DNA from: Charina bottae
Lineage: Eukaryota > Chordata > Lepidosauria > Squamata > Charinaidae
DNA: 64,000 nt
Reading direction: 5' to 3'
Assembly (NCBI GenBank): GCA_023362775.1
Contig: JALMGJ010000005.1
Coordinates: 82,625,921 to 82,689,920, forward strand
The notes beneath the pieces were generated by a model. That model saw only the letters and a list, made by a program, of their open reading frames with translations, did no database searches and was not told where the DNA came from. Below, one piece after another: positions 1-64,000 of this stretch (position 1 is the first letter of the stretch; each line of letters opens with the position of its first letter). A program made the translations under genes and the position numbers.

Positions 1-94
1 TTTTATTTGCCAGAATCTCTTTACTCACATTGGCTTCACGCATTAGACTAATCCACGATTTGTTTTAACTATGGTTTGTTGAGTAGTTATCATA

Positions 95-426
95 AGGTAA
101 AGGTTCCCCCCGCACATTTGTGCAGTCGTGTCTGACTCTAGGGGCCGGTGCTCATCTCCGTTTATTAGCCGAAGAGCCAGCGTTGTCCGAAGACGCTTCT
201 GCGGTCATGTGGCCGGCATGATGCATGTGGAACGCTGTTACCTATCCACCAAAGTGGTACCTATTCATCTACTTGCATTTGCATGCTTTCGAATTGCTAG
301 GTTGGCAAGAGCTGGGGCGAGTGTGCGAGCTCACTCCGTCACGCGGGGCTAGGGATTCAAACCTCCGAACTTGCAATCTTCCGATCGACAAGTCTGGCGT
401 CTTACCCGCTGAGCCACCCTTCCATG
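95..426 (-). repeat. tRNA-derived SINE, copy 1
   Basis: On the minus strand the element opens with a tRNA-like head. It has a box A of the form TGGCTCAGCGG and a box B of the form GTTCGAATC, the latter decayed in this copy, and ends in the GGTAAAGGTTCCCCC tail shared with copies at 26210, 35930 and 36872. A 9-bp target duplication GTTATCATA flanks it (86-94 and 427-435). This is a common squamate tRNA SINE type. I do not assign a database family name. Confidence 0.85.
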
Positions 427-435
427 GTTATCATA

Positions 436-1404
436 GTGTCTGTAATATTTACATAATATTTACAAGACACAGTAAATTGGATTCACGCCTCACATTAAAA
501 TCCAAACCAAGCAAAATATCTTATTGCTTAATGCAATGTTGAACACTGTTAGTGAATAGACCGTAACTCACTTAGGCTGGAAAACATGCTTAGATAACCT
601 CAGAAATGACAATGCCCTTTTGTTTCCAAGGTTTAGGCTAGGTTGAGAATTAGAAAAGGAACTGTGTGATTTCTCAATACCTTGAAAAGCTGCCTTTGGA
701 GCTTTCGTACAGCTGTGGGAGTTTTGTAGCCAGAACTTGGATAAAAAGCAGAAAAATATTACTGAGTATATTGCTATTAGAAAAAAAATCCCAACACTAT
801 CTGAACAAATTCTAACATAAAGGTCAACTATTACTATATAGTTTCCTCAAAAATAACACAGCATGATCCTAAGCATCCAAAGTGACAAAATGAATGTCCC
901 CAGAAGGGCAGGTATTACCTATCTATCCATTTAGAATTAAAATGAACTCCTACTGTATTCCAAATAGTCATCTTCTGGACCTTTTCAAGACCCCTCAAGC
1001 ATAATTTCAACCGTTTTGTGAGTGGCAAAAATGATTCCCCACCCACCCACGAACAAATTTACTACTTTCGACGTTCCTAGATACAAAGTGGTTGCCATGG
1101 AGACAAGTTAATTAGCGACCGCTTCTTGCTTTACCACCCCTTAGTACTATTTTAAAATGGGAGGGGGCGGCGGTTAATACTGTATTCACGGAATGCACAC
1201 CCCAAGCACGATCCTGTCATTTGTGAAGGTTTTTCTCTCCCCTGCTTAATGCTGTGTTATACACTCGTCCCTCCCACGCTGGCATGCTTCTTGACCATTT
1301 ATTTACAAAAACGAGGAATTGTCAGGGCGTGGGAACAAAATACGAGCCTGCTGCACATCAGATTCGGAACAATACCTGGCAGTTCGACTATTCCGAAACT
1401 AGAA
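436..1404. other. No gene seen (upstream flank of CpG island)
   Basis: A+T-rich unique-looking sequence with no open frame or repeat that I recognise. Its right end becomes gradually more GC-rich towards the island at 1440. Confidence 0.5.
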
Positions 1405-1411
1405 TATAAAA
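1405..1411 (+). promoter_or_regulatory. TATA-like box upstream of CpG island exon
   Basis: The sequence AATATAAAAGCG contains a TATAAAA match about 490 bp upstream of the ATG at 1902 and just before the CpG-rich block. Position and strand fit the candidate exon, but the distance is long for a single 5' UTR and the match may be chance. Confidence 0.25.
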
Positions 1412-1685
1412 GCGTGGGTTTGGTGCAGATCGAAGGCCTGTAGCAGCTAAGCGAGGACCTTCCCTCGCCGTGTTGCTTTGTTCCTCCAATACAGCCCCTT
1501 CTCCTCCGCCGTCCAGGTCTCTCTCTCGTTGTAGCACGTGCAGCGCTGCCGCCGCCCTTCCTCGCTCCTAGCCCTCCCCTCCGCCGCCCCGCCCTTTCCC
1601 GCCGCCCCGCCCTTTCTGCGTTCCAGCAAGCGCCAGAGCGCGCTTCTCGCGTAGAACGGCTTCCCAGCCGCCCCCTGAGCTGCTG

Positions 1686-1728
1686 CGGAGGAGGAGGAGG
1701 AGGAGGAGGAGGAGGAGGAGGAGGAGGA
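1686..1728 (+). repeat. GGA trinucleotide microsatellite
   Basis: About 14 uninterrupted GGA units lie inside the CpG island. Read on the minus strand they give poly-leucine or poly-proline runs in open frames, which are shadows of the repeat. Confidence 0.9.
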
Positions 1729-1901
1729 ACGGTCCGGGTCCGGGTCCGTGCGTAGTCCGCCCCCGAAGCTCGGTTTTTCGATAACGCCAAGCAGGAGCGC
1801 TGCACCTGGGAGACGAGCTTGGCGCCTTTCCGGACGGCTGCTGTGGGGAGGCGCGCTTGCAACAGGCAGCCAGCCGGTTGGTCAGCTCCGCCTCGGCCAA
1901 G

Positions 1902-2105
1902 ATGATCGGTGTTAACAGCATCAACAGCAGCGGCAGCGCTGGCCGCCTCCGGGCGCGCTCCATGTGCTCGGTGCGTTATGGGCGCAACTGCCGCGGCGTG
2001 GAGACCTTCTGCTACGGCTGGCCGCAGCGCTCGCGGACCCTCAAACCCGTCCTCTACACAGATCTGGTAGTCAACCGCCTGCAGAGCCGCAGAAAGAAAA
2101 AGCCG
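1902..2105 (+). CDS. Candidate first coding exon of an unidentified host gene
   Basis: An ATG in a reasonable context (GGCCAAGATGA) opens a frame of exactly 68 codons that ends in a lysine/arginine-rich stretch (QSRRKKKP) at CCG followed by GTAAGA, a strong 5' splice site, leaving phase 0. The predicted peptide is basic, with a small serine/glycine-rich start, several cysteines and an aromatic patch (VETFCYGWPQR), which looks like real coding composition. The frame also stays open upstream from a TTG at 1857. I do not recognise the protein and could not find a downstream exon in the window, so the rest would lie in intron-interrupted sequence or outside. On the opposite strand a frame from 1963 begins with a signal-peptide-like segment, so the strand call is not certain. 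Confidence 0.4.
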
Positions 2106-3290
2106 GTAAGATGTAAGGGCGAGGGTTGTGATGCTGCAGGTTTCCGGCGGCGCTCTGACGTTACCTTCTCATGCGGAGAAAGGTGGACGTCTTAGTACAA
2201 GGGAACAAGAGGGCGGTAGGCCGCTGGGCTGGGGTTGTGAGCACAACCTTCCTCACCGCTTGGTATTAGACTTCTCTCCAGCAATGCCCCGGCGAGTTGG
2301 GCTCCGCTGCGCTTTTGCGGGCACAAGCGCACGGTTTTGGAGCTGGGTCACAAAAGGAGATTCTTCCAAGGTAAATGCCAGCAAGCAAGCACGGGGCTCA
2401 AGACACGAAGAAAGCTGGTGGTACATTTGCAGGCTCTTTGGTGCATGGAATGTACACGGCCCGAATCTTTGCACATTAATTGATAAATGATGATAAATCC
2501 AAATAATAAATAATAAATTACCGTGAACCAGTGTGCACAGAATGGCAGCTTTTGTCAAGACTGTCCCCCTCCATCATTGTTGGTAGTCTAATAGGGTTCG
2601 TACTCTGTGTGGCGTCCGGCAGCCAGATACAGCCTTGTACAGCTTCCCTCAAGATTCGTCCCAGCGAGTATTATTTCTGAGGTCCATTTATTCAGAGCAC
2701 TTAATGAGTAAGTGGCAAGACCTAGCTTATCAAAAAACTTAAGTAGGCCAGACCTCATTAATACTTGGAGGGAAGATCAACTGAATCCTAGGGCCTGGGC
2801 TAGTCTGGGAAGTCAGAAAAAAAAGTCCTGAAAGAAAAGAGTGGCAACCACTTCAGTTATTGTTGCCAGGATAATTACACAGCTGACATTTTAATTTTTT
2901 TAAAAAACAATCATTTGGTCACCTCACCAGGACATGCGGTTGCATTACTTTGTGTAATGGATTGTTGTAAATTTCTGTGATATAGATCATGACTTAAATC
3001 AACCCAAAATCAAAACACTTAAAAACATTATTTAAAGAAATTTCCATTTTATAAATTACACATTTCCTGAAAAGGAAATTCCAGCATTCTAAATTGGTTA
3101 CTAAAGACCAAATTAAAAAACTGCAACTCACATGTATATCTCAGAGAACACAATCTCCTCATCCTTTCTACACAATTGTGGTAACTTGAAAGAGTGATGA
3201 CTAAAACGAATAGATTTCAGTTACACACCTCTGGGCAGATGCAAAGACAGACAAGGGTTACAGCTGAATATATAAAACTATCCTGTGTGT
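2106..3290. other. Intron-like or intergenic sequence
   Basis: Sequence after the splice donor. It is GC-rich for the first 350 bp, then A+T-rich. I see no exon or repeat that I can name. Confidence 0.4.
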
Positions 3291-3291
3291 A

Positions 3292-3292
<1 letters not shown>

Positions 3293-3328
<36 letters not shown>

Positions 3329-3500
3329 TTATTATTTTATATCCTGCCTTTATTATTATTATTTTTATAAACAGCTCAAGGCGGTGAACATACCTAATAC
3401 TCCTTCCTCCTCCTATTTTCCCCACAACAACAACCCTGTGAGGTGAGTTGGGCTGAGAGAGAGTGACTGGCCCAAGGTTGGATTGAGAGAGGGCATGGTA
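3293..3500 (-). repeat. ATT microsatellite and 3' half of an old SINE
   Basis: About 13 ATT units run into a minus-strand SINE-like body. Its diagnostic strings are CCCACAACAACAACCCTGTG and GAGTGACTGGCCCAAG, seen in MIR/CORE-like and squamate tRNA SINEs with a lysine-style body. The head is not preserved. Confidence 0.55.
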
Positions 3501-5140
3501 GCAAAGGAAGGCTGATTTTTTCTTCCATGGTAACTAATTCATGGGGACCATAATGCTGTCTTAAGAAAAAAAAATATGAGCAGTGAATTCTGCACTCTTT
3601 TTCTCTCTGGCTGCATAAAGATTTGGATGTGGAAGTATTAAACACCTAATGCTGTCATTCATCTCCACTCTTTTTCTGAGTGGCATGGCATTGCTGGTTG
3701 AACCTAGTGGGGCCAACCCTCTGCACATCCCTGTCAGGCCACCCAAAAAGAGGGCACAGAGTTTAATAGTTAGGCAGCAGTGGCAGGTGCTCCTCCAAGA
3801 AGAGTGTTATCCCCAAAGTGGGGGAGGGGCATCTCACAAGTCAGTGGAGCCTTCAAGGGAGAGAGCAGGTGATTTGTCAGGCAAGAGAATGATTATTTGC
3901 CCGATTCCATTTGCCAGTTGGAGAGAAAGGCTGAGGAGGAGGTAATTAGGCCTTTCCATGACTAACCACCTATTCTGTACCACCTAGAGATGAATGAACA
4001 GGCAGAGGTGACTGCAGCACTGAACTAATTCTCCCTGCTCTGGAAGCCGCCTCCAGAGCCCAGGAAAAAAGAGCTTCTGGAATGCATGTTTCAGGGGCCT
4101 GAAAGAGGCCCTTTTCTTATTTCTTTCAAGTTGAGCTGTAAGGGAAGGAAAAAGTATTGTCTACTGTTTTGTTTTTATTTATTTATTTATTTAATTTCTA
4201 TGACCGCCCATCTCCCCCCATGGGGAACTCTTTTCCTCATATCTCATCTTCTTTTCTTTCAATAAGCAAGTGGTAATCTTAATATTTTCATTTATTGTTC
4301 TTAATTGTGCCCTGCCTATATTGAGAGCAGAGCTATAGCTCTCAACAGTCTTGTGCTTACTGATTTCATGAAGAAATGCAGCAACATTGGGTTTTACTTT
4401 GGTATTCCATTCTTTTCTTAGTTATGGATTTGGGAGTGCCTCTAATAATTATCTGGCTTTTTATAATATAATTATAATGATATAATATAATTTTTGGTCA
4501 CACTAAGGAGTAAAGAAACCTTCAGGGATGTTGAACTCTGGATCATTTTGGGTGTGAAATAATGGAAGTTTCAGGAGTCCCACCATTCTACTGAAACTCA
4601 GAAACACTTGGCATCCATTGCACCTAGGCAGAACCTGAAGTTACATAAAATATTCCTCAGTAGTACTTGGCATCTATCACTGTGAATTGGCCCTGAAAAT
4701 TTATTCAGAGCCAGTGAGTATATTACAATACCTGTACTAGCATAATACATAAATAATATCCAATGTATTTACCTGTCATATTTGTACTAACTGAGGTTTC
4801 TGGGTAATCTTTAAAGGCAGCATCTTATGTAATGCACTGCAGTGTTGTCTAAGTGAGAATTAAGAGGGTATATCTAAAAGCACGTAATCATTTGGGGTGC
4901 CTATATGTATAGATAATTCCTTCCTCCTCCCATAGATGCAAGAGGTTGAAATGAGGAATAGTAGGGGAGGTAAAGCCTATCCTTTCCTTGAAGGAACTGC
5001 TTCTTTCTATCAGTCATTTCTGGTGCTGTGTGAGTGATGGCATAATCACTCTGCCAACTTAGACTTTTTCGTATTCTCTGTACCATTAGCAATTCTTTGC
5101 TAACCTATCCATTCCAAATTGAGAGTGATCTGAAATGAGG
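3501..5140. other. No gene seen; short L2-type tail near 4165-4230
   Basis: Mostly unique A+T-rich sequence. At about 4165-4230 a TTTA run is followed by GACCGCCCATCTCCCC, the minus-strand form of the L2 3' end found several times in the window. Short open frames here have no recognisable similarity. Confidence 0.45.
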
Positions 5141-5149
5141 AATAAAGAT

Positions 5150-5690
5150 TTGATTATGGGCCATCAAGTTGGTATTGACTATTGGTGACTACATAGATTG
5201 TAATGATACAGCCTAATGTGGTCCTTCAAGTCTTCCAGTACAGCCATTGCCACTGTAACTGATTTCATCCACCTTGCTGCTGGCCATCCTCTTCTCTTTC
5301 CTTTCACCTTTCCCAGCATTAGAGCTTTCTCCAGAGAGCTAGGTTTTCAAATAATGTGTTGGAAGTATGATAATTTGAGGCTAGTCCTTTGTGTCCCAAG
5401 TGAGAAGTCTGGGTTGATTTGTTCGATGATCTATTTGTTTGTTTTCTTGGTTGTCCATGGTATTCTCAGGAGTCTTCTCCAACATTAAATTTCAAAAGCG
5501 TCAATACTCTTTCTATCCTGTTCAGCTTTCATTTCCATAGACTATCACAGGGAATACCATTGCCCACACTGTTCTGATCTCTGTAGATATAGATATATCA
5601 CAGCATCTGAATATCTTTCCCAAGGCCTTCATGGCTACTCTACCAAGTTCTAGTCTGCAGTGTATTTCTTGACTGCATGCTCCTTTTGAT
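5150..5690 (-). mobile_element. Decayed RTE/BovB-like 3' region
   Basis: The left edge (GCCATCAAGTTGGTATTGAC) matches the BovB/Sauria-SINE style 3' end in reverse. The strings after it resemble the C-terminal RTE coding region, for example reverse translations around a locally inverted VHGILRSL motif. Many stops and indels make this an old, non-functional copy. Confidence 0.45.
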
Positions 5691-6910
5691 GGTTGATCCT
5701 AAAAGTGTAAAGTGATGCGCATTGGTGCCAAAAATCCTAACTACTCATACAAACTAATGCAATTGGAGCTAACAGATGAGGAAAAAGATCTTGGAGTAAT
5801 AGTAAACAGTTCAATGAAGGTGTTAACACAGTGTGCATCTGCTGTAAACAAGGCCAACAGCCTGTTAGGGATAATAAGAAATGGCAGTGAAAATAGAGAT
5901 AACAATATCATAATGCCCTTATATCAATCAATGGTGTGACTGGAACATTGTGTGTAGTTCTGGTCGCTGCACATCAAAAAGGATATGGTGGAGCTAGAAA
6001 AGGTTCAGAGGAGGGCAACTGATGATCAAGGGGCTGGGGCAGCTTCCCTATGAGGAAAGGTTATGATATTCTGGCTTTTTAGTCTAAAAAGGAGGCAAAT
6101 GAGAGGGGACATGATTGAGGGGTACAGAATTATGCATGGTGTGGGTAAAGTGGACAAGGAGATGCTATTTTCCCCTTCCCAAAATACTAGAACCAATTTC
6201 ACCCAATGGAATTGAATCCTAGAAGAATCAGGACAGACAAAAGGAAATATTTTTTTATACAACACATAATTAACCTTTGGAATTCCTACCACAAGATGTA
6301 GTGCTGGCTACCAGCTTGACTGGCTTAAAAAATGGGTTAGATCAGGGGTCGGCAAACTTTTTTATGCCGGGAGCCATTTTGACATGCTCGTGCACATTTT
6401 GAAATGCTCGAGAGCCAGGGGGCAGGGTTTGCGGGCGGGGGCCAATCGCGTGGAAGGGGGCGGGGTTTGCAGGCGGCAGCCAATCACATGGCTTATTGGG
6501 GCGGGTGGAAGGGTGAATCTGGATTTTGGGAGGGGCGGGGGAGAACCGGACCTGCCTGGCCTCTCAAGGCGGGGAGGCAAAGTGGGCTGTTGCGGAGGGC
6601 TGTGCAAATGCGTTTCTGGAATAGACCTGTTATTCTAATTATACTACGGCCCATAGAAATGTACAAAAATTAATTGCATTTTCTCTGGTTGAAGGAGTCA
6701 TGAGTGAGTGGAGTCCCGCTGGTTGGATCCGCTCAGCTGAAGCCTCACGGCCGCCGAACAACAAAAAGGCGCGGGAGGGAGGGAGGGAGAGCGGCCGGGA
6801 GGGAGGCGCTCCGGCCCTTCCCTCCAACCTCCCCGCCGTCCCGCCTCGTTCCCCAGGTTGGCGGGCGGCGCTCGGGAGCTGCGCTCGGGCTTCCTCGGCG
6901 GCGGCGGTGC

Positions 6911-7559
6911 TCAGGGATAGACGCGCGGGCCCGGGTAGGGCGCCCCGCCGCACCAGAAGTCGGGTGCCTGCGGCGTCTCCAGCAGCCAGAGTGGGCGTGG
7001 TGGGGTGGGCGCAGGCGGCGGCAGGCTCTGTCCGGCGGGCAGCCGGTAGTAGTGGCAGTCGCAGCCGCGCGCCGGGTCGTAGGGCGGCGCCAGGATGTCG
7101 AGGAAGGCGGCGGGGCCGCCCTCGGCCGCAATCTGGTGCAGGTTGTCCCGCTGCAGGGACAGCAGGCAGGGCGGCGCGGCGGCCGTGTAGAGGCGGTGCG
7201 AGCGCAGCAGGGCGCGCAGCCGGCGGGGGCCGGGCTGGGGGAGGTGTCGGTGTCCTGCCGCTCGGGCCCCCCTCCGGCCCCGGCTCCTCGGCGGCGTCCA
7301 GGCAGGCGATGCGCAGCGTGCCGTAGAGCACCTTGAGCAGCCCCTGCATGCCCGGGTGGTCATGCAGCGGGATGCAGGCGCCAGCGCGCAGCACGAAGAT
7401 GCCCATGCTGAAGCGCGCCGGCGCGCAGATGTGAATGTAGCTCACCGGCGGCTGCCACGGGCCCGGCACGGGAGAGATCCCGCTTGGCTGCAGCCCCAGG
7501 TCCTCGGCGCGCACCTGCCCCAGCAGCTCTCCCCACGTCCGGCGGGTGCCCATGCCAGA
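6911..7559 (-). pseudogene. ADO: Captured ADO (2-aminoethanethiol dioxygenase) fragment
   Basis: ADO is a non-haem iron thiol dioxygenase that oxidises cysteamine and N-terminal cysteines. The vertebrate gene is a single exon of about 270 codons. Here the minus-strand frame from about 7559 reads through LLGQVRAEDLGLQ, PVSYIHI and the iron-ligand motif IPLHDHPGMQGLLKVLYGT. After a frameshift between about 7260 and 7190 the second frame gives QRDNLHQI (third histidine ligand), FLDILAPPYDP, CHYYRL, WLLETPQ and a terminal PYPGPRVYP before a stop near 6911. The N-terminal 40 or so residues are missing and the middle loop is scrambled, so it cannot encode the enzyme. It sits wholly inside the hAT ends and is therefore a transposon-borne copy. 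Identity is from motif memory and I am fairly sure of it. Confidence 0.85.
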
Positions 7560-7600
7560 ATCCCCGCGACCCGGAGCCAGCGACTGTTCGGAGGGCCCCA

Positions 7601-7702
7601 GCGCGAACCCTGGGGAAGAAACAGACACGCTGATTGGTGGAGGCGTCCTTCCTTCTGAGCCTCCACCAATCAGCGTCTCTGTTTCTTCCCCAGGGTTCGC
7701 GC
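7601..7702. repeat. 44-bp-arm palindrome inside hAT A
   Basis: Arms 7601-7644 and 7659-7702 are inverted copies with a single mismatch, separated by a 14-bp loop. Each arm carries a CCAAT box (CCACCAATCAG) and, reading outward, a pyrimidine tract ending CCCCAG/G that looks like a splice acceptor. Confidence 0.9.
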
Positions 7703-7930
7703 CAAGCCTGCTGCTTCCGGAGACCGGCTTTCCGGATGTCGGGCGGCAGACAGAGAGAGAGAGCCAGAGCCGAGGGGCCAAAGAGCCAGATCTGGCTCAA
7801 GAGCCGCCATTTCCGACCCTTGGGTTAGATCAATTCATGGAAGTCCTGGGGATCAATGGCTATTAGCCTTGATGGCGGTACGACTGCCTCTAAAGGTCTG
7901 ACCTTGTTAGCCTGTTGTAAGGCTTTGAAG

Positions 7931-8168
7931 TCCTGACTGTTCCTCCAGGGGGGCTTTTGGGCCAGGCAGTTAGGTGAGCTCTGCTGGTGTTGGTGATGTG
8001 GTTTTGTTTTGGGAGTTATTGTTAATTAAGGCATCATGAGTTTGTACTTTCATGATGGTTTTAATCTTTGTGTGTTGCCCAGAATCATTGCTGTGAGATG
8101 GGTGACTCTATAAATTGTATATAAATATATAAATATAAATATAAATATAAATATAAATATAAATATAA

Positions 8169-8222
<54 letters not shown>
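7931..8222 (+). repeat. L2-like 3' tail and TAAATA/TA microsatellite
   Basis: A decayed L2-type 3' end (GTTTTAATCTTTGTG, then GCCCAGAATCATTGC and GAGATGGGTGAC) leads into repeated AAATAT units and a TA run at about 8119-8222. Confidence 0.55.
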
Positions 8223-8226
<4 letters not shown>

Positions 8227-8590
8227 AAAGAGAAGATTCTTGAGAGTCCCTTGGACTGCAAGGAGGTCAAATCAGTCAATCCTAAAGGAAATCAACCCTG
8301 ACTGCTCATTGGAAGGACAGATACTGAAGCTGAAGCTCAAATACTTTGGCCACCTAATGCGAAGAGAGGACTCAACTGGAAAAGACCCTGATGCTGGGAA
8401 AGACTGAAGGCAAAAGGAGAAGGGGACGGCAGAGGATGAGATGGTTAGATAGCATCACCGATGTAACAAACATGAATTTGAGTAAACTCCAGGAGACAGT
8501 GGAGGACAGGAAGGCCTGGCGTGCTGTGGTCCATGAGGTCACGAAGAGTCGGACACGACTAAACGACTGAACAACAACAAAATAAATTGT
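8223..8590 (+). mobile_element. BovB (RTE) LINE 3' end
   Basis: Plus-strand reading gives the BovB ORF2 C-terminus: SILKEINPDCSLEGQ, KLKYFGHLMRRED, and the terminal CCATGAGGTCACGAAGAGTC region ending in AACAACAACA. It has frameshifts and no upstream RT, so it is a 5'-truncated copy. Confidence 0.8.
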
Positions 8591-8599
8591 ATAAATAGT

Positions 8600-9689
8600 C
8601 AGTCAGTCAATTAATCTGGGGGATTAGTAAACCTCCTTGTGCAGTTGGTTGGCCACTGTCAGAACAGACTGCTAGACTGACAGGCCAGGGGTCCCATCCA
8701 GTAGAGTACTGTTTATGGTCTTAGGTTTTAAAAGGGGAAATGTATCTACCGCTTCAATATCTTTATTGGCAGTTCTAAGGCTGGTGGTTTGACTTTCTTT
8801 ATATTTAATTTTAGTCCCATCTTTTCACTGTGCTCTGTGACTTGTATTACTAGAGCTTGCAGATCCTTTGCATTTTCATCTATCAAAGTAATGTCATCAG
8901 CATTACTCAGGTTATTTTATATATTTTATTAAAATGTTTATATATTTTATATAATTTTAAAAATTATTAAAACTTTTTAAAAAGAAGATAAAACCAATAC
9001 AAGCTAATATAAAGTAAAAAAGGGAAAATAAAAAAATGAAAGCAGAGAAAGAAAAAAGTGCAAGAAAAGAAAAAAGTTAAAGGAAAATAGAAAGGAAAGA
9101 AAAAAGATACAAAGCAGTGTTTCCAATATTCTTCACAGCAGTTATAAGTGCAATTATGTTTTAAGCTCTCACTCTAAAATTATATCATAATACTCTTCTT
9201 TCTATAATATATCATAGCTTAGGTTATTGATGTTTCTTCCTCCACTTTTAAAACCACACTCATCTTCCAAATCAGTTTCCCTTAATATATAGTCAGTATA
9301 TACTGTAGGTTGAATAAATAAGGGGAGCATATACATCCTTGTCTCACTCCTGTGCCAGTTTGCTTCACTTCTTTGCCAGTCTGCTTCACCATGTTGTGTC
9401 CTTACTATGGCTTCCTGACCTGGATATAGGTTTCATGTGAGGACAAGATGTTCTGGGATTCCCATTTTTCTAAGCACATTCCACAGCTAAGTGGAATAAA
9501 GTTTCTAATAAACTCAAGGAAATGAATGGCAGATCTATATGGGGAGAAAGGGTTTCTTACCTCTTTTTCAATGGAATACTTTATCCTACTTTCATATTGA
9601 AGGTTGTTAGATATAAGTTTCTATCTCTATAAGCTGCTTGCTAAGTCAGAGTAATTTTCTTTAGACCATTGATATGTGTTTTTGAGATG
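8600..9689 (-). mobile_element. Old RTE LINE relic with nested L1 3' fragment
   Basis: The minus strand at 8770-8910 reads an RT segment (ADDITLIDENAKDLQALV, then EKMGLKLNIK) of RTE/BovB type. It resumes after 9229 with decayed flanking ORF2. A short CR1-type tail lies near 8640-8710. Nothing is intact. Confidence 0.5.
8917..9220 (-). mobile_element. L1 3' end fragment inserted in RTE relic
   Basis: A T/A-rich minus-strand L1 3' UTR like those at 32640 and 55860, with a reversed poly(A) on the left. It is flanked by AGGTTATT at 8909-8916 and 9221-9228, which splits the RTE reading, so insertion order is clear. Confidence 0.7.
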
Positions 9690-10096
9690 TACTCATAGTA
9701 GTATAGAGTTGGAAGGAACCTAAGGGGTCAAGTCCAACCCCCTGCACACTGCAGGATTTACTACACCAAGGGTCGGAAATGGCGGCTCGCGAGCCAGATG
9801 CGGCTCTTTGGCCCCTTGAGTGTGGCTCTTCCGCAGCTGAACTCACCCACGCCCCTTCCACGCGATTGGATCCCGCCCCCAAACTCTGATGGCCGGCGCT
9901 GCAGGAGGGCGATTGATTCTTCCTCCTCCCGCCCTCGGGAGCCTTCCAACTTTTGCCAGAGCCGGGCAGTGCTTCTTCGAGGTCGGCGGGTGGGGAAGTT
10001 GGTTGGTCGCCGCCGCCGCCTCTTCCTCCGCCCGCGTTGCAACGGCCGCCGCCGCCCCCCCCGAAGCGCTCGCCAGGCAGGCAGGAGAGCGTCGCC

Positions 10097-10228
10097 ATGC
10101 TGGGCACGCTGCGAGAGGAGACAGCGCAGCTGCTGGGCGACTACCTGCAGCACCGGCTGGGGGACGCGGCGCTGCCCCCCAGCCGCACGGCCGAGACGCT
10201 GCGGCGGGTGGCCGACGAGCTGGAGAGG
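10097..10228 (+). pseudogene. BCL2L10: Captured BCL2L10 (NR-13)-like first-exon fragment
   Basis: Forty-four codons from an ATG in a good context (GTCGCCATGC) read MLGTLREETAQLLGDYLQ, then HRLGDAALPPS, and end in ETLRRVADELER. This is the N-terminal BH4-like start of the avian NR-13/BCL2L10 family of BCL-2 regulators, which share a leading LxEETxxLLxDYxQHR and ALPPS pattern. The preceding 130 bp (GCC-rich) look like the cognate 5' UTR. After codon 44 the sequence jumps abruptly into the 118-bp repeat, so the BH3, BH1 and BH2 regions are absent and no functional protein is possible. Recognition is from memory of the chicken protein. Confidence 0.75.
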
Positions 10229-11345
10229 TGCAGCGGGACGGGAGCATCGCCGGCGGCCCGCGAGGACCGGCCAGGGAAGGCGTGCAGGCGGAGCTGCCTG
10301 CCTGGCACTCGGGCGCTCCGGCTGGGGTGCAGCGGGACGGGAGCTCCGCCCGCGCGCCTTCCCTGGCTGGTCCTCGCGGGCCAATCATGTGGAAGGCGCG
10401 CGGGCGGAGCTGCCTGCCTGGCACTCGGGTGCTCCGGCTGGGGTGCAGTGGGACGGGAGCTCCGCCCGCGCGCCTTCCCTGGCCGGTCCTCACGGGCCAA
10501 TCGCGTGGAAGGTGCGCGGGGGGAGCTGCCTGCCTGGCACTCGGGCGCTCCGGCTGGGGTGCAGCGGGACGGGAGCTCCGCCCGCGCGCCTTCCCTGGCC
10601 GGTCCTCACGGGCCAATCGTGTGGAAGGCGCGCGGACGGAGCTGCCTGTCTGGCACTCGGGCACTCTGGCTGGGGTGCAGCGGGACGGGAGCTCCGCCCG
10701 CGCACCTTCCCTGGCCGGTCCTCGCGGGCCAATCGCGTGGAAGGCACGCAGGCGGAGCTGCCTGCCTGGCACTCGGGCGCTCCGGCTGGGGTGCAGCGGG
10801 ACAGGAGCATCGCCAGCGGCCCGCGAGGACCGGCCAGGGAAGGCGCGCGGGTGGAGCTCCCGTCCCGCTGCACTCCAGCCGGAGTGCCTGAGTGCCAGGC
10901 AGGCAGCTCCGCCCGTGCGCCTTCCCTGGCCGGTCCTCGCGGGCCAATCGCGTGGAGGGCGTGCGGGCGGAGCTGCCTGCCTGGCACTCGGGCGCTCCGG
11001 CTGGGGTGCAGCGGGACGGGAGCATTGCCAGCGGCCCGCGAGGACCGGCCAGGGAAGGCGCACGGGCGGAGCTCCCGTCCCGCTGCACCCCAGCCGGAGC
11101 GCCCGAGTGCCAGGCAGGCAGCTCCGCCCGTGCGCCTTCCCTGGCCGGTCCTCGCGGGCCAATCGCGTGGAGGGCGTGCGGGCGGAGCTGCCTGCCTGGC
11201 ACTCGGGCGCTCCGGCTGGGGTGCAGCGGGACGGGAGCTCCGCCCGTGCGCCTTCCCTGGCCGGTCCTCGCGGGCCGCTGGCAATGCTCCCGTCCCGCTG
11301 CACCGCAGCCGGAGCGCCCGAGTGCCAGGCAGGCAGCTCCGCCTG
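10229..11345. repeat. 118-bp GC-rich tandem and inverted repeats in hAT B
   Basis: A unit containing GAGCTGCCTGCCTGGCACTC, CGGCTGGGGTGCAGCGGGAC, and GGTCCTCGCGGGCCAATCG recurs at about 118-bp spacing (starts near 10288, 10408, 10526, 10640, 10755, 10970, 11187). Between 10800 and 11330 the same blocks also appear inverted, giving palindromic pairs. Each unit has one CCAAT box. Long open frames on both strands here are by-products of this GC-rich periodicity. Confidence 0.85.
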
Positions 11346-11424
11346 CGCAGTCGTGGCAGCGGGCATGGTGGTGGCGGGCACTGCAGCGGGCATGGCGGCA
11401 GGAGGCCCTAAGTGTGCGCGATTG

Positions 11425-11530
11425 CCTCCCACCCGCAAACCCCGCCCCCTTCCATGCGATTGGCCCCCGCCCGCAAACCCCGCCCCCTTTCACGCGATTG
11501 GCCCCCGCCCGCAAACCCCGCCCCCTGGCT
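11425..11530. repeat. 38-bp CCAAT/GC-box minisatellite (hAT B)
   Basis: About three units of the form CGATTGGCCCCCGCCCGC followed by AAACCCCGCCCCC lie beside the GTTTGCCGAC end. The same unit occurs in elements A, C and D at the same relative place. Confidence 0.85.
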
Positions 11531-11741
11531 CGAGCATGTCAAAATGCCCTGGAGCATGTCAAAATGGCTCCTGGCATAAAAAGTTTGCCGACCCCTGTAC
11601 TACACCATTCCTGATAGATGACTATCCAGCCTCTCTCTGAAAACCTCCAGTAAAGGGGAAAAAAACACTCCATGCAATAATTCCACTGATTGACAGTTCT
11701 TACTGTCAAGAAATTCTTCCTAATGTCTAATCTGTATCTAC

Positions 11742-12233
11742 ATTTTATTTATTTATTGTGGTATTTATACCCCGCCTATCCCCTCCCTAATGGAGGACTC
11801 TAGGCGGCTTACAGGCATATATATACATTAATTATACAGATTCACAAATCACCATTTACACCGCGCGTAAGGGGAGGGGGTAAGGGAACCGACTCTTCCA
11901 GGCTCTGGACTACAATTCCCAGGATGCCTTGAGCCGGCTGCTGACGTCCTGTAGCTGTTGCATCTGGGTCCGTCGTCACCGCTGCCATTTGATCCTCCTC
12001 CGATCCTTTCCTCCGGTGGTGCCGACTTCCCGACAGGACGCCAGCAAATTAGCCCACTTAAGGTGGTACCCATTTATCTACTTGCTAAGCTTTCGAACTG
12101 TTGGGTTGACAGGAGCTGGGACTAGCAATGAGAGCTCACCTCATTGCATGGGGTTCGAACTGCAGACCTTCTGATCTGCAGCCTACAGCTCAGCAGTTTA
12201 ACCTGCTGAGCTACCGTGTCCCATCGTACCGTG
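11742..12233 (-). repeat. tRNA-derived SINE with L2-type tail
   Basis: The minus-strand head reads GGGACACGGTAGCTCAGCAG (box A TAGCTCAGCAG) and box B GTTCGAACC. The 3' end has GCGGGGTATAAATACCAC and a TAAA run resembling the L2 3' end, so it probably borrows L2 machinery. It interrupts the CR1 at 9690-12700. Confidence 0.75.
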
Positions 12234-12934
12234 TACATCCTTGAAATTTCATCCTATTAGTTCTAGTCTTACTCTATGGAGCAAGTGAGAATAAGTCCAA
12301 ACTTTAACACTGTGACAGCCCTTCAGATATTTGAAGACAGCTACCATGTCCCCTCTTAACCTTCTCTTCTGCAAGCTAAACATACCTAGGTCTTTAAACT
12401 GTTCCTCGCAGGACTTGGTTTCCAGTCCTTTTGCCATCTTGGTGGCCTTTCTCTGGAGTAGCTCCAGTTTATCAGTGTCTTTTTTTAAACGGGGGTGTGC
12501 AGAATTGAACATAGTACTCCATGTGAGCCCTGACCAAGTCAGAGCAGGATAATTACTTCCCGTGACCTAGACTCTATATTCCTCTTGATGCTCCTCAAGA
12601 TGTGGTTAGCCTTCTTTGCATCTACGTTACACTGTTGGGAGATATTGAGCTTGTGATCCACTAATAGACCATCCTTCTCCCATGTATTATGCTGCTAAAC
12701 TACCAACATGCCTTAGCACTGGGCTTGCTTCCTGTAGCTGCCTCCTAAGCCTGCTCTAGACCAAGCAGTCTAGAACAGATTATTCCATTATTTATAGATT
12801 TCAAAATGTGTTGCACGGGATCAGAAAAGGTTATTTTTGATAATACTAACAAATTCTATGCTCTTTCACAGGAGGTGAGTTCTCTTACAAGTTCCTCTTG
12901 TCATAATAGCAGTGTCATAAGTTTCCAGGGGGGG

Positions 12935-13960
12935 GGGTTCCTTTAACTTCCTCTTTACCTTCCAGCTCAAAAGCCTCCTGGCTGGATACCTCCCCCCTTG
13001 TCCTTTCTTTTGCTAGCCCAACTAATCTTAATTTGGGGCACCAACCCCCATATTCCTAGTTAGGGGCACCAACCCCTACTACCTCTACCTGGGCACCAAC
13101 CCAGATAGTCCTAATTTGGGCACCAACCCAACTGACAAAACCTTGCTGCCACCACCCTATCTCTATAATTCCCACAGCCCTAGGGAAAGCTGTGGGGCTC
13201 TGGGCCAAACTTTCATAACTTCCAAGGAGGACTTCTCCCTTCCAGCCCCAACCTTGGGAATTTAATCATCTACACACTCCCGATAGCGACGAGCCAAGTG
13301 GTTAGGCAGGCTGGGTAGAATCTCATTTCCATGTACACGACCACAATACCAATATGTAAGATGTATATATTTTATTAACAATTATAATTAAGACTTACAT
13401 ACCAAAATAATAGTTTTAAAAAAGACATTGTATGCAAGACAGCAATTAAAAATAATAAAAACTATCTTTCTAAAATTTACTGTAGTTCCCTAATCTGGAT
13501 AAGTTGTTTTTTATCCAATTCCAGGCATAATAAGATAAAATGCATTTAAGCAGGTTGCAAAAAGATACTAACCCTTCGATGGTAACAAAGCATCCTGTTG
13601 TTGCTGATGACCTTGAGAGGAGAATGTCTCTCCCTATCCTTTCCATTCCCTCTTCTATTTTTATAAGGCAACCTCCCAATCAAAGCTCGACCAGCGAGGC
13701 TTCAAGGGCGTTGCCCAACGAGCTACTCAAATTTCCCTCCCAACTGAATGCAGCTGCAAAAGGTCATTAGAATATCTTTTATTACCTGGATCCAGCAATT
13801 CAAAGGAGAAGCTGGCCAAACTTCCTCCTCCGAAGTAAAGGATCCCAACTCAACACTTGCTCTTAGAGTTGTTTCTAATAACTACCTGGCTTGCTGCCAG
13901 AGTCCCAAATGACCCAAGATAGGGTCTAGCAACATGCTTGTTCTTCACACTTCACTTTCT
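12935..13960 (-). mobile_element. Possible solo LTR
   Basis: On the minus strand a CTTATAAAAATAG box near 13660 lies about 290 bp before an AATAAA near 13370. This is followed by a region with four spaced copies of GGGTTGGTGCCC at 13030-13130. The arrangement fits a solo LTR of about 1 kb, but I could not define ends or a target duplication. Confidence 0.3.
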
Positions 13961-14830
13961 GGTGTAATTTTCCTCATAACCCAAACCCATTGAAGTAAAA
14001 AGGAAAATGAAGCCTTAGTGTTTACAAACAGGGTAGCTTCTCTTATTTTTGTCAGCAACTCTTATTTCTGGGTAAAAGATGCATCCACTGAAATTTCTCA
14101 TCAAGCTTTAAAACATGTTAGGGAAAAGATTAAGAAGTTCATTAAAGGTACAGGCTCTGTGGATGGTCCAATATTGTATGAAGTTAATATCAAAAGTGTG
14201 TTCATCTCATCTGTGAAATTTAACTATTCATTTCTTGGGGCAGGGATGAGAATTGCTTAAACATGTTCTAGTGAAAGAAGAAGGGGCCACCCTAGGACTC
14301 ACTGGCTTGACACCATCAGAAGGGACACTGGAATGACTTTGATGGAACTAAAGGAAGCTGTAAGAGATAGAAAGGCATGGAAAGCATTGATCCACAAAGT
14401 GACTGAGAGTCGGGCACGACTGAACGGATAGACAGCAGTTCTAGTGAAAAATTAAAACTAAAATAAAAGGAAGATTCATGTCTTCTGAATCTAAGAGAAC
14501 AATAAGGGAAATAGTCTTGGATCCTTTTGTCTTTGCCAGTTCTATAGATCAAGGAAATGTAAACATCTCTGTTCAGGACTGGCCTTAACACCAGATCCAG
14601 GCAACCTATTGTTTTACAAGAAATGTTATGCTTAGATAAATGTAAAAGTCAGTTATTCATCTGACTGGCTACAATTATTTCTAAAGAAGAGGAGAATCAA
14701 CTCTTGAGTGAGTCAGTAAAACAATTATGCCTGCCACTTAATATCTTTCCTCTCTCAAGTTGTCAGGGTCAAAAAATAAAAGCGCTATAGAATTTTGGTA
14801 GTCATAGAGCATCATATCCCCATAGAATCA
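13961..14830. other. Mostly unassigned; RTE tail at 14283-14440
   Basis: At 14283-14440 the plus strand reads RRGHPRTHWLDTIRRD, then VRDRKAWKALIHKVTESRAR, an RTE-type C-terminus different from BovB in detail. The rest shows nothing recognisable. Confidence 0.5.
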
Positions 14831-15068
14831 ATTTATTTTATTTATTAAACAGATTTATAAGGCCGCCCAACTCACACACGGTGACTCCAGGCGGCTTACA
14901 GAATTAAAAACCATAAAAACACAATAGACACCCCCCGGCAGCAGCAGATACATTCATACCAGCCACTTGATTGGCTCCGAAGCAGTTTGGAGTTCCCAGA
15001 CCCGTTGACAGAACCACGTCTTCAGGGCCTTCCGGAACAGGAGCAAGGAGGGGGCCAATCTTATATCA

Positions 15069-17379
15069 TCATTTGGGAATGATGTCCCAAAGGGAGAGAG
15101 CCACTACAGAGAAGACCCTTTTCCTTGGTCCCACTAGATGTACCTCCCTAACCGAAGGGACCCACAACATGCCTTGCCTCCCCACTCTGGTGGGCCGGGT
15201 GGATGTAACTGTGGAAAGGTGGTTCTGCAAATAACCTGGCCCCAAGCCATTTAGGGCTTTAAAGGTGACCAGCACCTTGAATTGGACCCGGAAGCAAATC
15301 GTCAACCAATGCAGCTCCTGCAAAAGAGGTGACATGTGGGCAAGTCTAGGCTTATGCAAAACTATGGAGGCCGCTGCATTTTGAACCAATTGAAGCTTCC
15401 GGATACTTTTCAAGAGCAGCCCCATGTGGAGCGCATTACAATAGTCCAAACGGGAGGTGACTAGGGCGTGGGTGACTGTGAGGAGGGCCTGTTGGTCCAG
15501 GAATGGGCGTAGCTGGCGCACAACATGCAGTTGTGCAAAGGCTCTTTGAGCAGGAGTTGTGAGTCCAGGAGAACCCCCAGGTTACGCACAGGGTCTGTCT
15601 GGGGCAGTGCAACCCCATCCAAGACCAAAGTTGGTAATTCTCTGGAAACCAAAGAGCCCCGAACCCACAGCCATTCCGTCTTGCCAGGGTTCAACTTCAA
15701 CCTCTTGCTCCTCAACAGCCTACAGGCACTGGGAGAGGGTGGTCACGGCATTGGTTAACTCACCATGGGCAGAGATGTACAACTGAGTATCATCAGCATA
15801 CTGATGATATCTCACCCCATGGTGACGGATGATCTCACCCAGCGGCTTCATGTAGATGTTAAACAGGAGCGGAGAGAGCACCAAACCCTGCGGCACCCCA
15901 CAAAGCAGGGGCCGAGGGCAGGACCACTCGTCCCCGATCAACACCGACTGGAAACAGCCCCGGAGGAAGGAGGTAAACCAGGACAACACAGTGCCCCAAA
16001 CCCCTGAATCCGCTCCAGATGGATACCATGGTCGATGTTATTGAAAGTCGCTGAAAGGTCAAGTAGAGCCAGGATGGTTGCACACCCTCCTGCTCCCACC
16101 AGAGATCATCAAAAAGCGTGACCAATGTCGTTTCCATCCCATATCCAGGCCTGAATCCTGACTGAAAGGGGTCCAGATTCATTTCATCCAGGATCCTCTG
16201 GAGCTGCGGCACGACCACCTTCTCAACAACCTTCCCCAAAAAGGGGAGGTTGGAGACAGGATGAAAGCTGTCCATCAGGGTGGGATCCAGTGATGTCTTC
16301 TTAAGGAGAGGGTGAACCCCAGCCTCTTTAAAAGGCTGGAGCACAACCCCCTCCTCCAGAGATGCATTAGTCATCGCCAGTACCCACCCACACGTCACCT
16401 CCCAGGAGGCTTTTACCAGCCAGGAGGGACATGGATCCAACACACAAGTGGCTGAGCTTACAATCCCTAGGATCCTGTCCACTTCCTCAGGAGCAACAGG
16501 GTCAAAGTGTTCCCAGATAACTGGGCACGAACCTACCCCAGGCATCTCCACTGGATCATTATCCACACTGGCATCCAACTGGGAACGAATCTCAGTGATT
16601 TTATCTGTCAGAAAATCCACAAATTCCTCAGCACGCCCCTGCAGGTACACCCCCGAATCCTCCTTACGCAGAAGGAGACGGGTCACCTTAAAAAGAGCCG
16701 CTGGGCGATTATCTGCAGATGCAATTTGTGCAAAGAAATATTGCCTCTTCGCTGCACGAATCGCCACGAGGTAGGCTTTAATAGCAGCTCTTACCTGTGT
16801 TTGGTTAGATTCATTCTTCGTCTTCCGCCAGCGATGCTCTAGACGTCTCTTGAACCGTTTCATTCCTCTCAGTTCCTCCGTATACCACGGGGCCCGATGA
16901 GGTCCATGGGTTGAGAGAGGTCTCATGGGCGCAGTCCTGTCTAGAGCCTCAGTCACCCTCCTATTCCAGGCAGCGACCAAGGTCTCAGCAGAACTACGCA
17001 GCAGATCCTCAGTTATAACCCCTAGGTCCCTCTGGAAGCCAACTGGGTCCATCAGTTGCCGGGGGTGGACCGATCTAATAGGTTCTGCCTCCCTGCAGAG
17101 GGTTGTGGCCCTAGAGAAGCTCATAGCCACCAGGGCATGATCTGACCATGACAGGGGGACCAAAGATAGGTCCACAAGTTCCAGGTCACATAAGCAACGC
17201 TCCGACAAGAACACCAAATCAGGACTGTGACTGCTATTCCTAGTTGAGCCCTGGATAACTTGGGACAGGCCCATGGAAGTCATGGTTTTTATGAACTCCT
17301 GAGCTACCTCCGATCCCACTCCCAGGGAAGGCAGGTTGAAGTCTCCTAGAACCATAAGCCTGGGAAACTCCACCACCAA
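15069..17379 (-). pseudogene. L2 ORF2: endonuclease C-terminal part and reverse transcriptase
   Basis: From 17379 the frame gives LMVLGDFNLPSLG, WSDHALVAMSF (endonuclease SDH motif), the LLKKTSLDPTLMDSFHPVSN block and the RT entry FQSGFRPGYGMETTL. A frameshift near 16030 moves the reading to another frame with the RT core YHQYADDTQLYIS (15720-15989). A further shift leads to the C-terminal YCNALHMGL and FKALNGLGPGYL (15069-15521). The catalytic YADD is kept, but at least two frameshifts and the copia insertion inactivate the protein. Confidence 0.85.
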
Positions 17380-17604
17380 CCCTGCGGTGAGGTCAAGGAG
17401 CTTGGGCAGGGAGGCTGCTATGCAGCAGAGAAGCTAGTACAGCAGCAGCAATCCCAACTGATCCCTAGAGCCCAACCTAAGAAAAAGGGTCTCACAACCG
17501 GGCACTTGTGGAGCGGCACCCCTGGTAGCCACCAGAGATTCTTGGATGAGAACAGCAAAAAACCCTGCCCTGCCCTGCTGTCTGGGCTGGTGCCACGCCC
17601 ATTT

Positions 17605-18122
17605 TTTTGTTGTTTATAAAAATTTGTGAGATCAGAGTTATAGAAATATTAAGAGACAAACGAACTGAAAAAACTTGCAGCTTTTATTTTAAAATGAACA
17701 AACAGGAACTTTTCAGTTTTCCACAGCCGGGGAAGCCTAATAGCTTAATTAACATAACTTGAGGCAAAAAGCCTCTCCGTACTCACATTGTAGAGAAGAC
17801 AAAACAGAGAGATAACAGCAAGGTAATGAAGACAAAAGGCAGATTGACAATTTAAAGCTTTTACCACTACTTGGCAGTACCTGATTGGACAGGGCTTGAC
17901 ATGTGACCAATCACCTAGGCAACCCATTCCCAATTTGGGAAAGAACAAACAAGTAACTTTGTGATTGGCTAAGCAACCTAGACTCTGTGGCTCCAAGCAA
18001 TTAACATTTCTGAGAGGGGGAGTTAACATGTGCTCTCCTGGAGCCCACAGAAAAAAACTTTTAGGCTTGGCTTTTAAAACTAGCCTTCATATTCTTTTAA
18101 GATCATAAAAATATATGCAACA
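17605..18122 (-). repeat. Copia 3' LTR
   Basis: In element orientation it starts TGTTGCATATATTTTTATG and ends AAACAACA plus A residues. It is nearly identical to 22680-23195. The polypurine tract AAAAAAGGGGAG abuts it at 18123-18134. Confidence 0.95.
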
Positions 18123-18134
18123 CTCCCCTTTTTT
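18123..18134 (-). other. Copia polypurine tract
   Basis: In element orientation the sequence AAAAAAGGGGAG lies directly before the 3' LTR start TGTTG, the expected plus-strand primer. Confidence 0.85.
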
Positions 18135-18177
18135 ATGACTAGAAAGAATTTGGAAACAAGCCCAATTTTGTTACTAA

Positions 18178-19542
18178 CTACTTATGCCTAATCCCAGGTA
18201 GAGGCTTGGTAAAAATGTCGGCTAACAATTTAGTTTCACAGTATTTCAAAATAACCTTTTTCTTGGCTATAAAATCTTTAACAAGATGAAAACGCACATC
18301 AATGTGCTTTGTGCGATTTCTGGTACCTTCTGATAATGCCAAATGTATACAGGTCTGGTTGTCTTCATGATTTGTTACAGGCTGGCTTAAAATGACTCCA
18401 ATGTCTTGCAACAATTGTGTAAACCAGATTACCTCATTGCAGAGTTGTGCTAAAGCATAAAACTCGGCTTCAGCTGTGCTGATAGCTACTACTGTTTGTT
18501 TCCTGGAGTACCATGCAATAGTGGACTTAGCAAATTGAATTACACTCCCAGAAGTAGACTTCCTATCACTGAGATCCCCAGCCCAATCTGAATCACACCA
18601 GCATTCTAACTTTTCCTCTGTGTCTGTAGCAGACAACCTTAAGCAATAATCTTTGGTGCCCTGTAAATAACGAAAAAGTCTTTTTAATCCAGACTTTGCA
18701 ACAGATGTAGGATGTTCCACATATCTGCTCAAAATGGACACACTATTTGAAATGTCCGGCCGGCTATTGTTTGCAATGTAAAGAGCAATAGTCTTACCAA
18801 TGGCTGATCTGAAACTATCTCCTTCAGATAACTCACCATCCCCCTTTTCCCCCTCCTCTTTTAGAAACTCGGGAAGTATGGGGGAGGAGACAGACTTACA
18901 GTCTTGCATTTTAAAATCCTCCAGCAGTTTCTTAATTTTACTACTCTGACTTATGAGAAAACTGCGATCTTTTTCTCTCTGAATTTCTAATCCTAAGTAA
19001 TTGTTAACTGCTCCAAGACATTTCAATGTGAAATTGTTTTTCATACAAACCTCAAAATCACGCTTTTGTTCATCTGATGATGTGAGCAGCAACAAATCAT
19101 CAACATACAAGCATAAGTACATTACACCTTGCTTATCATTTTTTACATACACACATGGATCAGCAATTCCCTTCTGAAACCCAAAATTTTGCAAAGTTTT
19201 ATCCAACTTAATATTCCAACAACGCGCTGACTGCTTCAATCCATAGATGGACTTTTGCAATTCACACACAAGATGTTTTTCTTTTTCATAACCAGGAGGT
19301 TGTTGCATAAACAATTTTTCCTCCAAATCACCATACAGAAAAGCAGTTTGAATATCATAGTGATAAACAGACATTTTCTTCATGGCAGCAACCTTTAAAA
19401 GCAACCTGATAGATTCAGCTTTTGTCACTGGAGCAAAAGTTTTGTTATAATCCACATTTTTTGTTTGAGTAAAACCTTTTGCTACCAATCTTGCTTTATA
19501 CTTTTGAATTTTACCATCAGAATCTTTTTTCAGTTTAAACAC
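18178..19542 (-). pseudogene. Copia reverse transcriptase and RNase H
   Basis: An uninterrupted 454-residue stretch starts at FKLKKDSDGKIQKYKARLVA (RT entry) and continues with VTKAESIRLLL, HYDIQTAFLYGDLEE, the catalytic LCLYVDDLLLLTSS, and the RNase H block ECWCDSDWAGDLSDRKSTSG with a later STAEAEFYALA. It ends with the typical LLADIFTKPLPGIRHK. Copia RT synthesises cDNA in virus-like particles. All catalytic motifs are visible. The upstream join to the integrase is cut by the solo LTR at 19551, which is why it is called a pseudogene. Confidence 0.95.
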
Positions 19543-19550
19543 CCACCTAC

Positions 19551-20034
19551 TGTTGCATATATATTTTTTTGTCTGTAGAATATGGGGCTGAGTTTTTAAA
19601 AAGCCAAGCCTTGAAGTTTCTTTCTGGGCTCTGAGAGCACATGTTCACCCCCCTTTCTCAGGAATGTTAATTTACTTGGAGCCAGCTAGTCTGGGAGCTT
19701 TTAGCCAATCAGAATTACCTGTTTGAGCTTTGCCCATATTGGGAATCTGTTGCCTAGGTGTTTTGGTCACATGCCAGATCCTGTCCACTTAGGTATGGCC
19801 AGGTTGCAATTGTAAAAAGCTTTAAAAGTGTTATCTCTGCTTTTGTTCTCTCTCTACTCTGCTCTGCTATCTCATTGTGTTTCTAAAATGTGAGTAGCTT
19901 ATGTTAATCAACCATGTGGCTTACTGGCTGAATCTTTTCTGTTTTTTTGTTTTAAATAAAGCAACGTTTTACTACAAGCTTGTATCTCAATATTTTTCCA
20001 TAACTCTGATCACAAATTTTATAAAACAACAAAA
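19551..20034 (+). repeat. Solo LTR of a related copia family, nested in copia pol
   Basis: Starts TGTTGCATATATATTTT and ends ATAAAACAACA plus AAA, with target duplication CCTAC at 19546-19550 and 20035-20039. It lies opposite in orientation to the host copia and is clearly more diverged from its LTRs than those are from each other, so it is a related but separate family that recombined to a solo LTR. It is later than the host copia insertion. Confidence 0.9.
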
Positions 20035-21483
20035 CCTACAACCCAAACACTTCTGATTGGGAGGCAAACTCACCAATTTCCAAGTTTTATTTTCCTTTAA
20101 GGAATCCAATTCCTGCTGCATGGCTTCATGCCAGCACTTAGCTATTTCAGGTGGCATCTCATTGATTTGCTCAAGAGATTCAGGCTCTGTGTGAATGTGA
20201 AACGCTTTCACAACATCTACTTGATAACGATCAGGTGGAACCCCCTTATTAATCCTTTCAGACCTGCGAGGTAGGACAGGACTTACATTCTGATTCCCAC
20301 CATTTACCTCAGAAACCTCTGACTTTTCAGACAATTCAACTTCCTGCTCATTGACTTCACTAGGTGATTCCTGCAAATCACCATCAGCAAAAGTTTGCTG
20401 TTCCCTCATGGATAAATCAACTGAAGAACTAGAGTTTATTTTATCCCAATTCTGCTCAGCAAAAGAAGCACTTTTACTAATCATCAATTGATTATCCAGT
20501 ATGAACCTGTAGCTCCTCTGACTCTGTTCATACCCAACAAAGATTGCTTTCTTTGTTCTGGAAGCCCCCTTACGCCTCAGCTGCTTTGGAATGTGCACCC
20601 AAGCTGTGCTCCCAAAAACTCTGAGATGATTTACCTTAGGCTTCACACCATAGAACAAATGAAATGGCACATCCTGAATTGCACTGTTAAACAGCCTGTT
20701 TTGAACATAACACGCTGTAGAAACAGCTTCACCCCAAAACCTAAAAGGTAAACTGGCATCCTTCAGCAAACACATCATGGCTTCCTGCAGTGTTCGCCCT
20801 TTCATTTCTGCCACAGAATTCTGTTCTGGAGTATAAGGGTTAGCTAAAATGTGTTCTATTCCTTTTTCTAACAAAAAGCCTTTAAACTTTGAGGATAGAT
20901 ACTCTCCAGCTCTGTCTGATTGCAAGGCAGACACTGGCCTTGGGAATTTTCCATTTGCCCAAGTTACAAAACCTTTACACTTGTCAAAGACCTCATCTTT
21001 GTGTTTCAACAAATGAATGAATGTGTACCTGGAAAAATCATCTATAAAGGTCAAAATGTACCTTGCTCCCCCAAGACTAGCAGAAAAGGGGCTTATTACA
21101 TCAGAATGAATAATCTCTAGAGGCCTAGAAGTGGACCTATCAGCAGACTTCTTCACAGGAGCCTTTGTGGTTTTATTCTCCTTGCAAACTGCACAATCCA
21201 GATACTTATCACAAGGTTTCAATTTTAAATCAGCAGAAAAACTAGGCATTTGAGATATGTACTTAAAATTAGCATGAGCAAATATCCTATGTAATAAATG
21301 GATACACTGATCGTGTATGGGAGTATTCCCAAACACAGCTTTTGCTGTTTGCTTCTCAGCTTTCTGTACAATGTAAAGAGAATCTTTCTGCAAACATTTT
21401 GCAACCACTTTACCATCCTTCCTAATTTCACAGCCCTCTTTCTTAAAAGTTATAACATACCCAGATGCTATTAACTGTCCCAC
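19987..21483 (-). pseudogene. Copia integrase and RT linker
   Basis: The frame contains the zinc-binding HH-CC region (CIHLLHRIFAHANF, then LDCAVCKENK), the integrase core (IIHSDVISPFSA with the first Asp, ALQSDRAGEYLS with the second, PEQNSVAEMKGR with the Glu) and the GKE-type chromatin-facing region (LRVFGSTAWVHIPK, KAIFVGYEQSQRSYR). It then enters a charged linker and the RT start KTWKLVSLPPNQKCLG at the solo-LTR junction. The last residues before 19987 are solo-LTR sequence. Integrase inserts the cDNA with a 5-bp staggered cut, which fits the observed CATTT duplication. Confidence 0.95.
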
Positions 21484-21585
21484 AGATTACTTTGAAAATT
21501 AGGCACAAATAAAACTTTTTGAACAGTTTCCCCCAAACATGGAAGATTAATCTCACCTTCACCCATGATCTTAGATTCAGATCCA

Positions 21586-21835
21586 TCAGCTAAGGAAACT
21601 CTTTGTTAGTTTTAGACAGAGACACAAAAGAATATTATTACAGATATGTCCATTTGCGCCGCTATCTAAAATCCACAGTTCTTTATTATCACAGCTTTCA
21701 ACAACCTGTGCATGTAGAATCTTCTTTCTAGATGTTGCTTCCTTCTTCTGAGAAATCATCTTACTTTTAAGCAACTGGTCACAATCTTTTTGAAGATGCG
21801 CAGAAGACCCACAATGAAAGCATCGCTTGCTGGAA
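21586..21835 (-). pseudogene. Copia zinc knuckle and aspartic protease
   Basis: At 21780-21835 the minus strand reads RCFHCGSSAHLQKDC, a CX2CX4HX4C nucleic-acid-binding knuckle. It is followed at about 21660-21700 by WILDSGANGHICNN, the copia protease active-site motif. The protein then shifts frame before the integrase at 21483. Confidence 0.9.
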
Positions 21836-21937
21836 AATGCAGCAGCCTGAAATTCAAAGCTCTTCCGCTCCCTCTGCTGGCCACAAGAAGACTTTAATGA
21901 AGAAATGGAGACAGCTTTTTCCTGCCTTTTCTCCCAC

Positions 21938-22475
21938 TCAGCAAGAAGACGATGGGGTTAAATCAGCTTCAGGGATTCCCTCCATGGAGCAAATTAAAGT
22001 GTCCCAGGACTCATTAAACGAAGACATCATAATGTAGGCTTTCATAAGAGGAGTAAATTCCATCCCACGCTCTTGAAGCTCCACAAAATAGTTCTGCAGT
22101 TTATGAAGATGCTCTGGCAAATTTCCATGCTCTGGCAAGTAGGCTTTGTACAGCTTTTTGGTTAAAATAACCTTGCTGCCAGGAGAGGTTTTCACATATA
22201 AATTACGCAGAAAGTCCCATAATTCTTTGGAAGTTTCCTGACCTCTCACATGTATAAGCTGGTCATCTTGCACAGCTAAGATAATAGAAGCTTTACATTT
22301 CTCATCCTTTCTCAGCCAGGCTTGATCTGGATTTTGAGGAATTTGGTCAGATATAGCAGACCACAAATTTTCTCTCCTCAAGAAACTCCATTTTCAAAAA
22401 CCAGTTCAAATAATTAGTATTAGAAAGCTTTTCCAGGGGCATACCTTGATAACTTGAAGCTGCTGCAGCCGCCAT
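21938..22475 (-). pseudogene. Copia gag
   Basis: From an ATG at 22475 the reading gives MAAAAASSYQGMPLEKLSNT and the usual copia start NYFNWFLKMEFLRREN. It continues in a second frame (22381-21938) with AIILAVQDDQLIHVRG-like text and SKELWDFLRNLYVKTS, FVELQERGMEFT and MMSSFNESWDTLICSM. This is the UBN2-type gag that forms the particle. One frameshift near 22390 separates the parts. Confidence 0.85.
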
Positions 22476-22665
22476 TGCTTCTTCCTCCCCTGTTGGGATA
22501 ATCCACGAGGCTTGAAATCACGAGGCTTGACTCCTCCTCCAACTGAAACTGCTTGTAACTTCCAGCAAGTTTCAAAAAACAAAAAGCCTCTTCAAATGCA
22601 AACAAGACATTTCAGCTCTCTTTCCATATTTCCATAAGTTTTATCTCTGATCCAGAAAACATTTG

Positions 22666-22679
22666 CTGGGCACATAACT
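22666..22679 (-). other. Copia primer-binding site (initiator tRNA-Met)
   Basis: Next to the 5' LTR the element strand reads GTTATGTGCCCAGC. Its complement GCTGGGCACATAAC differs by one base from GCTGGGCCCATAAC, the anticodon stem-loop of initiator tRNA-Met. Drosophila copia primes from the same half-tRNA region. Confidence 0.8.
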
Positions 22680-23195
22680 TTTTGTTGCTTATAAAAATTT
22701 GTGAGATCAGAGTTATAGAAATATTAAGAGACAAACGAACTGAAAAAACTTGCAGCTTTTATTTTAAAACGAACAAACAGGAACTTTTAGTTTTCCACAG
22801 CCGGGGAAGCCTAATAGCTTAATTAACATAACTTGAGGCAAAAAGCCTCTCCGTACTCACATTGTAGAGAAGACAAAACAGAGAGATAACAGCAAGGTAA
22901 CGAAGACAAAAGGCAGATTTACAATTTAAAGCTTTTACTACTACTTGGCAGTACCTGATTGGACAGGGCTTGACATGTGACCAATCACCTAGGCAACCCA
23001 TTCCCAATTTGGGAAAGAACAAACAAGTAACTTTGTGATTGGCTAAGCAACCTAGACTCTGTGGCTCCAAGCAATTAACATTTCTGAGAGGGGGAGTTAA
23101 CGTGCTCTCCTGGAGCCCACAGAAAAAAAACTTTTAGGCTTGGCTTTTAAAACTAGCCTTCATATTCTTTCAAGATCATAAAAATATATGCAACA
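22680..23195 (-). repeat. Copia 5' LTR
   Basis: Partner of the LTR at 17605-18122 with about 1-2 percent visible difference. It is followed by L2 endonuclease sequence after the CATTT duplication. Confidence 0.95.
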
Positions 23196-23534
23196 CATTT
23201 CAGAGAGAGAAACACCCTCCCCTGGCCCCAGCCATGTTTCAGTGACACATGCCAGATCAGCCTTCTCTGCAATTATAAGATCAACAATAAGAGGAGCCTT
23301 ATTGCAGACTGATCTGGCATTCAGGAGCAACACCCTAAAACCCAGGCAGTTGTAGATCTGCTGACCAGGCCATTGGGTTGAGTTCAGGGAGGTGGAACGC
23401 GAAATCGGTACGAGGCATCGAGGTTGCGTTCCCTGAAAACGACCCCCCTGTCTCCCACCATATTTCCCCATGCCTGACACCACCGAGATCTGCTCCCCCA
23501 TCCTTTCCACCCCACAAGTCTCTCCATCACCCAT
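23160..23534 (-). pseudogene. L2 endonuclease N-terminus (5' part of split L2)
   Basis: The minus strand reads NCLGFRVLLLNARSVCNK, then APLIVDLIIAEKADLACVTE and TWLGPGEGVSLSEM, the apurinic-type endonuclease start of L2. The frame runs into the copia LTR at 23195 and continues on the far side at 17604. Confidence 0.85.
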
Positions 23535-24462
23535 CCTCGAACCTCCCCTTTCGATCTAAAGAGAACCCCCCTCCAAACTGCATACATACAATATACACAC
23601 AACCAAGGGGCAAAATAAAAACCCAACAGGTGCTATAGCACTAGCTCTCACCCAGAGGAGAGGATCAACCATACACACTACAATCCCCATCCGCCACTCC
23701 ACAGCCGCTGGATCATCCCTAGGTAGCTTCACAGGGCAAGATCACAAGCCCTGCATAGCCACACAGAGCAGTCCAGGAATAGCTTCCTAAAACCCAAAAT
23801 ACAGCACTTCTCATTAACAGCGTGGGGTAGCCATGCAGCCTCTTCAATTAGCTTGGGAACAGATTGCACTTTACCAAATGCTGCTGCCGCCGGCGCCAGA
23901 CAATCACCATGTAGTGCTGATTTGCAAAGCCGCCGTCTTCATCGCCTCCAAGAGTCCGAGACAGAAAGTCCAGCCAGCAGCCCGCTCTCCTCCATGATGC
24001 CTCCGGCATCTGTGCAGGTAGCTCCAGCTGCCACCTTTGGCAGAGACCAGGAGAGATCATCTTCCCTGCTGTCTCCGCTGCCATCACGTGCTGGAGCCGC
24101 AGCTTCAGAAATCCAGCTCCCAGATGCTGGCTGCTCTCAACTACACCAGAAGGAAGCCCATCCAAGAGTAGGTCCTAGTGCAGCCCACGGGGGATCCGGG
24201 GAGTCAGGCAGAAACCAGTCTTCCAACACCAGTATAGTCCTCCAAACAGTCCCACGGCCTATGCTCACTGTGCTCTCTCCCTCTCGGCACATGCGAGCTC
24301 TCCGTCCCGACTCTGCTCCAACTTCCCCTCCAACTCTACAACACATTCCAACTCTCTCCAAAGCTCAAGTCACAGCCCTCCCCACTTCCCAAGACCTTCA
24401 AAAGCCTTGCCATCAGCCACACTTCAAAAGTTACTATGTTGTTTATTTGTTCAGTCGCTTGT

Positions 24463-25094
24463 CAAGCAGATCTGCTTGTAAAAGCATACATCTTACCATG
24501 TCCATTAGTGAGCGTTTTTTCCTCTCTGCAACTCCATTTTGTTCAGGCGTGCATGGAGTGGTTAGTCTGTGTTCCATACCTAGCTCTGTTAGGTATGTTT
24601 GCATGGTTTGTGAAATGAACTCACCTCCTTGGTCGCTCTGGAGGGCTTGAGGGGTTCTGTTGAACTTGTTGGTCACCATGGCTACATACACTTTCAGCAT
24701 GTCCGCTGTTTGGGATTTCTCCTTCAGTAGGTAGGTCACACAATATCTAGAAAAATCGTCTATAAAGCATAAAACATTTATTTCCGCCCGCTGATGCTTG
24801 AAGAGGTCCACACAAATCAATGTGGATAAGTTCTAGTGGCTTAGTTGCTTGCCTTTCCCTTTGTTTGGGTATGGCTGGTCTTGTTGCTTTTCCCTTGATG
24901 TATATCACACATTTTGGTTGGCATTTATCATGATTGCTTATTTCAAAATCTCTTACCATGCCTTCAGTTTTCATTCTTAAAATTGCATTAAAACCACGGT
25001 GTGCAAAACGCCTGTGCCAGGTGGTGGCGCTGTTGTCCTCCTTTTGCTGCCAATAGGTGAGGCTGACATCTGGTGGCGGTTGTTCGCAGTGCAC
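24463..25094 (-). pseudogene. Copia-2 integrase fragment
   Basis: Reads NSATTWHRRFAHRGFNAIL (zinc region), KPLELIHIDLCGPLQASAGG (first Asp), FIDDFSRYCVTYLLKEK, ALQSDQGGEFISQ (second Asp) and TPEQNGVAERKKRSLMDM (Glu). A frameshift near 24790 separates the first two blocks. It ends abruptly after LLQAD. Confidence 0.9.
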
Positions 25095-25213
25095 CTGGTA
25101 AACGCCATCCTTTTGAAAACCTGTAACTTAAATCTTTTCTCCACTGCTGACTTTACATTGTCCATTCGCATTAAAAATCACATTAAAGCCTTTATTATTC
25201 AATGTTGAGACAC

Positions 25214-25597
25214 TCAGTAAATTGGCTTCAAAGTCCGGTACATAAAAGACATCTGTTGCCATAAGATCTTTGTGTTCACTTCCATTGAAGCATCGCAGTG
25301 GCACACTTTTCCTTGAATCAAAATTGAATTGCCATCTGCTAATGTTATGCTTCCTTCTGGTTTTTCACTTAGCTCACAAAAGTCACTTTTATTCCCACAA
25401 AGATGCTTTCTGGCCCCCGAATTGATTACCCATCGTCTGGGGCATTTCTTGGTATCAGCTTTAAGAACAGTATCAGCTTTATAAACTGTGTAAAGCTTTT
25501 TCACTTTTAAAAGATTTTCCCTTGGAAAAATCCTTCTTGTCCCTGCTTCTGCAGAACTTGGCAAAATATCCTGGTTTCTTGCAAGCATTACAAACAA
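25214..25597 (-). pseudogene. Copia-2 protease region
   Basis: Contains RRWVINSGARKHLCGNKSDF, where the usual active-site Asp-Ser-Gly is Asn-Ser-Gly, so the catalytic Asp is lost. It continues with SITLADGNSILIQGKV. The upstream zinc knuckle region near 25570 is decayed (C-x-x-C remains as CNACKKPG). Confidence 0.75.
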
Positions 25598-25881
25598 TAG
25601 ACTTTTTGGTATTCTGATTTCTTACTAATTGCCCCAGCTCATGTTTACCCTTTGTTGCTAGGTAACCAATTGTTGCTAGGCAATCTATTGTTATGCAAAT
25701 TATCTTACCTCCGACATTCCGATCTAATTGCTCCCAGCAGCTGAGAAAAAAATTTTCTCTTCTAAATTCAAACCAGCAACGAAAGGGAAAAATCTATTTG
25801 GCAAAAAAGCAAAAAAGACATCTTAAGTTTTTCATTCATGAGATTCTCAACTGTGCTCAGCTGATCAAAGATTCCCTGTAT

Positions 25882-26199
25882 TCAGACCAGGTGGTTGTTT
25901 ACATTTCCACTGTCTTCCAAATTGCATGCATGCAGTTCTCGCAACAAAGAAATCACTTTATGATCATCAGCTTCTGAATATAGGGTGCATAAATTCTCAA
26001 TCATTTCCTCAGCAGTAGAAATATTTTTAATCTCTGCTAATCTGTGATCTGAAAGAGATCTAGCAATGAGAATTTTAGCCCTCATCCTTTTTCTTCCATT
26101 GTCTTTTGGCTTCCTCCCCATCCTCTGGTTTTGGTTCAGGTAAATCCAAAGCATCCAAACAATCTTCAAAATCGCTGCATTCTCAATCTGAATAGCCAT
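25882..26199 (-). pseudogene. Copia-2 gag N-terminal part
   Basis: From MAIQIENAAI the frame runs through a basic stretch and SDHRLAEIKNISTAEEMIEN, then LCTLYSEADDHKVISLLREL, HACNLEDSGNVNNHLV. The layout matches copia gag although some of the middle is lost. Confidence 0.7.
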
Positions 26200-26209
26200 G
26201 TTGAGTAAT

Positions 26210-26547
26210 TAAGGTAAAGGTTCCCCCCACACATTTGTGCAGTCGTGTCTGACTGTAGAGGCCGGTGCTCATCTCCATTTGTTAGCTGAAGAGCCAGCGT
26301 TGTCCGAAGATGCCTCCATGGTCATGTGGCCGGCATGACGTACACAGAATGCTGTTACCTACCCACCGAAGTGGTACTTATTAATCTACTTGCATTTGCA
26401 TGCTTTCAAATTGCTAGGTTGGCAAGAGCTGGGGCTAGTGTGGGAGCTCACTCCATCACGCGGGGCTAGGGATTCAAACTGCCGAAGTTGTGACCTTCCA
26501 ATCGACAAGCCTGGCATCTTACCCGCTGAACCACCACGCCCCCTCTA
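26210..26547 (-). repeat. tRNA-derived SINE, copy 2
   Basis: Same family as 95-426. The target duplication ATGYTGAGTAAT (26198-26209 and 26548-26559, one mismatch) splits the copia-2 leader. Confidence 0.9.
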
Positions 26548-26740
26548 ATGCTGAGTAATCCTCAGTTAATTTTTGTAGGGGGAAGGGGGAGCTCCCTCCT
26601 CTTCATTGTTTAGAGAGAGGGAAAAATTTCTGAACTTAGCCTTTTAAATGTGCAAAGCAACTTCCCTTTTTGTGGCTGTGAGGCCAACAAAAAAACATTT
26701 TCAGGAGATCAGTACTGCACTGGTTTGTACTGGTCTTGTA

Positions 26741-26755
26741 CTGGGCCCATAACCC
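26741..26755 (-). other. Copia-2 primer-binding site
   Basis: The plus strand reads CTGGGCCCATAACCC, identical over 15 bases to the initiator tRNA-Met anticodon arm. The element strand is therefore its perfect complement, one base away from the LTR at 26757. Confidence 0.85.
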
Positions 26756-26756
26756 T

Positions 26757-27195
26757 TGATGGATTCTTGAAGGTTAATAAAAGAACTCCAAGCAGCTAAC
26801 AACAATCTTGCAGAGTAGAAGCATGAACCAGCAGGGAACTTGCACTTTAAGTTTAATTACGTTCAGAAATAAATTCAGTCTTCACACATTAGTTAGATGA
26901 AGAAAAATAGAGATAGCTTACATTTATTCAGTAGATCTGGATACGAGTAGATTCATAGTAGATCTACGTGCAAGCGAGATGAAATGGACGAGAGCTGCAT
27001 TGTGCAGCCCTCCTGCTTGCACGTGTGCCCAAGGAGTAATGGAGGTTGTTAATCCCCCAAACTCAAGAATAAGGAGGAAGAGGAAATCAGGTGACTCAGG
27101 TAACTTCCCACAAGCACAGTAGAGATGTGTTTACTAGAAAGACCTCCTATTATGCTTATGAGACAATGCTGAGTTGACTCCTGATAATCCCAACA
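26757..27195 (-). repeat. Copia-2 5' LTR
   Basis: In element orientation it starts TGTTGGGATTATCAGG and ends AATCCATCA, directly before the primer site. An AATAAA lies near 26925. No second LTR exists in the window. Confidence 0.75.
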
Positions 27196-27747
27196 ATTAT
27201 AAGTTGCATTTCCAGTTGAATTTGGGGAAACCACTTGAAGCCTTGGTTGTGTTGAGCTATTTCAATTGCTTTTGTTTGATTTGTTCATTGTAAACAGCTG
27301 AAAGTCTATAAATTTTTGACAATAAACCTGATTTGCAATGGGGATTAAATAATTTCGATTGCAACTATGTGGATTTTAATCAATGTTGATTAAAACATTT
27401 GAAACATACCATGGAATGCACAAGAGTGCTTGTAAAAGCCTAGACTAAAGACATTGTAGGTGCATACCTGTGCACCATACTGCTGTTTTGGCTTTTAAAA
27501 GCTTAATGGTGACAAGTATGTGCTTTCCCCCTTTGGAGTGGAAAAGACCCCAAATTGCCTTGGCACTATTGTTGGCTTTGGCATAAATGGCTTTAATTTG
27601 CAAAGCTCCAGAGCCTGAAAAAGAACACTAAGGTATTTAAAAGCTGGAACTTGTTCAATTTTATTATTTCAGAATAGCCATTGGTGTTTGTAGCAACTAA
27701 GTTTTCCTGAGAAAACCATAATTTTGGGCTTAGAGTGATTGATTGTA
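27196..27747. other. No gene seen
   Basis: A+T-rich sequence. It may be the flank of an old LINE whose RT relic resumes at 28656, because the TA-flanked element sits between them. Confidence 0.4.
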
Positions 27748-28655
27748 CAGATAGTCCTTGCTTAACGACCCTAATTGTGACCAGAATTTTTGTCGCTAAG
27801 CAAAGTGGACATTAGGCGAAACATGTGACTGCACCGCTAAGTGATGGCAGTTCCAGTAGTCACAGTTGTGGTTGTTAGGCAAGGACCACACCATCATTAC
27901 ATGAGGACCTCATGCTTCTCTTGCCGTGCACAAACTACTGGCTCCATCCTGCCGCCTCCTCCCCAGCCAGGCCTAGTAGTTCCCTTTGCAGATGAGGCTC
28001 TACTGCCCTCCATCTCCACCCTTTTGGCCACCCTGCACTCTGCTGCCACCTTCTACCCCTGCCACCCTCATCATCCCAGCTGACCTTCGCCATCTTCCTC
28101 CTTCCGCTGCTGGTGCTCCCAGCTGAGGCAGCTGCTGGCCCTTCGCAAGGCCTTGCACCCGGCACCCTGCCACCCCCTGGCGCTATGAAGGGCCAGCAGC
28201 TGCTTCAACTGGGCATGCCTCAGCAGCGGGAGGAAGAAAACAGCGGTCAACTGGGGGGGCAGTGGAGTGCAGGGCCCCAGGCGTTGTGAAGGGCCAGCAG
28301 CTGCCTCAGCTGGGCATGCCTCATCAGCAGCGGGACAAGATGGTGAAGGGCAGCAGGGGGAGGCGGGGGAGTGAAATGCAGGGCAGGGAGGGCGAAGTGC
28401 AGGGCAGCAGGGGTGGTGGATTTCAGGGCAGCAAAAAGGGCAGAGATGGGGAGGAGATTGGAAGGTGGGGCAGTTGAAGCACACACTGTGGTCATAAATG
28501 CGGGTGGGCTGCCAAGCGCCCACATTTTGATCATGTGACCACAGGGGCTCTGCAACAGCCAGGACTTTGAGGACCGGTCGTAACTACCATTCGTTCAGTG
28601 CTGTTCTAACTTTGAAGGGTCACTGAAAGAATGGTCGTTAAGTGAGGACCACCTG
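27748..28655 (+). mobile_element. TA-flanked non-autonomous DNA element, copy 1
   Basis: The left end CAGATAGTCCTTGCTTAACG and right end CGTTAAGTGAGGACCACCTG are inverted repeats with TA on both sides. Many CGTTAAG/GGTCGTAA palindromic motifs line the interior. The middle (27930-28460) is a GC-rich array of short purine-rich repeats. No transposase is seen. The TA target suggests a Tc1/mariner-type mobiliser. Confidence 0.75.
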
Positions 28656-28870
28656 TAAGTCCTTCTTACAGAATTCTGCTAATGCTCACAGACTTCTCCT
28701 GAGGCCCACCTGTGGGTGAGAGAGACAATTGATGCATCATCGGCATACAGCAGTACTGTATGCAGTACCTGTCACTAAATCTAGGAAGGTGGAATTCCTT
28801 TTTGGCTAAGGCAGTTGCCACTGAATTAACATAGAACAGGGAAGCTAGAACACTGGATAGTGCTGTTCTT
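28656..28870 (-). mobile_element. Decayed non-LTR RT fragment
   Basis: The minus strand near 28690-28760 reads LLYADDASIVSLTH, a reverse transcriptase catalytic motif, in poor surroundings. The clade is uncertain. The DNA element at 27748 inserted into or beside it. Confidence 0.4.
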
Positions 28871-29396
28871 AGGGATGGGAATAGTTATGGATTGGATCTA
28901 GTCACTTGGCATTTGGAGTGTATTATTAATATGAGTGAAGAAGGATACCAAGATGGCCCCTGAATCAGCATTTCCCTTCAATAACTCTGGTGGCATTAGG
29001 CCACAGTTGGGGCTTTCTCTCTGTTCAGTTGCTTAATTAGTTTAAGAATCCATGCCAATATTCACATGGAGATGGCAAATAGAAGGGGGGAGTTATAAAG
29101 TGTGCTGTAAAAAAAACTCTTACCATCTGACAGTGGACAGCCTAATCTCCAAGCACTGTTTTTCTCATGCAATGAGCAAGCAGCTAGTTTCCAAAATAGA
29201 GTGGTGATTCTCAGCCTGAATTCTCAGCCTGAAAAAGGCACTCCCAATCTGCTTGAACAAAAGCGTGTTTTTTCTTTTTAATTAGGTTTTTTAAAAGTTT
29301 TTTCTGAATACTTAACCGATTTCTGGTGCACGGGCAATTAATCTGTAAATTTTAAAAGTTGTCATTAATCCTACCTTGACTCAAAGGGGCGAATGT

Positions 29397-29429
<33 letters not shown>

Positions 29430-29602
29430 TAAACTGTTTTTTCTTACTGAGTTTTGCCCTTTGCATCTGGGAGATTTCTCTATTGGAAGTTTGGAGGGTA
29501 TTAGCTTTTCATTTCAGATTTTAGATGAAAAAATAGAGACCTAAATACATTCAAAAATAGCAATAATGGGAAATATTCTACAGTTCAAATTGCCCACACA
29601 GT
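28871..29602. other. No gene seen; CA microsatellite at 29403-29430
   Basis: Unassigned sequence with one run of about 14 CA units. Confidence 0.6.
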
Positions 29603-29610
29603 GACTAGAG

Positions 29611-29844
29611 CAGAGCTTTCCAAACTGTGTGTCGGGACACGTTAGTGTGTCGGCTGCAGTGTCTGGGTGTGTCACGGCTGCTGCTGCCTCCGAGCCCTGC
29701 CAGGATTCCGCACAGGTCCTAGTGCCTGCCTTGTGCCCTGCTATAAGAGTGTGTCGCGAAATGATGCCCTTCTGTAAGAGTGTGTCACGAAATGATGCAT
29801 GTCTAAAAAGTGTGTCACCAACATGAAAAGTTTGGAAAGCTCTG
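29611..29844. mobile_element. Short hAT MITE
   Basis: The ends CAGAGCTTTCCAAACT and AGTTTGGAAAGCTCTG are perfect inverted repeats. The 8-bp duplication GACTAGAG lies at 29603-29610 and 29845-29852. Inside are three copies of an AGTGTGTCRCGAAATGATG-like unit. Not related in its ends to elements A-D. Confidence 0.9.
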
Positions 29845-30027
29845 GACTAGAGAAACCGATTCGTGTGGAAATAATTGACAGGCAAATACTTTGACCTGGC
29901 CCAATTTTGGCATGCCGAATATATTTGCAACTGACAAGAAGTAATCATACAGAATTCTTTCCACTTTGTGTCACAGCTTCATTATATATTTCCATTGTGT
30001 TGGGTCTTGATTAGCTACAAACACAAA

Positions 30028-30290
30028 ACGTAAGAATTTAAGTAGTGCCCTATTGGATCAGACCCCTGGCCCATCTAGTCCAGCAGTCTGTTCTCATAGT
30101 GGCCAACCAGCTGCACAAGGAAACCCGCTAGTCTCCCAGGAGAAGGCCTTTAGAGGCAGTTATACTGCCATCAATATTTCCTTTTGTTTGTCCTGAATTT
30201 TCCAGGATTCACTTTCATTGGGTGACCTCAGGTTCAAGTAGATTCCAGGTGCCCACGGATGATTCCAGATGTCCAGTGGAAGCAATGAAT
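30028..30290 (-). mobile_element. CR1 3' end fragment
   Basis: The plus strand shows the reversed CR1 signature GGATCAGACCCCTGGCCC, then CAACCAGCTGCACAAGGAA, shared with 35700. Only the 3' UTR part is present. Confidence 0.65.
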
Positions 30291-30644
30291 TTTTTTTTCC
30301 ATCTCAAAAGTGTCAACTGCACATTTGAAGGCTTCCTATCCTCTCATTCCCTCTCTGGCACAGCTCTCTGAATCTCCTTCTAATCAAAAAATGACAATTT
30401 GCAGATTTGGGGGAGAAGAGGAAGCAACTGTACCGCTAACCTGAAGCCAGGAGCCAGATCCCAGCGATGAGGCAATACTCCATGTCTACTCAGGATTTAG
30501 CCACATTGAAGGAATTTCTGGACAATAAACTAAAGGAAGGTTTTATTAGCCTTTTAAACCTCCAGTGTCTACATCCATATTTTTCATCCCTAGGGAGATA
30601 ATTATTTTAGAACAGTACATGACTATAGACTCCTGAACAGTGTA

Positions 30645-31337
30645 CAGGTAGTCCTCGACCTATAACCATTCATTCAACAACTGTTTGAAGTTACAATGGC
30701 ACTGAACGAATGGTGGTTACAACCGGTCCTCAGAGTTCCGGCCATCCTAGCACCCCCACAGTCACATGATTCTGATCTTGGTGCTTGGCAACCAGTTCGC
30801 ACTTACAACTGGTTGCAGGACCCTGCAATCATATGATTGCCAGAAAGTCAATGGGGAAGCTGGCAGAGAAGGTTGCAAGTTGCTGGGGTAAGTCTCCCCC
30901 ACCCTCACACCCTACCCCAGCCCCTCTGTGCTCACACCACGCCATCCACTCACGCACCTTTGCGTACCCCCTCACACCCTTGTGCCCCTGACCTGTACTG
31001 CGCCTCTTGCGTGTACCCACCTTGACCTGTGACACACCTATCATGCACCCCCTCACCCCCTTGCTCCACCCATGCTGTGCCAAGCTTCTTGCAGACCCCC
31101 TTGCACCCTCATGCACCCTCCCTGACCCTCCCCTGTGCACCCACTCACTCCCCCACCTGGTAGTAGCCACTTACCTGCTGGCCTGGGACTTGCAAGTTCC
31201 CACTGCCTGCCGGCCTGGGGAAGCTGGCAGGAAGTTGCCTTGCCTAACGACTGTGGAATTCAGTTAACAATGCAGGGATTGCTGTCACTAAGCAATGCAG
31301 TCACACTTTTTGACCTGTAACCTTTAGGAATCACCTG
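30645..31337 (+). mobile_element. TA-flanked non-autonomous DNA element, copy 2
   Basis: Begins CAGGTAGTCCTCGACC after TA and ends near CACCTG before TA. It interrupts the gypsy relic. The middle (30895-31165) is a CA/CCCTC-rich array related to the reversed array in copy 3. Confidence 0.7.
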
Positions 31338-31606
31338 TAACCTTTTGGAATCACTGCCAGCTGCCTTTTATTTCACATGATTTTTCACTAAATTGGACTT
31401 GAGAGGCCCATACAATTTGATCAGAATGAAAGAGGGCCATTAATGCCTTTTGGATTGGTTAATCTGACTCAGTCTTCTCCAGATTCATAAATGAAATATT
31501 TTCTGATATTTTGGACAAATATGTAGTGGTGTACTTGGATGACCTACTGATTTCTTTTGGAAGACCCCTCTTTGCATGAGACTCACGTTAAGACTGTCTT
31601 AAAGCA

Positions 31607-31679
31607 ACCGCCCAGAGTTCCCTATTCGGGGAGATGGGCGGGAATAAATTAAATAAATAAATAAAAATAAATAAACTCC
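31607..31679 (+). mobile_element. L2 3' tail, very short insertion
   Basis: Consists only of ACCGCCCAGAGTTCCCTATT, the GGGGAGATGGGCGG stem and a TAAA run, inserted between two gypsy RT pieces. This is an extreme 5' truncation. Confidence 0.75.
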
Positions 31680-31990
31680 ACAAACACTTTTTGCTAGGTT
31701 GGAAAAATGTGCAAAGTACAGTCTATACTCTCATGGCAGGCACCTAGAAATGAGGATGACTGGTGTTTTCTGGGCTTTACAAATTTTTATAGAAGGTTCA
31801 TCCCTAATTTTTCAGAGCACATAAGAATACTTTCTCAGTTTTACAGAAAGGACATATGTTCAAATGGTCTACTCAAGAACAAGCACTATTTCAGGACTTG
31901 AAAATCCTTTTCCCAGTCCCTGCCCAGACATCCAGACCTCTCTCGTCAGATACAGCATTAAGAGCTGTTCTCCTCTAGGCATTGAAGGCG

Positions 31991-32612
31991 GGCGGGGGGG
32001 GCGGGGATGGCAAGGGAGATCTCTTGCCTTCTGCATTTTATTTCAAATTTCCAAATTGCTTCTTCCAGATGAAAGATAATGACATTTTTAATAAAAAACT
32101 TGTTTACTCTAAAAACAGTGCTCCAGCAGTGGAGACATTTCTTTCCATCCAGTGAAAGTATGAAAAGATCACTAGGATTTGGACCAACTGCAGAAAGCAC
32201 GATCCTTCACCCTCATCAGATTAGGTGAGCACAATTTTTCCCTTGTTTCAATTTTTATATTACTTATATACCTGGCTCAGAGAACAAACTCCCAGAAGCA
32301 CTATCGCTTTGAGAGATAAATCAATATAATAAGAAGTAAACAATATCAAACTTAATTTTTTAAAGAAAAGTAACCCAAAATATATGATTTACAAAAATAT
32401 AAGCAGTGCTTTCCACAGAGCAGAGACTAGTCTATTTAATGAACAAGGTTTTCAGCCAGTAAGAAATTAATACAGAGAAGATAAATCTCTGAAGACTGAA
32501 ATTACACAGGACTTCCTACTTGCATAAAGAAATAGAAATAAGGGAAAATAAGGTTTATAGCACATTCATGCAACAAAATAAATCAGAGGTCTACCACAGA
32601 TTCCTGGCTAAA
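31991..32612. other. No gene seen
   Basis: A+T-rich sequence with no open frame or repeat I can name. Confidence 0.5.
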
Positions 32613-32728
32613 AACATCTACCCATTTCATTTTTTAAAAAAATAATTTTTATTAAAGAAGTTTTTTACAAAGTTAAAAGATAAATATGAAACAATATAGG
32701 AAAAAAGTAAGAAAGAAAAAGAAAGAGA

Positions 32729-32769
32729 AAGGAAGGAAGGAAGGAAGGAAGGAAGGAAGGAAGGAAGGA
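32729..32769. repeat. GGAA microsatellite
   Basis: About ten GGAA units in the L1 3' UTR. Confidence 0.9.
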
Positions 32770-33966
32770 GTTGAAAGCAATAGAAAGCAAAGAAAAAGAA
32801 AACAAAAAAATACTTAAAGAACCGACTTCCAATCTTCTTTACAGCAGTTATAGACATACTTGAAATAGTTTCCCCCCTTCTGTATTACATAACATGATTC
32901 CCTTCTGCCCATATTCAATCCTTATTAATTGGTAAATCCAGAAATCATCAGTTCATTTTTATCCATTTTCAGCAAAATGTCCATAAAGGATTTCCAGTCT
33001 TTTATAAAAGTAGTAGTTATTCCCTCCCTAGTCAAACAAATCAATTTAGCCATTTCTGCATGTTCTGCCATTTTCACGATCCACCTCTGTTGTGGGTATT
33101 TCTGTATTCTTCCATCTTTGTGCATATAATAACCTCACTGTGGTTACCACATATAAAACCAATCGTCTGTGAATATTTTCTAATTGACTATCCATAAGTC
33201 CTAATAAGAAAAATTCTGGTTTCATCTGAATGTTGATTTTTAAAACTCTCTGCATCATCATATGTATTCATGTCCAATATGTTTTTGCTTTTTCCCAAGT
33301 CCACCATGCATGGTAAAATGTCCCTTTGTGCTTTTCACATTTCCAACAATTGGAAGTATCTTTATACATCCTTGATAATTTTCTGGTGACATATACCAAC
33401 AGTACATAATTTTATTAAAAATCTCTCTTAAGGTATAAGACAATGTGAATTTCAGTCCTTTCAGCTACATTCTTTCCCATTGATCCATCTGTATATTATA
33501 ACCAAAATTCTTAGCCCGTTTTATCGTGCATTCCTTGTTCTTCTTCCATTTCGAATCTTAACAGAGGTTTATACAATTTAGCAATTACATGCTCAACATT
33601 TGTACATAATTGAATTTCAAATTCCATAATATGTTGTTCTATACCTTTTATATCCATGTTAAAACTCTCCTTTAATTGTGTGTATGAAAACCATTGAAAA
33701 GTAAATCACTGCAGTCAATTGTTCTCTTGATTTCATTTTAAGTTCTCAATTTTCCTGTATTAGCAAGTCTTGATATCTTAACCATTTTTCTTTGCCTGCT
33801 GTTTCTGTTCTATAAAACACTTCTTGTGCTTATCTGTTCCATATTCTCAATATGGCATTTCTAACATAATTATTTTTGAAATCTACATATCTTTAACTTT
33901 ATCATACCATAGAAAACCATGCCACCCAAACCTCAGGTTGTGCTCTTCTAATTGTAACATTCTCCT

Positions 33967-35101
33967 TGTAATGACCTTGATCCTTGAGTTATTAAATCAG
34001 AATTCCTTACACAAGTCACTTAGGAATATGAAGGAATCTTTATTAAAGCCAGTGATCCATCATACGTTAAAGATTTGAGTAAAGAGGCTCCCGCAGCTGG
34101 CAGCTTAAAATCCTCAGTTTCCCCACCCCCCAGGGAACTTGTGAGTCGACTGCCCCCCATTGTCCTTTGATTTCCAGTTCTTCCTGAGTCCGAATCCATC
34201 GAAAGCACAATAGTGTCCTTTGATCTGTCCTGGGTGCTGAAGTGCTCATCGCGGTTCCTCAATTAGCATAGTCTGTGAGGGGCGAAAACGCTTTGTCGCC
34301 AGCATTTCGTACGTCTGGCCGTTTCTTCCTTGGGGTGTCTTGCACGGCTCTGTGTCCTGGTTCAGCCTCTGCCCCAGGGCCTCAGTGAGGAGTCAGAAGA
34401 CGAGCTGCCCCTGGCAAACCTCCAGGGGATTGAGCCAGGCGAGGCCCCAGACACAGGCATGGTCCCAGACAATGACCCAGCACCGCAGGAGTTGGCAATA
34501 CCTGAGGCTACAGGGGAGCAAGCTGGGGATGGTGGTTTGTCCCCACCCTCTAGCCAGCAGCCAGCTGGATCCCATCAGCCTCCCAGCTCACCTGAATCCC
34601 CCAAAGGGCAGAGGCGGAGGCGTGTGCGCCTCACCTTAAAGGACAGAAGGAAAAGTGCTTGGCTGGCTGCTAGGGATTTACGCAGAGGGCAGGGAGAGTC
34701 TTTGCAGGACCCAGAAGACAGCTCCTGAGCTCCTAATAAATTACCAGCAGAGCAGTGAGGGAGTTGTGGGAGCAACGTTGCATTTTGGCTTCGTGACCAC
34801 TTCGGTATCCTGTCTTGTTGCCTGCGTTCCTGACCCTGTTTGGATTATCGTTACCCGGACTTCTGGACTCCTTGACCCGGTTTGGATTACTGACTACTCT
34901 CTGCTTCACTCCTTTGACTATCGGCATACAGATTACTGGTTTGTCTCTCTCTTGGCTATCCTTGCAAAGTGACTCTGGGCTGCATTCCTTACCTCTGGCC
35001 GACTGCCAAGACTCTCTAATCTGTTCTGGAGGTGAGCCAGCACACTCTGCCAGTTCTGGCGGAATGTCTTCCTGGCGCCATGGCAGGATGGCATCCTGAC
35101 A
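33967..35101 (-). repeat. Solo LTR inside L1
   Basis: In minus orientation it starts TGTCAGGATGCCATCCTGCC and ends GGTCATTACA. The flanks CTCCT and TTCCT match at four of five bases. It breaks the L1 ORF2 reading on both sides, which confirms insertion. On the minus strand an AATAAA lies near 34040. A proline/glutamine-rich plus-strand frame (34330-34728) lies within it, and I regard that as incidental. Related ends occur at 50139-50518. Confidence 0.7.
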
Positions 35102-35699
35102 TTCCTGTTTCTTAGCAATAGCCATTCTTTCATCCAAACCCAACAGCAGGCTGCAAAATACAATTTAAAGTCTGTGAGTCCTAATCCTCCTCTTTCCTTT
35201 GCATCCTGAAGAATGTTATATTTAACCCTTAGTTTCTTGCCCTGCTTTATAAATCTGGATATATCTTTTTGCCATCGTTTGAAAGGTGCATCATTTCTCA
35301 AAACAGGTATTGTCTGAAATAAGACCATCATCCTAGGTAACACATTCATTTTTACCACAGAAATTCTTCCAAGCAATGATAATCATACTTTTTCCCACCT
35401 TAATAAATTCTTCTTAATTTCACTCCATACTTTACCTTCATACCTTCACCTCCATACCTCCGTACCTTAATATAGTTATTTTGAAATAACATACAATTCA
35501 TAGTAGTCATAGTCACCCAAATATTTCACTTTTTTCCTCAACCTGAAACCCAGATTTAACAGACAATTCTTTTTGGTCTTCTGTTCTCATATTCTTTGTC
35601 AACAATGTTTTTCCTTTATTAATTTTAAAACCATCCAGAGCACCAAACATCTACCTATTTTGACATAAATAAACAGAGTTCTTGAAACAGTTCCATTTA

Positions 35700-36640
35700 C
35701 CTGAACATAAGAACATAAACTGGATCAGACCCCTGGCCCATCTACTCCAGTCTGAGTAGAACATAAACTGGATCAGACCCCTGGCCCATCTACTCCAGTG
35801 GCCAACCAACTACACAAGGAAGCCCACTGTTACACTGCAATCAAGGCTAATAGCCATTGATCCCCATTAATTGCTCCAATCCTTTTTTGAAGCCAACCGA
35901 GCTAGTAATCAGCACCACATCTTTTGGTAAAAGGTAAAGGTTCCCCCCGCACATTTGTGCAGTCGTGTCCGACTCTAGGGGCCGGTGCTCATCTCCGTTT
36001 GTTAGCCGAAGAGCCAGCGTTGTCCAAAGACGCTTCCACGGTCATGTGGCCGCATGACACGCGTGGAACACTGTTACCTACCCACCGAAGTGGTACCTAT
36101 TCATCTACTTGCATTTGCATGCTTTCAAATTGCTAGGTTGGCAAGAGCTGGAGCTAGTGGGGGAGCTCACTCCACACGCAGGGCTAGGGATTCGAACCTC
36201 CGAACTTGTGATCTTCCGATCGACAAGCCTGGCATCTTACCCGCTGAGCCACCACGCCCCTCACATCTTTTGGTAGTGAATTTAAAACTTTGATTACGTT
36301 GTGCATTGTGTAAAAAAATATTTTGTCGTGATTTTTAATTTAATTGGGTGATCTCTGGTTCTAGTATTTTTGGAAGGGGAAAATAGCTTCTCCTTGTCCA
36401 CTTTATTGATGACATGCATAATTCATGTCCCCTCTCATTTGCCTCCTTTCTACACTAAAAAGCACCAAATGTTGCAACCTTCATACGAAAGCTGCTCTAG
36501 CCCCTTGATCATCTTGGTTGTCTTCCTCTGAACCTTCTCTCCACTATATCCCTTTTGAGGTGCAGCAAGCAGAACTGCAAACAGTATTCCAGATGCAGTC
36601 GCACCATTGATTAATGTAATTATGTTATAATATTAGAAAG
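35700..36640 (-). mobile_element. CR1 LINE 3' portion, split by SINE copy 3
   Basis: The reversed CR1 3' UTR with GGATCAGACCCCTGGCCC appears twice at the left (a 50-bp tandem duplication at 35705-35800). It continues after the SINE with the C-terminal region (reverse of FRGRQPR-type text at 36500). Not coding. Confidence 0.75.
35930..36261 (-). repeat. tRNA-derived SINE, copy 3
   Basis: Flanked by the perfect 14-bp duplication CACATCTTTTGGTA (35916-35929 and 36262-36275) within CR1. Confidence 0.92.
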
Positions 36641-36843
36641 CCAGTTTGGTGTAAGTATCAGACTAGACCTGGGAAACTCTGGGTTCTAGTCCTACCTTCA
36701 GCACAAAGCCAGTTGGATGACCTTGGGCCAGTCAATCGTCCAAGCCCTAGGAAGAAGGCAATGGCAAACCACTTCCAAAATCTTTTCAAGAAAACTGCAG
36801 GGACTTATCCAGGCAGTCACCAGTAGTCAACATTGACTTTAAG
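36641..36843 (+). repeat. Sauria-like SINE with BovB-type tail
   Basis: Head AAAGCCAGTTTGGTGTAAG, body GACCTTGGGCCAGTCA, and tail TGCAGGGACTTATCCAGGCA followed by GTCAACATTGACTT, the BovB-like 3' end used by Sauria SINEs. Confidence 0.65.
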
Positions 36844-36854
36844 GAATATATGTA

Positions 36855-37997
36855 GAGGTAGTCCTTGACTTGGGCGTGGTGGCTCAGCGGGTAAGACGCC
36901 AGGCTTGTTGATCGGAAGATCGCAAGTTCGAATCCCTAGCCCCGCGTGCAGAGTGAGCTCCCGCACTAGCCCCAGCTCTTGCCAACCTAGCAATTCGAAA
37001 GCATGCAAATGCAAGTAGATGAATAGTTACCACTTCGGTGGGTAGGTAACAGCGTTCTGCGCATGTCATGCGGCCACATGACCGTGGAAGCGTCTTCGGA
37101 CAACGCTGGCTCTTAGGCTAACAAACGGAGATGAGCACCGGCCCCTAGAGTCGGACACGACTGCACAAATGTGCGGGGGTAACCTTTACCTTTACTTAGT
37201 CCTCGACTTACAATGGCAATTGGGACCAGAATTTTGACCAGAGTTTGAAAGCATGGCCGCATCGCTTAGTGACGGCAATCCCTACAGTCCCGATTGCCAC
37301 TGTTAACTGAATCTGATGGTCTGGGGGGGGTCAGGGAGGGTGCGCGAGAGGCGCGGCATGGGGAGAGGGTGCGAGGGGTTGTACAAGATGTGCTGCGTGG
37401 CTCGGGGAGGGTGCAAGGGGATGTGTGAGAGGTGCCGTGCAGGTCAGGGAGGGTGTGTTGGGGTACACGAGAGGCACCATGTGGTGTGGGGAGACTGCAA
37501 GAGGTGCAGCAGGGCGTGGGGAGGATGCGAGGGGGTGTGCGAGAGGCACCACGTGGGTCAGGGAGGGTGTGAGGGGTCCATGAGAGGCGCAGCGGGGCAT
37601 GGGGAGAGTGCGAGGGTATGTGTGAGAGGTGACGCGTGGCGAGGGTGCGGAGGAGTGTGTGAGTGGCCGGCACAGCACAAGTGTGGAGCGGGTGGGGGAG
37701 GGTGCGCAGGTGGGGGAGATTTACCCCAGTGACTTGCGATTTTCCCTGCTGGCTTCCCCTTTGATTTTCTGGGGAAGCCAGCATGGAAGGTTGCAAATGG
37801 CGATCATGTGATTGTGGGGCGCTTGGCAACCGGTTGTAAGTGCGAGTGGGTTGCCAAGCACCCAGATTGCGATCACGTGACCGTGGGGGTGCTGGGATGG
37901 CTGGAACTCCGAGGACTGGTCGTAACCACCATTCATTCAGTGCCATTGTAACTTCGAACAGTCACTGAACGAATGTCTTTAAGTTGAGGACTACCTG
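36855..37997 (+). mobile_element. TA-flanked non-autonomous DNA element, copy 3
   Basis: The left end GAGGTAGTCCTTGACTT is followed by SINE copy 4, then the duplicated end TAGTCCTCGACTTAC. The right end is AGTTGAGGACTACCTG. The interior 37320-37730 is a G-rich array with a period near 52 bp built on GGGAGGGTG and GAGAGGCRC motifs, the reverse of the array in copy 2. Confidence 0.75.
36872..37196 (+). repeat. tRNA-derived SINE, copy 4
   Basis: The best preserved tRNA head: box A TGGCTCAGCGG, box B AGTTCGAATCC. The tail is CCTTTACCTTTAC. The duplication TAGTCCTYGACTT (36859-36871 and 37197-37209, one mismatch) lies inside the DNA element, so this SINE is the younger of the two. Confidence 0.92.
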
Positions 37998-38027
37998 TGT
38001 ACGTATGTGTTTGTGTGGGGACTGGAC

Positions 38028-38245
38028 ACAGATACAGGTTCAAGAGTGGAACTATAATCAGCCACCTCCTTTACATAGATGACATCAAGCTGTATGCTAA
38101 GAGTGAACAAGACATCCTTTAGCTGATCCACCTAACATGGATCTACAGTGCGGACATTGGGATGTCATTTGGACTGGAGAAGTGTGGCCAGATGGTAGTA
38201 AAGAGGGGGAAGGTAGTTAAGACTGATGGGGTGGGACTACCAGCA
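38028..38245 (+). mobile_element. R4/Dong-type LINE RT fragment
   Basis: The plus strand reads HLLYIDDIKLYAKSEQDI, then ADIGMSFGLEKCGQMVVKRG and KVVKTDGVGLP, typical of R4/Dong (restriction-like-endonuclease) LINEs. It is cut off at the telomere-like 38247-38262 block. Confidence 0.7.
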
Positions 38246-38246
38246 A

Positions 38247-38262
38247 TTAGGGTTAGGGTTAG
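38247..38262 (+). repeat. Short interstitial telomeric repeat
   Basis: TTAGGGTTAGGGTTAG, 2.7 units of the vertebrate telomere repeat, lies exactly between the R4 fragment and the truncated hAT C. Confidence 0.7.
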
Positions 38263-38280
38263 CGTTCACCCTTCGTGGGT

Positions 38281-38775
38281 GCAGTGGGCAGCGGCGACGG
38301 GGCTCTCCCCTACCGCTTCCGCAACAGCGGGTCTTAGTGAGGGCTCCAGGGGGGCGGCAAGGCATCTCCTGCTCGGGTGCCTTCCGCTCTCCCGCGCCCG
38401 TCCTGCCGGCCGGAGGGTGGGAGCTGTTTCTCCGCCATTCCCGGAGCAGTGGGCAGCGGCAACGGGGCTCTCCCCTACCGCTTCCGCAACAGCGGGTCTT
38501 AGTGAGGGCTCCAGGGGGGCGGCAAGGCATCTCCTGCTTGGGTGCCTTCCGCTCTCCCGCGCCCGTCCTGCCGGCCGGAGGGTGGGAGCTGTTTCTCCGC
38601 CATTCCCGGAGCAGTGGGCAGCGGCGACGGGGCTCTCCCCTACCGCTTCCGCAACAGCGGGTCTTAGTGAGGGCTCCAGGGGGGCGGCAAGGCATCTCCT
38701 GCTCGGGTGCCTTCCGCTCTCCCGCGCCCGTCCTGCCGGCCGGAGGGTGGGAGCTGTTTCTCCGCCATTCCCGGT
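38281..38775 (-). repeat. 165-bp tandem repeat x3 (captured unidentified exon?)
   Basis: Unit starts are at 38281, 38446 and 38611, with only about two base differences visible. On the minus strand each unit has an ATG (GGAATGGCGGAGAAACAGC) opening MAEKQLPPSGRQDGRGRAEG and on to a stop after about 34 codons. Because 165 is a multiple of three, long frames run through the array on both strands. I could not identify the source gene. Confidence 0.85.
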
Positions 38776-38864
38776 GGGGCGGCCGGGACGGGTTCGCGGA
38801 GCCGCTGGCTGCGCGGAGCCGCTGGCTGCGCCCCCTCCCTCCGTGAGCCCCTCGCTGCCTTCCA

Positions 38865-39092
38865 CGCCATTGGCTCCCGCCCGCAAACCCGGCCCCAAGC
38901 CAAGCGATTGGCTCCCGCCCGCAGAACCCGCCACCCTTCCACGTGATTGGCTCCCGCCCGCAAGCCCCGCCCCCTTCCACGCGATTGGCTCCCGCCCGCA
39001 GAACCCGCCCCCTTCCACGCGATTGGCTCCCGCCCGCAAAACCCGCCCCCTTCCACGCGATTGGCTCCCGCCCGCAAACCCCGCCCCCTGGC
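38865..39092. repeat. 38-bp CCAAT/GC-box minisatellite (hAT C)
   Basis: About six units of TTCCACGCGATTGGCTCCCG plus CCCGCARAACCCGCCCCC. This is the longest array of the four hAT elements. Confidence 0.9.
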
Positions 39093-39162
39093 TCTCGAGC
39101 ACTTCAAAATGTGCACGAGCATACCAAAATGGCTCTCGGCTCAAAAAGTTTGCCGACCCTTG

Positions 39163-41289
39163 ATCTAGTGGATTCTCCAAAGTAAAGACTAAGTCGTCAG
39201 CAAAGGCTCTTAATTTATAAATTTCTTTTTTAACCTTAATACCATGGATACCTTCATCTTGTCTAACATCTCTCAATAAAACTTCTAATACCAATATAAA
39301 CAAAAGTGGAGATAATGGACAACCTTGTCTTGTACCTTTTTGAATTTCATATGGTTTGCTAAATTCTCCGTTAACAATTATTTTTGCAAATTGGGGAGTA
39401 TATATTGATCTAATCCATTTAATAAAGTTTCCTCCAAAATTCATATTTTCTAATACTTTAAACATAAAAGGCCAATTTAAATTATCAAAAGCTTTTTCAG
39501 CATCTATAAATATCAAGGCAGCTTGTTTTTCATAGTGTTGTTCCAAATATTCCAATATATCTAATATATTTTGAACATTGTCACGGATCTGTCTCTTAGG
39601 CAGAAATCCTGCTTGATCTTGATGGATAAAGTTTTTAAGAATGTTTTTCATTCTTTCTGCCAATATAGTTGTAAAAATCTTATTATTCAGTAAAGATATT
39701 GGTCTATAATTCTTAGTTAAAGTCAAGTCTTGTTGTTCTTTAGGAATCAATGTTATATGTGCTTCTTTCCAAGTCTCTGGCATTGTTCCTGTTTCCAAAA
39801 TCGAATTCATAGTCTTCTGTAAGGGTAAACATAATTCATCTTCGAAACATTTATAATAAGCTGCTGACAGGCCATCTGGTCCTGGTGCTTTTCCACTACT
39901 AATTTTCTTAAAAGCCTTTACCATTTCCTCTGTTGTTATAGGATTATTAAGCATTAACCTTTGTTGGTCATCAGGAACAGTTAATTTCTGTTTACTCAGA
40001 TATTCATCAATGTCCATCAAACTAACTTCTTGTTTTTTTATATAATTTTGAATAATAATCATAAAAAGCTTCTTGTATATCTATATTATTCACCATAACT
40101 TTTCCATCATGTTGTATATTAGAAATCAAGTTTTTTTGTCTTTGTTTCCGTAATTTATAAGCCAACCATCTACCTGGTTTATTAGTATACTCAAAATATT
40201 TTTGCTTTGTAAATTTCATTTGAGTCTCTATCTCTTGTGTCAATATCATTGATATCTGTTTTTGTAAAAATTTAATTTGAGTAAGCAAAGTATCATCCAT
40301 TGGCTTATCTCTTAAAAATGTCTCTTTACTTTTTATTTCATCTAAAATCAATTGAATTCTCTCTTGTTTCTTTCTCCTCATCTGAGCGTTATATTGTATA
40401 AAATAACCCCTCATATATGCTTTGCTAGCATCCCATACAATCTGAGTATTAGTGCCTTTGTTTGAATTCAGTTGAAAATATTCCCTTAACTTTTTTTTGC
40501 ATGCATCAACTATATCATTTTTCCTAAATATTGACTCATTTAATCTCCATCTAAATACATTCCGTTTTCCTTTAACAGTCAACATTACTGGATTATGATC
40601 TGAAAGAGTCTTGGGTAATATTTCAAGTTTACTAACGTCCATCATTAGACTTTTAGATATCAAAATAATATCTATTCTGGAATGTGATTTAAATCTCTCT
40701 GAGTATTACTCTCTAGAGTATTACTAGTAATATTCTCTAGAAGTCCCATTCATAATTCTCCAAATATCTTGTAAGTCTAACATCTCTTTTAAGTCAAAAA
40801 ATGTTTGTGGCAATTTTCCCTGTGTATGTTTCACTTCTTTTTGTGCTTGTCTGTCCATCTTAGGGTAGATTACCCCATTCCAATCACCCATGAAACACCA
40901 GTTTTCATAAGTTTGATCCAAAAGTTTATCCATCAAATTTTTATAAAATACTCCTTTATCCATATTCGGTGCATAAAGTCCAAAAACCAATGTTTTAGTT
41001 CCTTGTATGTTAATTTCAACTGCAACATAACGTCCTTCATCATCAGTTAATATCAATTTTGGATTTAACTTTGGTTATATATACAAAACTACCCCCTTCG
41101 TTTTTTTATTTCCAGCCGACATAAATTCTTATCCAAATTGTTTCTGAATCAGGTATTTAGTGTCTTTTTTGCAAATATGAGTCTCTTGCAAGCAAATTAT
41201 ATCCAATTTCAGTTTTTTCAAAAAATGAAAGATCTTTCTTCTTTTCTGTGGAGCGTTAACTCCATTAATATTCCATGTCAGATATTTAT
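39163..41289 (-). pseudogene. L1 ORF2 endonuclease-RT part
   Basis: Pieces: LKLDIICLQETHICKKDTKY (endonuclease, 41129-41290), FGLYAPNMDKGVFYKNLMDK and FMGDWNGVIYPKMDRQ (40724-41056), SDHNPVMLTVKGKRNVFRW (40022-40663) and RT (SGKAPGPDGLSAAYYK, LIPKEQQDLTLTKNYRPISL, IFIDAEKAFDNLNWPF, GTRQGCPLSPLLFILVLEV, RAFADDLVFTLENPLD). The frame 40062-38266 remains open through the junction into hAT C, giving a 598-residue chimeric frame with an L1 RT start and a GC-rich hAT end. Frameshifts at 40690, 41060 and elsewhere inactivate ORF2. Confidence 0.85.
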
Positions 41290-44275
41290 CATTGGCGATC
41301 ACTCGTAGCCGAGTAAGATTGTCTTCCAAAGGTAAAATTTTAACGGTGGATCCGTAAGTGGCTATAAAGGCCAATTCTGGATCCGCACAACCTCCCACAA
41401 TGAGGGCATAGGTTTGGGTGGGAGACGGTCATGATGAGGGTTTGCCTGATGTGCCTTCCTTTTAGCTCTTTTCTCCCTTTCGCCCTGTACTCGTGCTTCT
41501 TCAAAGTCCATAGCGCCATTAATAAAGGCTGACCTCCAATTGAAACGCTCATGAGTTAGGGCTTCCCAGTTCTCAATGCTGATATTACATTTTTTTTAAA
41601 TTAGCTTTGAGAGTATCTTTGAATCTCTTTTGCTGTCCACCAATATTCCGTTTTCCATTCTTAAGTTGGGAGTAAAGTAGCTGCTTTGGAAGACGATGGT
41701 CAGGCATTCGAACAACATGGCCGGTCCAGCGAAGTTGATGTTGGATGATCATTGTTTCAATGCTGGTGGTTTTCGCTTCTTCTAATACGCTAACATTAGT
41801 CCGCCTATCTTCCCAAGTAATCTGCAGAATTTTTCGGAGGCAGCGTTGATGTAATCTTTCAAGAAGTTGGAGGTGGCGTTTGTAGAGGGTCCATGTTTCA
41901 CAGGCGTACAGAAGGGTTGGTAGTACAATGGATTTGTAAACAAGCATTTTGGTCTCCCTGCGAATGTCCCGATCCTCAAACACTCTACGCTTCATTCGGG
42001 AGAAAGCTACACTCGCAGAGCTCAGGCGATGCTGAATTTCAGCGTCGATGTCGGCTTTTGTAGATAGATGGCTGCCGAGATAAGAAAAGTGGTCGACATT
42101 TTCTAGTGACACACCTTATAACTGGATTGATGGCGCTGCGGAGGGATTGGTTCGAACTTGCTGGTAAAGCACTTTGGTTTTTTTAATGTTAATCGAGAGG
42201 CCGAGCTTTTCATATGCTTCTGCAAAGATGTTTACCCTCACATTAGGATAGTTTGAAGATCTTCCTCAGAGTGTGCACAGACTACATTATCATCAGCATA
42301 TTGAAGTTCTATAACAGAAGTTGCAATTACCTTATTTTTTGCTTTCAGCCTACTAAGATTAAAAAGCTTTCCATCTGTTCGATATATAATTTCTACACCA
42401 GTAGGAAGTTTCTCTTCAACAAGGTGTATAATCATAGCGATGAAGATAGCGAATAAGGTTGGAGCAATAACACATCCCTGTTTAACGCCGGATTCCACTT
42501 TAAATGGATCGCTTTGAGAGCCATTGTTATTCAGGATTGTTGCCATCATGTCGTCATGGAGTAACCGCAAGATGTTCACAAATTTATCAGGGCATCCAAT
42601 TTTCAGAAGGATGGTCCAGAGAGCAGTACGATTTACAGCATCAAAAGCTTTAGTCAGATCAATAAACGCCATGTACAGAGGGTGGTTTTGCTCCTTGCAT
42701 TTTTCTTGAAGCTGTCGTGCAGTGAAGATCATATCCACTGTTCCCCTGGAAGGGCGGAAGCCATTTTGCGTTTCAGGGAGGATGTCTTCTGATACAGATA
42801 GGAGACGGTTTGCGATGATCTTTGCCAGGATTTTGCCTGCTGTGGCTAGAAGGGAGATGCCTCGATAGTTTCCACAGTCTGTTCTATCACCCTTTTTAAA
42901 AAGAGTGATAATTATGGCATCCCTAAAGTCTGCTGGAATCTCCTCCCTCATCCAGATTTTTTCGATGAGCTTATGAAGTTGTGTAAGTTCAGGCCCGCCT
43001 TCTTTAAAGACTTCAGCAGGAATCCCATCAGGTCCACTAGCTTTGTTATTTTTCATTTGTTTAGTGGCTTTACTGACTTCCTATAAACTAGGGGGTACTG
43101 CAAGCTCATTTCTTATTTGTTTTTGCGGGATTTGCAAGAAGACTTCATCAGCCACAGTAGAGTGCCGATTAAGGAGATTGTAGTAATGCTCTTTCCAGCG
43201 CAGTGCAATAGACTCTTTGTCCTTTAGAAGTTTAGCACCATCTACTGAGCGTAAGGGATTTGTACCATGGCTTGTTGGTCCATAGATGGCCTTTATGGCA
43301 TTAAAAAAGCCCCGTGCATCATGAGCATCTGCAAAATGTTGGGTTTCTTGGGCTTTTTTTATCCATCATATGTTCTTAAGTTCTCTAGTTCTTCTTTGGA
43401 CTTCTGCCTTTGCACTGGCGTAGATTTTTTTCTTAACGGCACAGTTAATATCTTTTTGCCATATCTGGAAGGCTTTCCTTTTCTTGTCAATAATATGTTC
43501 AATCTCACTATCGTTCTCATCAAACCAGTCCTGATGTCTCTTAGTCTGGTATCCGATAGTTTGTTCACAGGCTGAAATAATAGAAGTCTTCAATTTAGTC
43601 CAGTGTTCCTCAACATTTTCAGGAAGTTCCATAGGCAGATGTTCCTTGAGAGTTGATTGAAAGCAAGCTCGTTTAATAGAATCTTGAAGGGCCAGTGTAT
43701 TCATTTTACGCCTTGGTTTTCTTCCTTGGAGCCTACGATGAGGGACAATCTTTATGGCCATCGTGGATCGAATTAATCGATGGTCTGTCCAGCAGTCATC
43801 GGCGCTCGTCATGGCTCTGGTGAGAAGTACATCACGGCGATCTCTAGCACGGACAATTACATAATCTAAAAGATGACAGTGCTTCGACCGTGGGTGCTTC
43901 CATGAGGTTTTAAATTTATTTTTCTGGCGAAAGAGTGTGTTAGTAATGACAAGGTTATGCTCTGCACATTTAGTCAGTAGTAAGATTCCATTCGTGTTGC
44001 TGTTGTCAACTCCTTCTTTCCCAATGATCCCTGGTCACAAATCAAAGTCACGCCCAACTCTTGCATTGAAATCGCCCAGGAGGATAATTTTATCCTCCTT
44101 TGGTATCTCTGATAAGATGGTGTCCAGCTGGGTATAAAAATTTTCCTTGATATCCTCATCTGCATCTAGTGTTGGTGCGTAAGCACTTAGGATAGTTGCC
44201 TGTTGGTTTTTGGTGAGTTTTATTCGGAGAGTTGAGAGAATTAATTAATTAAGTTGAGAGAATTAATGGAGAATA
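41290..44275 (-). mobile_element. LINE-Z copy 1 (endonuclease-RT-C2H2 finger), 5'-truncated
   Basis: It inserted in L1 ORF2 with a perfect 34-bp target duplication (41256-41289 and 44276-44309). Domain order on the minus strand: endonuclease (QATILSAYAPTLDADEDIKE near 44170, GDFNARVG, HPRSKHCHLLDYVIVRARDR), linker, RT (NNKASGPDGIPAEVFKEGG, GNYRGISLLATAGKILAKII, GFRPSRGTVDMIFTARQL, FIDLTKAFDAVNR, SGVKQGCVIAPTLFAIF, YADDNVVCAHS), C-terminal LLYACETWTLYKRH and RWTGHVVRMPDHRLPKQLLY. The last piece is a zinc finger CPHCGRLCGSRIGLYSHLRIH (41340-41552). The 3' end is AGTGATCGCCAATG without poly(A). The clade is not assigned with certainty. RTE-like or Vingi-like are candidates. Confidence 0.85.
42238..43056 (-). 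pseudogene. LINE-Z copy 1 reverse transcriptase core
   Basis: An open 272-residue RT stretch from MKNNKASGPDGIPAEVF through the QYADDNVVCAH catalytic motif. The arginine codon kept here (EIIYRTDGK) is a stop in copy 2. It is flanked by the same in-frame stops as copy 2 upstream (before EVSKATKQ) and downstream (before GVSLENVDHF). Confidence 0.85.
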
Positions 44276-45119
44276 TTAACTCCATTAATATTCCATGTCA
44301 GATATTTATAATCCATAATTGGTTGGTAAAATCAGCCAGAGGTGACATGTGGATGGGTCCAGACTATGATTAATACATCCTTGGCGGAGGGGGTGGTTCC
44401 AACTGCCTTTACAGAGGCACTGGTGCACCCCCTCCTCAAGAAGCCAGCCCTGGACCCTACCATCCTGGACAATTTTCGTCCAGTCTCCCACCTCCCCTTT
44501 TTGGGAAAGGTGGTTGAGAAAGTGGTGGCGTTGCAACTTCAAAGGACCCTGGATGAAGTGGATTATCTAGACCAAGGGTCAGAAATGGCGGCTCTTGAGC
44601 CAGATCTGGCTCTTTGGCCCCTCAGCTCTGGCTCTCTCTGCCGCCCGATCCGTAGCCGGGCGGCGAGGAAGAGGACGCCGACGCTGCCTCCTCCTCCTCC
44701 ACCGGCGGGAGAGAAGGAGGAGCGGCTGCCCGCCTGCCTCCGCCCGCCCTGAGGGGACCCACCCGGCGGCGGCGGCGGCTCTCCTGAAGCTCGCCGCTTG
44801 TCACCGCCCGCCTTGTTTCCCGCCCCCATCACTTCCTTGGCCCGACGCGGGTGGGCGGAAGCGGCAGCCCCACCCGCGCCGAGTGGCGGTAGCGCGTCCC
44901 CGCCGCCGCCCTTTCTGTCCGGCTCGGATCCCAGGAAGGCAGCAGGGGGCCTCGCGGAGGGAGGCAGGCAGGCAAGCAGGCGGGCGGGGCGGCCGGGCGG
45001 CCCGGGCCTCCACCTCCGCCGCCGGGCCCGCCCCCCTCGGCGCCTGTGCAGCTCCCCCGCGCCCGCTCCGCCCGGCCAGACATGCCCCGCTCTGGAGGCC
45101 AGGCTCGCTGAGGAGGACC

Positions 45120-45135
45120 ATGACTGCGGCGGCGG
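45120..45135 (+). pseudogene. Duplicated MED13L-like start segment
   Basis: The string GCTGAGGAGGACCATGACTG followed by CGGCGGCGG repeats the start region at 45873 for about 30 bases and then diverges into unrelated CpG-rich sequence after five codons (MTAAA). Confidence 0.55.
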
Positions 45136-45872
45136 CTCCCCTGAAGTGCGCCACTTGTCGCCGCCCACCTCGTTTCCCGCCCCCTTCATTTCCTTGGCCC
45201 GACGCGGGCGGGCGGCAGCTCGTAGCGCGGAGCAACCCGGCGCTCTCCGTTCCTCCCTTATCCCTTCACCTAGCAAGGGGCAGCGATGCTGCCGCCGCGA
45301 CTGCTTCGCAGGGGCGGGGGGGCTTTGTCTCCTCGTCTCCCCACCCCATTTCCCGGGCTGTGAGAACAAGGGCCTGAGCCGGCGACTTAGCACTGGCCCC
45401 CTCCTCCTTGCACGGCTGTGCCCCATCTAGGTTCGTCAGGTCTGTCTGCGCGTAACTTGGTTCGGGGAAGCCGCGGCTTCTCCGGGAAGAGGGGAGGGGG
45501 TCGCCCGCCCTTCCTCCTCCCCCTCCCGCCGGTTAGACCAGAGCCGGGGTAGCAGCAGCAGCAGCAGCAGCTTCCCCTGGAACCCAAGCTGGGCGTGGGG
45601 GTGGCTGGTGGGCTTTGCGCTTCCGCCTCGGTGCTTGCTCCGTGGCCTCCTTGGGTGCCCCCCGGATGATCAACCCAGACAGGTTGCTGCAGTGCCAGAC
45701 GGCCCAGGTCCCCGCGCACCCTTGGCAAAAACGTGCTCCAGAAGTTTTCACGGGAAGGGCCCGATTTGGGGAAGAAGGCGCTGCTGGAGCGTCGCTTTCC
45801 GTGCCCGACTCACCAGCAGCAGCAGCAGCAGCTGGAAAGGCTGCAAAAGTCACGGGCTCGCCGAGGAGGACC

Positions 45873-45920
45873 ATGACTGCGGCGGCGAACGGGGCGAGCC
45901 TGGAGGACTGTCACTCCAAC
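45873..45920 (+). pseudogene. MED13L: Captured MED13L-like first-exon start
   Basis: Sixteen codons read MTAAANGASLEDCHSN. MED13L, a kinase-module subunit of Mediator, begins MTAAAN and has NGASLEDCHSN shortly after. The match here lacks a few residues between these blocks, by deletion or lineage difference. The preceding GAGGAGGACC context repeats at 45110. After CHSN the sequence departs into other hAT sequence, so only the beginning of the exon was captured. The short length limits certainty, but the motif is distinctive. Confidence 0.65.
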
Positions 45921-46249
45921 CCTGCTGGCTGCGCCCCCTCCCTCCGTGAGCCCCCCGACTCTTCCACGCGATTGGCCCAGCTCCCATCCGCGGGGCTCCT
46001 CCGCCTTCGCCCCGAGGTCTCCAGGGAAGCCCGTCCCGCTGCACTAAGGGGGCTTGGACCCAGGACCCCGGGCGCAGGACTGCACCTCTTCGCCCAACCT
46101 GTTAGCAAGGGCCCCGGGAAGCACAGCCCTCCGCAACGAGCCGCACAGCCCACTTCACCTACCCACCTTGAGAGACCAGGCAGGTCCCGTTCTCCCCCGA
46201 CCCTCCCAAAATCCAGATTCGGCTTCCCACCTGCCCCAATAAGCCACGT

Positions 46250-46352
46250 GATTGGCCCCCCGCCCGCAAACCCCGCCCCCTTCCACGTGATTGGCCCCCG
46301 CCCGCAATCCCTGCCCCCTTCCATGAGATTGGCCCCCGCCCGCAAACCCCGC
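46250..46352. repeat. 38-bp CCAAT/GC-box minisatellite (hAT D)
   Basis: Three units with GATTGGCCCCCGCCCGC and CCCGCCCCCTTCCA lie just inside the GTTTGCCGAC end. Confidence 0.85.
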
Positions 46353-46437
46353 CCCTGGCTCTCGAGCATTTGAAAATGTGCACGAGCATGTCAAAATGGC
46401 TCCCGGCATAAAAAGTTTGCCGACCCCTGATCTAGAC

Positions 46438-47709
46438 CCTTTCCAGTCAGGTTTCAGGCCGGGATATGGGACGGAGACTGCATTGGTCGCGCTTATGGAT
46501 GATCTCTGGCGGGAGCAGGATGGTGGTAGCGCATCCATCCTTGCTCTCTTGGATCTCTCAGCGGCATTCGATACCATCGACCATGGTATCCTGTTGGAGC
46601 GGCTTAGGGAGTTGGGGGTGGGCAGCGTAGTTTTGCGCTGGTTCACCTCCTTCCTCCGAGGCCGCTCCCAGTCAGTGGTAATAGGAGAGGAGAGATCTGA
46701 CCCTTAGCCCCTCTTGTGTGGGGTGCCGCAGGGTTCAGTTCTCTCTCCTATTTAACATCTACATGAAACCGCTGGGCGAGGTCATCCGGCACCATGGGAT
46801 GAGGTATCATCAGTATGCGGATGATACTCAATTGTACATCTCCATCCCTGGTGAAGTAAGTGATGCAGTGACCACCCTGTCCCAGTGCCTGGGGGCTGTG
46901 AGGGCCTGGATGTGGAACAACAGGCTACAATTGAACCCTAGCAAGACCGAGTGGCTGTGGATTGATGGCCTAGCGTCTTCTGGGAAATTATCATCTTTGG
47001 TTCTTGATGGGGTAGCACTGCTACCTGCTTCCCCACTTCGGAACCGGTGCGGAACTTGGGGGTCCTCCTAGACTCACGACTCCTGCTCGAAGAGCAGGTG
47101 GCAGTCGTAGCTAGGTGGGCTTTCGCACAACTTCGGTTGGTGCGCCAGTTACGCCCATTCCTGGATCGCGACGCCCTCCGAACAGTCACTCATGCTCTTG
47201 TCATCTCCCATGTAGATTATTGCAATGCGCTCTACATGGGGCTACGCTTGAAGACTATCCGGAAGCTTCAGCTGGTGCAGAATGCGGCCGCGCGAGCAAT
47301 TTTGGGTGCACCAAAATCTGCACATATAACACCTTTGCTCCGCGAGCTACATTGGGTGCCGGTTTGCTTCCGGGTACAATTCAAGGTGTTGGTTATTACC
47401 TTTAAAGCCCTACATGGCATGGGGCCAGAATACCTGAAGGACCCTCTTATCCCCATTTTATCGACCCGCCCCACCAGGTCATTCAGAGAGGGCCTGCTAC
47501 GAACCCCATCAATTAAAGAATGTCATCTGATGGGGTCTAGGAGGCGGTCCTTCTCTGTGGCAGCACCCACACTGTGGAACATCTTGCCCCCAGAGTTGAG
47601 GCAGACCTTTTCCCTCCCGACCTTTAGGAAAGAGCTGAAGACCTGGTTCTGCCGCCTGGCATGGGAAGGAGGAAAGGATAGTTCCTCATGGGGGTGGCTA
47701 ATTCCTTAA
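46438..47709 (+). pseudogene. L2 RT core and C-terminus
   Basis: Reads FQSGFRPGYGTETALVALMD, DLSAAFDTIDHGILLERL, YHQYADDTQLYISIPGEV, LNPSKTEWLWIDG, VDYCNALYMGLRLKTI and the end LKTWFCRLAWEGG. A stop (TAG) and a frameshift near 46700-46735, and another shift near 47040, break it. Confidence 0.85.
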
Positions 47710-47927
47710 TTTTATAATGTCCTTCGTTTTAATTCCACCGTCCATCTGGATTTATAATTATTTATTATTTTATATACTGTACATTGATGTTTTATATTCT
47801 GTTTTAATCTATTTTATTGTAAACCGCCCAGAGTTCCCTGTTGGGGGAGATGGGCGGTTATATAAATTTAAATAAATAAATAAATGTATGTATGTATGTA
47901 TGTATGTATGTATGTATGTTTTGGTGA

Positions 47928-48984
47928 TTAAAGTCCCTTTTTCAAGTCCAGACCTGCAGCTCCCATCTCAGATAAGTCTTCTTTCTTCTTGTCTTTAGAT
48001 GTCGCTCCTCTCTCTTCCACGTCTTCAGTTGGCAAACCCATTTCTGTCTTGTATTTTTCTAAAAATGCTTTTGCTTTTAAAATGGAAGTTATTCTGAACC
48101 TCTGCCCTTTGAACATAAAAGATACACCTTCTAATTTCTCCCATCTAAATGTGATATTATGTAGTTTTAATTTGTCTATAAGGAAGGAGTAATCTCTTCC
48201 TTAATATTCTCAAGGGTATTTCTTTTAATATAATTATTTCTTTCCCTTCTATATTTAATCTATTATTGTAATGTTTCTTCAAAATTTGTTCTTTTTCCAC
48301 TTTTCTCACAAAATATATTAATATATCTCTAGGTACTTTATTTTCTCTAGCATATTGTGAGTTCACTCTAAAAATTTTATCTATTTCCAAATCTAAATCC
48401 TGTTCTTTTATCTCTAAAAATTTAGCCAATTCAGTTATAATCCTTTCTCTTACATCTTCATTTGCTTGCTCAGGAACTGCTCTCAATCTCAAAATATGTT
48501 CCTTCTCTCTCATTTCTGCTAATGCTGTAATGTCTAAATTGTGTTCAATTTCTTTGGTAGCATATTCTGATTTAGTCTCTAATTTTTGCATCTGACCTTG
48601 CATATCTTTAAGTTCTCCTGACAGAGAGTTCACAACTTCCTTAACAGTTTGTATTTCCCTTTTAAACTCATGTTTTATCTCCTGGGTAATTTCCTTTTTC
48701 ATATCTTCCATCTTTTTGTCTATCTTCTTATCTAACGATGCAATTTGTTCTTCCATCTGCTTATTTTGCTGGCCCAAATTGGTTGATGAATCTTCCACTT
48801 TCTTATTTAATGCTGCTGATGAATCCTCCACTTTCTTGTTTAATGCTGCAATTGCTTCAAGAATTTTTTTCATTTCTGATAGTGGAGTTTCTGTTGATGG
48901 AGCAGGTGTCGCAGATTCAGTAGATGCTCTCCCAACCTCTTTTTCCTTATCATTATCTCTCCTCTTCAATACCACAGACGCCAT
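47928..48984 (-). pseudogene. L1 ORF1 (coiled coil and RNA-binding protein)
   Basis: From ATG 48984 (MASVVLKRRDNDKEKEVG) the protein has a long heptad coiled coil (NKKVEDSS repeated, EEQIASLDKKIDKKMED, MKKEITQEIKHEFKREI), then the RRM-like part (MREKEHILRLRAVPEQAN, EIDKIFRVNSQYAREN, KVPRDILIYFVRKVEKEQIL). A frameshift near 48150 moves to the C-terminal frame FKGQRFRITSILKAKAFLEK (47928-48116). L1 ORF1 trimers chaperone L1 RNA. The duplicated NKKVEDSS block is an in-frame 12-residue repeat. Confidence 0.9.
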
Positions 48985-50138
48985 GGTGTAGGTAGTTTTC
49001 CTGTAAAAGAAAAAAAAGAGAGGAGAAAGGGAAAAAAGAGAGGGGAGAGAGAAAATAAAATACAAAAATAAAAGAGGCAGTAATTACAGCCAAAAAAGGA
49101 ACTTAAAAAAATTCCAAAAAATAAAAGCAATCCTTTAAAAATAATTATCTTCAAAGTTCATTTGTAATCCATTAGGTAAATAAGTCTATATGATCTCCAA
49201 AGCAAAAAATAAAGCAACAAATGGCAGCTTTCCCCCCCCCCACTATAGTCAAAACAGTCCTAGAAAAAGTAAACAGTTCCAAGGTTTCTCACGCCCACTA
49301 GTACCCTTCAATCCAACCAAAAAAAACTGAAGTAAAAAAAAGTTATAGTAAAATTATTTGCAATATATAAAAAGAAAAGAGAAAGCAATAATAATCCAAA
49401 TCACTTCTTCTCCCAAGTTACATATTAAAAAGTCCAGTTCTATGTAATAAGTCCAAACAGAGCATAAAAATTTAAAGCAAGGCTTGTAAAAGGAAAAAAG
49501 AGGAAAAAAAGGAATTTTCCCCCCCCCAGCAATATTCACCAAAGAAGAATAGGAGGCAGAGTATTAATTATTCCATGTAGAAGCAATGTCCAAATACAAT
49601 ATTTCCAGAATAAAAATATATATAATAGCCAATAAGTAGAAAATTTAAATCCAAGTAAAAGTAGAAGGCAAATCACTTTCCTTTATGGCAAAGTCAATTA
49701 ACTTTTCCTTCCCACCTTTTGACCGTCTTTGACAGGAAAGAAAAAAAAAACACTACTAGCAATTATTTAACAAGTCCAGAGATAAATCTTAGAGCTTAAT
49801 AAGGCAATTAAAGTTTAAAAGAAAACTAAAAAGTGCATCTAAAAGGTCGGGTGGGGAGCTACTTATCTTATTCAGATTCACGGCTTCCAGAGAGCTTTTT
49901 AACAGTCCCAGCCACCTTTCGCCGCTTCAATCTGCCTTCCCCCGTGGTGGAAATATGGGGGTCTGCAGAGAGCGGCAAATCCGGCGACCCTTGTGGAAGA
50001 TCTTCTGCTCACCCTCTCTCCGAGGGTGATTTTTTCGGTGATTTTCTTCTTTTTAATCGCCGCTGTTTGGAAACCACAGAAACGAGGCTCGGAGCCTCGA
50101 TTCGTCGCTCCGCTCAGCCCAACACCCAGAAGTGAAAA
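48985..50138 (-). other. L1 5' UTR
   Basis: A-rich polypurine/pyrimidine tracts, ending in a GC-rich block (49830-50138) with CGCCGCTTCAATCTGCC and CTTCTGGGTGTTGGGCTGAG in minus orientation, plausibly the internal promoter. The 5' boundary is not confirmed by a target duplication. Confidence 0.6.
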
Positions 50139-50518
50139 GGTAATGACCCCAACTTCAATGCCCCAATAAACACTTCCCCATGCACTTCATTGAAATACAG
50201 AATAAGCTTTATTAAGGATACATGTAAATCAAAGCACTCCCAAAGATCCAAATGACGGTTTTCCGCCAAACAGCCTGACTTAGCTCGCCCCCGTGCGCAC
50301 CAATTCCTTCGCGCCTATGATGTCAATGTCCATTACTTTCACACTCCATTCTCAGGCCCCTCCGACTCCTGCAGGTGGGCGACCTTGGCGCTTCATTCCA
50401 CAGTCTCCGCTGGTAACCACAACTTTGCGCTTGGCACAGCTTCCCCCCTCCCAACATTCCGCATTCTAACACTAACACTACGAAGACTAATGGCAGGATT
50501 CAAATGTGAACCCTGACA
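50139..50518 (-). repeat. Probable solo LTR, 380 bp
   Basis: In minus orientation it runs from TGTCAGGGTTCACATTTG to GGGTCATTACC with an AATAAA-like ATTAATAAAGC segment (TTAATAAAGCTTATTC) in the middle. The ends match those of the LTR at 33967-35101. I see no convincing target duplication. Confidence 0.45.
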
Positions 50519-51494
50519 AGTTGTCACTGAGGAATGAATGTTTTAGGGTTTTTTAGGGTGGCTTTTTTTCTTCCATTGGTTCATTTTGTGGCAGATAAAT
50601 TATGGTACAGAAAATAGATACAGAAAGCTTACATCTTGTAGCTGACCTGCTTAGGATGCAGCTGGTGGACTGGAAACCAGTGAAGATGGAAGAAGCAATT
50701 CAATGGTGATGATGGTGCCTACTTGGTGGTCACAGCAGAAACAGGTAGAAGGCCTAGTTTTGGCAGAGAGTTTAGCAGTGGTTGATAACTCAGTCTGTGG
50801 ACAGAGAGAAAACAGGCCACTAGTGGCTTGCTTGGAGAGTTCATTGCTTCGAGCAGGGGGAGGTCAACTTTGGTGTGTTGGGAGATAGGGGGGCCTGGAA
50901 GGCCAACAGGTTGCTTTAGGATTGGAAGCAGAGGCCTGAGCATCCAGCTGAAAGCATTCCAAATTATTAGCAGTAGTAAGAAGGGTGGCCTTGGTGAACC
51001 GAGTCATGGAGGCCTGCCTGATCAGTTGCAGTGAGACGTGGGGCTAGTGTGTCTGGTCAGAGCCTGCCAGAGGGTGAGTTCACCAGGATTAGCACCAGAG
51101 GAACAATCAAACAACACAATATACCCTAAGCAAGGAACTATTAACTCAGTCAGTCAAGCAAGCAGCAAACAGCAGCCCAATCAAGGAACTCCTAAGGAGA
51201 GAACAACAACACCACCAACACAAGCAGGACAAGCCATGGTATATAAACAGAGAGCAAGTCCCACTCCCTTTTCGCACTGATGATGTTGCCTAGTTTGGCA
51301 ATGAAACGTCTGCAAGAAAACAACAAGGCTCAGAGAGTCCCAAGGACTCCACAGGGTGAGTTCTGCTTGGAGCCTGCTTCGTGCCCAGGAAGAGAGAGTC
51401 AATACTGTGGTTGGTCTGGTGACAATTATAGACTATCTGGAATGTTTAATATTTTAGGAGGGAGAACTGAATTTGTACTGTTTTCTCCCATGTT
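50519..51494. other. No gene seen; repeat-like tail at 51275-51370
   Basis: Unassigned. The segment ACTGATGATGTTGCCTAG, then GGCAATGAAACGTCTGCAAG, resembles a widespread reptile interspersed repeat whose class I do not want to name. Confidence 0.35.
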
Positions 51495-52512
51495 GTTGTT
51501 TATTCGTTCAGTCACTTCCGACTCTTCGTGACTTCATGGACCAGCCCACGCCAGAGCTTCCTGTCAGTTGTCGCCACCCCCAGCCCCCCCACCATCGAGT
51601 CCGTCACCTCCAGAATATCATCCATCCATCTTGCCCTTAGTTGGCCCCATTTCCTTTTGCCTTCCACTTTCCCTAGCATCAGCATCTTCTCCAGGGTATC
51701 CTGTCTTCTCATTATGTGGCCAAAATACTTAAGTTTTGCCTTTAATATCATTCCCTCAAGTGAGCAGTCTGGCTTTATTTCCTGGAGTATGGACTGGTTT
51801 GATCTTCTTGCTGTCCAAGGCACTCTCAGAATTTTCCTCCAGCACCACAGTTCATAAGCATCTATCTTCCTTTGCTCAGCCTTCCTTATGGTCCAGCTCT
51901 CGCAGCCATAGGTTACTACGGGGAATAGCATTGCTTTAACTATGCGGACCTTTGTTGTCAGTGTGATGTCTCTGCTCTTTACTATTTTATTGAGATTTGC
52001 CATTGCTCTCCTCCCAAGAAGTAGACGTCTTCTGATTTCCTGGCTGCAGTCAGCATCTGCAGTAATCTTTGCGCCTAGAAATACAAAGTCTGTCACTGCC
52101 TTCACGTTTTCTCCCTCTATTTGCCAGTTATCAATCAAGCTGGTTGCCATAATCTTGGTTTTTTTGAGGTTTAACTGCAACCCAGATTTTGCACTTTCTT
52201 CTTTCACCTTCGTCATAAGGCTCCTCAGATCCTCCTCGCTTTCGGCCATCAAAGTGGTATAATCTGCATATCTGAGATTGTTAATGTTTCTTCCAGCGAT
52301 TTTAACTCCAGCCTTGGATTCCTCAAGCCCAGCACGTCGCATGATGTGTTCTGCGTACAGGTTGAATAGGTAGGGTGAGAGTATACAACCCTGCCATACT
52401 CCTTCCCAATCTTAAACCAGTCCGTTGTTCCATGGTCTGTTCTTACCGTTGCTACTTGGTCGTTATACAGATTCCTCAGGAGGCAGACAAGATAACTTGG
52501 TATCCCCATACC
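51495..52512 (-). mobile_element. BovB LINE, 3' part of RT and tail
   Basis: The minus strand reads GIPSYLVCLLRNLYNDQVAT, VRTDHGTTDWFKIGKE, then (52342-51512) KAGVKIAGRNINNLRYADY (usual YADD altered to YADY), KSGLQLNLKKTKIMATS, VTYGCESWTIRKAEQRKID, LKYFGHIMRRQDTLEKMLML and the end GLVHEVTKSRK. This is the 3' section of a BovB whose other parts are at 55736-55851 and 63672-64000. Confidence 0.9.
51512..52342 (-). pseudogene. BovB RT C-terminal coding region
   Basis: A 276-residue open stretch. The catalytic motif reads YADYTTLMAES instead of YADDTTLMAES, so the second Asp is lost and the enzyme would be inactive even without the other breaks. The thumb and C-terminal blocks are well preserved, suggesting a moderately young copy. 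Confidence 0.85.
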
Positions 52513-53278
52513 ACTAAGGGGGCAGGACTGTGAAATCCGGAAGCTCCTAGTCATGGACCAGCACATGGGCGGTGGATACGGATTCAGTCGCCCTGACTCA
52601 AGGATCGAGGCAGTTGAGTAGTTCGGCAGCTGTATCCACGACTGAGCAGCCCTATTTAGGATCCACTCTGCTCACCCCATATGGGGAGGTGGCTAGAAAA
52701 GGTGCCCTAAACATAGTCTGCCTCATTTTCTCCCTGACTGGATTACCGCGACCAGTGGGGTCACCATCTAGCGGTCGTAAAAAACACATGAATTTTGGAA
52801 CATGGAATATACGGACACTGCAAAACAATATGGATAGTGAACGACCTGAACGTAGGACTGCCATTATTGCAAGGGAGCTGAGACGTTTTAATATTGATAT
52901 AGCAGCACTCCCAGAAACTCGAAGAGCAGGAGAAGGACAATTGAAGGAAGAAAAAGGAGGTTATACCTTCTTTTGGAAAGGACTGCCTAAACAAGAATGA
53001 CGAATACATGGGGTAGGCTTTGCTATCAAAAACGACCTTGTGAAGCTCTTGTCAGAAGTTCCCACTGGGATTAACGAACGACTCTCAACTCTCCGAATAA
53101 AACTGGCCAAAAACCAACAGGCAACTATCCTAAGTGCTTACGCACCAACACTAGATGCAGATGAGGATATCAAGGAAAAATTTTATACCCAGCTGGACAC
53201 CATCTTATCAGAAATACCAAAGAGGATAAAATTATCCTCCTGGGCGATTTCAATGCAAGAGTTGGGCGTGACTTTGAT

Positions 53279-54943
53279 TTGTGGCCAGGGATCATTGGGA
53301 AAGAAGGAGTTGACAACAGCAACACGAATGGAATCTTACTTCTGACTAAATGTGCAGAGCATAACCTTGTCATTACTAACACACTCTTTCGCCAGAAAAA
53401 TAAATTTAAAACCTCATGGAAGCACCCACGGTCGAAGCACTGTCATCTTTTAGATTATGTAATTGTCCGTGCTAGAGATCGCCGTGATGTACTTCTCACC
53501 AGAGCCATGATGAGCGCCGATGACTGCTGGACAGACCATCGATTAATTCGATCCACGATGGCCATAAAGATTGTCCCTCATCGTAGGCTCCAAGGAAGAA
53601 AACCAAGGCGTAAAATGAATACACTGGCCCTTCAAGATTCTATTAAACGAGCTTGCTTTCAATCAACTCTCAAGGAACATCTGCCTATGGAACTTCCTGA
53701 AAATGTTGAGGAACACTGGACTAAATTGAAGACTTCTATTATTTCAGCCTGTGAACAAACTATCGGATACCAGACTAAGAGACATCAGGACTGGTTTGAT
53801 GAGAACGATAGTGAGATTGAACATATTATTGACAAGAAAAGGAAAGCCTTCCAGATATGGCAAAAAGATATTAACTGTGCCGTTAAGAAAAAAATCTACG
53901 CCAGTGCAAAGGCAGAAGTCCAAAGAAGAACTAGAGAACTTAAGAACATATGATGGATAAAAAAAGCCCAAGAAACCCAACATTTTGCAGATGCTCATGA
54001 TGCACGGGGCTTTTTTAATGCCATAAAGGCCATCTATGGACCAACAAGCCATGGTACAAATCCCTTACGCTCAGTAGATGGTGCTAAACTTCTAAAGGAC
54101 AAAGAGTCTATTGCACTGCGCTGGAAAGAGCATTACTACAATCTCCTTAATCGGCACTCTACTGTGGCTGATGAAGTCTTCTTGCAAATCCCGCAAAAAC
54201 AAATAAGAAATGAGCTTGCAGTACCCCCTAGTTTATAGGAAGTCAGTAAAGCCACTAAACAAATGAAAAATAACAAAGCTAGTGGACCTGATGGGATTCC
54301 TGCTGAAGTCTTTAAAGAAGGCGGGCCTGAACTTACACAACAACTTCATAAGCTCATCGAAAAAATCTGGATGAGGGAGGAGATTCCAGCAGACTTTAGG
54401 GATGCCATAATTATCACTCTTTTTAAAAAGGGTGATAGAACAGACTGTGGAAACTATCGAGGCATCTCCCTTCTAGCCACAGCAGGCAAAATCCTGGCAA
54501 AGATCATCGCAAACCGTCTCCTATCTGTATCAGAAGACATCCTCCCTGAAACGCAAAATGGCTTCCGCCCTTCCAGGGGAACAGTGGATATGATCTTCAC
54601 TGCACGACAGCTTCAAGAAAAATGCAAGGAGCAAAACCGCCCTCTGTACATGGTGTTTATTGATCTGACTAAAGCTTTTGATACTGTAAATCGTACTGCT
54701 CTCTGGACCATCCTTCTGAAAATTGGATGCCCTGATAAATTTGTGAACATCTTGCGGTTACTCCATGACGACATGATGGCAACAATCCTGAATAATAATG
54801 GCTCTCAAAGCGATCCATTTAAAGTGGAATCCGGCGTTAAACAGGGATGTGTTATTGCTCCAACCTTATTCGCTATCTTCATCGCTATGATTATACACCT
54901 TGTTGAAGAGAAACTTCCTACTGGTGTAGAAATTATATATTGA
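53279..54943 (+). pseudogene. LINE-Z copy 2 ORF: endonuclease end to RT
   Basis: Read through, the frame is continuous but for in-frame stops: TGA at 53951-53953 (after RELKNI), TAG at 54236-54238 (before EVSKATKQ) and TGA after GVEIIY (54941-54943). A further TAA lies at 55193-55195. The first, second and fourth are shared with copy 1. RT motifs are intact: GDRTDCGNYRGISLL, FIDLTKAFDTVNR, SGVKQGCVIAPTLF. Confidence 0.85.
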
Positions 54944-55198
54944 ACAGATGGAAAGCTTTTTAATCTTAGTAGGCTGAAAGCAAAAAATAAGGTAATTGCA
55001 ACTTCTGTTATAGAACTTCAATATGCTGATGATAACGTAGTCTGTGCACACTCTGAGGAAGATCTTCAAACTATCCTAAACATCTTTGCAGAAGCATATG
55101 AAAAGCTCGGCCTCTCGATTAACATTAAAAAAACCAAAGTGCTTTACCAGCAAGTTCAAACCAATCCCTCCGCAGCGCCATCAATCCAGTTATAAGGT

Positions 55199-55735
55199 GT
55201 GTCACTAGAAAATGTCGACCACTTTTCTTATCTCGGCAGCCATCTATCTACAAAAGCCGACATCGACGCTGAAATTCAGCATCGCCTGAGCTCTGCGAGT
55301 GTAGCTTTCTCCCGAATGAAGCGTAGAGTGTTTGAGGATCGGGACATTCGCAGGGAGACCAAAATGCTTGTTTACAAATCCATTGTACTACCAACCCTTC
55401 TGTACGCCTGTGAAACATGGACCCTCTACAAACGCCACCTCCAACTTCTTGAAAGATTACATCAACGCTGCCTCCGAAAAATTCTGCAGATTACTTGGGA
55501 AGATAGGCGGACTAATGTTAGCGTATTAGAAGAAGCGAAAACCACCAGCATTGAAACAATGATCATCCAACATCAACTTCGCTGGACCGGCCATGTTGTT
55601 CGAATGCCTGACCATCGTCTTCCAAAGCAGCTACTTTACTCCCAACTTAAGAATGGAAAACGGAATATTGGTGGACAGCAAAAGAGATTCAAAGATACTC
55701 TCAAAGCTAATTTAAAAAAAAATGTAATATCAGCA
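55199..55735 (+). pseudogene. LINE-Z copy 2 C-terminal region
   Basis: SLENVDHFSYLGSHLSTKAD, VYKSIVLPTLLYACETWTLY, LLERLHQRCLRKILQITWED and LRWTGHVVRMPDHRLPKQ. Ends in KANLKK near 55720, after which a few codons fuse to BovB antisense sequence. Confidence 0.85.
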
Positions 55736-55851
55736 TTGAGAACTGGGAAGAACCAAATTTGGTTTCTACTTCCTCTTCCTTTTCTAAACCCAGCTTGTAC
55801 ATCTGGCAATTCTCGCTCCATGAATTGCTGGAGTCCACCTTGCAGGATCTT
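55736..55851 (-). mobile_element. BovB LINE, middle fragment
   Basis: The minus strand reads RELPDVQAGFRKGRGSRNQI, the BovB RT segment that should precede the 52512 part. About 100-150 bp between the two (the AFDCVDH region) are missing at the LINE-Z junction. ACCTTGCAGGATCTT at its right end is duplicated at 63657. Confidence 0.85.
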
Positions 55852-56117
55852 TTTTTTTTTTTTTTAATATATTTTATTGAGTTTTCAATATACATAGATA
55901 AAAGTTAGAAACGGAAAAAGAAATAGAAATATAAATCAAAGAAAGAAAAAAAAGGCTGTAGTAAAGTAAAGAAAAAAAGAAAAAGATGAAACATAGAAAT
56001 TAGTCAACTTCCGATTTATCCCTGGTCATAGTATATTAAAAAATTAATCTTACATGCTAGGTCTATTTATAACATTGCAAAAACATTTCTTGTCTAATAT
56101 ATCAATTTATATATATT

Positions 56118-57164
56118 TTAATCTTCAAGTCCCCATATAAGCTTTGCCCCTCCTGCATTTTGCAAATAGTCCATTAATGGTTTCCACTCTTTAAGAAAGT
56201 AATAATTTGAATTTTCTTTTAATAAACATGTCAATTTATCATTTTCTGCCATGTCCATCAATTTTAACATCCAGTCTTGTATTGTAGGTGTGGTCTGATT
56301 TTTCCAATTTTGTGCATATACAAGTCTTGCCGCTGTAATCATGTATTGCATAATTCTTATAAATTGTTTTCCTATTTGTTCTTCTAATATTCCCAGTAAA
56401 AATAATTCTGGTTTAAATGGAACTCGAATTTGTAAAATATTTTGCATTAATGAGTGTATCTGAGTCCAAAATTTCTTTGCAATCTCACATGTCCACCACA
56501 TACAGTATGGTAAAACGACCCCTTTTTTTTTACATTTCCAACACAGGTTGGAAACATTCCCATACATTTTAGCTAATTTTTGTGGGGTCATGTACCATCT
56601 GTACATCATCTTATAGAAATTTTCTTTCAAATTATAACATAAAGTAAATTTTAATCCTTTAATCCACATATCTTCCCATTGTTGCATTTGAATATTATGA
56701 CCAATATTTTTTGCCCATTTAATCATGCAATCTTTGACTTGTTCCTCTACCATTTCACCTTTTAACAATAATTTATACATTTTAGCAATTAAATGATCAT
56801 CTGTCTCAGAAAGTTGTATCTCAAATTCCGATTTAGTTTGTTCAAATTCAAATTCTTTTTTATCTGATTTAAATTTTTCTACAAGTTGCATGTAAGAGAG
56901 CCACTGGAAAGTATATCCTTCTAATGCCAGTTCTTCTTTTGATTTGGTTTTATATTGTCCTTGTTCTTTTTTTAAAAAGTCTTTATAAGTCAGCCATTTG
57001 TCTTTAGCTCTTACTTCTGTTCTGTGGAATGCTTCTTGCGTGGAGATCCATAAAGGTCTTTTGTAACATAAAGTTAATTTATATTTATTCCAAATTCTTA
57101 ACAAAGATCTTCTAATACAATGATTTTTAAAGTCCACATTAACTTTTACTTTGTCATACCACAT
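56118..57164 (-). pseudogene. L1 ORF2 C-terminal region
   Basis: A 348-residue open stretch: VNVDFKNHCIRRSLLRIWNK, VRAKDKWLTYKDFLKKEQGQ, IQMQQWEDMWIKGLKFTLCY, NLKENFYKMMYRWYMTPQKL, and the cysteine-containing CWKCKKKGVVLPYCMWWTC (C-terminal CCHC-like knuckle). It ends KLIWGLED. A frame break at 57165-57186 separates it from the RT domain. Confidence 0.9.
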
Positions 57165-57185
57165 ATATCCATGCCATCCATATCT

Positions 57186-58151
57186 TCATTCATGACCCTC
57201 CAAATTCAATAATTTTTCATTTTTCAGAACTATCCATTCTTTAATCCATACCAAGCAACAAGCAGCATAATATAACTTCAAATCCGGTAGACCTAGTCCG
57301 CCACTTTCTTTTGAGTCTTCCAAGACTTTATATTTTATTCTTGGTTTCTTTCCTTGCCAAATAAATTTGGAAATATCCCGTTGCCATTGTTTAAAAGGTT
57401 CTTCTGATGCTAATATAGGTAGTGTTTGAAAAAGATATAAAATTCGTGGCAAAATGCTCATTTTAATTACTGAAATTCTACCTAACAATGATAATTGTAG
57501 TTTTTTCCATTGATCCAAGTCTTTTTTAATATCTGTCCAGAGTGGAATATAGTTATTCTTAAACAACTTAACATTTTTAGATATCAAATATACTCCCAAA
57601 TATTTTACTTTTTCTTCCATTGAATATCCCGTTATTTCTTTCAATTTCTCTTGTTGATGGTGATCCATATTTTTAGTCAAGACTTTAGTTTTCTGTAAAT
57701 TCACTTTAAACCCTGCTAACGACCCAAAGTCTTTTAATTTCTGTATCAATAATTCAGTTCCATCTAGTGGATTCTCCAAAGTAATGACTAAGTCGTCAGC
57801 AAAGGCTCTTAGTTTATAAACTTCTTTTTTAACTCTAATACCATGAATACCATCATCTTGTCTAATATCTCTAAGTAACACCTCTAATATCAATATAAAT
57901 AAAAGTGGAGATAATGGACAACCTTGTCTTTTACCTTTTTGAATTTCACATGGTTTACTAAATTCTCCATTAACAATTATTTTTGCAAATTGGGGAGTAT
58001 ATATTGATTTAATCCACTTAGTAAAATTTCCTCCAAAATTCATATTTTCCAATACCTTAAACATAAATGGCCAGTTTAAATTGTCAAAAGCTTTTTCAGC
58101 ATCTATAAATATCAAGGCCGCTTGTTTTTCATAATGTTCCAAATATTCCAA
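57186..58151 (-). pseudogene. L1 ORF2 reverse transcriptase core
   Basis: Reads IFIDAEKAFDNLNWPFMFKV, GKRQGCPLSPLLFILILEVL, LRAFADDLVITLENPLD, NLQKTKVLTKNM and the thumb region GLPDLKLYYAACCLVWIKEW. FADD and the upstream Asp are intact. The upstream RT finger region is on the far side of the L2. Confidence 0.92.
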
Positions 58152-58280
58152 TACATCTAATATATTTTGGACATTGTCTCGAATTTGTCTCTTAGGTTAA
58201 AATCCAGCTTGATCCTGATGAATAAAGTTCTTAAGAATATTTTTCATTCTTTCTGCCAATATGGTTGTAAATATCTTATA

Positions 58281-61136
58281 ATAGAGAGACCGGGGTAGGG
58301 GAGGAGGGGTGGCAGTTATCATCAGAGAATCCTTGGTGGCTTTCAGGGGCCTTGCTCCACAAGTATCCGGATGTGAGACCCTGTTTTTCAAGTTGGGTGC
58401 CCGTGAACAGTTGGGAGTGTTGCTATTGTACCAGCCCCCCTGCTGCGTAGCAACCTCCTTGCCTGAGCTGCTGGAGGCCGTTTCGGGGTTGGCGGTGGAG
58501 TTCCCCAGGCTTATGGTTCTGGGGGATTTTAACTTGCTGTCCCTGGGGCGTGCCTCAGAAGCGGCTCGGGAGTTCATGGCTACCATGGTGGCCATGGGCC
58601 TGTCCCAGATTATTCGGGATCCGACTCGAGACAGTGGACTCACTCCGGAGTTGGTTTTCTTGTCAGAGCAATTGCAAAGTGGCCTGAGGGGAAAGTTAGA
58701 ACTATCCCCATTGTCATGGTCAGATCACGTCTTGGTATCCCTAGGATTCTCTTATGCCGCCCCACTCCGCAGGGAGGCTGGACCTATTCGATTGGTCCGC
58801 CCCCGGCGACTTATGGACCCATTGAGGTTTGAGAGGGAGCTGGGGGTAATACCCGAGGATCTGCTGCATGGTCCAGCGGAGGTACTGGCTGCAACCTGGA
58901 ATAGGGAGGTGGCCGGTGCCTTGGACAGGATCGTGCCGATGCGACCTCTCCAGCCCCATTCGACCCGTCACTCCCCGTGGTTTACGGAGGAGTTGAGGGT
59001 CTTGAAGAGGGTGAAGAGACGTCTAGAGCGTCGCTGGAGGAAGACGAAGTCGGAATTCGACCGAACACAATCTAGAGCTGCTATTAGGGCCTACCTTGTG
59101 GCGGTAAGAGCGGCGAAACGTAAATATTTCTCCGCTCTTATTGCATCCGCAGAATGCCGTCCAACGGCCCTGTTTAAGATTACTCGATCTCTCTTGGGTA
59201 GGGTGGTACCGACCACCCACCTGCAGGGCCGTGCGGAAGAATTTTCTGAGCATCTGCAGGATAAAATCGCTGGGATTCAGTCTAAGTTGGACTCCATGCC
59301 TGGATTGCAGTCTGGGGAGATGCCGGGAGAGCGGTCTTGCCTTATTATCTGGGAACAATTTGATCCTGTTGGACCTGAGGAAGTGGACAGGATCCTTCGA
59401 ATGGTTAACCCCACCACATGTTATTTAGATCCCTGCCCTTCCCGGCTGGTGAAATCAGCCGGGGAGGTGACAGGTGGATGGGTCCAGGCTATGATTAATA
59501 CATCCTTGTTGGAGGGGGTGGTTCCAACTGCCTTTAAGGAGGCGTTGGTGCACCCCCTCCTCAAGAAGCCTTCCCTGGACCCGACTATTCTGGACAATTA
59601 TCGTCCAGTCTCCCACCTTCCCTTTTTGGGAAAGGTGGTTGAGAAAGTGGTGGCATTGCAACTTCAAAGGACCCTGGATGAAGCGGATTATCTTGACCCT
59701 TTTCAGTCAGGTTTCAGGCTGGGATATGGGACGGAGACTGCATTGGTCGCGCTTACGGATGACCTCTGGCGGGAGCGGGATGGAGGTAGAGCATCCATCC
59801 TGGCTCTCTTGGATCTCTCAGCGGCTTTCGATACCATCGACCATGGTATCCTTTTGGGGCGGCTTAGGGAGTTGGGGGTGGGTGGCGTAGTTTTGCGCTG
59901 GTTCACCTCCTTCCTCCGGGGCTGCTCCCAGTCGGTGGTGATAGGGGAGGAGAGAGCCAACCCGCGTTCGTTCCTATGCGGGGTGCCGCAGGGCTCGGTT
60001 CTCTCTCCTCTCCTGTTCAACATCTACATGAAACCGCTGGGCGAGGTCATCCGACACCATGGGATGAGGTATCATCAGTATGCGGATGATACTCAATTGT
60101 ATATCTCCATCCCTGGTGAAGTAAGTGATGCAGTATCCACCCTGTCCCAGTGCCTGGGGGCTGTGAGGGCCTGGATGGGGAACAACAGGCTTCAGTTGAA
60201 CCCTGGTAAGACCGAGTGGCTGTGGATTGATGGCTTAGCGTCTTCTGGGAAATTATCATCTTTGGTTCTCGATGGGGTAGCACTACCCCGTTCAGAACCG
60301 GTGCGTAATCTGGGGGTTCTTCTAGACTCACGACTCCTGCTCGAAGAGCAGGTGGCAGTCGTGGCTAGGAGGGCTTTTGCGCAACTTCGGTTGGTGCGCC
60401 AGTTACGCCCATTCCTGGAACGCGATGCCCTCCGTACAGTCACTCATGCTCTCGTCATCTCCCACGTAAATTATTCCAATGCGCTCTACATGGGGCTACC
60501 CTTGAAGACTATCCGGAAGCTTCAGCTGGTGCAGAATGCGGCCGCGCAGGCAGTATTGGGTGCCCCAAGATCTGCACATGTAACACCGTTGCTCCGTGAG
60601 CTGCATTGGGTGCCGGTTTGCTTCCGGGTACAATTCAAGGTGTTGGTTATCACCTTTAAAGCCCTACATGGCATGGGGCCAGAATACCTGAGGGACCGTC
60701 TTATCCCCATGTTATTGACCCTCCCCACCCGGTCATCCAGAGAGGCCCTGCTACGTACCCCATCAATTAGAGAATGTCATTGGATGGGGTCTAGGAGGCG
60801 GGCCTTCTCTGTAACAGCACCCACTTTATGGAACAGCTTGCCCCCAGAGTTGAGACAGATCTCCTCCCTCCCAACCTTTAGGAAAGAGCTGAAGACCTGG
60901 TTCTGCTGCCTGGCATGGGAAGGAGGAAGGGATAGATCCTCATGGAGATGGCTAATCCCGTAATTTTAATGTCCTTCTTTTAACTAATATCCATCTGGAC
61001 TTGTAACTACTTTATACTGCTGTAATTTTATGTATACATTTTAACTGTTGTCTTGTAAACCGCCCAGAGTCCCCTGATTCGGGAGATGGGCGGGGATAAT
61101 TTTAAATAATAAATAAATAAATAAATAAATAAATAA
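58281..61136 (+). mobile_element. L2 LINE nested in L1, youngest-looking LINE here
   Basis: It inserted within L1 RT near ATCTTATTATTCAATAAAG. Any target duplication is 2-3 bp at most. It is 5'-truncated in the endonuclease domain. The 3' end has GTAAACCGCCCAGAGTCCC, the GGGAGATGGGCGG stem and a TAAA run (61105-61136). Confidence 0.92.
58309..60963 (+). CDS. L2 ORF2: open endonuclease (partial)-reverse transcriptase, 884 residues
   Basis: An uninterrupted frame from VAVIIRESLVAFRGLAP to the natural stop after SSWRWLIP. Endonuclease: LMVLGDFNLLSLG (about residue 68), LSWSDHVLVSLGFS (SDH at 138-140). RT: LLKKPSLDPTILDNYRPVSH, FQSGFRLGYGTETALVALTD, DLSAAFDTIDHGIL, GVPQGSVLSPLLFNIYMK, YHQYADDTQLYI (YADD at 591-594), LQLNPGKTEWLWIDG. 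The C-terminus has LPPELRQISSLPTFRKELKT. The first codons of the endonuclease (NAR and ETW motifs) are absent owing to 5' truncation and the ATG is fortuitous, so it is probably not an autonomous source despite the open frame. Confidence 0.9.
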   Translation: MAVIIRESLVAFRGLAPQVSGCETLFFKLGAREQLGVLLLYQPPCCVATSLPELLEAVSGLAVEFPRLMVLGDFNLLSLGRASEAAREFMATMVAMGLSQIIRDPTRDSGLTPELVFLSEQLQSGLRGKLELSPLSWSDHVLVSLGFSYAAPLRREAGPIRLVRPRRLMDPLRFERELGVIPEDLLHGPAEVLAATWNREVAGALDRIVPMRPLQPHSTRHSPWFTEELRVLKRVKRRLERRWRKTKSEFDRTQSRAAIRAYLVAVRAAKRKYFSALIASAECRPTALFKITRSLLGRVVPTTHLQGRAEEFSEHLQDKIAGIQSKLDSMPGLQSGEMPGERSCLIIWEQFDPVGPEEVDRILRMVNPTTCYLDPCPSRLVKSAGEVTGGWVQAMINTSLLEGVVPTAFKEALVHPLLKKPSLDPTILDNYRPVSHLPFLGKVVEKVVALQLQRTLDEADYLDPFQSGFRLGYGTETALVALTDDLWRERDGGRASILALLDLSAAFDTIDHGILLGRLRELGVGGVVLRWFTSFLRGCSQSVVIGEERANPRSFLCGVPQGSVLSPLLFNIYMKPLGEVIRHHGMRYHQYADDTQLYISIPGEVSDAVSTLSQCLGAVRAWMGNNRLQLNPGKTEWLWIDGLASSGKLSSLVLDGVALPRSEPVRNLGVLLDSRLLLEEQVAVVARRAFAQLRLVRQLRPFLERDALRTVTHALVISHVNYSNALYMGLPLKTIRKLQLVQNAAAQAVLGAPRSAHVTPLLRELHWVPVCFRVQFKVLVITFKALHGMGPEYLRDRLIPMLLTLPTRSSREALLRTPSIRECHWMGSRRRAFSVTAPTLWNSLPPELRQISSLPTFRKELKTWFCCLAWEGGRDRSSWRWLIP

Positions 61137-62720
61137 TCATTATTCAATAAAGATATTGGTCTGTAAATCTTAGTTAGGGTCAAATCTTGTTCTTTAGGGA
61201 TCAATGTTATGTGCGCTTCTTTCCAAGTCTCTGGGATAGTTCCTGTTACCAAAATCGAATTCATAGTCTTCTGCAAAGGTAAACATAATTCATCCTCGAA
61301 GCATTTGTAATAAGCTGCTGAAAGGCCATCCGGTCCAGGTGCTTTTCCACTACTAATTTTCTTAAAGGCCTTTACCATTTCCTCTATTGTTATCAGGTTG
61401 TTTAATATTAGTCTTTGTTGATCATTAAGAACAGTTAGCTTTTGTTTACTCAGATATTCATCAATATCAACTAGATTGACATCTTGTTTTTTATATAATT
61501 TTGAGTAATAGTCGTGAAAGGCTTCCTGTAGATCTATATTATTTACCAAAACTTTCCCTTCATGATGTATATTAACAATTAAATTCTTTTGTCTTTGTTT
61601 CCTCAGTTTGTAGGCTAGCCATCTACCTGGTTTATTTGCATGTTCAAAGTATTTTTGTTTTGTAAATTTCATTTGAGTTTCTATTTCTTGTGTCAATATC
61701 ATTGATACGTGTTTTTGTAGAAATTGAATTTGAGTAAGCAAGATATCATCCATTGGCTTATCTCTTAAACATAACTCTTTGCTTTTAATTTCATCTAAAA
61801 TCAATTGAATTCTCTCTTGTTTCTTTCTCCTCATTTGAGCATTATATTGAATAAAATAACCCCTCATATATGCTTTGCTGGCATCCCATACAGTTTGAAT
61901 ATTTGTGCCTTTGTTTAAATTCAATTGAAAATATTCCCTTAACTTTTTTTTACATACATCAACTATATCATTTTTCCGAAGAATTGACTCATTCAGTCTC
62001 CATCTAAATACATTCCGTTTTCCTTTAAAAGTCAACATTACAGGATTGTGATCTGAGAGAGTCTTAGGTAATATTTCAACTTTACCAATACCCATCATTA
62101 AACTTTTAGAAATCAAAATCATATCTATTCTGGAGAAGGATTTAAATCTCTCTGAGTAGTATGTATATTCTCTTGAAGTCCCGTTCATCAATCTCCAAAT
62201 ATCTTGTAAATCCAACATTTCTTTCAAATCAAAGAATGTTTGTGGTAATTTTCCCTCTGTACGTTTCACTTCTTTTTGTGAGTGTCTATCCATCATTGGT
62301 TGAATAACCCCATTCCAGTCACCCATAAAACACCAATTTTCATAGGGTAAGTCCAAAATTTTATACATTAAGTTTTTATAGAATACTCCTTTGTGCATAT
62401 TTGGTGCATAAAGTCCAACAATTAATGTTTTAGTTCCTTGTATATTAATTTCAACTGCAATATATCTTCCTTCATCGTCAACTAATAACTTTTTTGGGTT
62501 TAACTTTGGTTGTATATACAAAACTACTCCCTTAGTTTTGTCCAGCTGAAATAAATTCTTCTCCAAGTTGTTTACAAATCAAATACTTAGTATCTTTTTT
62601 ACAAATGTGAGTCTCTTGTAAACAAGTTATATCCAATCTCAGTTTTTTCAAAGAATGAAAACATTTTCACCTCTTCTGTGGGGAGTTGGCACCATTGATG
62701 TTCCATGTCAAATATTTGTA
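61137..62720 (-). pseudogene. L1 ORF2 endonuclease and RT fingers
   Basis: Reads YLTWNINGANSPQKR-type start near 62715 with a frameshift, then ETHICKKDTKYLIC, NLFQLDKTKGVVLYIQPKLN, FMGDWNGVIQPMMDRHSQKE, SRIDMILISKSLMMGIGKVE, LSDHNPVMLTFKGKRNVFRW, SGKAPGPDGLSAAYYKCFED and TLIPKEQDLTLTKIYRPISL. It is cut by the L2 at 61136. Confidence 0.9.
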
Positions 62721-62796
62721 ATCCATAAGTGTTTTGATGTTTAAAAGCCTTTTTTCCGGTCCAGTCCTGCAGCTCCCAACGCAGATAAGTCTTCAC

Positions 62797-63656
62797 TCAT
62801 CTCTTTGTCTTTTGGTATCTCCACTTTTTCTTCCAAGTTTTCCTCCATCTGGAGTTTTCCTCCAGATGCATCTGGAGAGATGCATCTTTCATATCTGTCT
62901 TATATTTCTCTAAAAATGCTTTTGCTTTTAATATGGAAGTTATCCTGAACCTTTGCCCTTTAAACATAAAAGATACACCTTCTAATCTCTCCCATCTAAA
63001 TGAAATATTATTTCGCTTTAACTTTTCTGTAAAGAAGGCATAGTCTTTTCTTTTTCTTAATATCCTCAAAGGTATTTCTTTTAGTACAATTATTTCTTTT
63101 CCTTCTATATTTAATCCAGTATTATAATGTTTCTTCAAAATTTGCTCTTTTATAACTTTTCTCACAAAATATATCAATATGTCTCTAGGTACTTTCTTAT
63201 CTCTAGCATAACGTGAATTAACTCTAAAAATTTTATCTATTTCCAAATCTAAATCTTATTCTTTTATCTCCAAAAATTTAGCTAGTATAGAAACAATTCT
63301 TTCTCTTACATTTTCATTTGGTTGTTCTGGAACTGCTCTCAATCTCAAGATATATTCCTTCTCTCTCATTTCTGCTAATGCAGTAATATCTAAATTATAT
63401 TCAAGTTCCTTAGTAACATCTTCTGATTTAGTCTCTAATTTTTGCATCTGCCCTTGCATGTCTTTAAGTTCCCCTGACAAAGTGTTCACAACTTCCTTTA
63501 CTGTCTGCACTTCTTTTTTAAATTCCTGTTTAATCTCTTGAGTTATTTCTTTCTTCATTTCTTCCATCTTCTTATCTATTTTTTTATCTAAAGATGCAAT
63601 TTGTTCTTCCATCTGCTTGTTTTGTACCATTGAATCTTCCATTTTCTTATTTAGTG
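62797..63656 (-). pseudogene. L1 ORF1, 5'-truncated
   Basis: 63642-63256: NKQMEEQIASLDKKIDKKME, EVVNTLSGELKDMQGQMQKL, MREKEYILRLRAVPEQPNEN. A stop near 63255 is followed by 63246-62797: MEIDKIFRVNSRYARDKKVP, RDILIYFVRKVIKEQILKKH, FKGQRFRITSILKAKAFLEK. The start is lost at the insertion boundary 63656. Confidence 0.9.
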
Positions 63657-63671
63657 ACCTTGCAGGATCTT

Positions 63672-64000
63672 GAGCATTACCTTACTGGCATGTGAAATAA
63701 GTGCCACTGTTTGATAGTTTGAACATTCTTTAGTGTTTCCCTTTTTTGGTATGGGATATAAGTTGATTTTTTCCAGTCTGATGGCCATTCTTGTGTTTTC
63801 CAAATTTGCTGGTGTATGGCATGCATCACCTTGACAGCATCATCTTGCAAGATTTTAAACAGTTCAGCTGGGATACCATTGTCTCCTGCTGCCTTGTTGT
63901 TAGCAGTGCTTCTTAAGGCCCATTCAACCTCACTCTTCAGGATATCTGGCTCTAACTCACTGACCACACCATCAAAGCTATCCCGATATTATTATCCTTC
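63672..64000 (-). mobile_element. BovB LINE, upstream RT fragment, runs off the window
   Basis: The minus strand reads ELEPDILKSEVEWALRSTAN, NKAAGDNGIPAELFKILQDD, AVKVMHAIHQQIWKTQEWPS, DWKKSTYIPYQKRETLKN, the RT entry of BovB. It continues past 64000, so the endonuclease should lie beyond the window. Confidence 0.9.

Follow-up and report, generated by a model that had tools for sequence, protein, structure and literature searches.

In animal genomes, 208 Pack-hATs were published by Tan et al. 2021 (PMC8277862), and the remark in a sequence-only reading of the present DNA that such a family is little described in vertebrates therefore has to be qualified. For the most part, gene capture by the DNA transposons of animals is described in that survey as yielding single copies and as not depending on transposition: 366 of ~370 animal Pack-TIRs are single-copy and four are multicopy, the multicopy example given being present at three places, and the multicopy ones tend to have a high GC content and distant parents (PMC8277862).

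In fungi, a hAT of Pseudocercospora and its relatives captured histone H3 and was amplified to hundreds of copies (PMC6710886). Among plant Pack-TYPE elements, which include the Pack-hATs of maize, the biggest clusters are described as hAT and PIF clusters of >100 elements (PMC8903248). Buster-type hATs have a duplication consensus of nnnTAnnn (PMC3517528), and their patchy host distribution has been attributed to horizontal transfer (PMC3517528, PMC4298943).

The window analysed here is a stretch of 64,000 nucleotides of Charina bottae DNA. Three of its elements, A, B and D, resemble the animal Pack-TIRs as described in the survey in having hAT ends around host gene DNA, target site duplications and recognisable parental copies, but differ in that every cargo class occupies between about a dozen and ~150 places, that cargo is combined and that the genome holds an intact transposase with matching ends (PMC8277862). 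Capture and amplification are shared with the fungal hAT, although that case involves one gene whereas several sources contributed to one family here (PMC6710886); the plant elements are alike in their large clusters but differ in their hosts (PMC8903248). With Buster-type hATs and the short non-autonomous elements derived from them, the family shares nnnTAnnn duplications and CAGGGG-type ends, and the Buster2 subterminal repeat TGCGGCTC is similar to its GCGGCTC; unlike Buster-type hATs as described in those reports, which have no host gene cargo, it carries such cargo (PMC3517528, PMC4298943). We conclude that A, B and D are very probably Buster-type Pack hATs with captured host gene fragments that were amplified in trans, and that C is a broken copy of their partner.

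Shared ends and target duplications

A, B and D are non-autonomous hAT elements with ends in common and duplications identical at 8/8 positions in each; the sequence-only reading had given their coordinates, shared asymmetric ends and perfect 8-bp duplications exactly. Orientation was set by the CAGGGGTC end, which places A on the + strand and B, C and D on the - strand.

6343..7822, + strand: element A, ADO-carrying non-autonomous hAT (ends and perfect duplication)
6335..6342, no strand: left target duplication of A, GGTTAGAT, perfect
7823..7830, no strand: right target duplication of A, GGTTAGAT, perfect
9767..11597, - strand: element B, BCL2L10-carrying non-autonomous hAT (ends and perfect duplication)
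9759..9766, no strand: left target duplication of B, TACTACAC, perfect
11598..11605, no strand: right target duplication of B, TACTACAC, perfect
38263..39162, - strand: C, truncated copy of the CAAGGGTCGGCAAAC end of the transposase-bearing element (interior and L079 matches)
44573..46429, - strand: element D, non-autonomous hAT whose cargo is a mosaic (ends and perfect duplication)
44565..44572, no strand: left target duplication of D, ATCTAGAC, perfect
46430..46437, no strand: right target duplication of D, ATCTAGAC, perfect

The terminal inverted repeats are short, with 9/10 bases matching between CAGGGGTCGG and CAAGGGTCGG. Removing D and one duplication leaves a continuous open frame that is LINE reverse-transcriptase-like; the name LINE follows from the motif in this frame and not from a database match.

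Both ends were present at 61 of 68 loci in the host genome, these loci being the ones that match A, B and D most closely rather than a random sample. A perfect 8-bp duplication was found in 53 of the 61 end-paired elements and one of at least 7/8 in 55/61, the scoring having tolerated an offset of at most 2 bp at either end. The 49 distinct duplications, within which the one shared by L015-L017 through a true local duplication was collapsed, carry T at position 4 in 48/49 and A at position 5 in 48/49, and this middle TA matches the nnnTAnnn pattern of Buster. Searching the genome for the exact 46-bp end gave 1,972 occurrences (reversed control, 0). As the sites are dispersed and have different perfect duplications, segmental duplication and assembly artefact were rejected.

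The interiors had been described as completely different, which was incorrect: at the CAGGGGTC end, A shares ~140-150 bp with B and C and ~250-290 bp with D. No single interior is common to the genomic copies, however, and the interiors do match host genes. No transposase was seen in the open frames of A-D, as had been stated; these are the frames of GC-rich DNA and of captured genes, and only ADO (by Pfam) and BCL2L10 (by PDB) were recognised among them.

Host gene cargo and its sources

The following cargo was located within A, B and D.

6791..7529, - strand: ADO-derived stretch, from about codon 48 to past the stop codon (sequence match and PF07847)
9998..10227, + strand: BCL2L10-derived end of the 5' UTR and first codons, ATG at 10097 (L073 match)
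10275..11343, no strand: GC-rich tandem array within B, periods 116 and 215 (sequence)
45220..45871, + strand (nominal): GC-rich module of D, source C100:16548521-16549420 (sequence match; no gene assigned)
45873..45921, + strand: MED13/MED13L-like start exon, frame MTAAANGASLEDCHSN (likeness to solved MED13 chains)

The ADO stretch of A matches C223:96907599-96908351 at 90% and L069 (499-1245) at 90.7%, with an E value of 4e-23 for PF07847, and its source gene lies 14.3 Mb from A. The BCL2L10 stretch of B matches L073 at 95.7% over 232 aligned bp; the source locus, on another contig, holds the whole Bcl-2 domain, and a further element (L070), with its own perfect duplication, carries 374 bp of BCL2L10 at 94.7%. 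The cargo had been read as 5' exons, which holds for B, where it is the beginning of BCL2L10 exon 1, but not for A, whose cargo covers the final four fifths of the coding sequence of ADO and continues into 3' flank.

The GC-rich module, which makes up most of D, matches its source at 89% over 672 columns with gaps, and 12 of 505 non-CpG sites differ. Two other candidate sources of D cargo (L071 and L072) were rejected, as both are elements themselves. The MED13-like frame compares with NGASLEDCHCNLF in solved MED13 chains, and a 38-base part of this piece is found at 73 places (control, 0). Its source exon was not found in the host genome; a Pfam Med13_N search gave no match in this genome and none in control genomes either, and is therefore uninformative on absence, while 21 residues of D gave no match in PDB.

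Source loci were thus assigned to three modules, those of ADO, BCL2L10 and the C100 locus, and no family end was found within 5 edits in the 1800, 1300 and 900 bp fetched around them. A, B and, as regards its main module, D therefore consist of transposon ends around DNA with a parental copy elsewhere, and the end-free source loci bear out the proposal that one hAT family took up GC-rich host DNA several times. No clear microhomology was seen at the cargo junctions.

The transposase-bearing partner

The sequence-only reading had listed four Pack-type elements and called for a search for an autonomous hAT with the same ends. Such a transposase-bearing element exists, and it is this element that C matches, so that A, B and D stand as Pack elements and C was rejected as one. 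C has only the CAAGGGTCGGCAAAC end, without a duplication, and breaks on TTAGGGTTAGGGTTAG; its interior was matched next to 13 of 17 intact transposase genes, and its last 130 bp are identical to the right terminus of the transposase-bearing element (L079).

A stop-free 656-aa frame was present in 17 of the 86 hAT-domain matches in the genome. It scores 29.1 bits for Dimer_Tnp_hAT against a cut-off of 21.4, with zf-C2H2_12, DUF4371 and zf-BED all under their cut-offs, and a PDB search with the transposase gave no match. The intact frame is linked to both ends, as read in two different copies, and 21 of 22 bases at the left terminus are the same as in the Pack elements.

7609..7822, - strand: end of A also present at the left end of the transposase-bearing element (214 bp at 84%)

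Relatives of the transposase are named GTF2IRD2-like, in a tree without any named Buster reference; a GTF2IRD2-like protein also neighbours the Buster-type Mar in PMC3517528. The transposase suggests horizontal transfer.

A, B and D keep short ends usable by a transposase, and the probable amplifier in trans is the 656-aa protein of an element that has the Pack ends and an estimated length of roughly 6.5-7.5 kb. Over the stretches compared, the Pack ends diverge by ~8-16% from the transposase copy examined, and the element that actually drives them may therefore be a sister; the mover would be the 656-aa transposase or a close sister.

Amplification and mixing of the cargo

At least 11 matches, including A itself, cover 1478-1480 of the 1480 bp of A, and a twelfth near-complete copy lies in two pieces, giving a total of at least ~12 (40 of 5,151 candidates scored). 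BCL2L10 sequence is found at at least 149 further places (150 of 496 scored). Relative to transitions at the remaining G/C sites, CpG transitions in the copies are ~8-16 times more frequent, and because of this excess the copies look germline-methylated; unmethylated CpG-island behaviour was rejected.

Cargo modules are recombined among elements. Among the 62 elements that matched A, B and D most closely, BCL2L10 is joined to a D module in 15, five D modules occur together in 13 and the module D1300-1740 is common to 45. The first two counts, and the 5' stretches common to A and D, could also be explained by a single composite ancestor that took all cargo once, its interiors then diverging by deletion and rearrangement. 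This is unlikely, as ADO occurs with BCL2L10 or the MED13-like piece in 0 of the same 62 elements, and non-CpG divergence from the source is higher for BCL2L10 (2.0-3.9%, 5 copies) than for ADO (0.8-2.4%, 8 copies).

Selection keeping the captured frames as functional genes is very improbable and was rejected for ADO. Seven ADO-bearing copies do read without a stop from position 1 of the 201-position domain model to position 200 or 201; however, long open frames are expected anyway in GC-rich DNA, and non-CpG change in 8 copies is even over codon positions 1, 2 and 3 (11/1204, 20/1265 and 11/1084) and resembles change elsewhere (45/5630). The filling of breaks in resident hAT copies with host DNA, site by site and with no transposition of the filled element, is favoured for most animal cases (PMC8277862) and could account for the founding copy in every cargo class, but it is least credible here, and is refuted for all but that founding event, since identical cargo and breakpoints recur at many sites with different duplications (8/8 perfect and different in the ADO copies; 49 distinct overall).

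Under capture by Pack hATs with amplification in trans, internally deleted copies could have gained host DNA via template switching or gap repair, and composites may have arisen from further rounds of capture together with internal duplication.

Discussion

Animal Pack-hATs were already known; what is unusual here is the copy number, the mixing of modules and the intact partner. The family is the opposite of the animal norm, being young and high-copy with several cargoes and composites, and one assembly retains both its source loci and its intact transposase frames. Through it, the way in which hATs acquire genes, and any preference of theirs for GC-rich gene DNA, become open to direct test in an animal.

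More tentatively, a horizontally acquired hAT might act as a gene-shuffling engine like plant Pack-MULEs, taking up GC-rich host gene pieces again and again, fusing them into chimeras flanked by ends with many CCAAT and GC boxes, and so spreading thousands of mobile promoter-plus-exon cassettes, some of which would drive new host transcripts; we regard this as doubtful.

Ends and target site duplications

Four stretches of the window had been read from the sequence alone as gene-capturing hAT elements:

6343-7822: element A, complete non-autonomous hAT element
9767-11597: element B, complete non-autonomous hAT element
38263-39162: stretch C, carrying one end only
44573-46429: element D, complete non-autonomous hAT element

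The element ends were confirmed at the positions proposed, as were the perfect 8-bp duplications flanking A, B and D, and the GC content of the flagged elements was 68-74%, compared with 45% window-wide. Searching the genome that holds the window with A, B and D gave 68 best-match loci, and in 61 of them both ends were found no more than 3.5 kb apart. The 8-bp duplication was perfect in 53 of these 61 and agreed at 7 or more of the 8 bases in 55, when each end was allowed to move by up to 2 bp. Among the 49 distinct perfect duplications, T was at position 4 in 48 and A at position 5 in 48, which is the nnnTAnnn pattern described for Buster hATs in the consulted parts of PMC3517528. Together with L070, a complete relative of B, the end-paired loci gave 62 elements of 854-2293 bp with a mean GC of 71%; across the initial 700 bp of their loci the average was 43%. 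The exact 46-bp end occurred 1,972 times in the genome, versus 0 for the control.

Captured gene fragments

Element A encodes part of ADO on its reverse strand (PF07847, E 4e-23; solved ADO chains, E 6.9e-28). A search of the genome with the ADO domain gave 28 matches among 30 candidates. The best falls in an uninterrupted frame of 262 codons (C223:96907458-96908246), located 14.3 Mb away from the window. This locus aligns to the interior of A only, and no family ends were present in the 1800 bp read around the gene. The ADO-bearing elements contain the last four fifths of the C223 gene and 99-135 bp past its stop codon, and eight ADO copies diverged from this source by 0.8-2.4% at non-CpG sites. 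The captured ADO showed no sign of constraint in sequence comparison.

The cargo of B comes from BCL2L10 exon 1, of which it contains the initial codons and the terminal part of the 5' untranslated region; on its own, this fragment gave a weak match among solved structures (zebrafish BCL2-like 10, E 0.0018). L070 has AACTAGTC duplicated on both flanks and 95 BCL2L10 codons inside. A protein search with these residues found at least 150 matching places (150 of 150 scored, of 496 candidates), and as only C2:16698235-16698639 contained a whole Bcl-2 domain among them, it was taken as the source; the other 149 are counted as sequence matches. Identity to this source was 94.7% over 374 bp for L070 and 95.7% over 232 bp for B. 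The BCL2L10 piece was carried by 24 of the 62 elements, and in 15 it was joined to a module shared with D. Three BCL2L10-bearing elements with one common duplication, about 27-28 kb apart on contig C110 (L015-L017), are a local segmental duplication.

Element D is a mosaic. Positions 45220-45871 align to C100:16548521-16549420, a locus without family ends, with 12 of 505 non-CpG sites differing. The frame beside this module reads MTAAANGASLEDCHSN, which we take to be the start of MED13L minus four residues; solved MED13 chains have NGASLEDCHCNLF as the corresponding sequence, and the 21 residues of D alone had no match among solved structures. Allowing at most 2 mismatches, a 38-base MED13-like piece was found at 73 places in the genome and its control at none, and the region D485-577 was present in 25 of the 62 elements. 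A source locus for this piece was not found in the genome, the Med13_N profile being silent in control genomes too. D itself sits inside a LINE reverse-transcriptase-like frame (region 44200-46800), and the empty site restores an open frame.

The transposase-bearing element

The hAT dimerisation family had at least 86 matches in the genome (best 150 of 285 candidates scored). The 656-aa frame is free of stops in 17 of them and contains a single stop in one more. The sequence-only reading had proposed a search for the autonomous hAT with these ends, and a transposase-bearing element with matching ends was found: the left terminus of one transposase copy, CAAGGGTCGGAATTGGCGGCTC, matches the Pack elements at 21 of 22 bases, a 214-bp stretch of this copy aligns to A at 84%, and the right terminus of another copy shows no difference from the final 130 bp of C. 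The element is estimated at about 6.5-7.5 kb, the two ends being read in different copies.

Of the 17 intact transposase genes, 13 have a match to the interior of C no more than 4 kb away (best 40 of 1,195 candidates scored). Together with the identical terminus, this shows C to be a truncated copy of the transposase-bearing element, broken at a telomere-like repeat. Its truncation stood, and its description as a gene-capturing element did not. The break falls on TTAGGGTTAGGGTTAG (38243-38262); such repeats are sometimes left behind by break repair.

Among the best 120 of 1,101 protein matches, the transposase (L074:1288-3255) shared 82-87% identity over 90-99% of its length with 11 proteins, whose named sources were bats, reedfish and two frogs, and 48-51% with named snake and lizard proteins. 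It was nested within the bat-fish-frog group in a 30-row tree. This closeness and placement suggest that the transposase may have been transferred horizontally. Immediately upstream of the frame lies a GC-rich tandem array (period 52 bp; L074:650-1210). At L075:100-151, a transposase element starts 8 bp past the end of another family member; the two are separated by one palindromic ACCTAGGT, as would be seen if a target duplication were re-used.

Capture and related systems

Mobile ends, cargo, sources, amplification and a transposase with matching ends were all demonstrated. GC-rich gene DNA may have been taken up by internally deleted copies during repair or stalled replication; the cargo-bearing copies, having retained their ends, would be mobilised in trans, and further modules could be added in later rounds. 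Microhomology was not clear at four capture junctions. The ADO, BCL2L10 and MED13-like pieces are all oriented along the transposase direction, the last as read from its place in D, three cases being too few for a bias.

In the portions of PMC8277862 consulted, Pack-hATs made up 208 of 370 animal Pack-TIRs in 100 genomes, and the multicopy cases were four, from frog and alligator, with high GC. Two other papers describe a fungal hAT through which histone H3 reached hundreds of copies (PMC6710886) and maize hAT clusters of more than one hundred elements (PMC8903248). A vertebrate family with several amplified cargoes was not found in the parts of the open-licence literature covered.

Age and internal structure

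Four subfamily sets (8, 6, 7 and 5 copies) differed from their consensus by about 1% at non-CpG sites, and CpG sites underwent transitions about 8-16 times as often as other G/C sites; the copies are young and apparently germline-methylated. In 61 elements, the 230 bp nearest the CAGGGGTC end contained 3.3 CCAAT-type and 4.3 GC-box predicted motifs per element, compared with 0.34 and 0.67 after single-base shuffling. Tandem arrays occur inside B and C. Close to its end, A has a roughly 100-bp inverted repeat (7601-7702), and the left end of the transposase element contains a stretch related to it.
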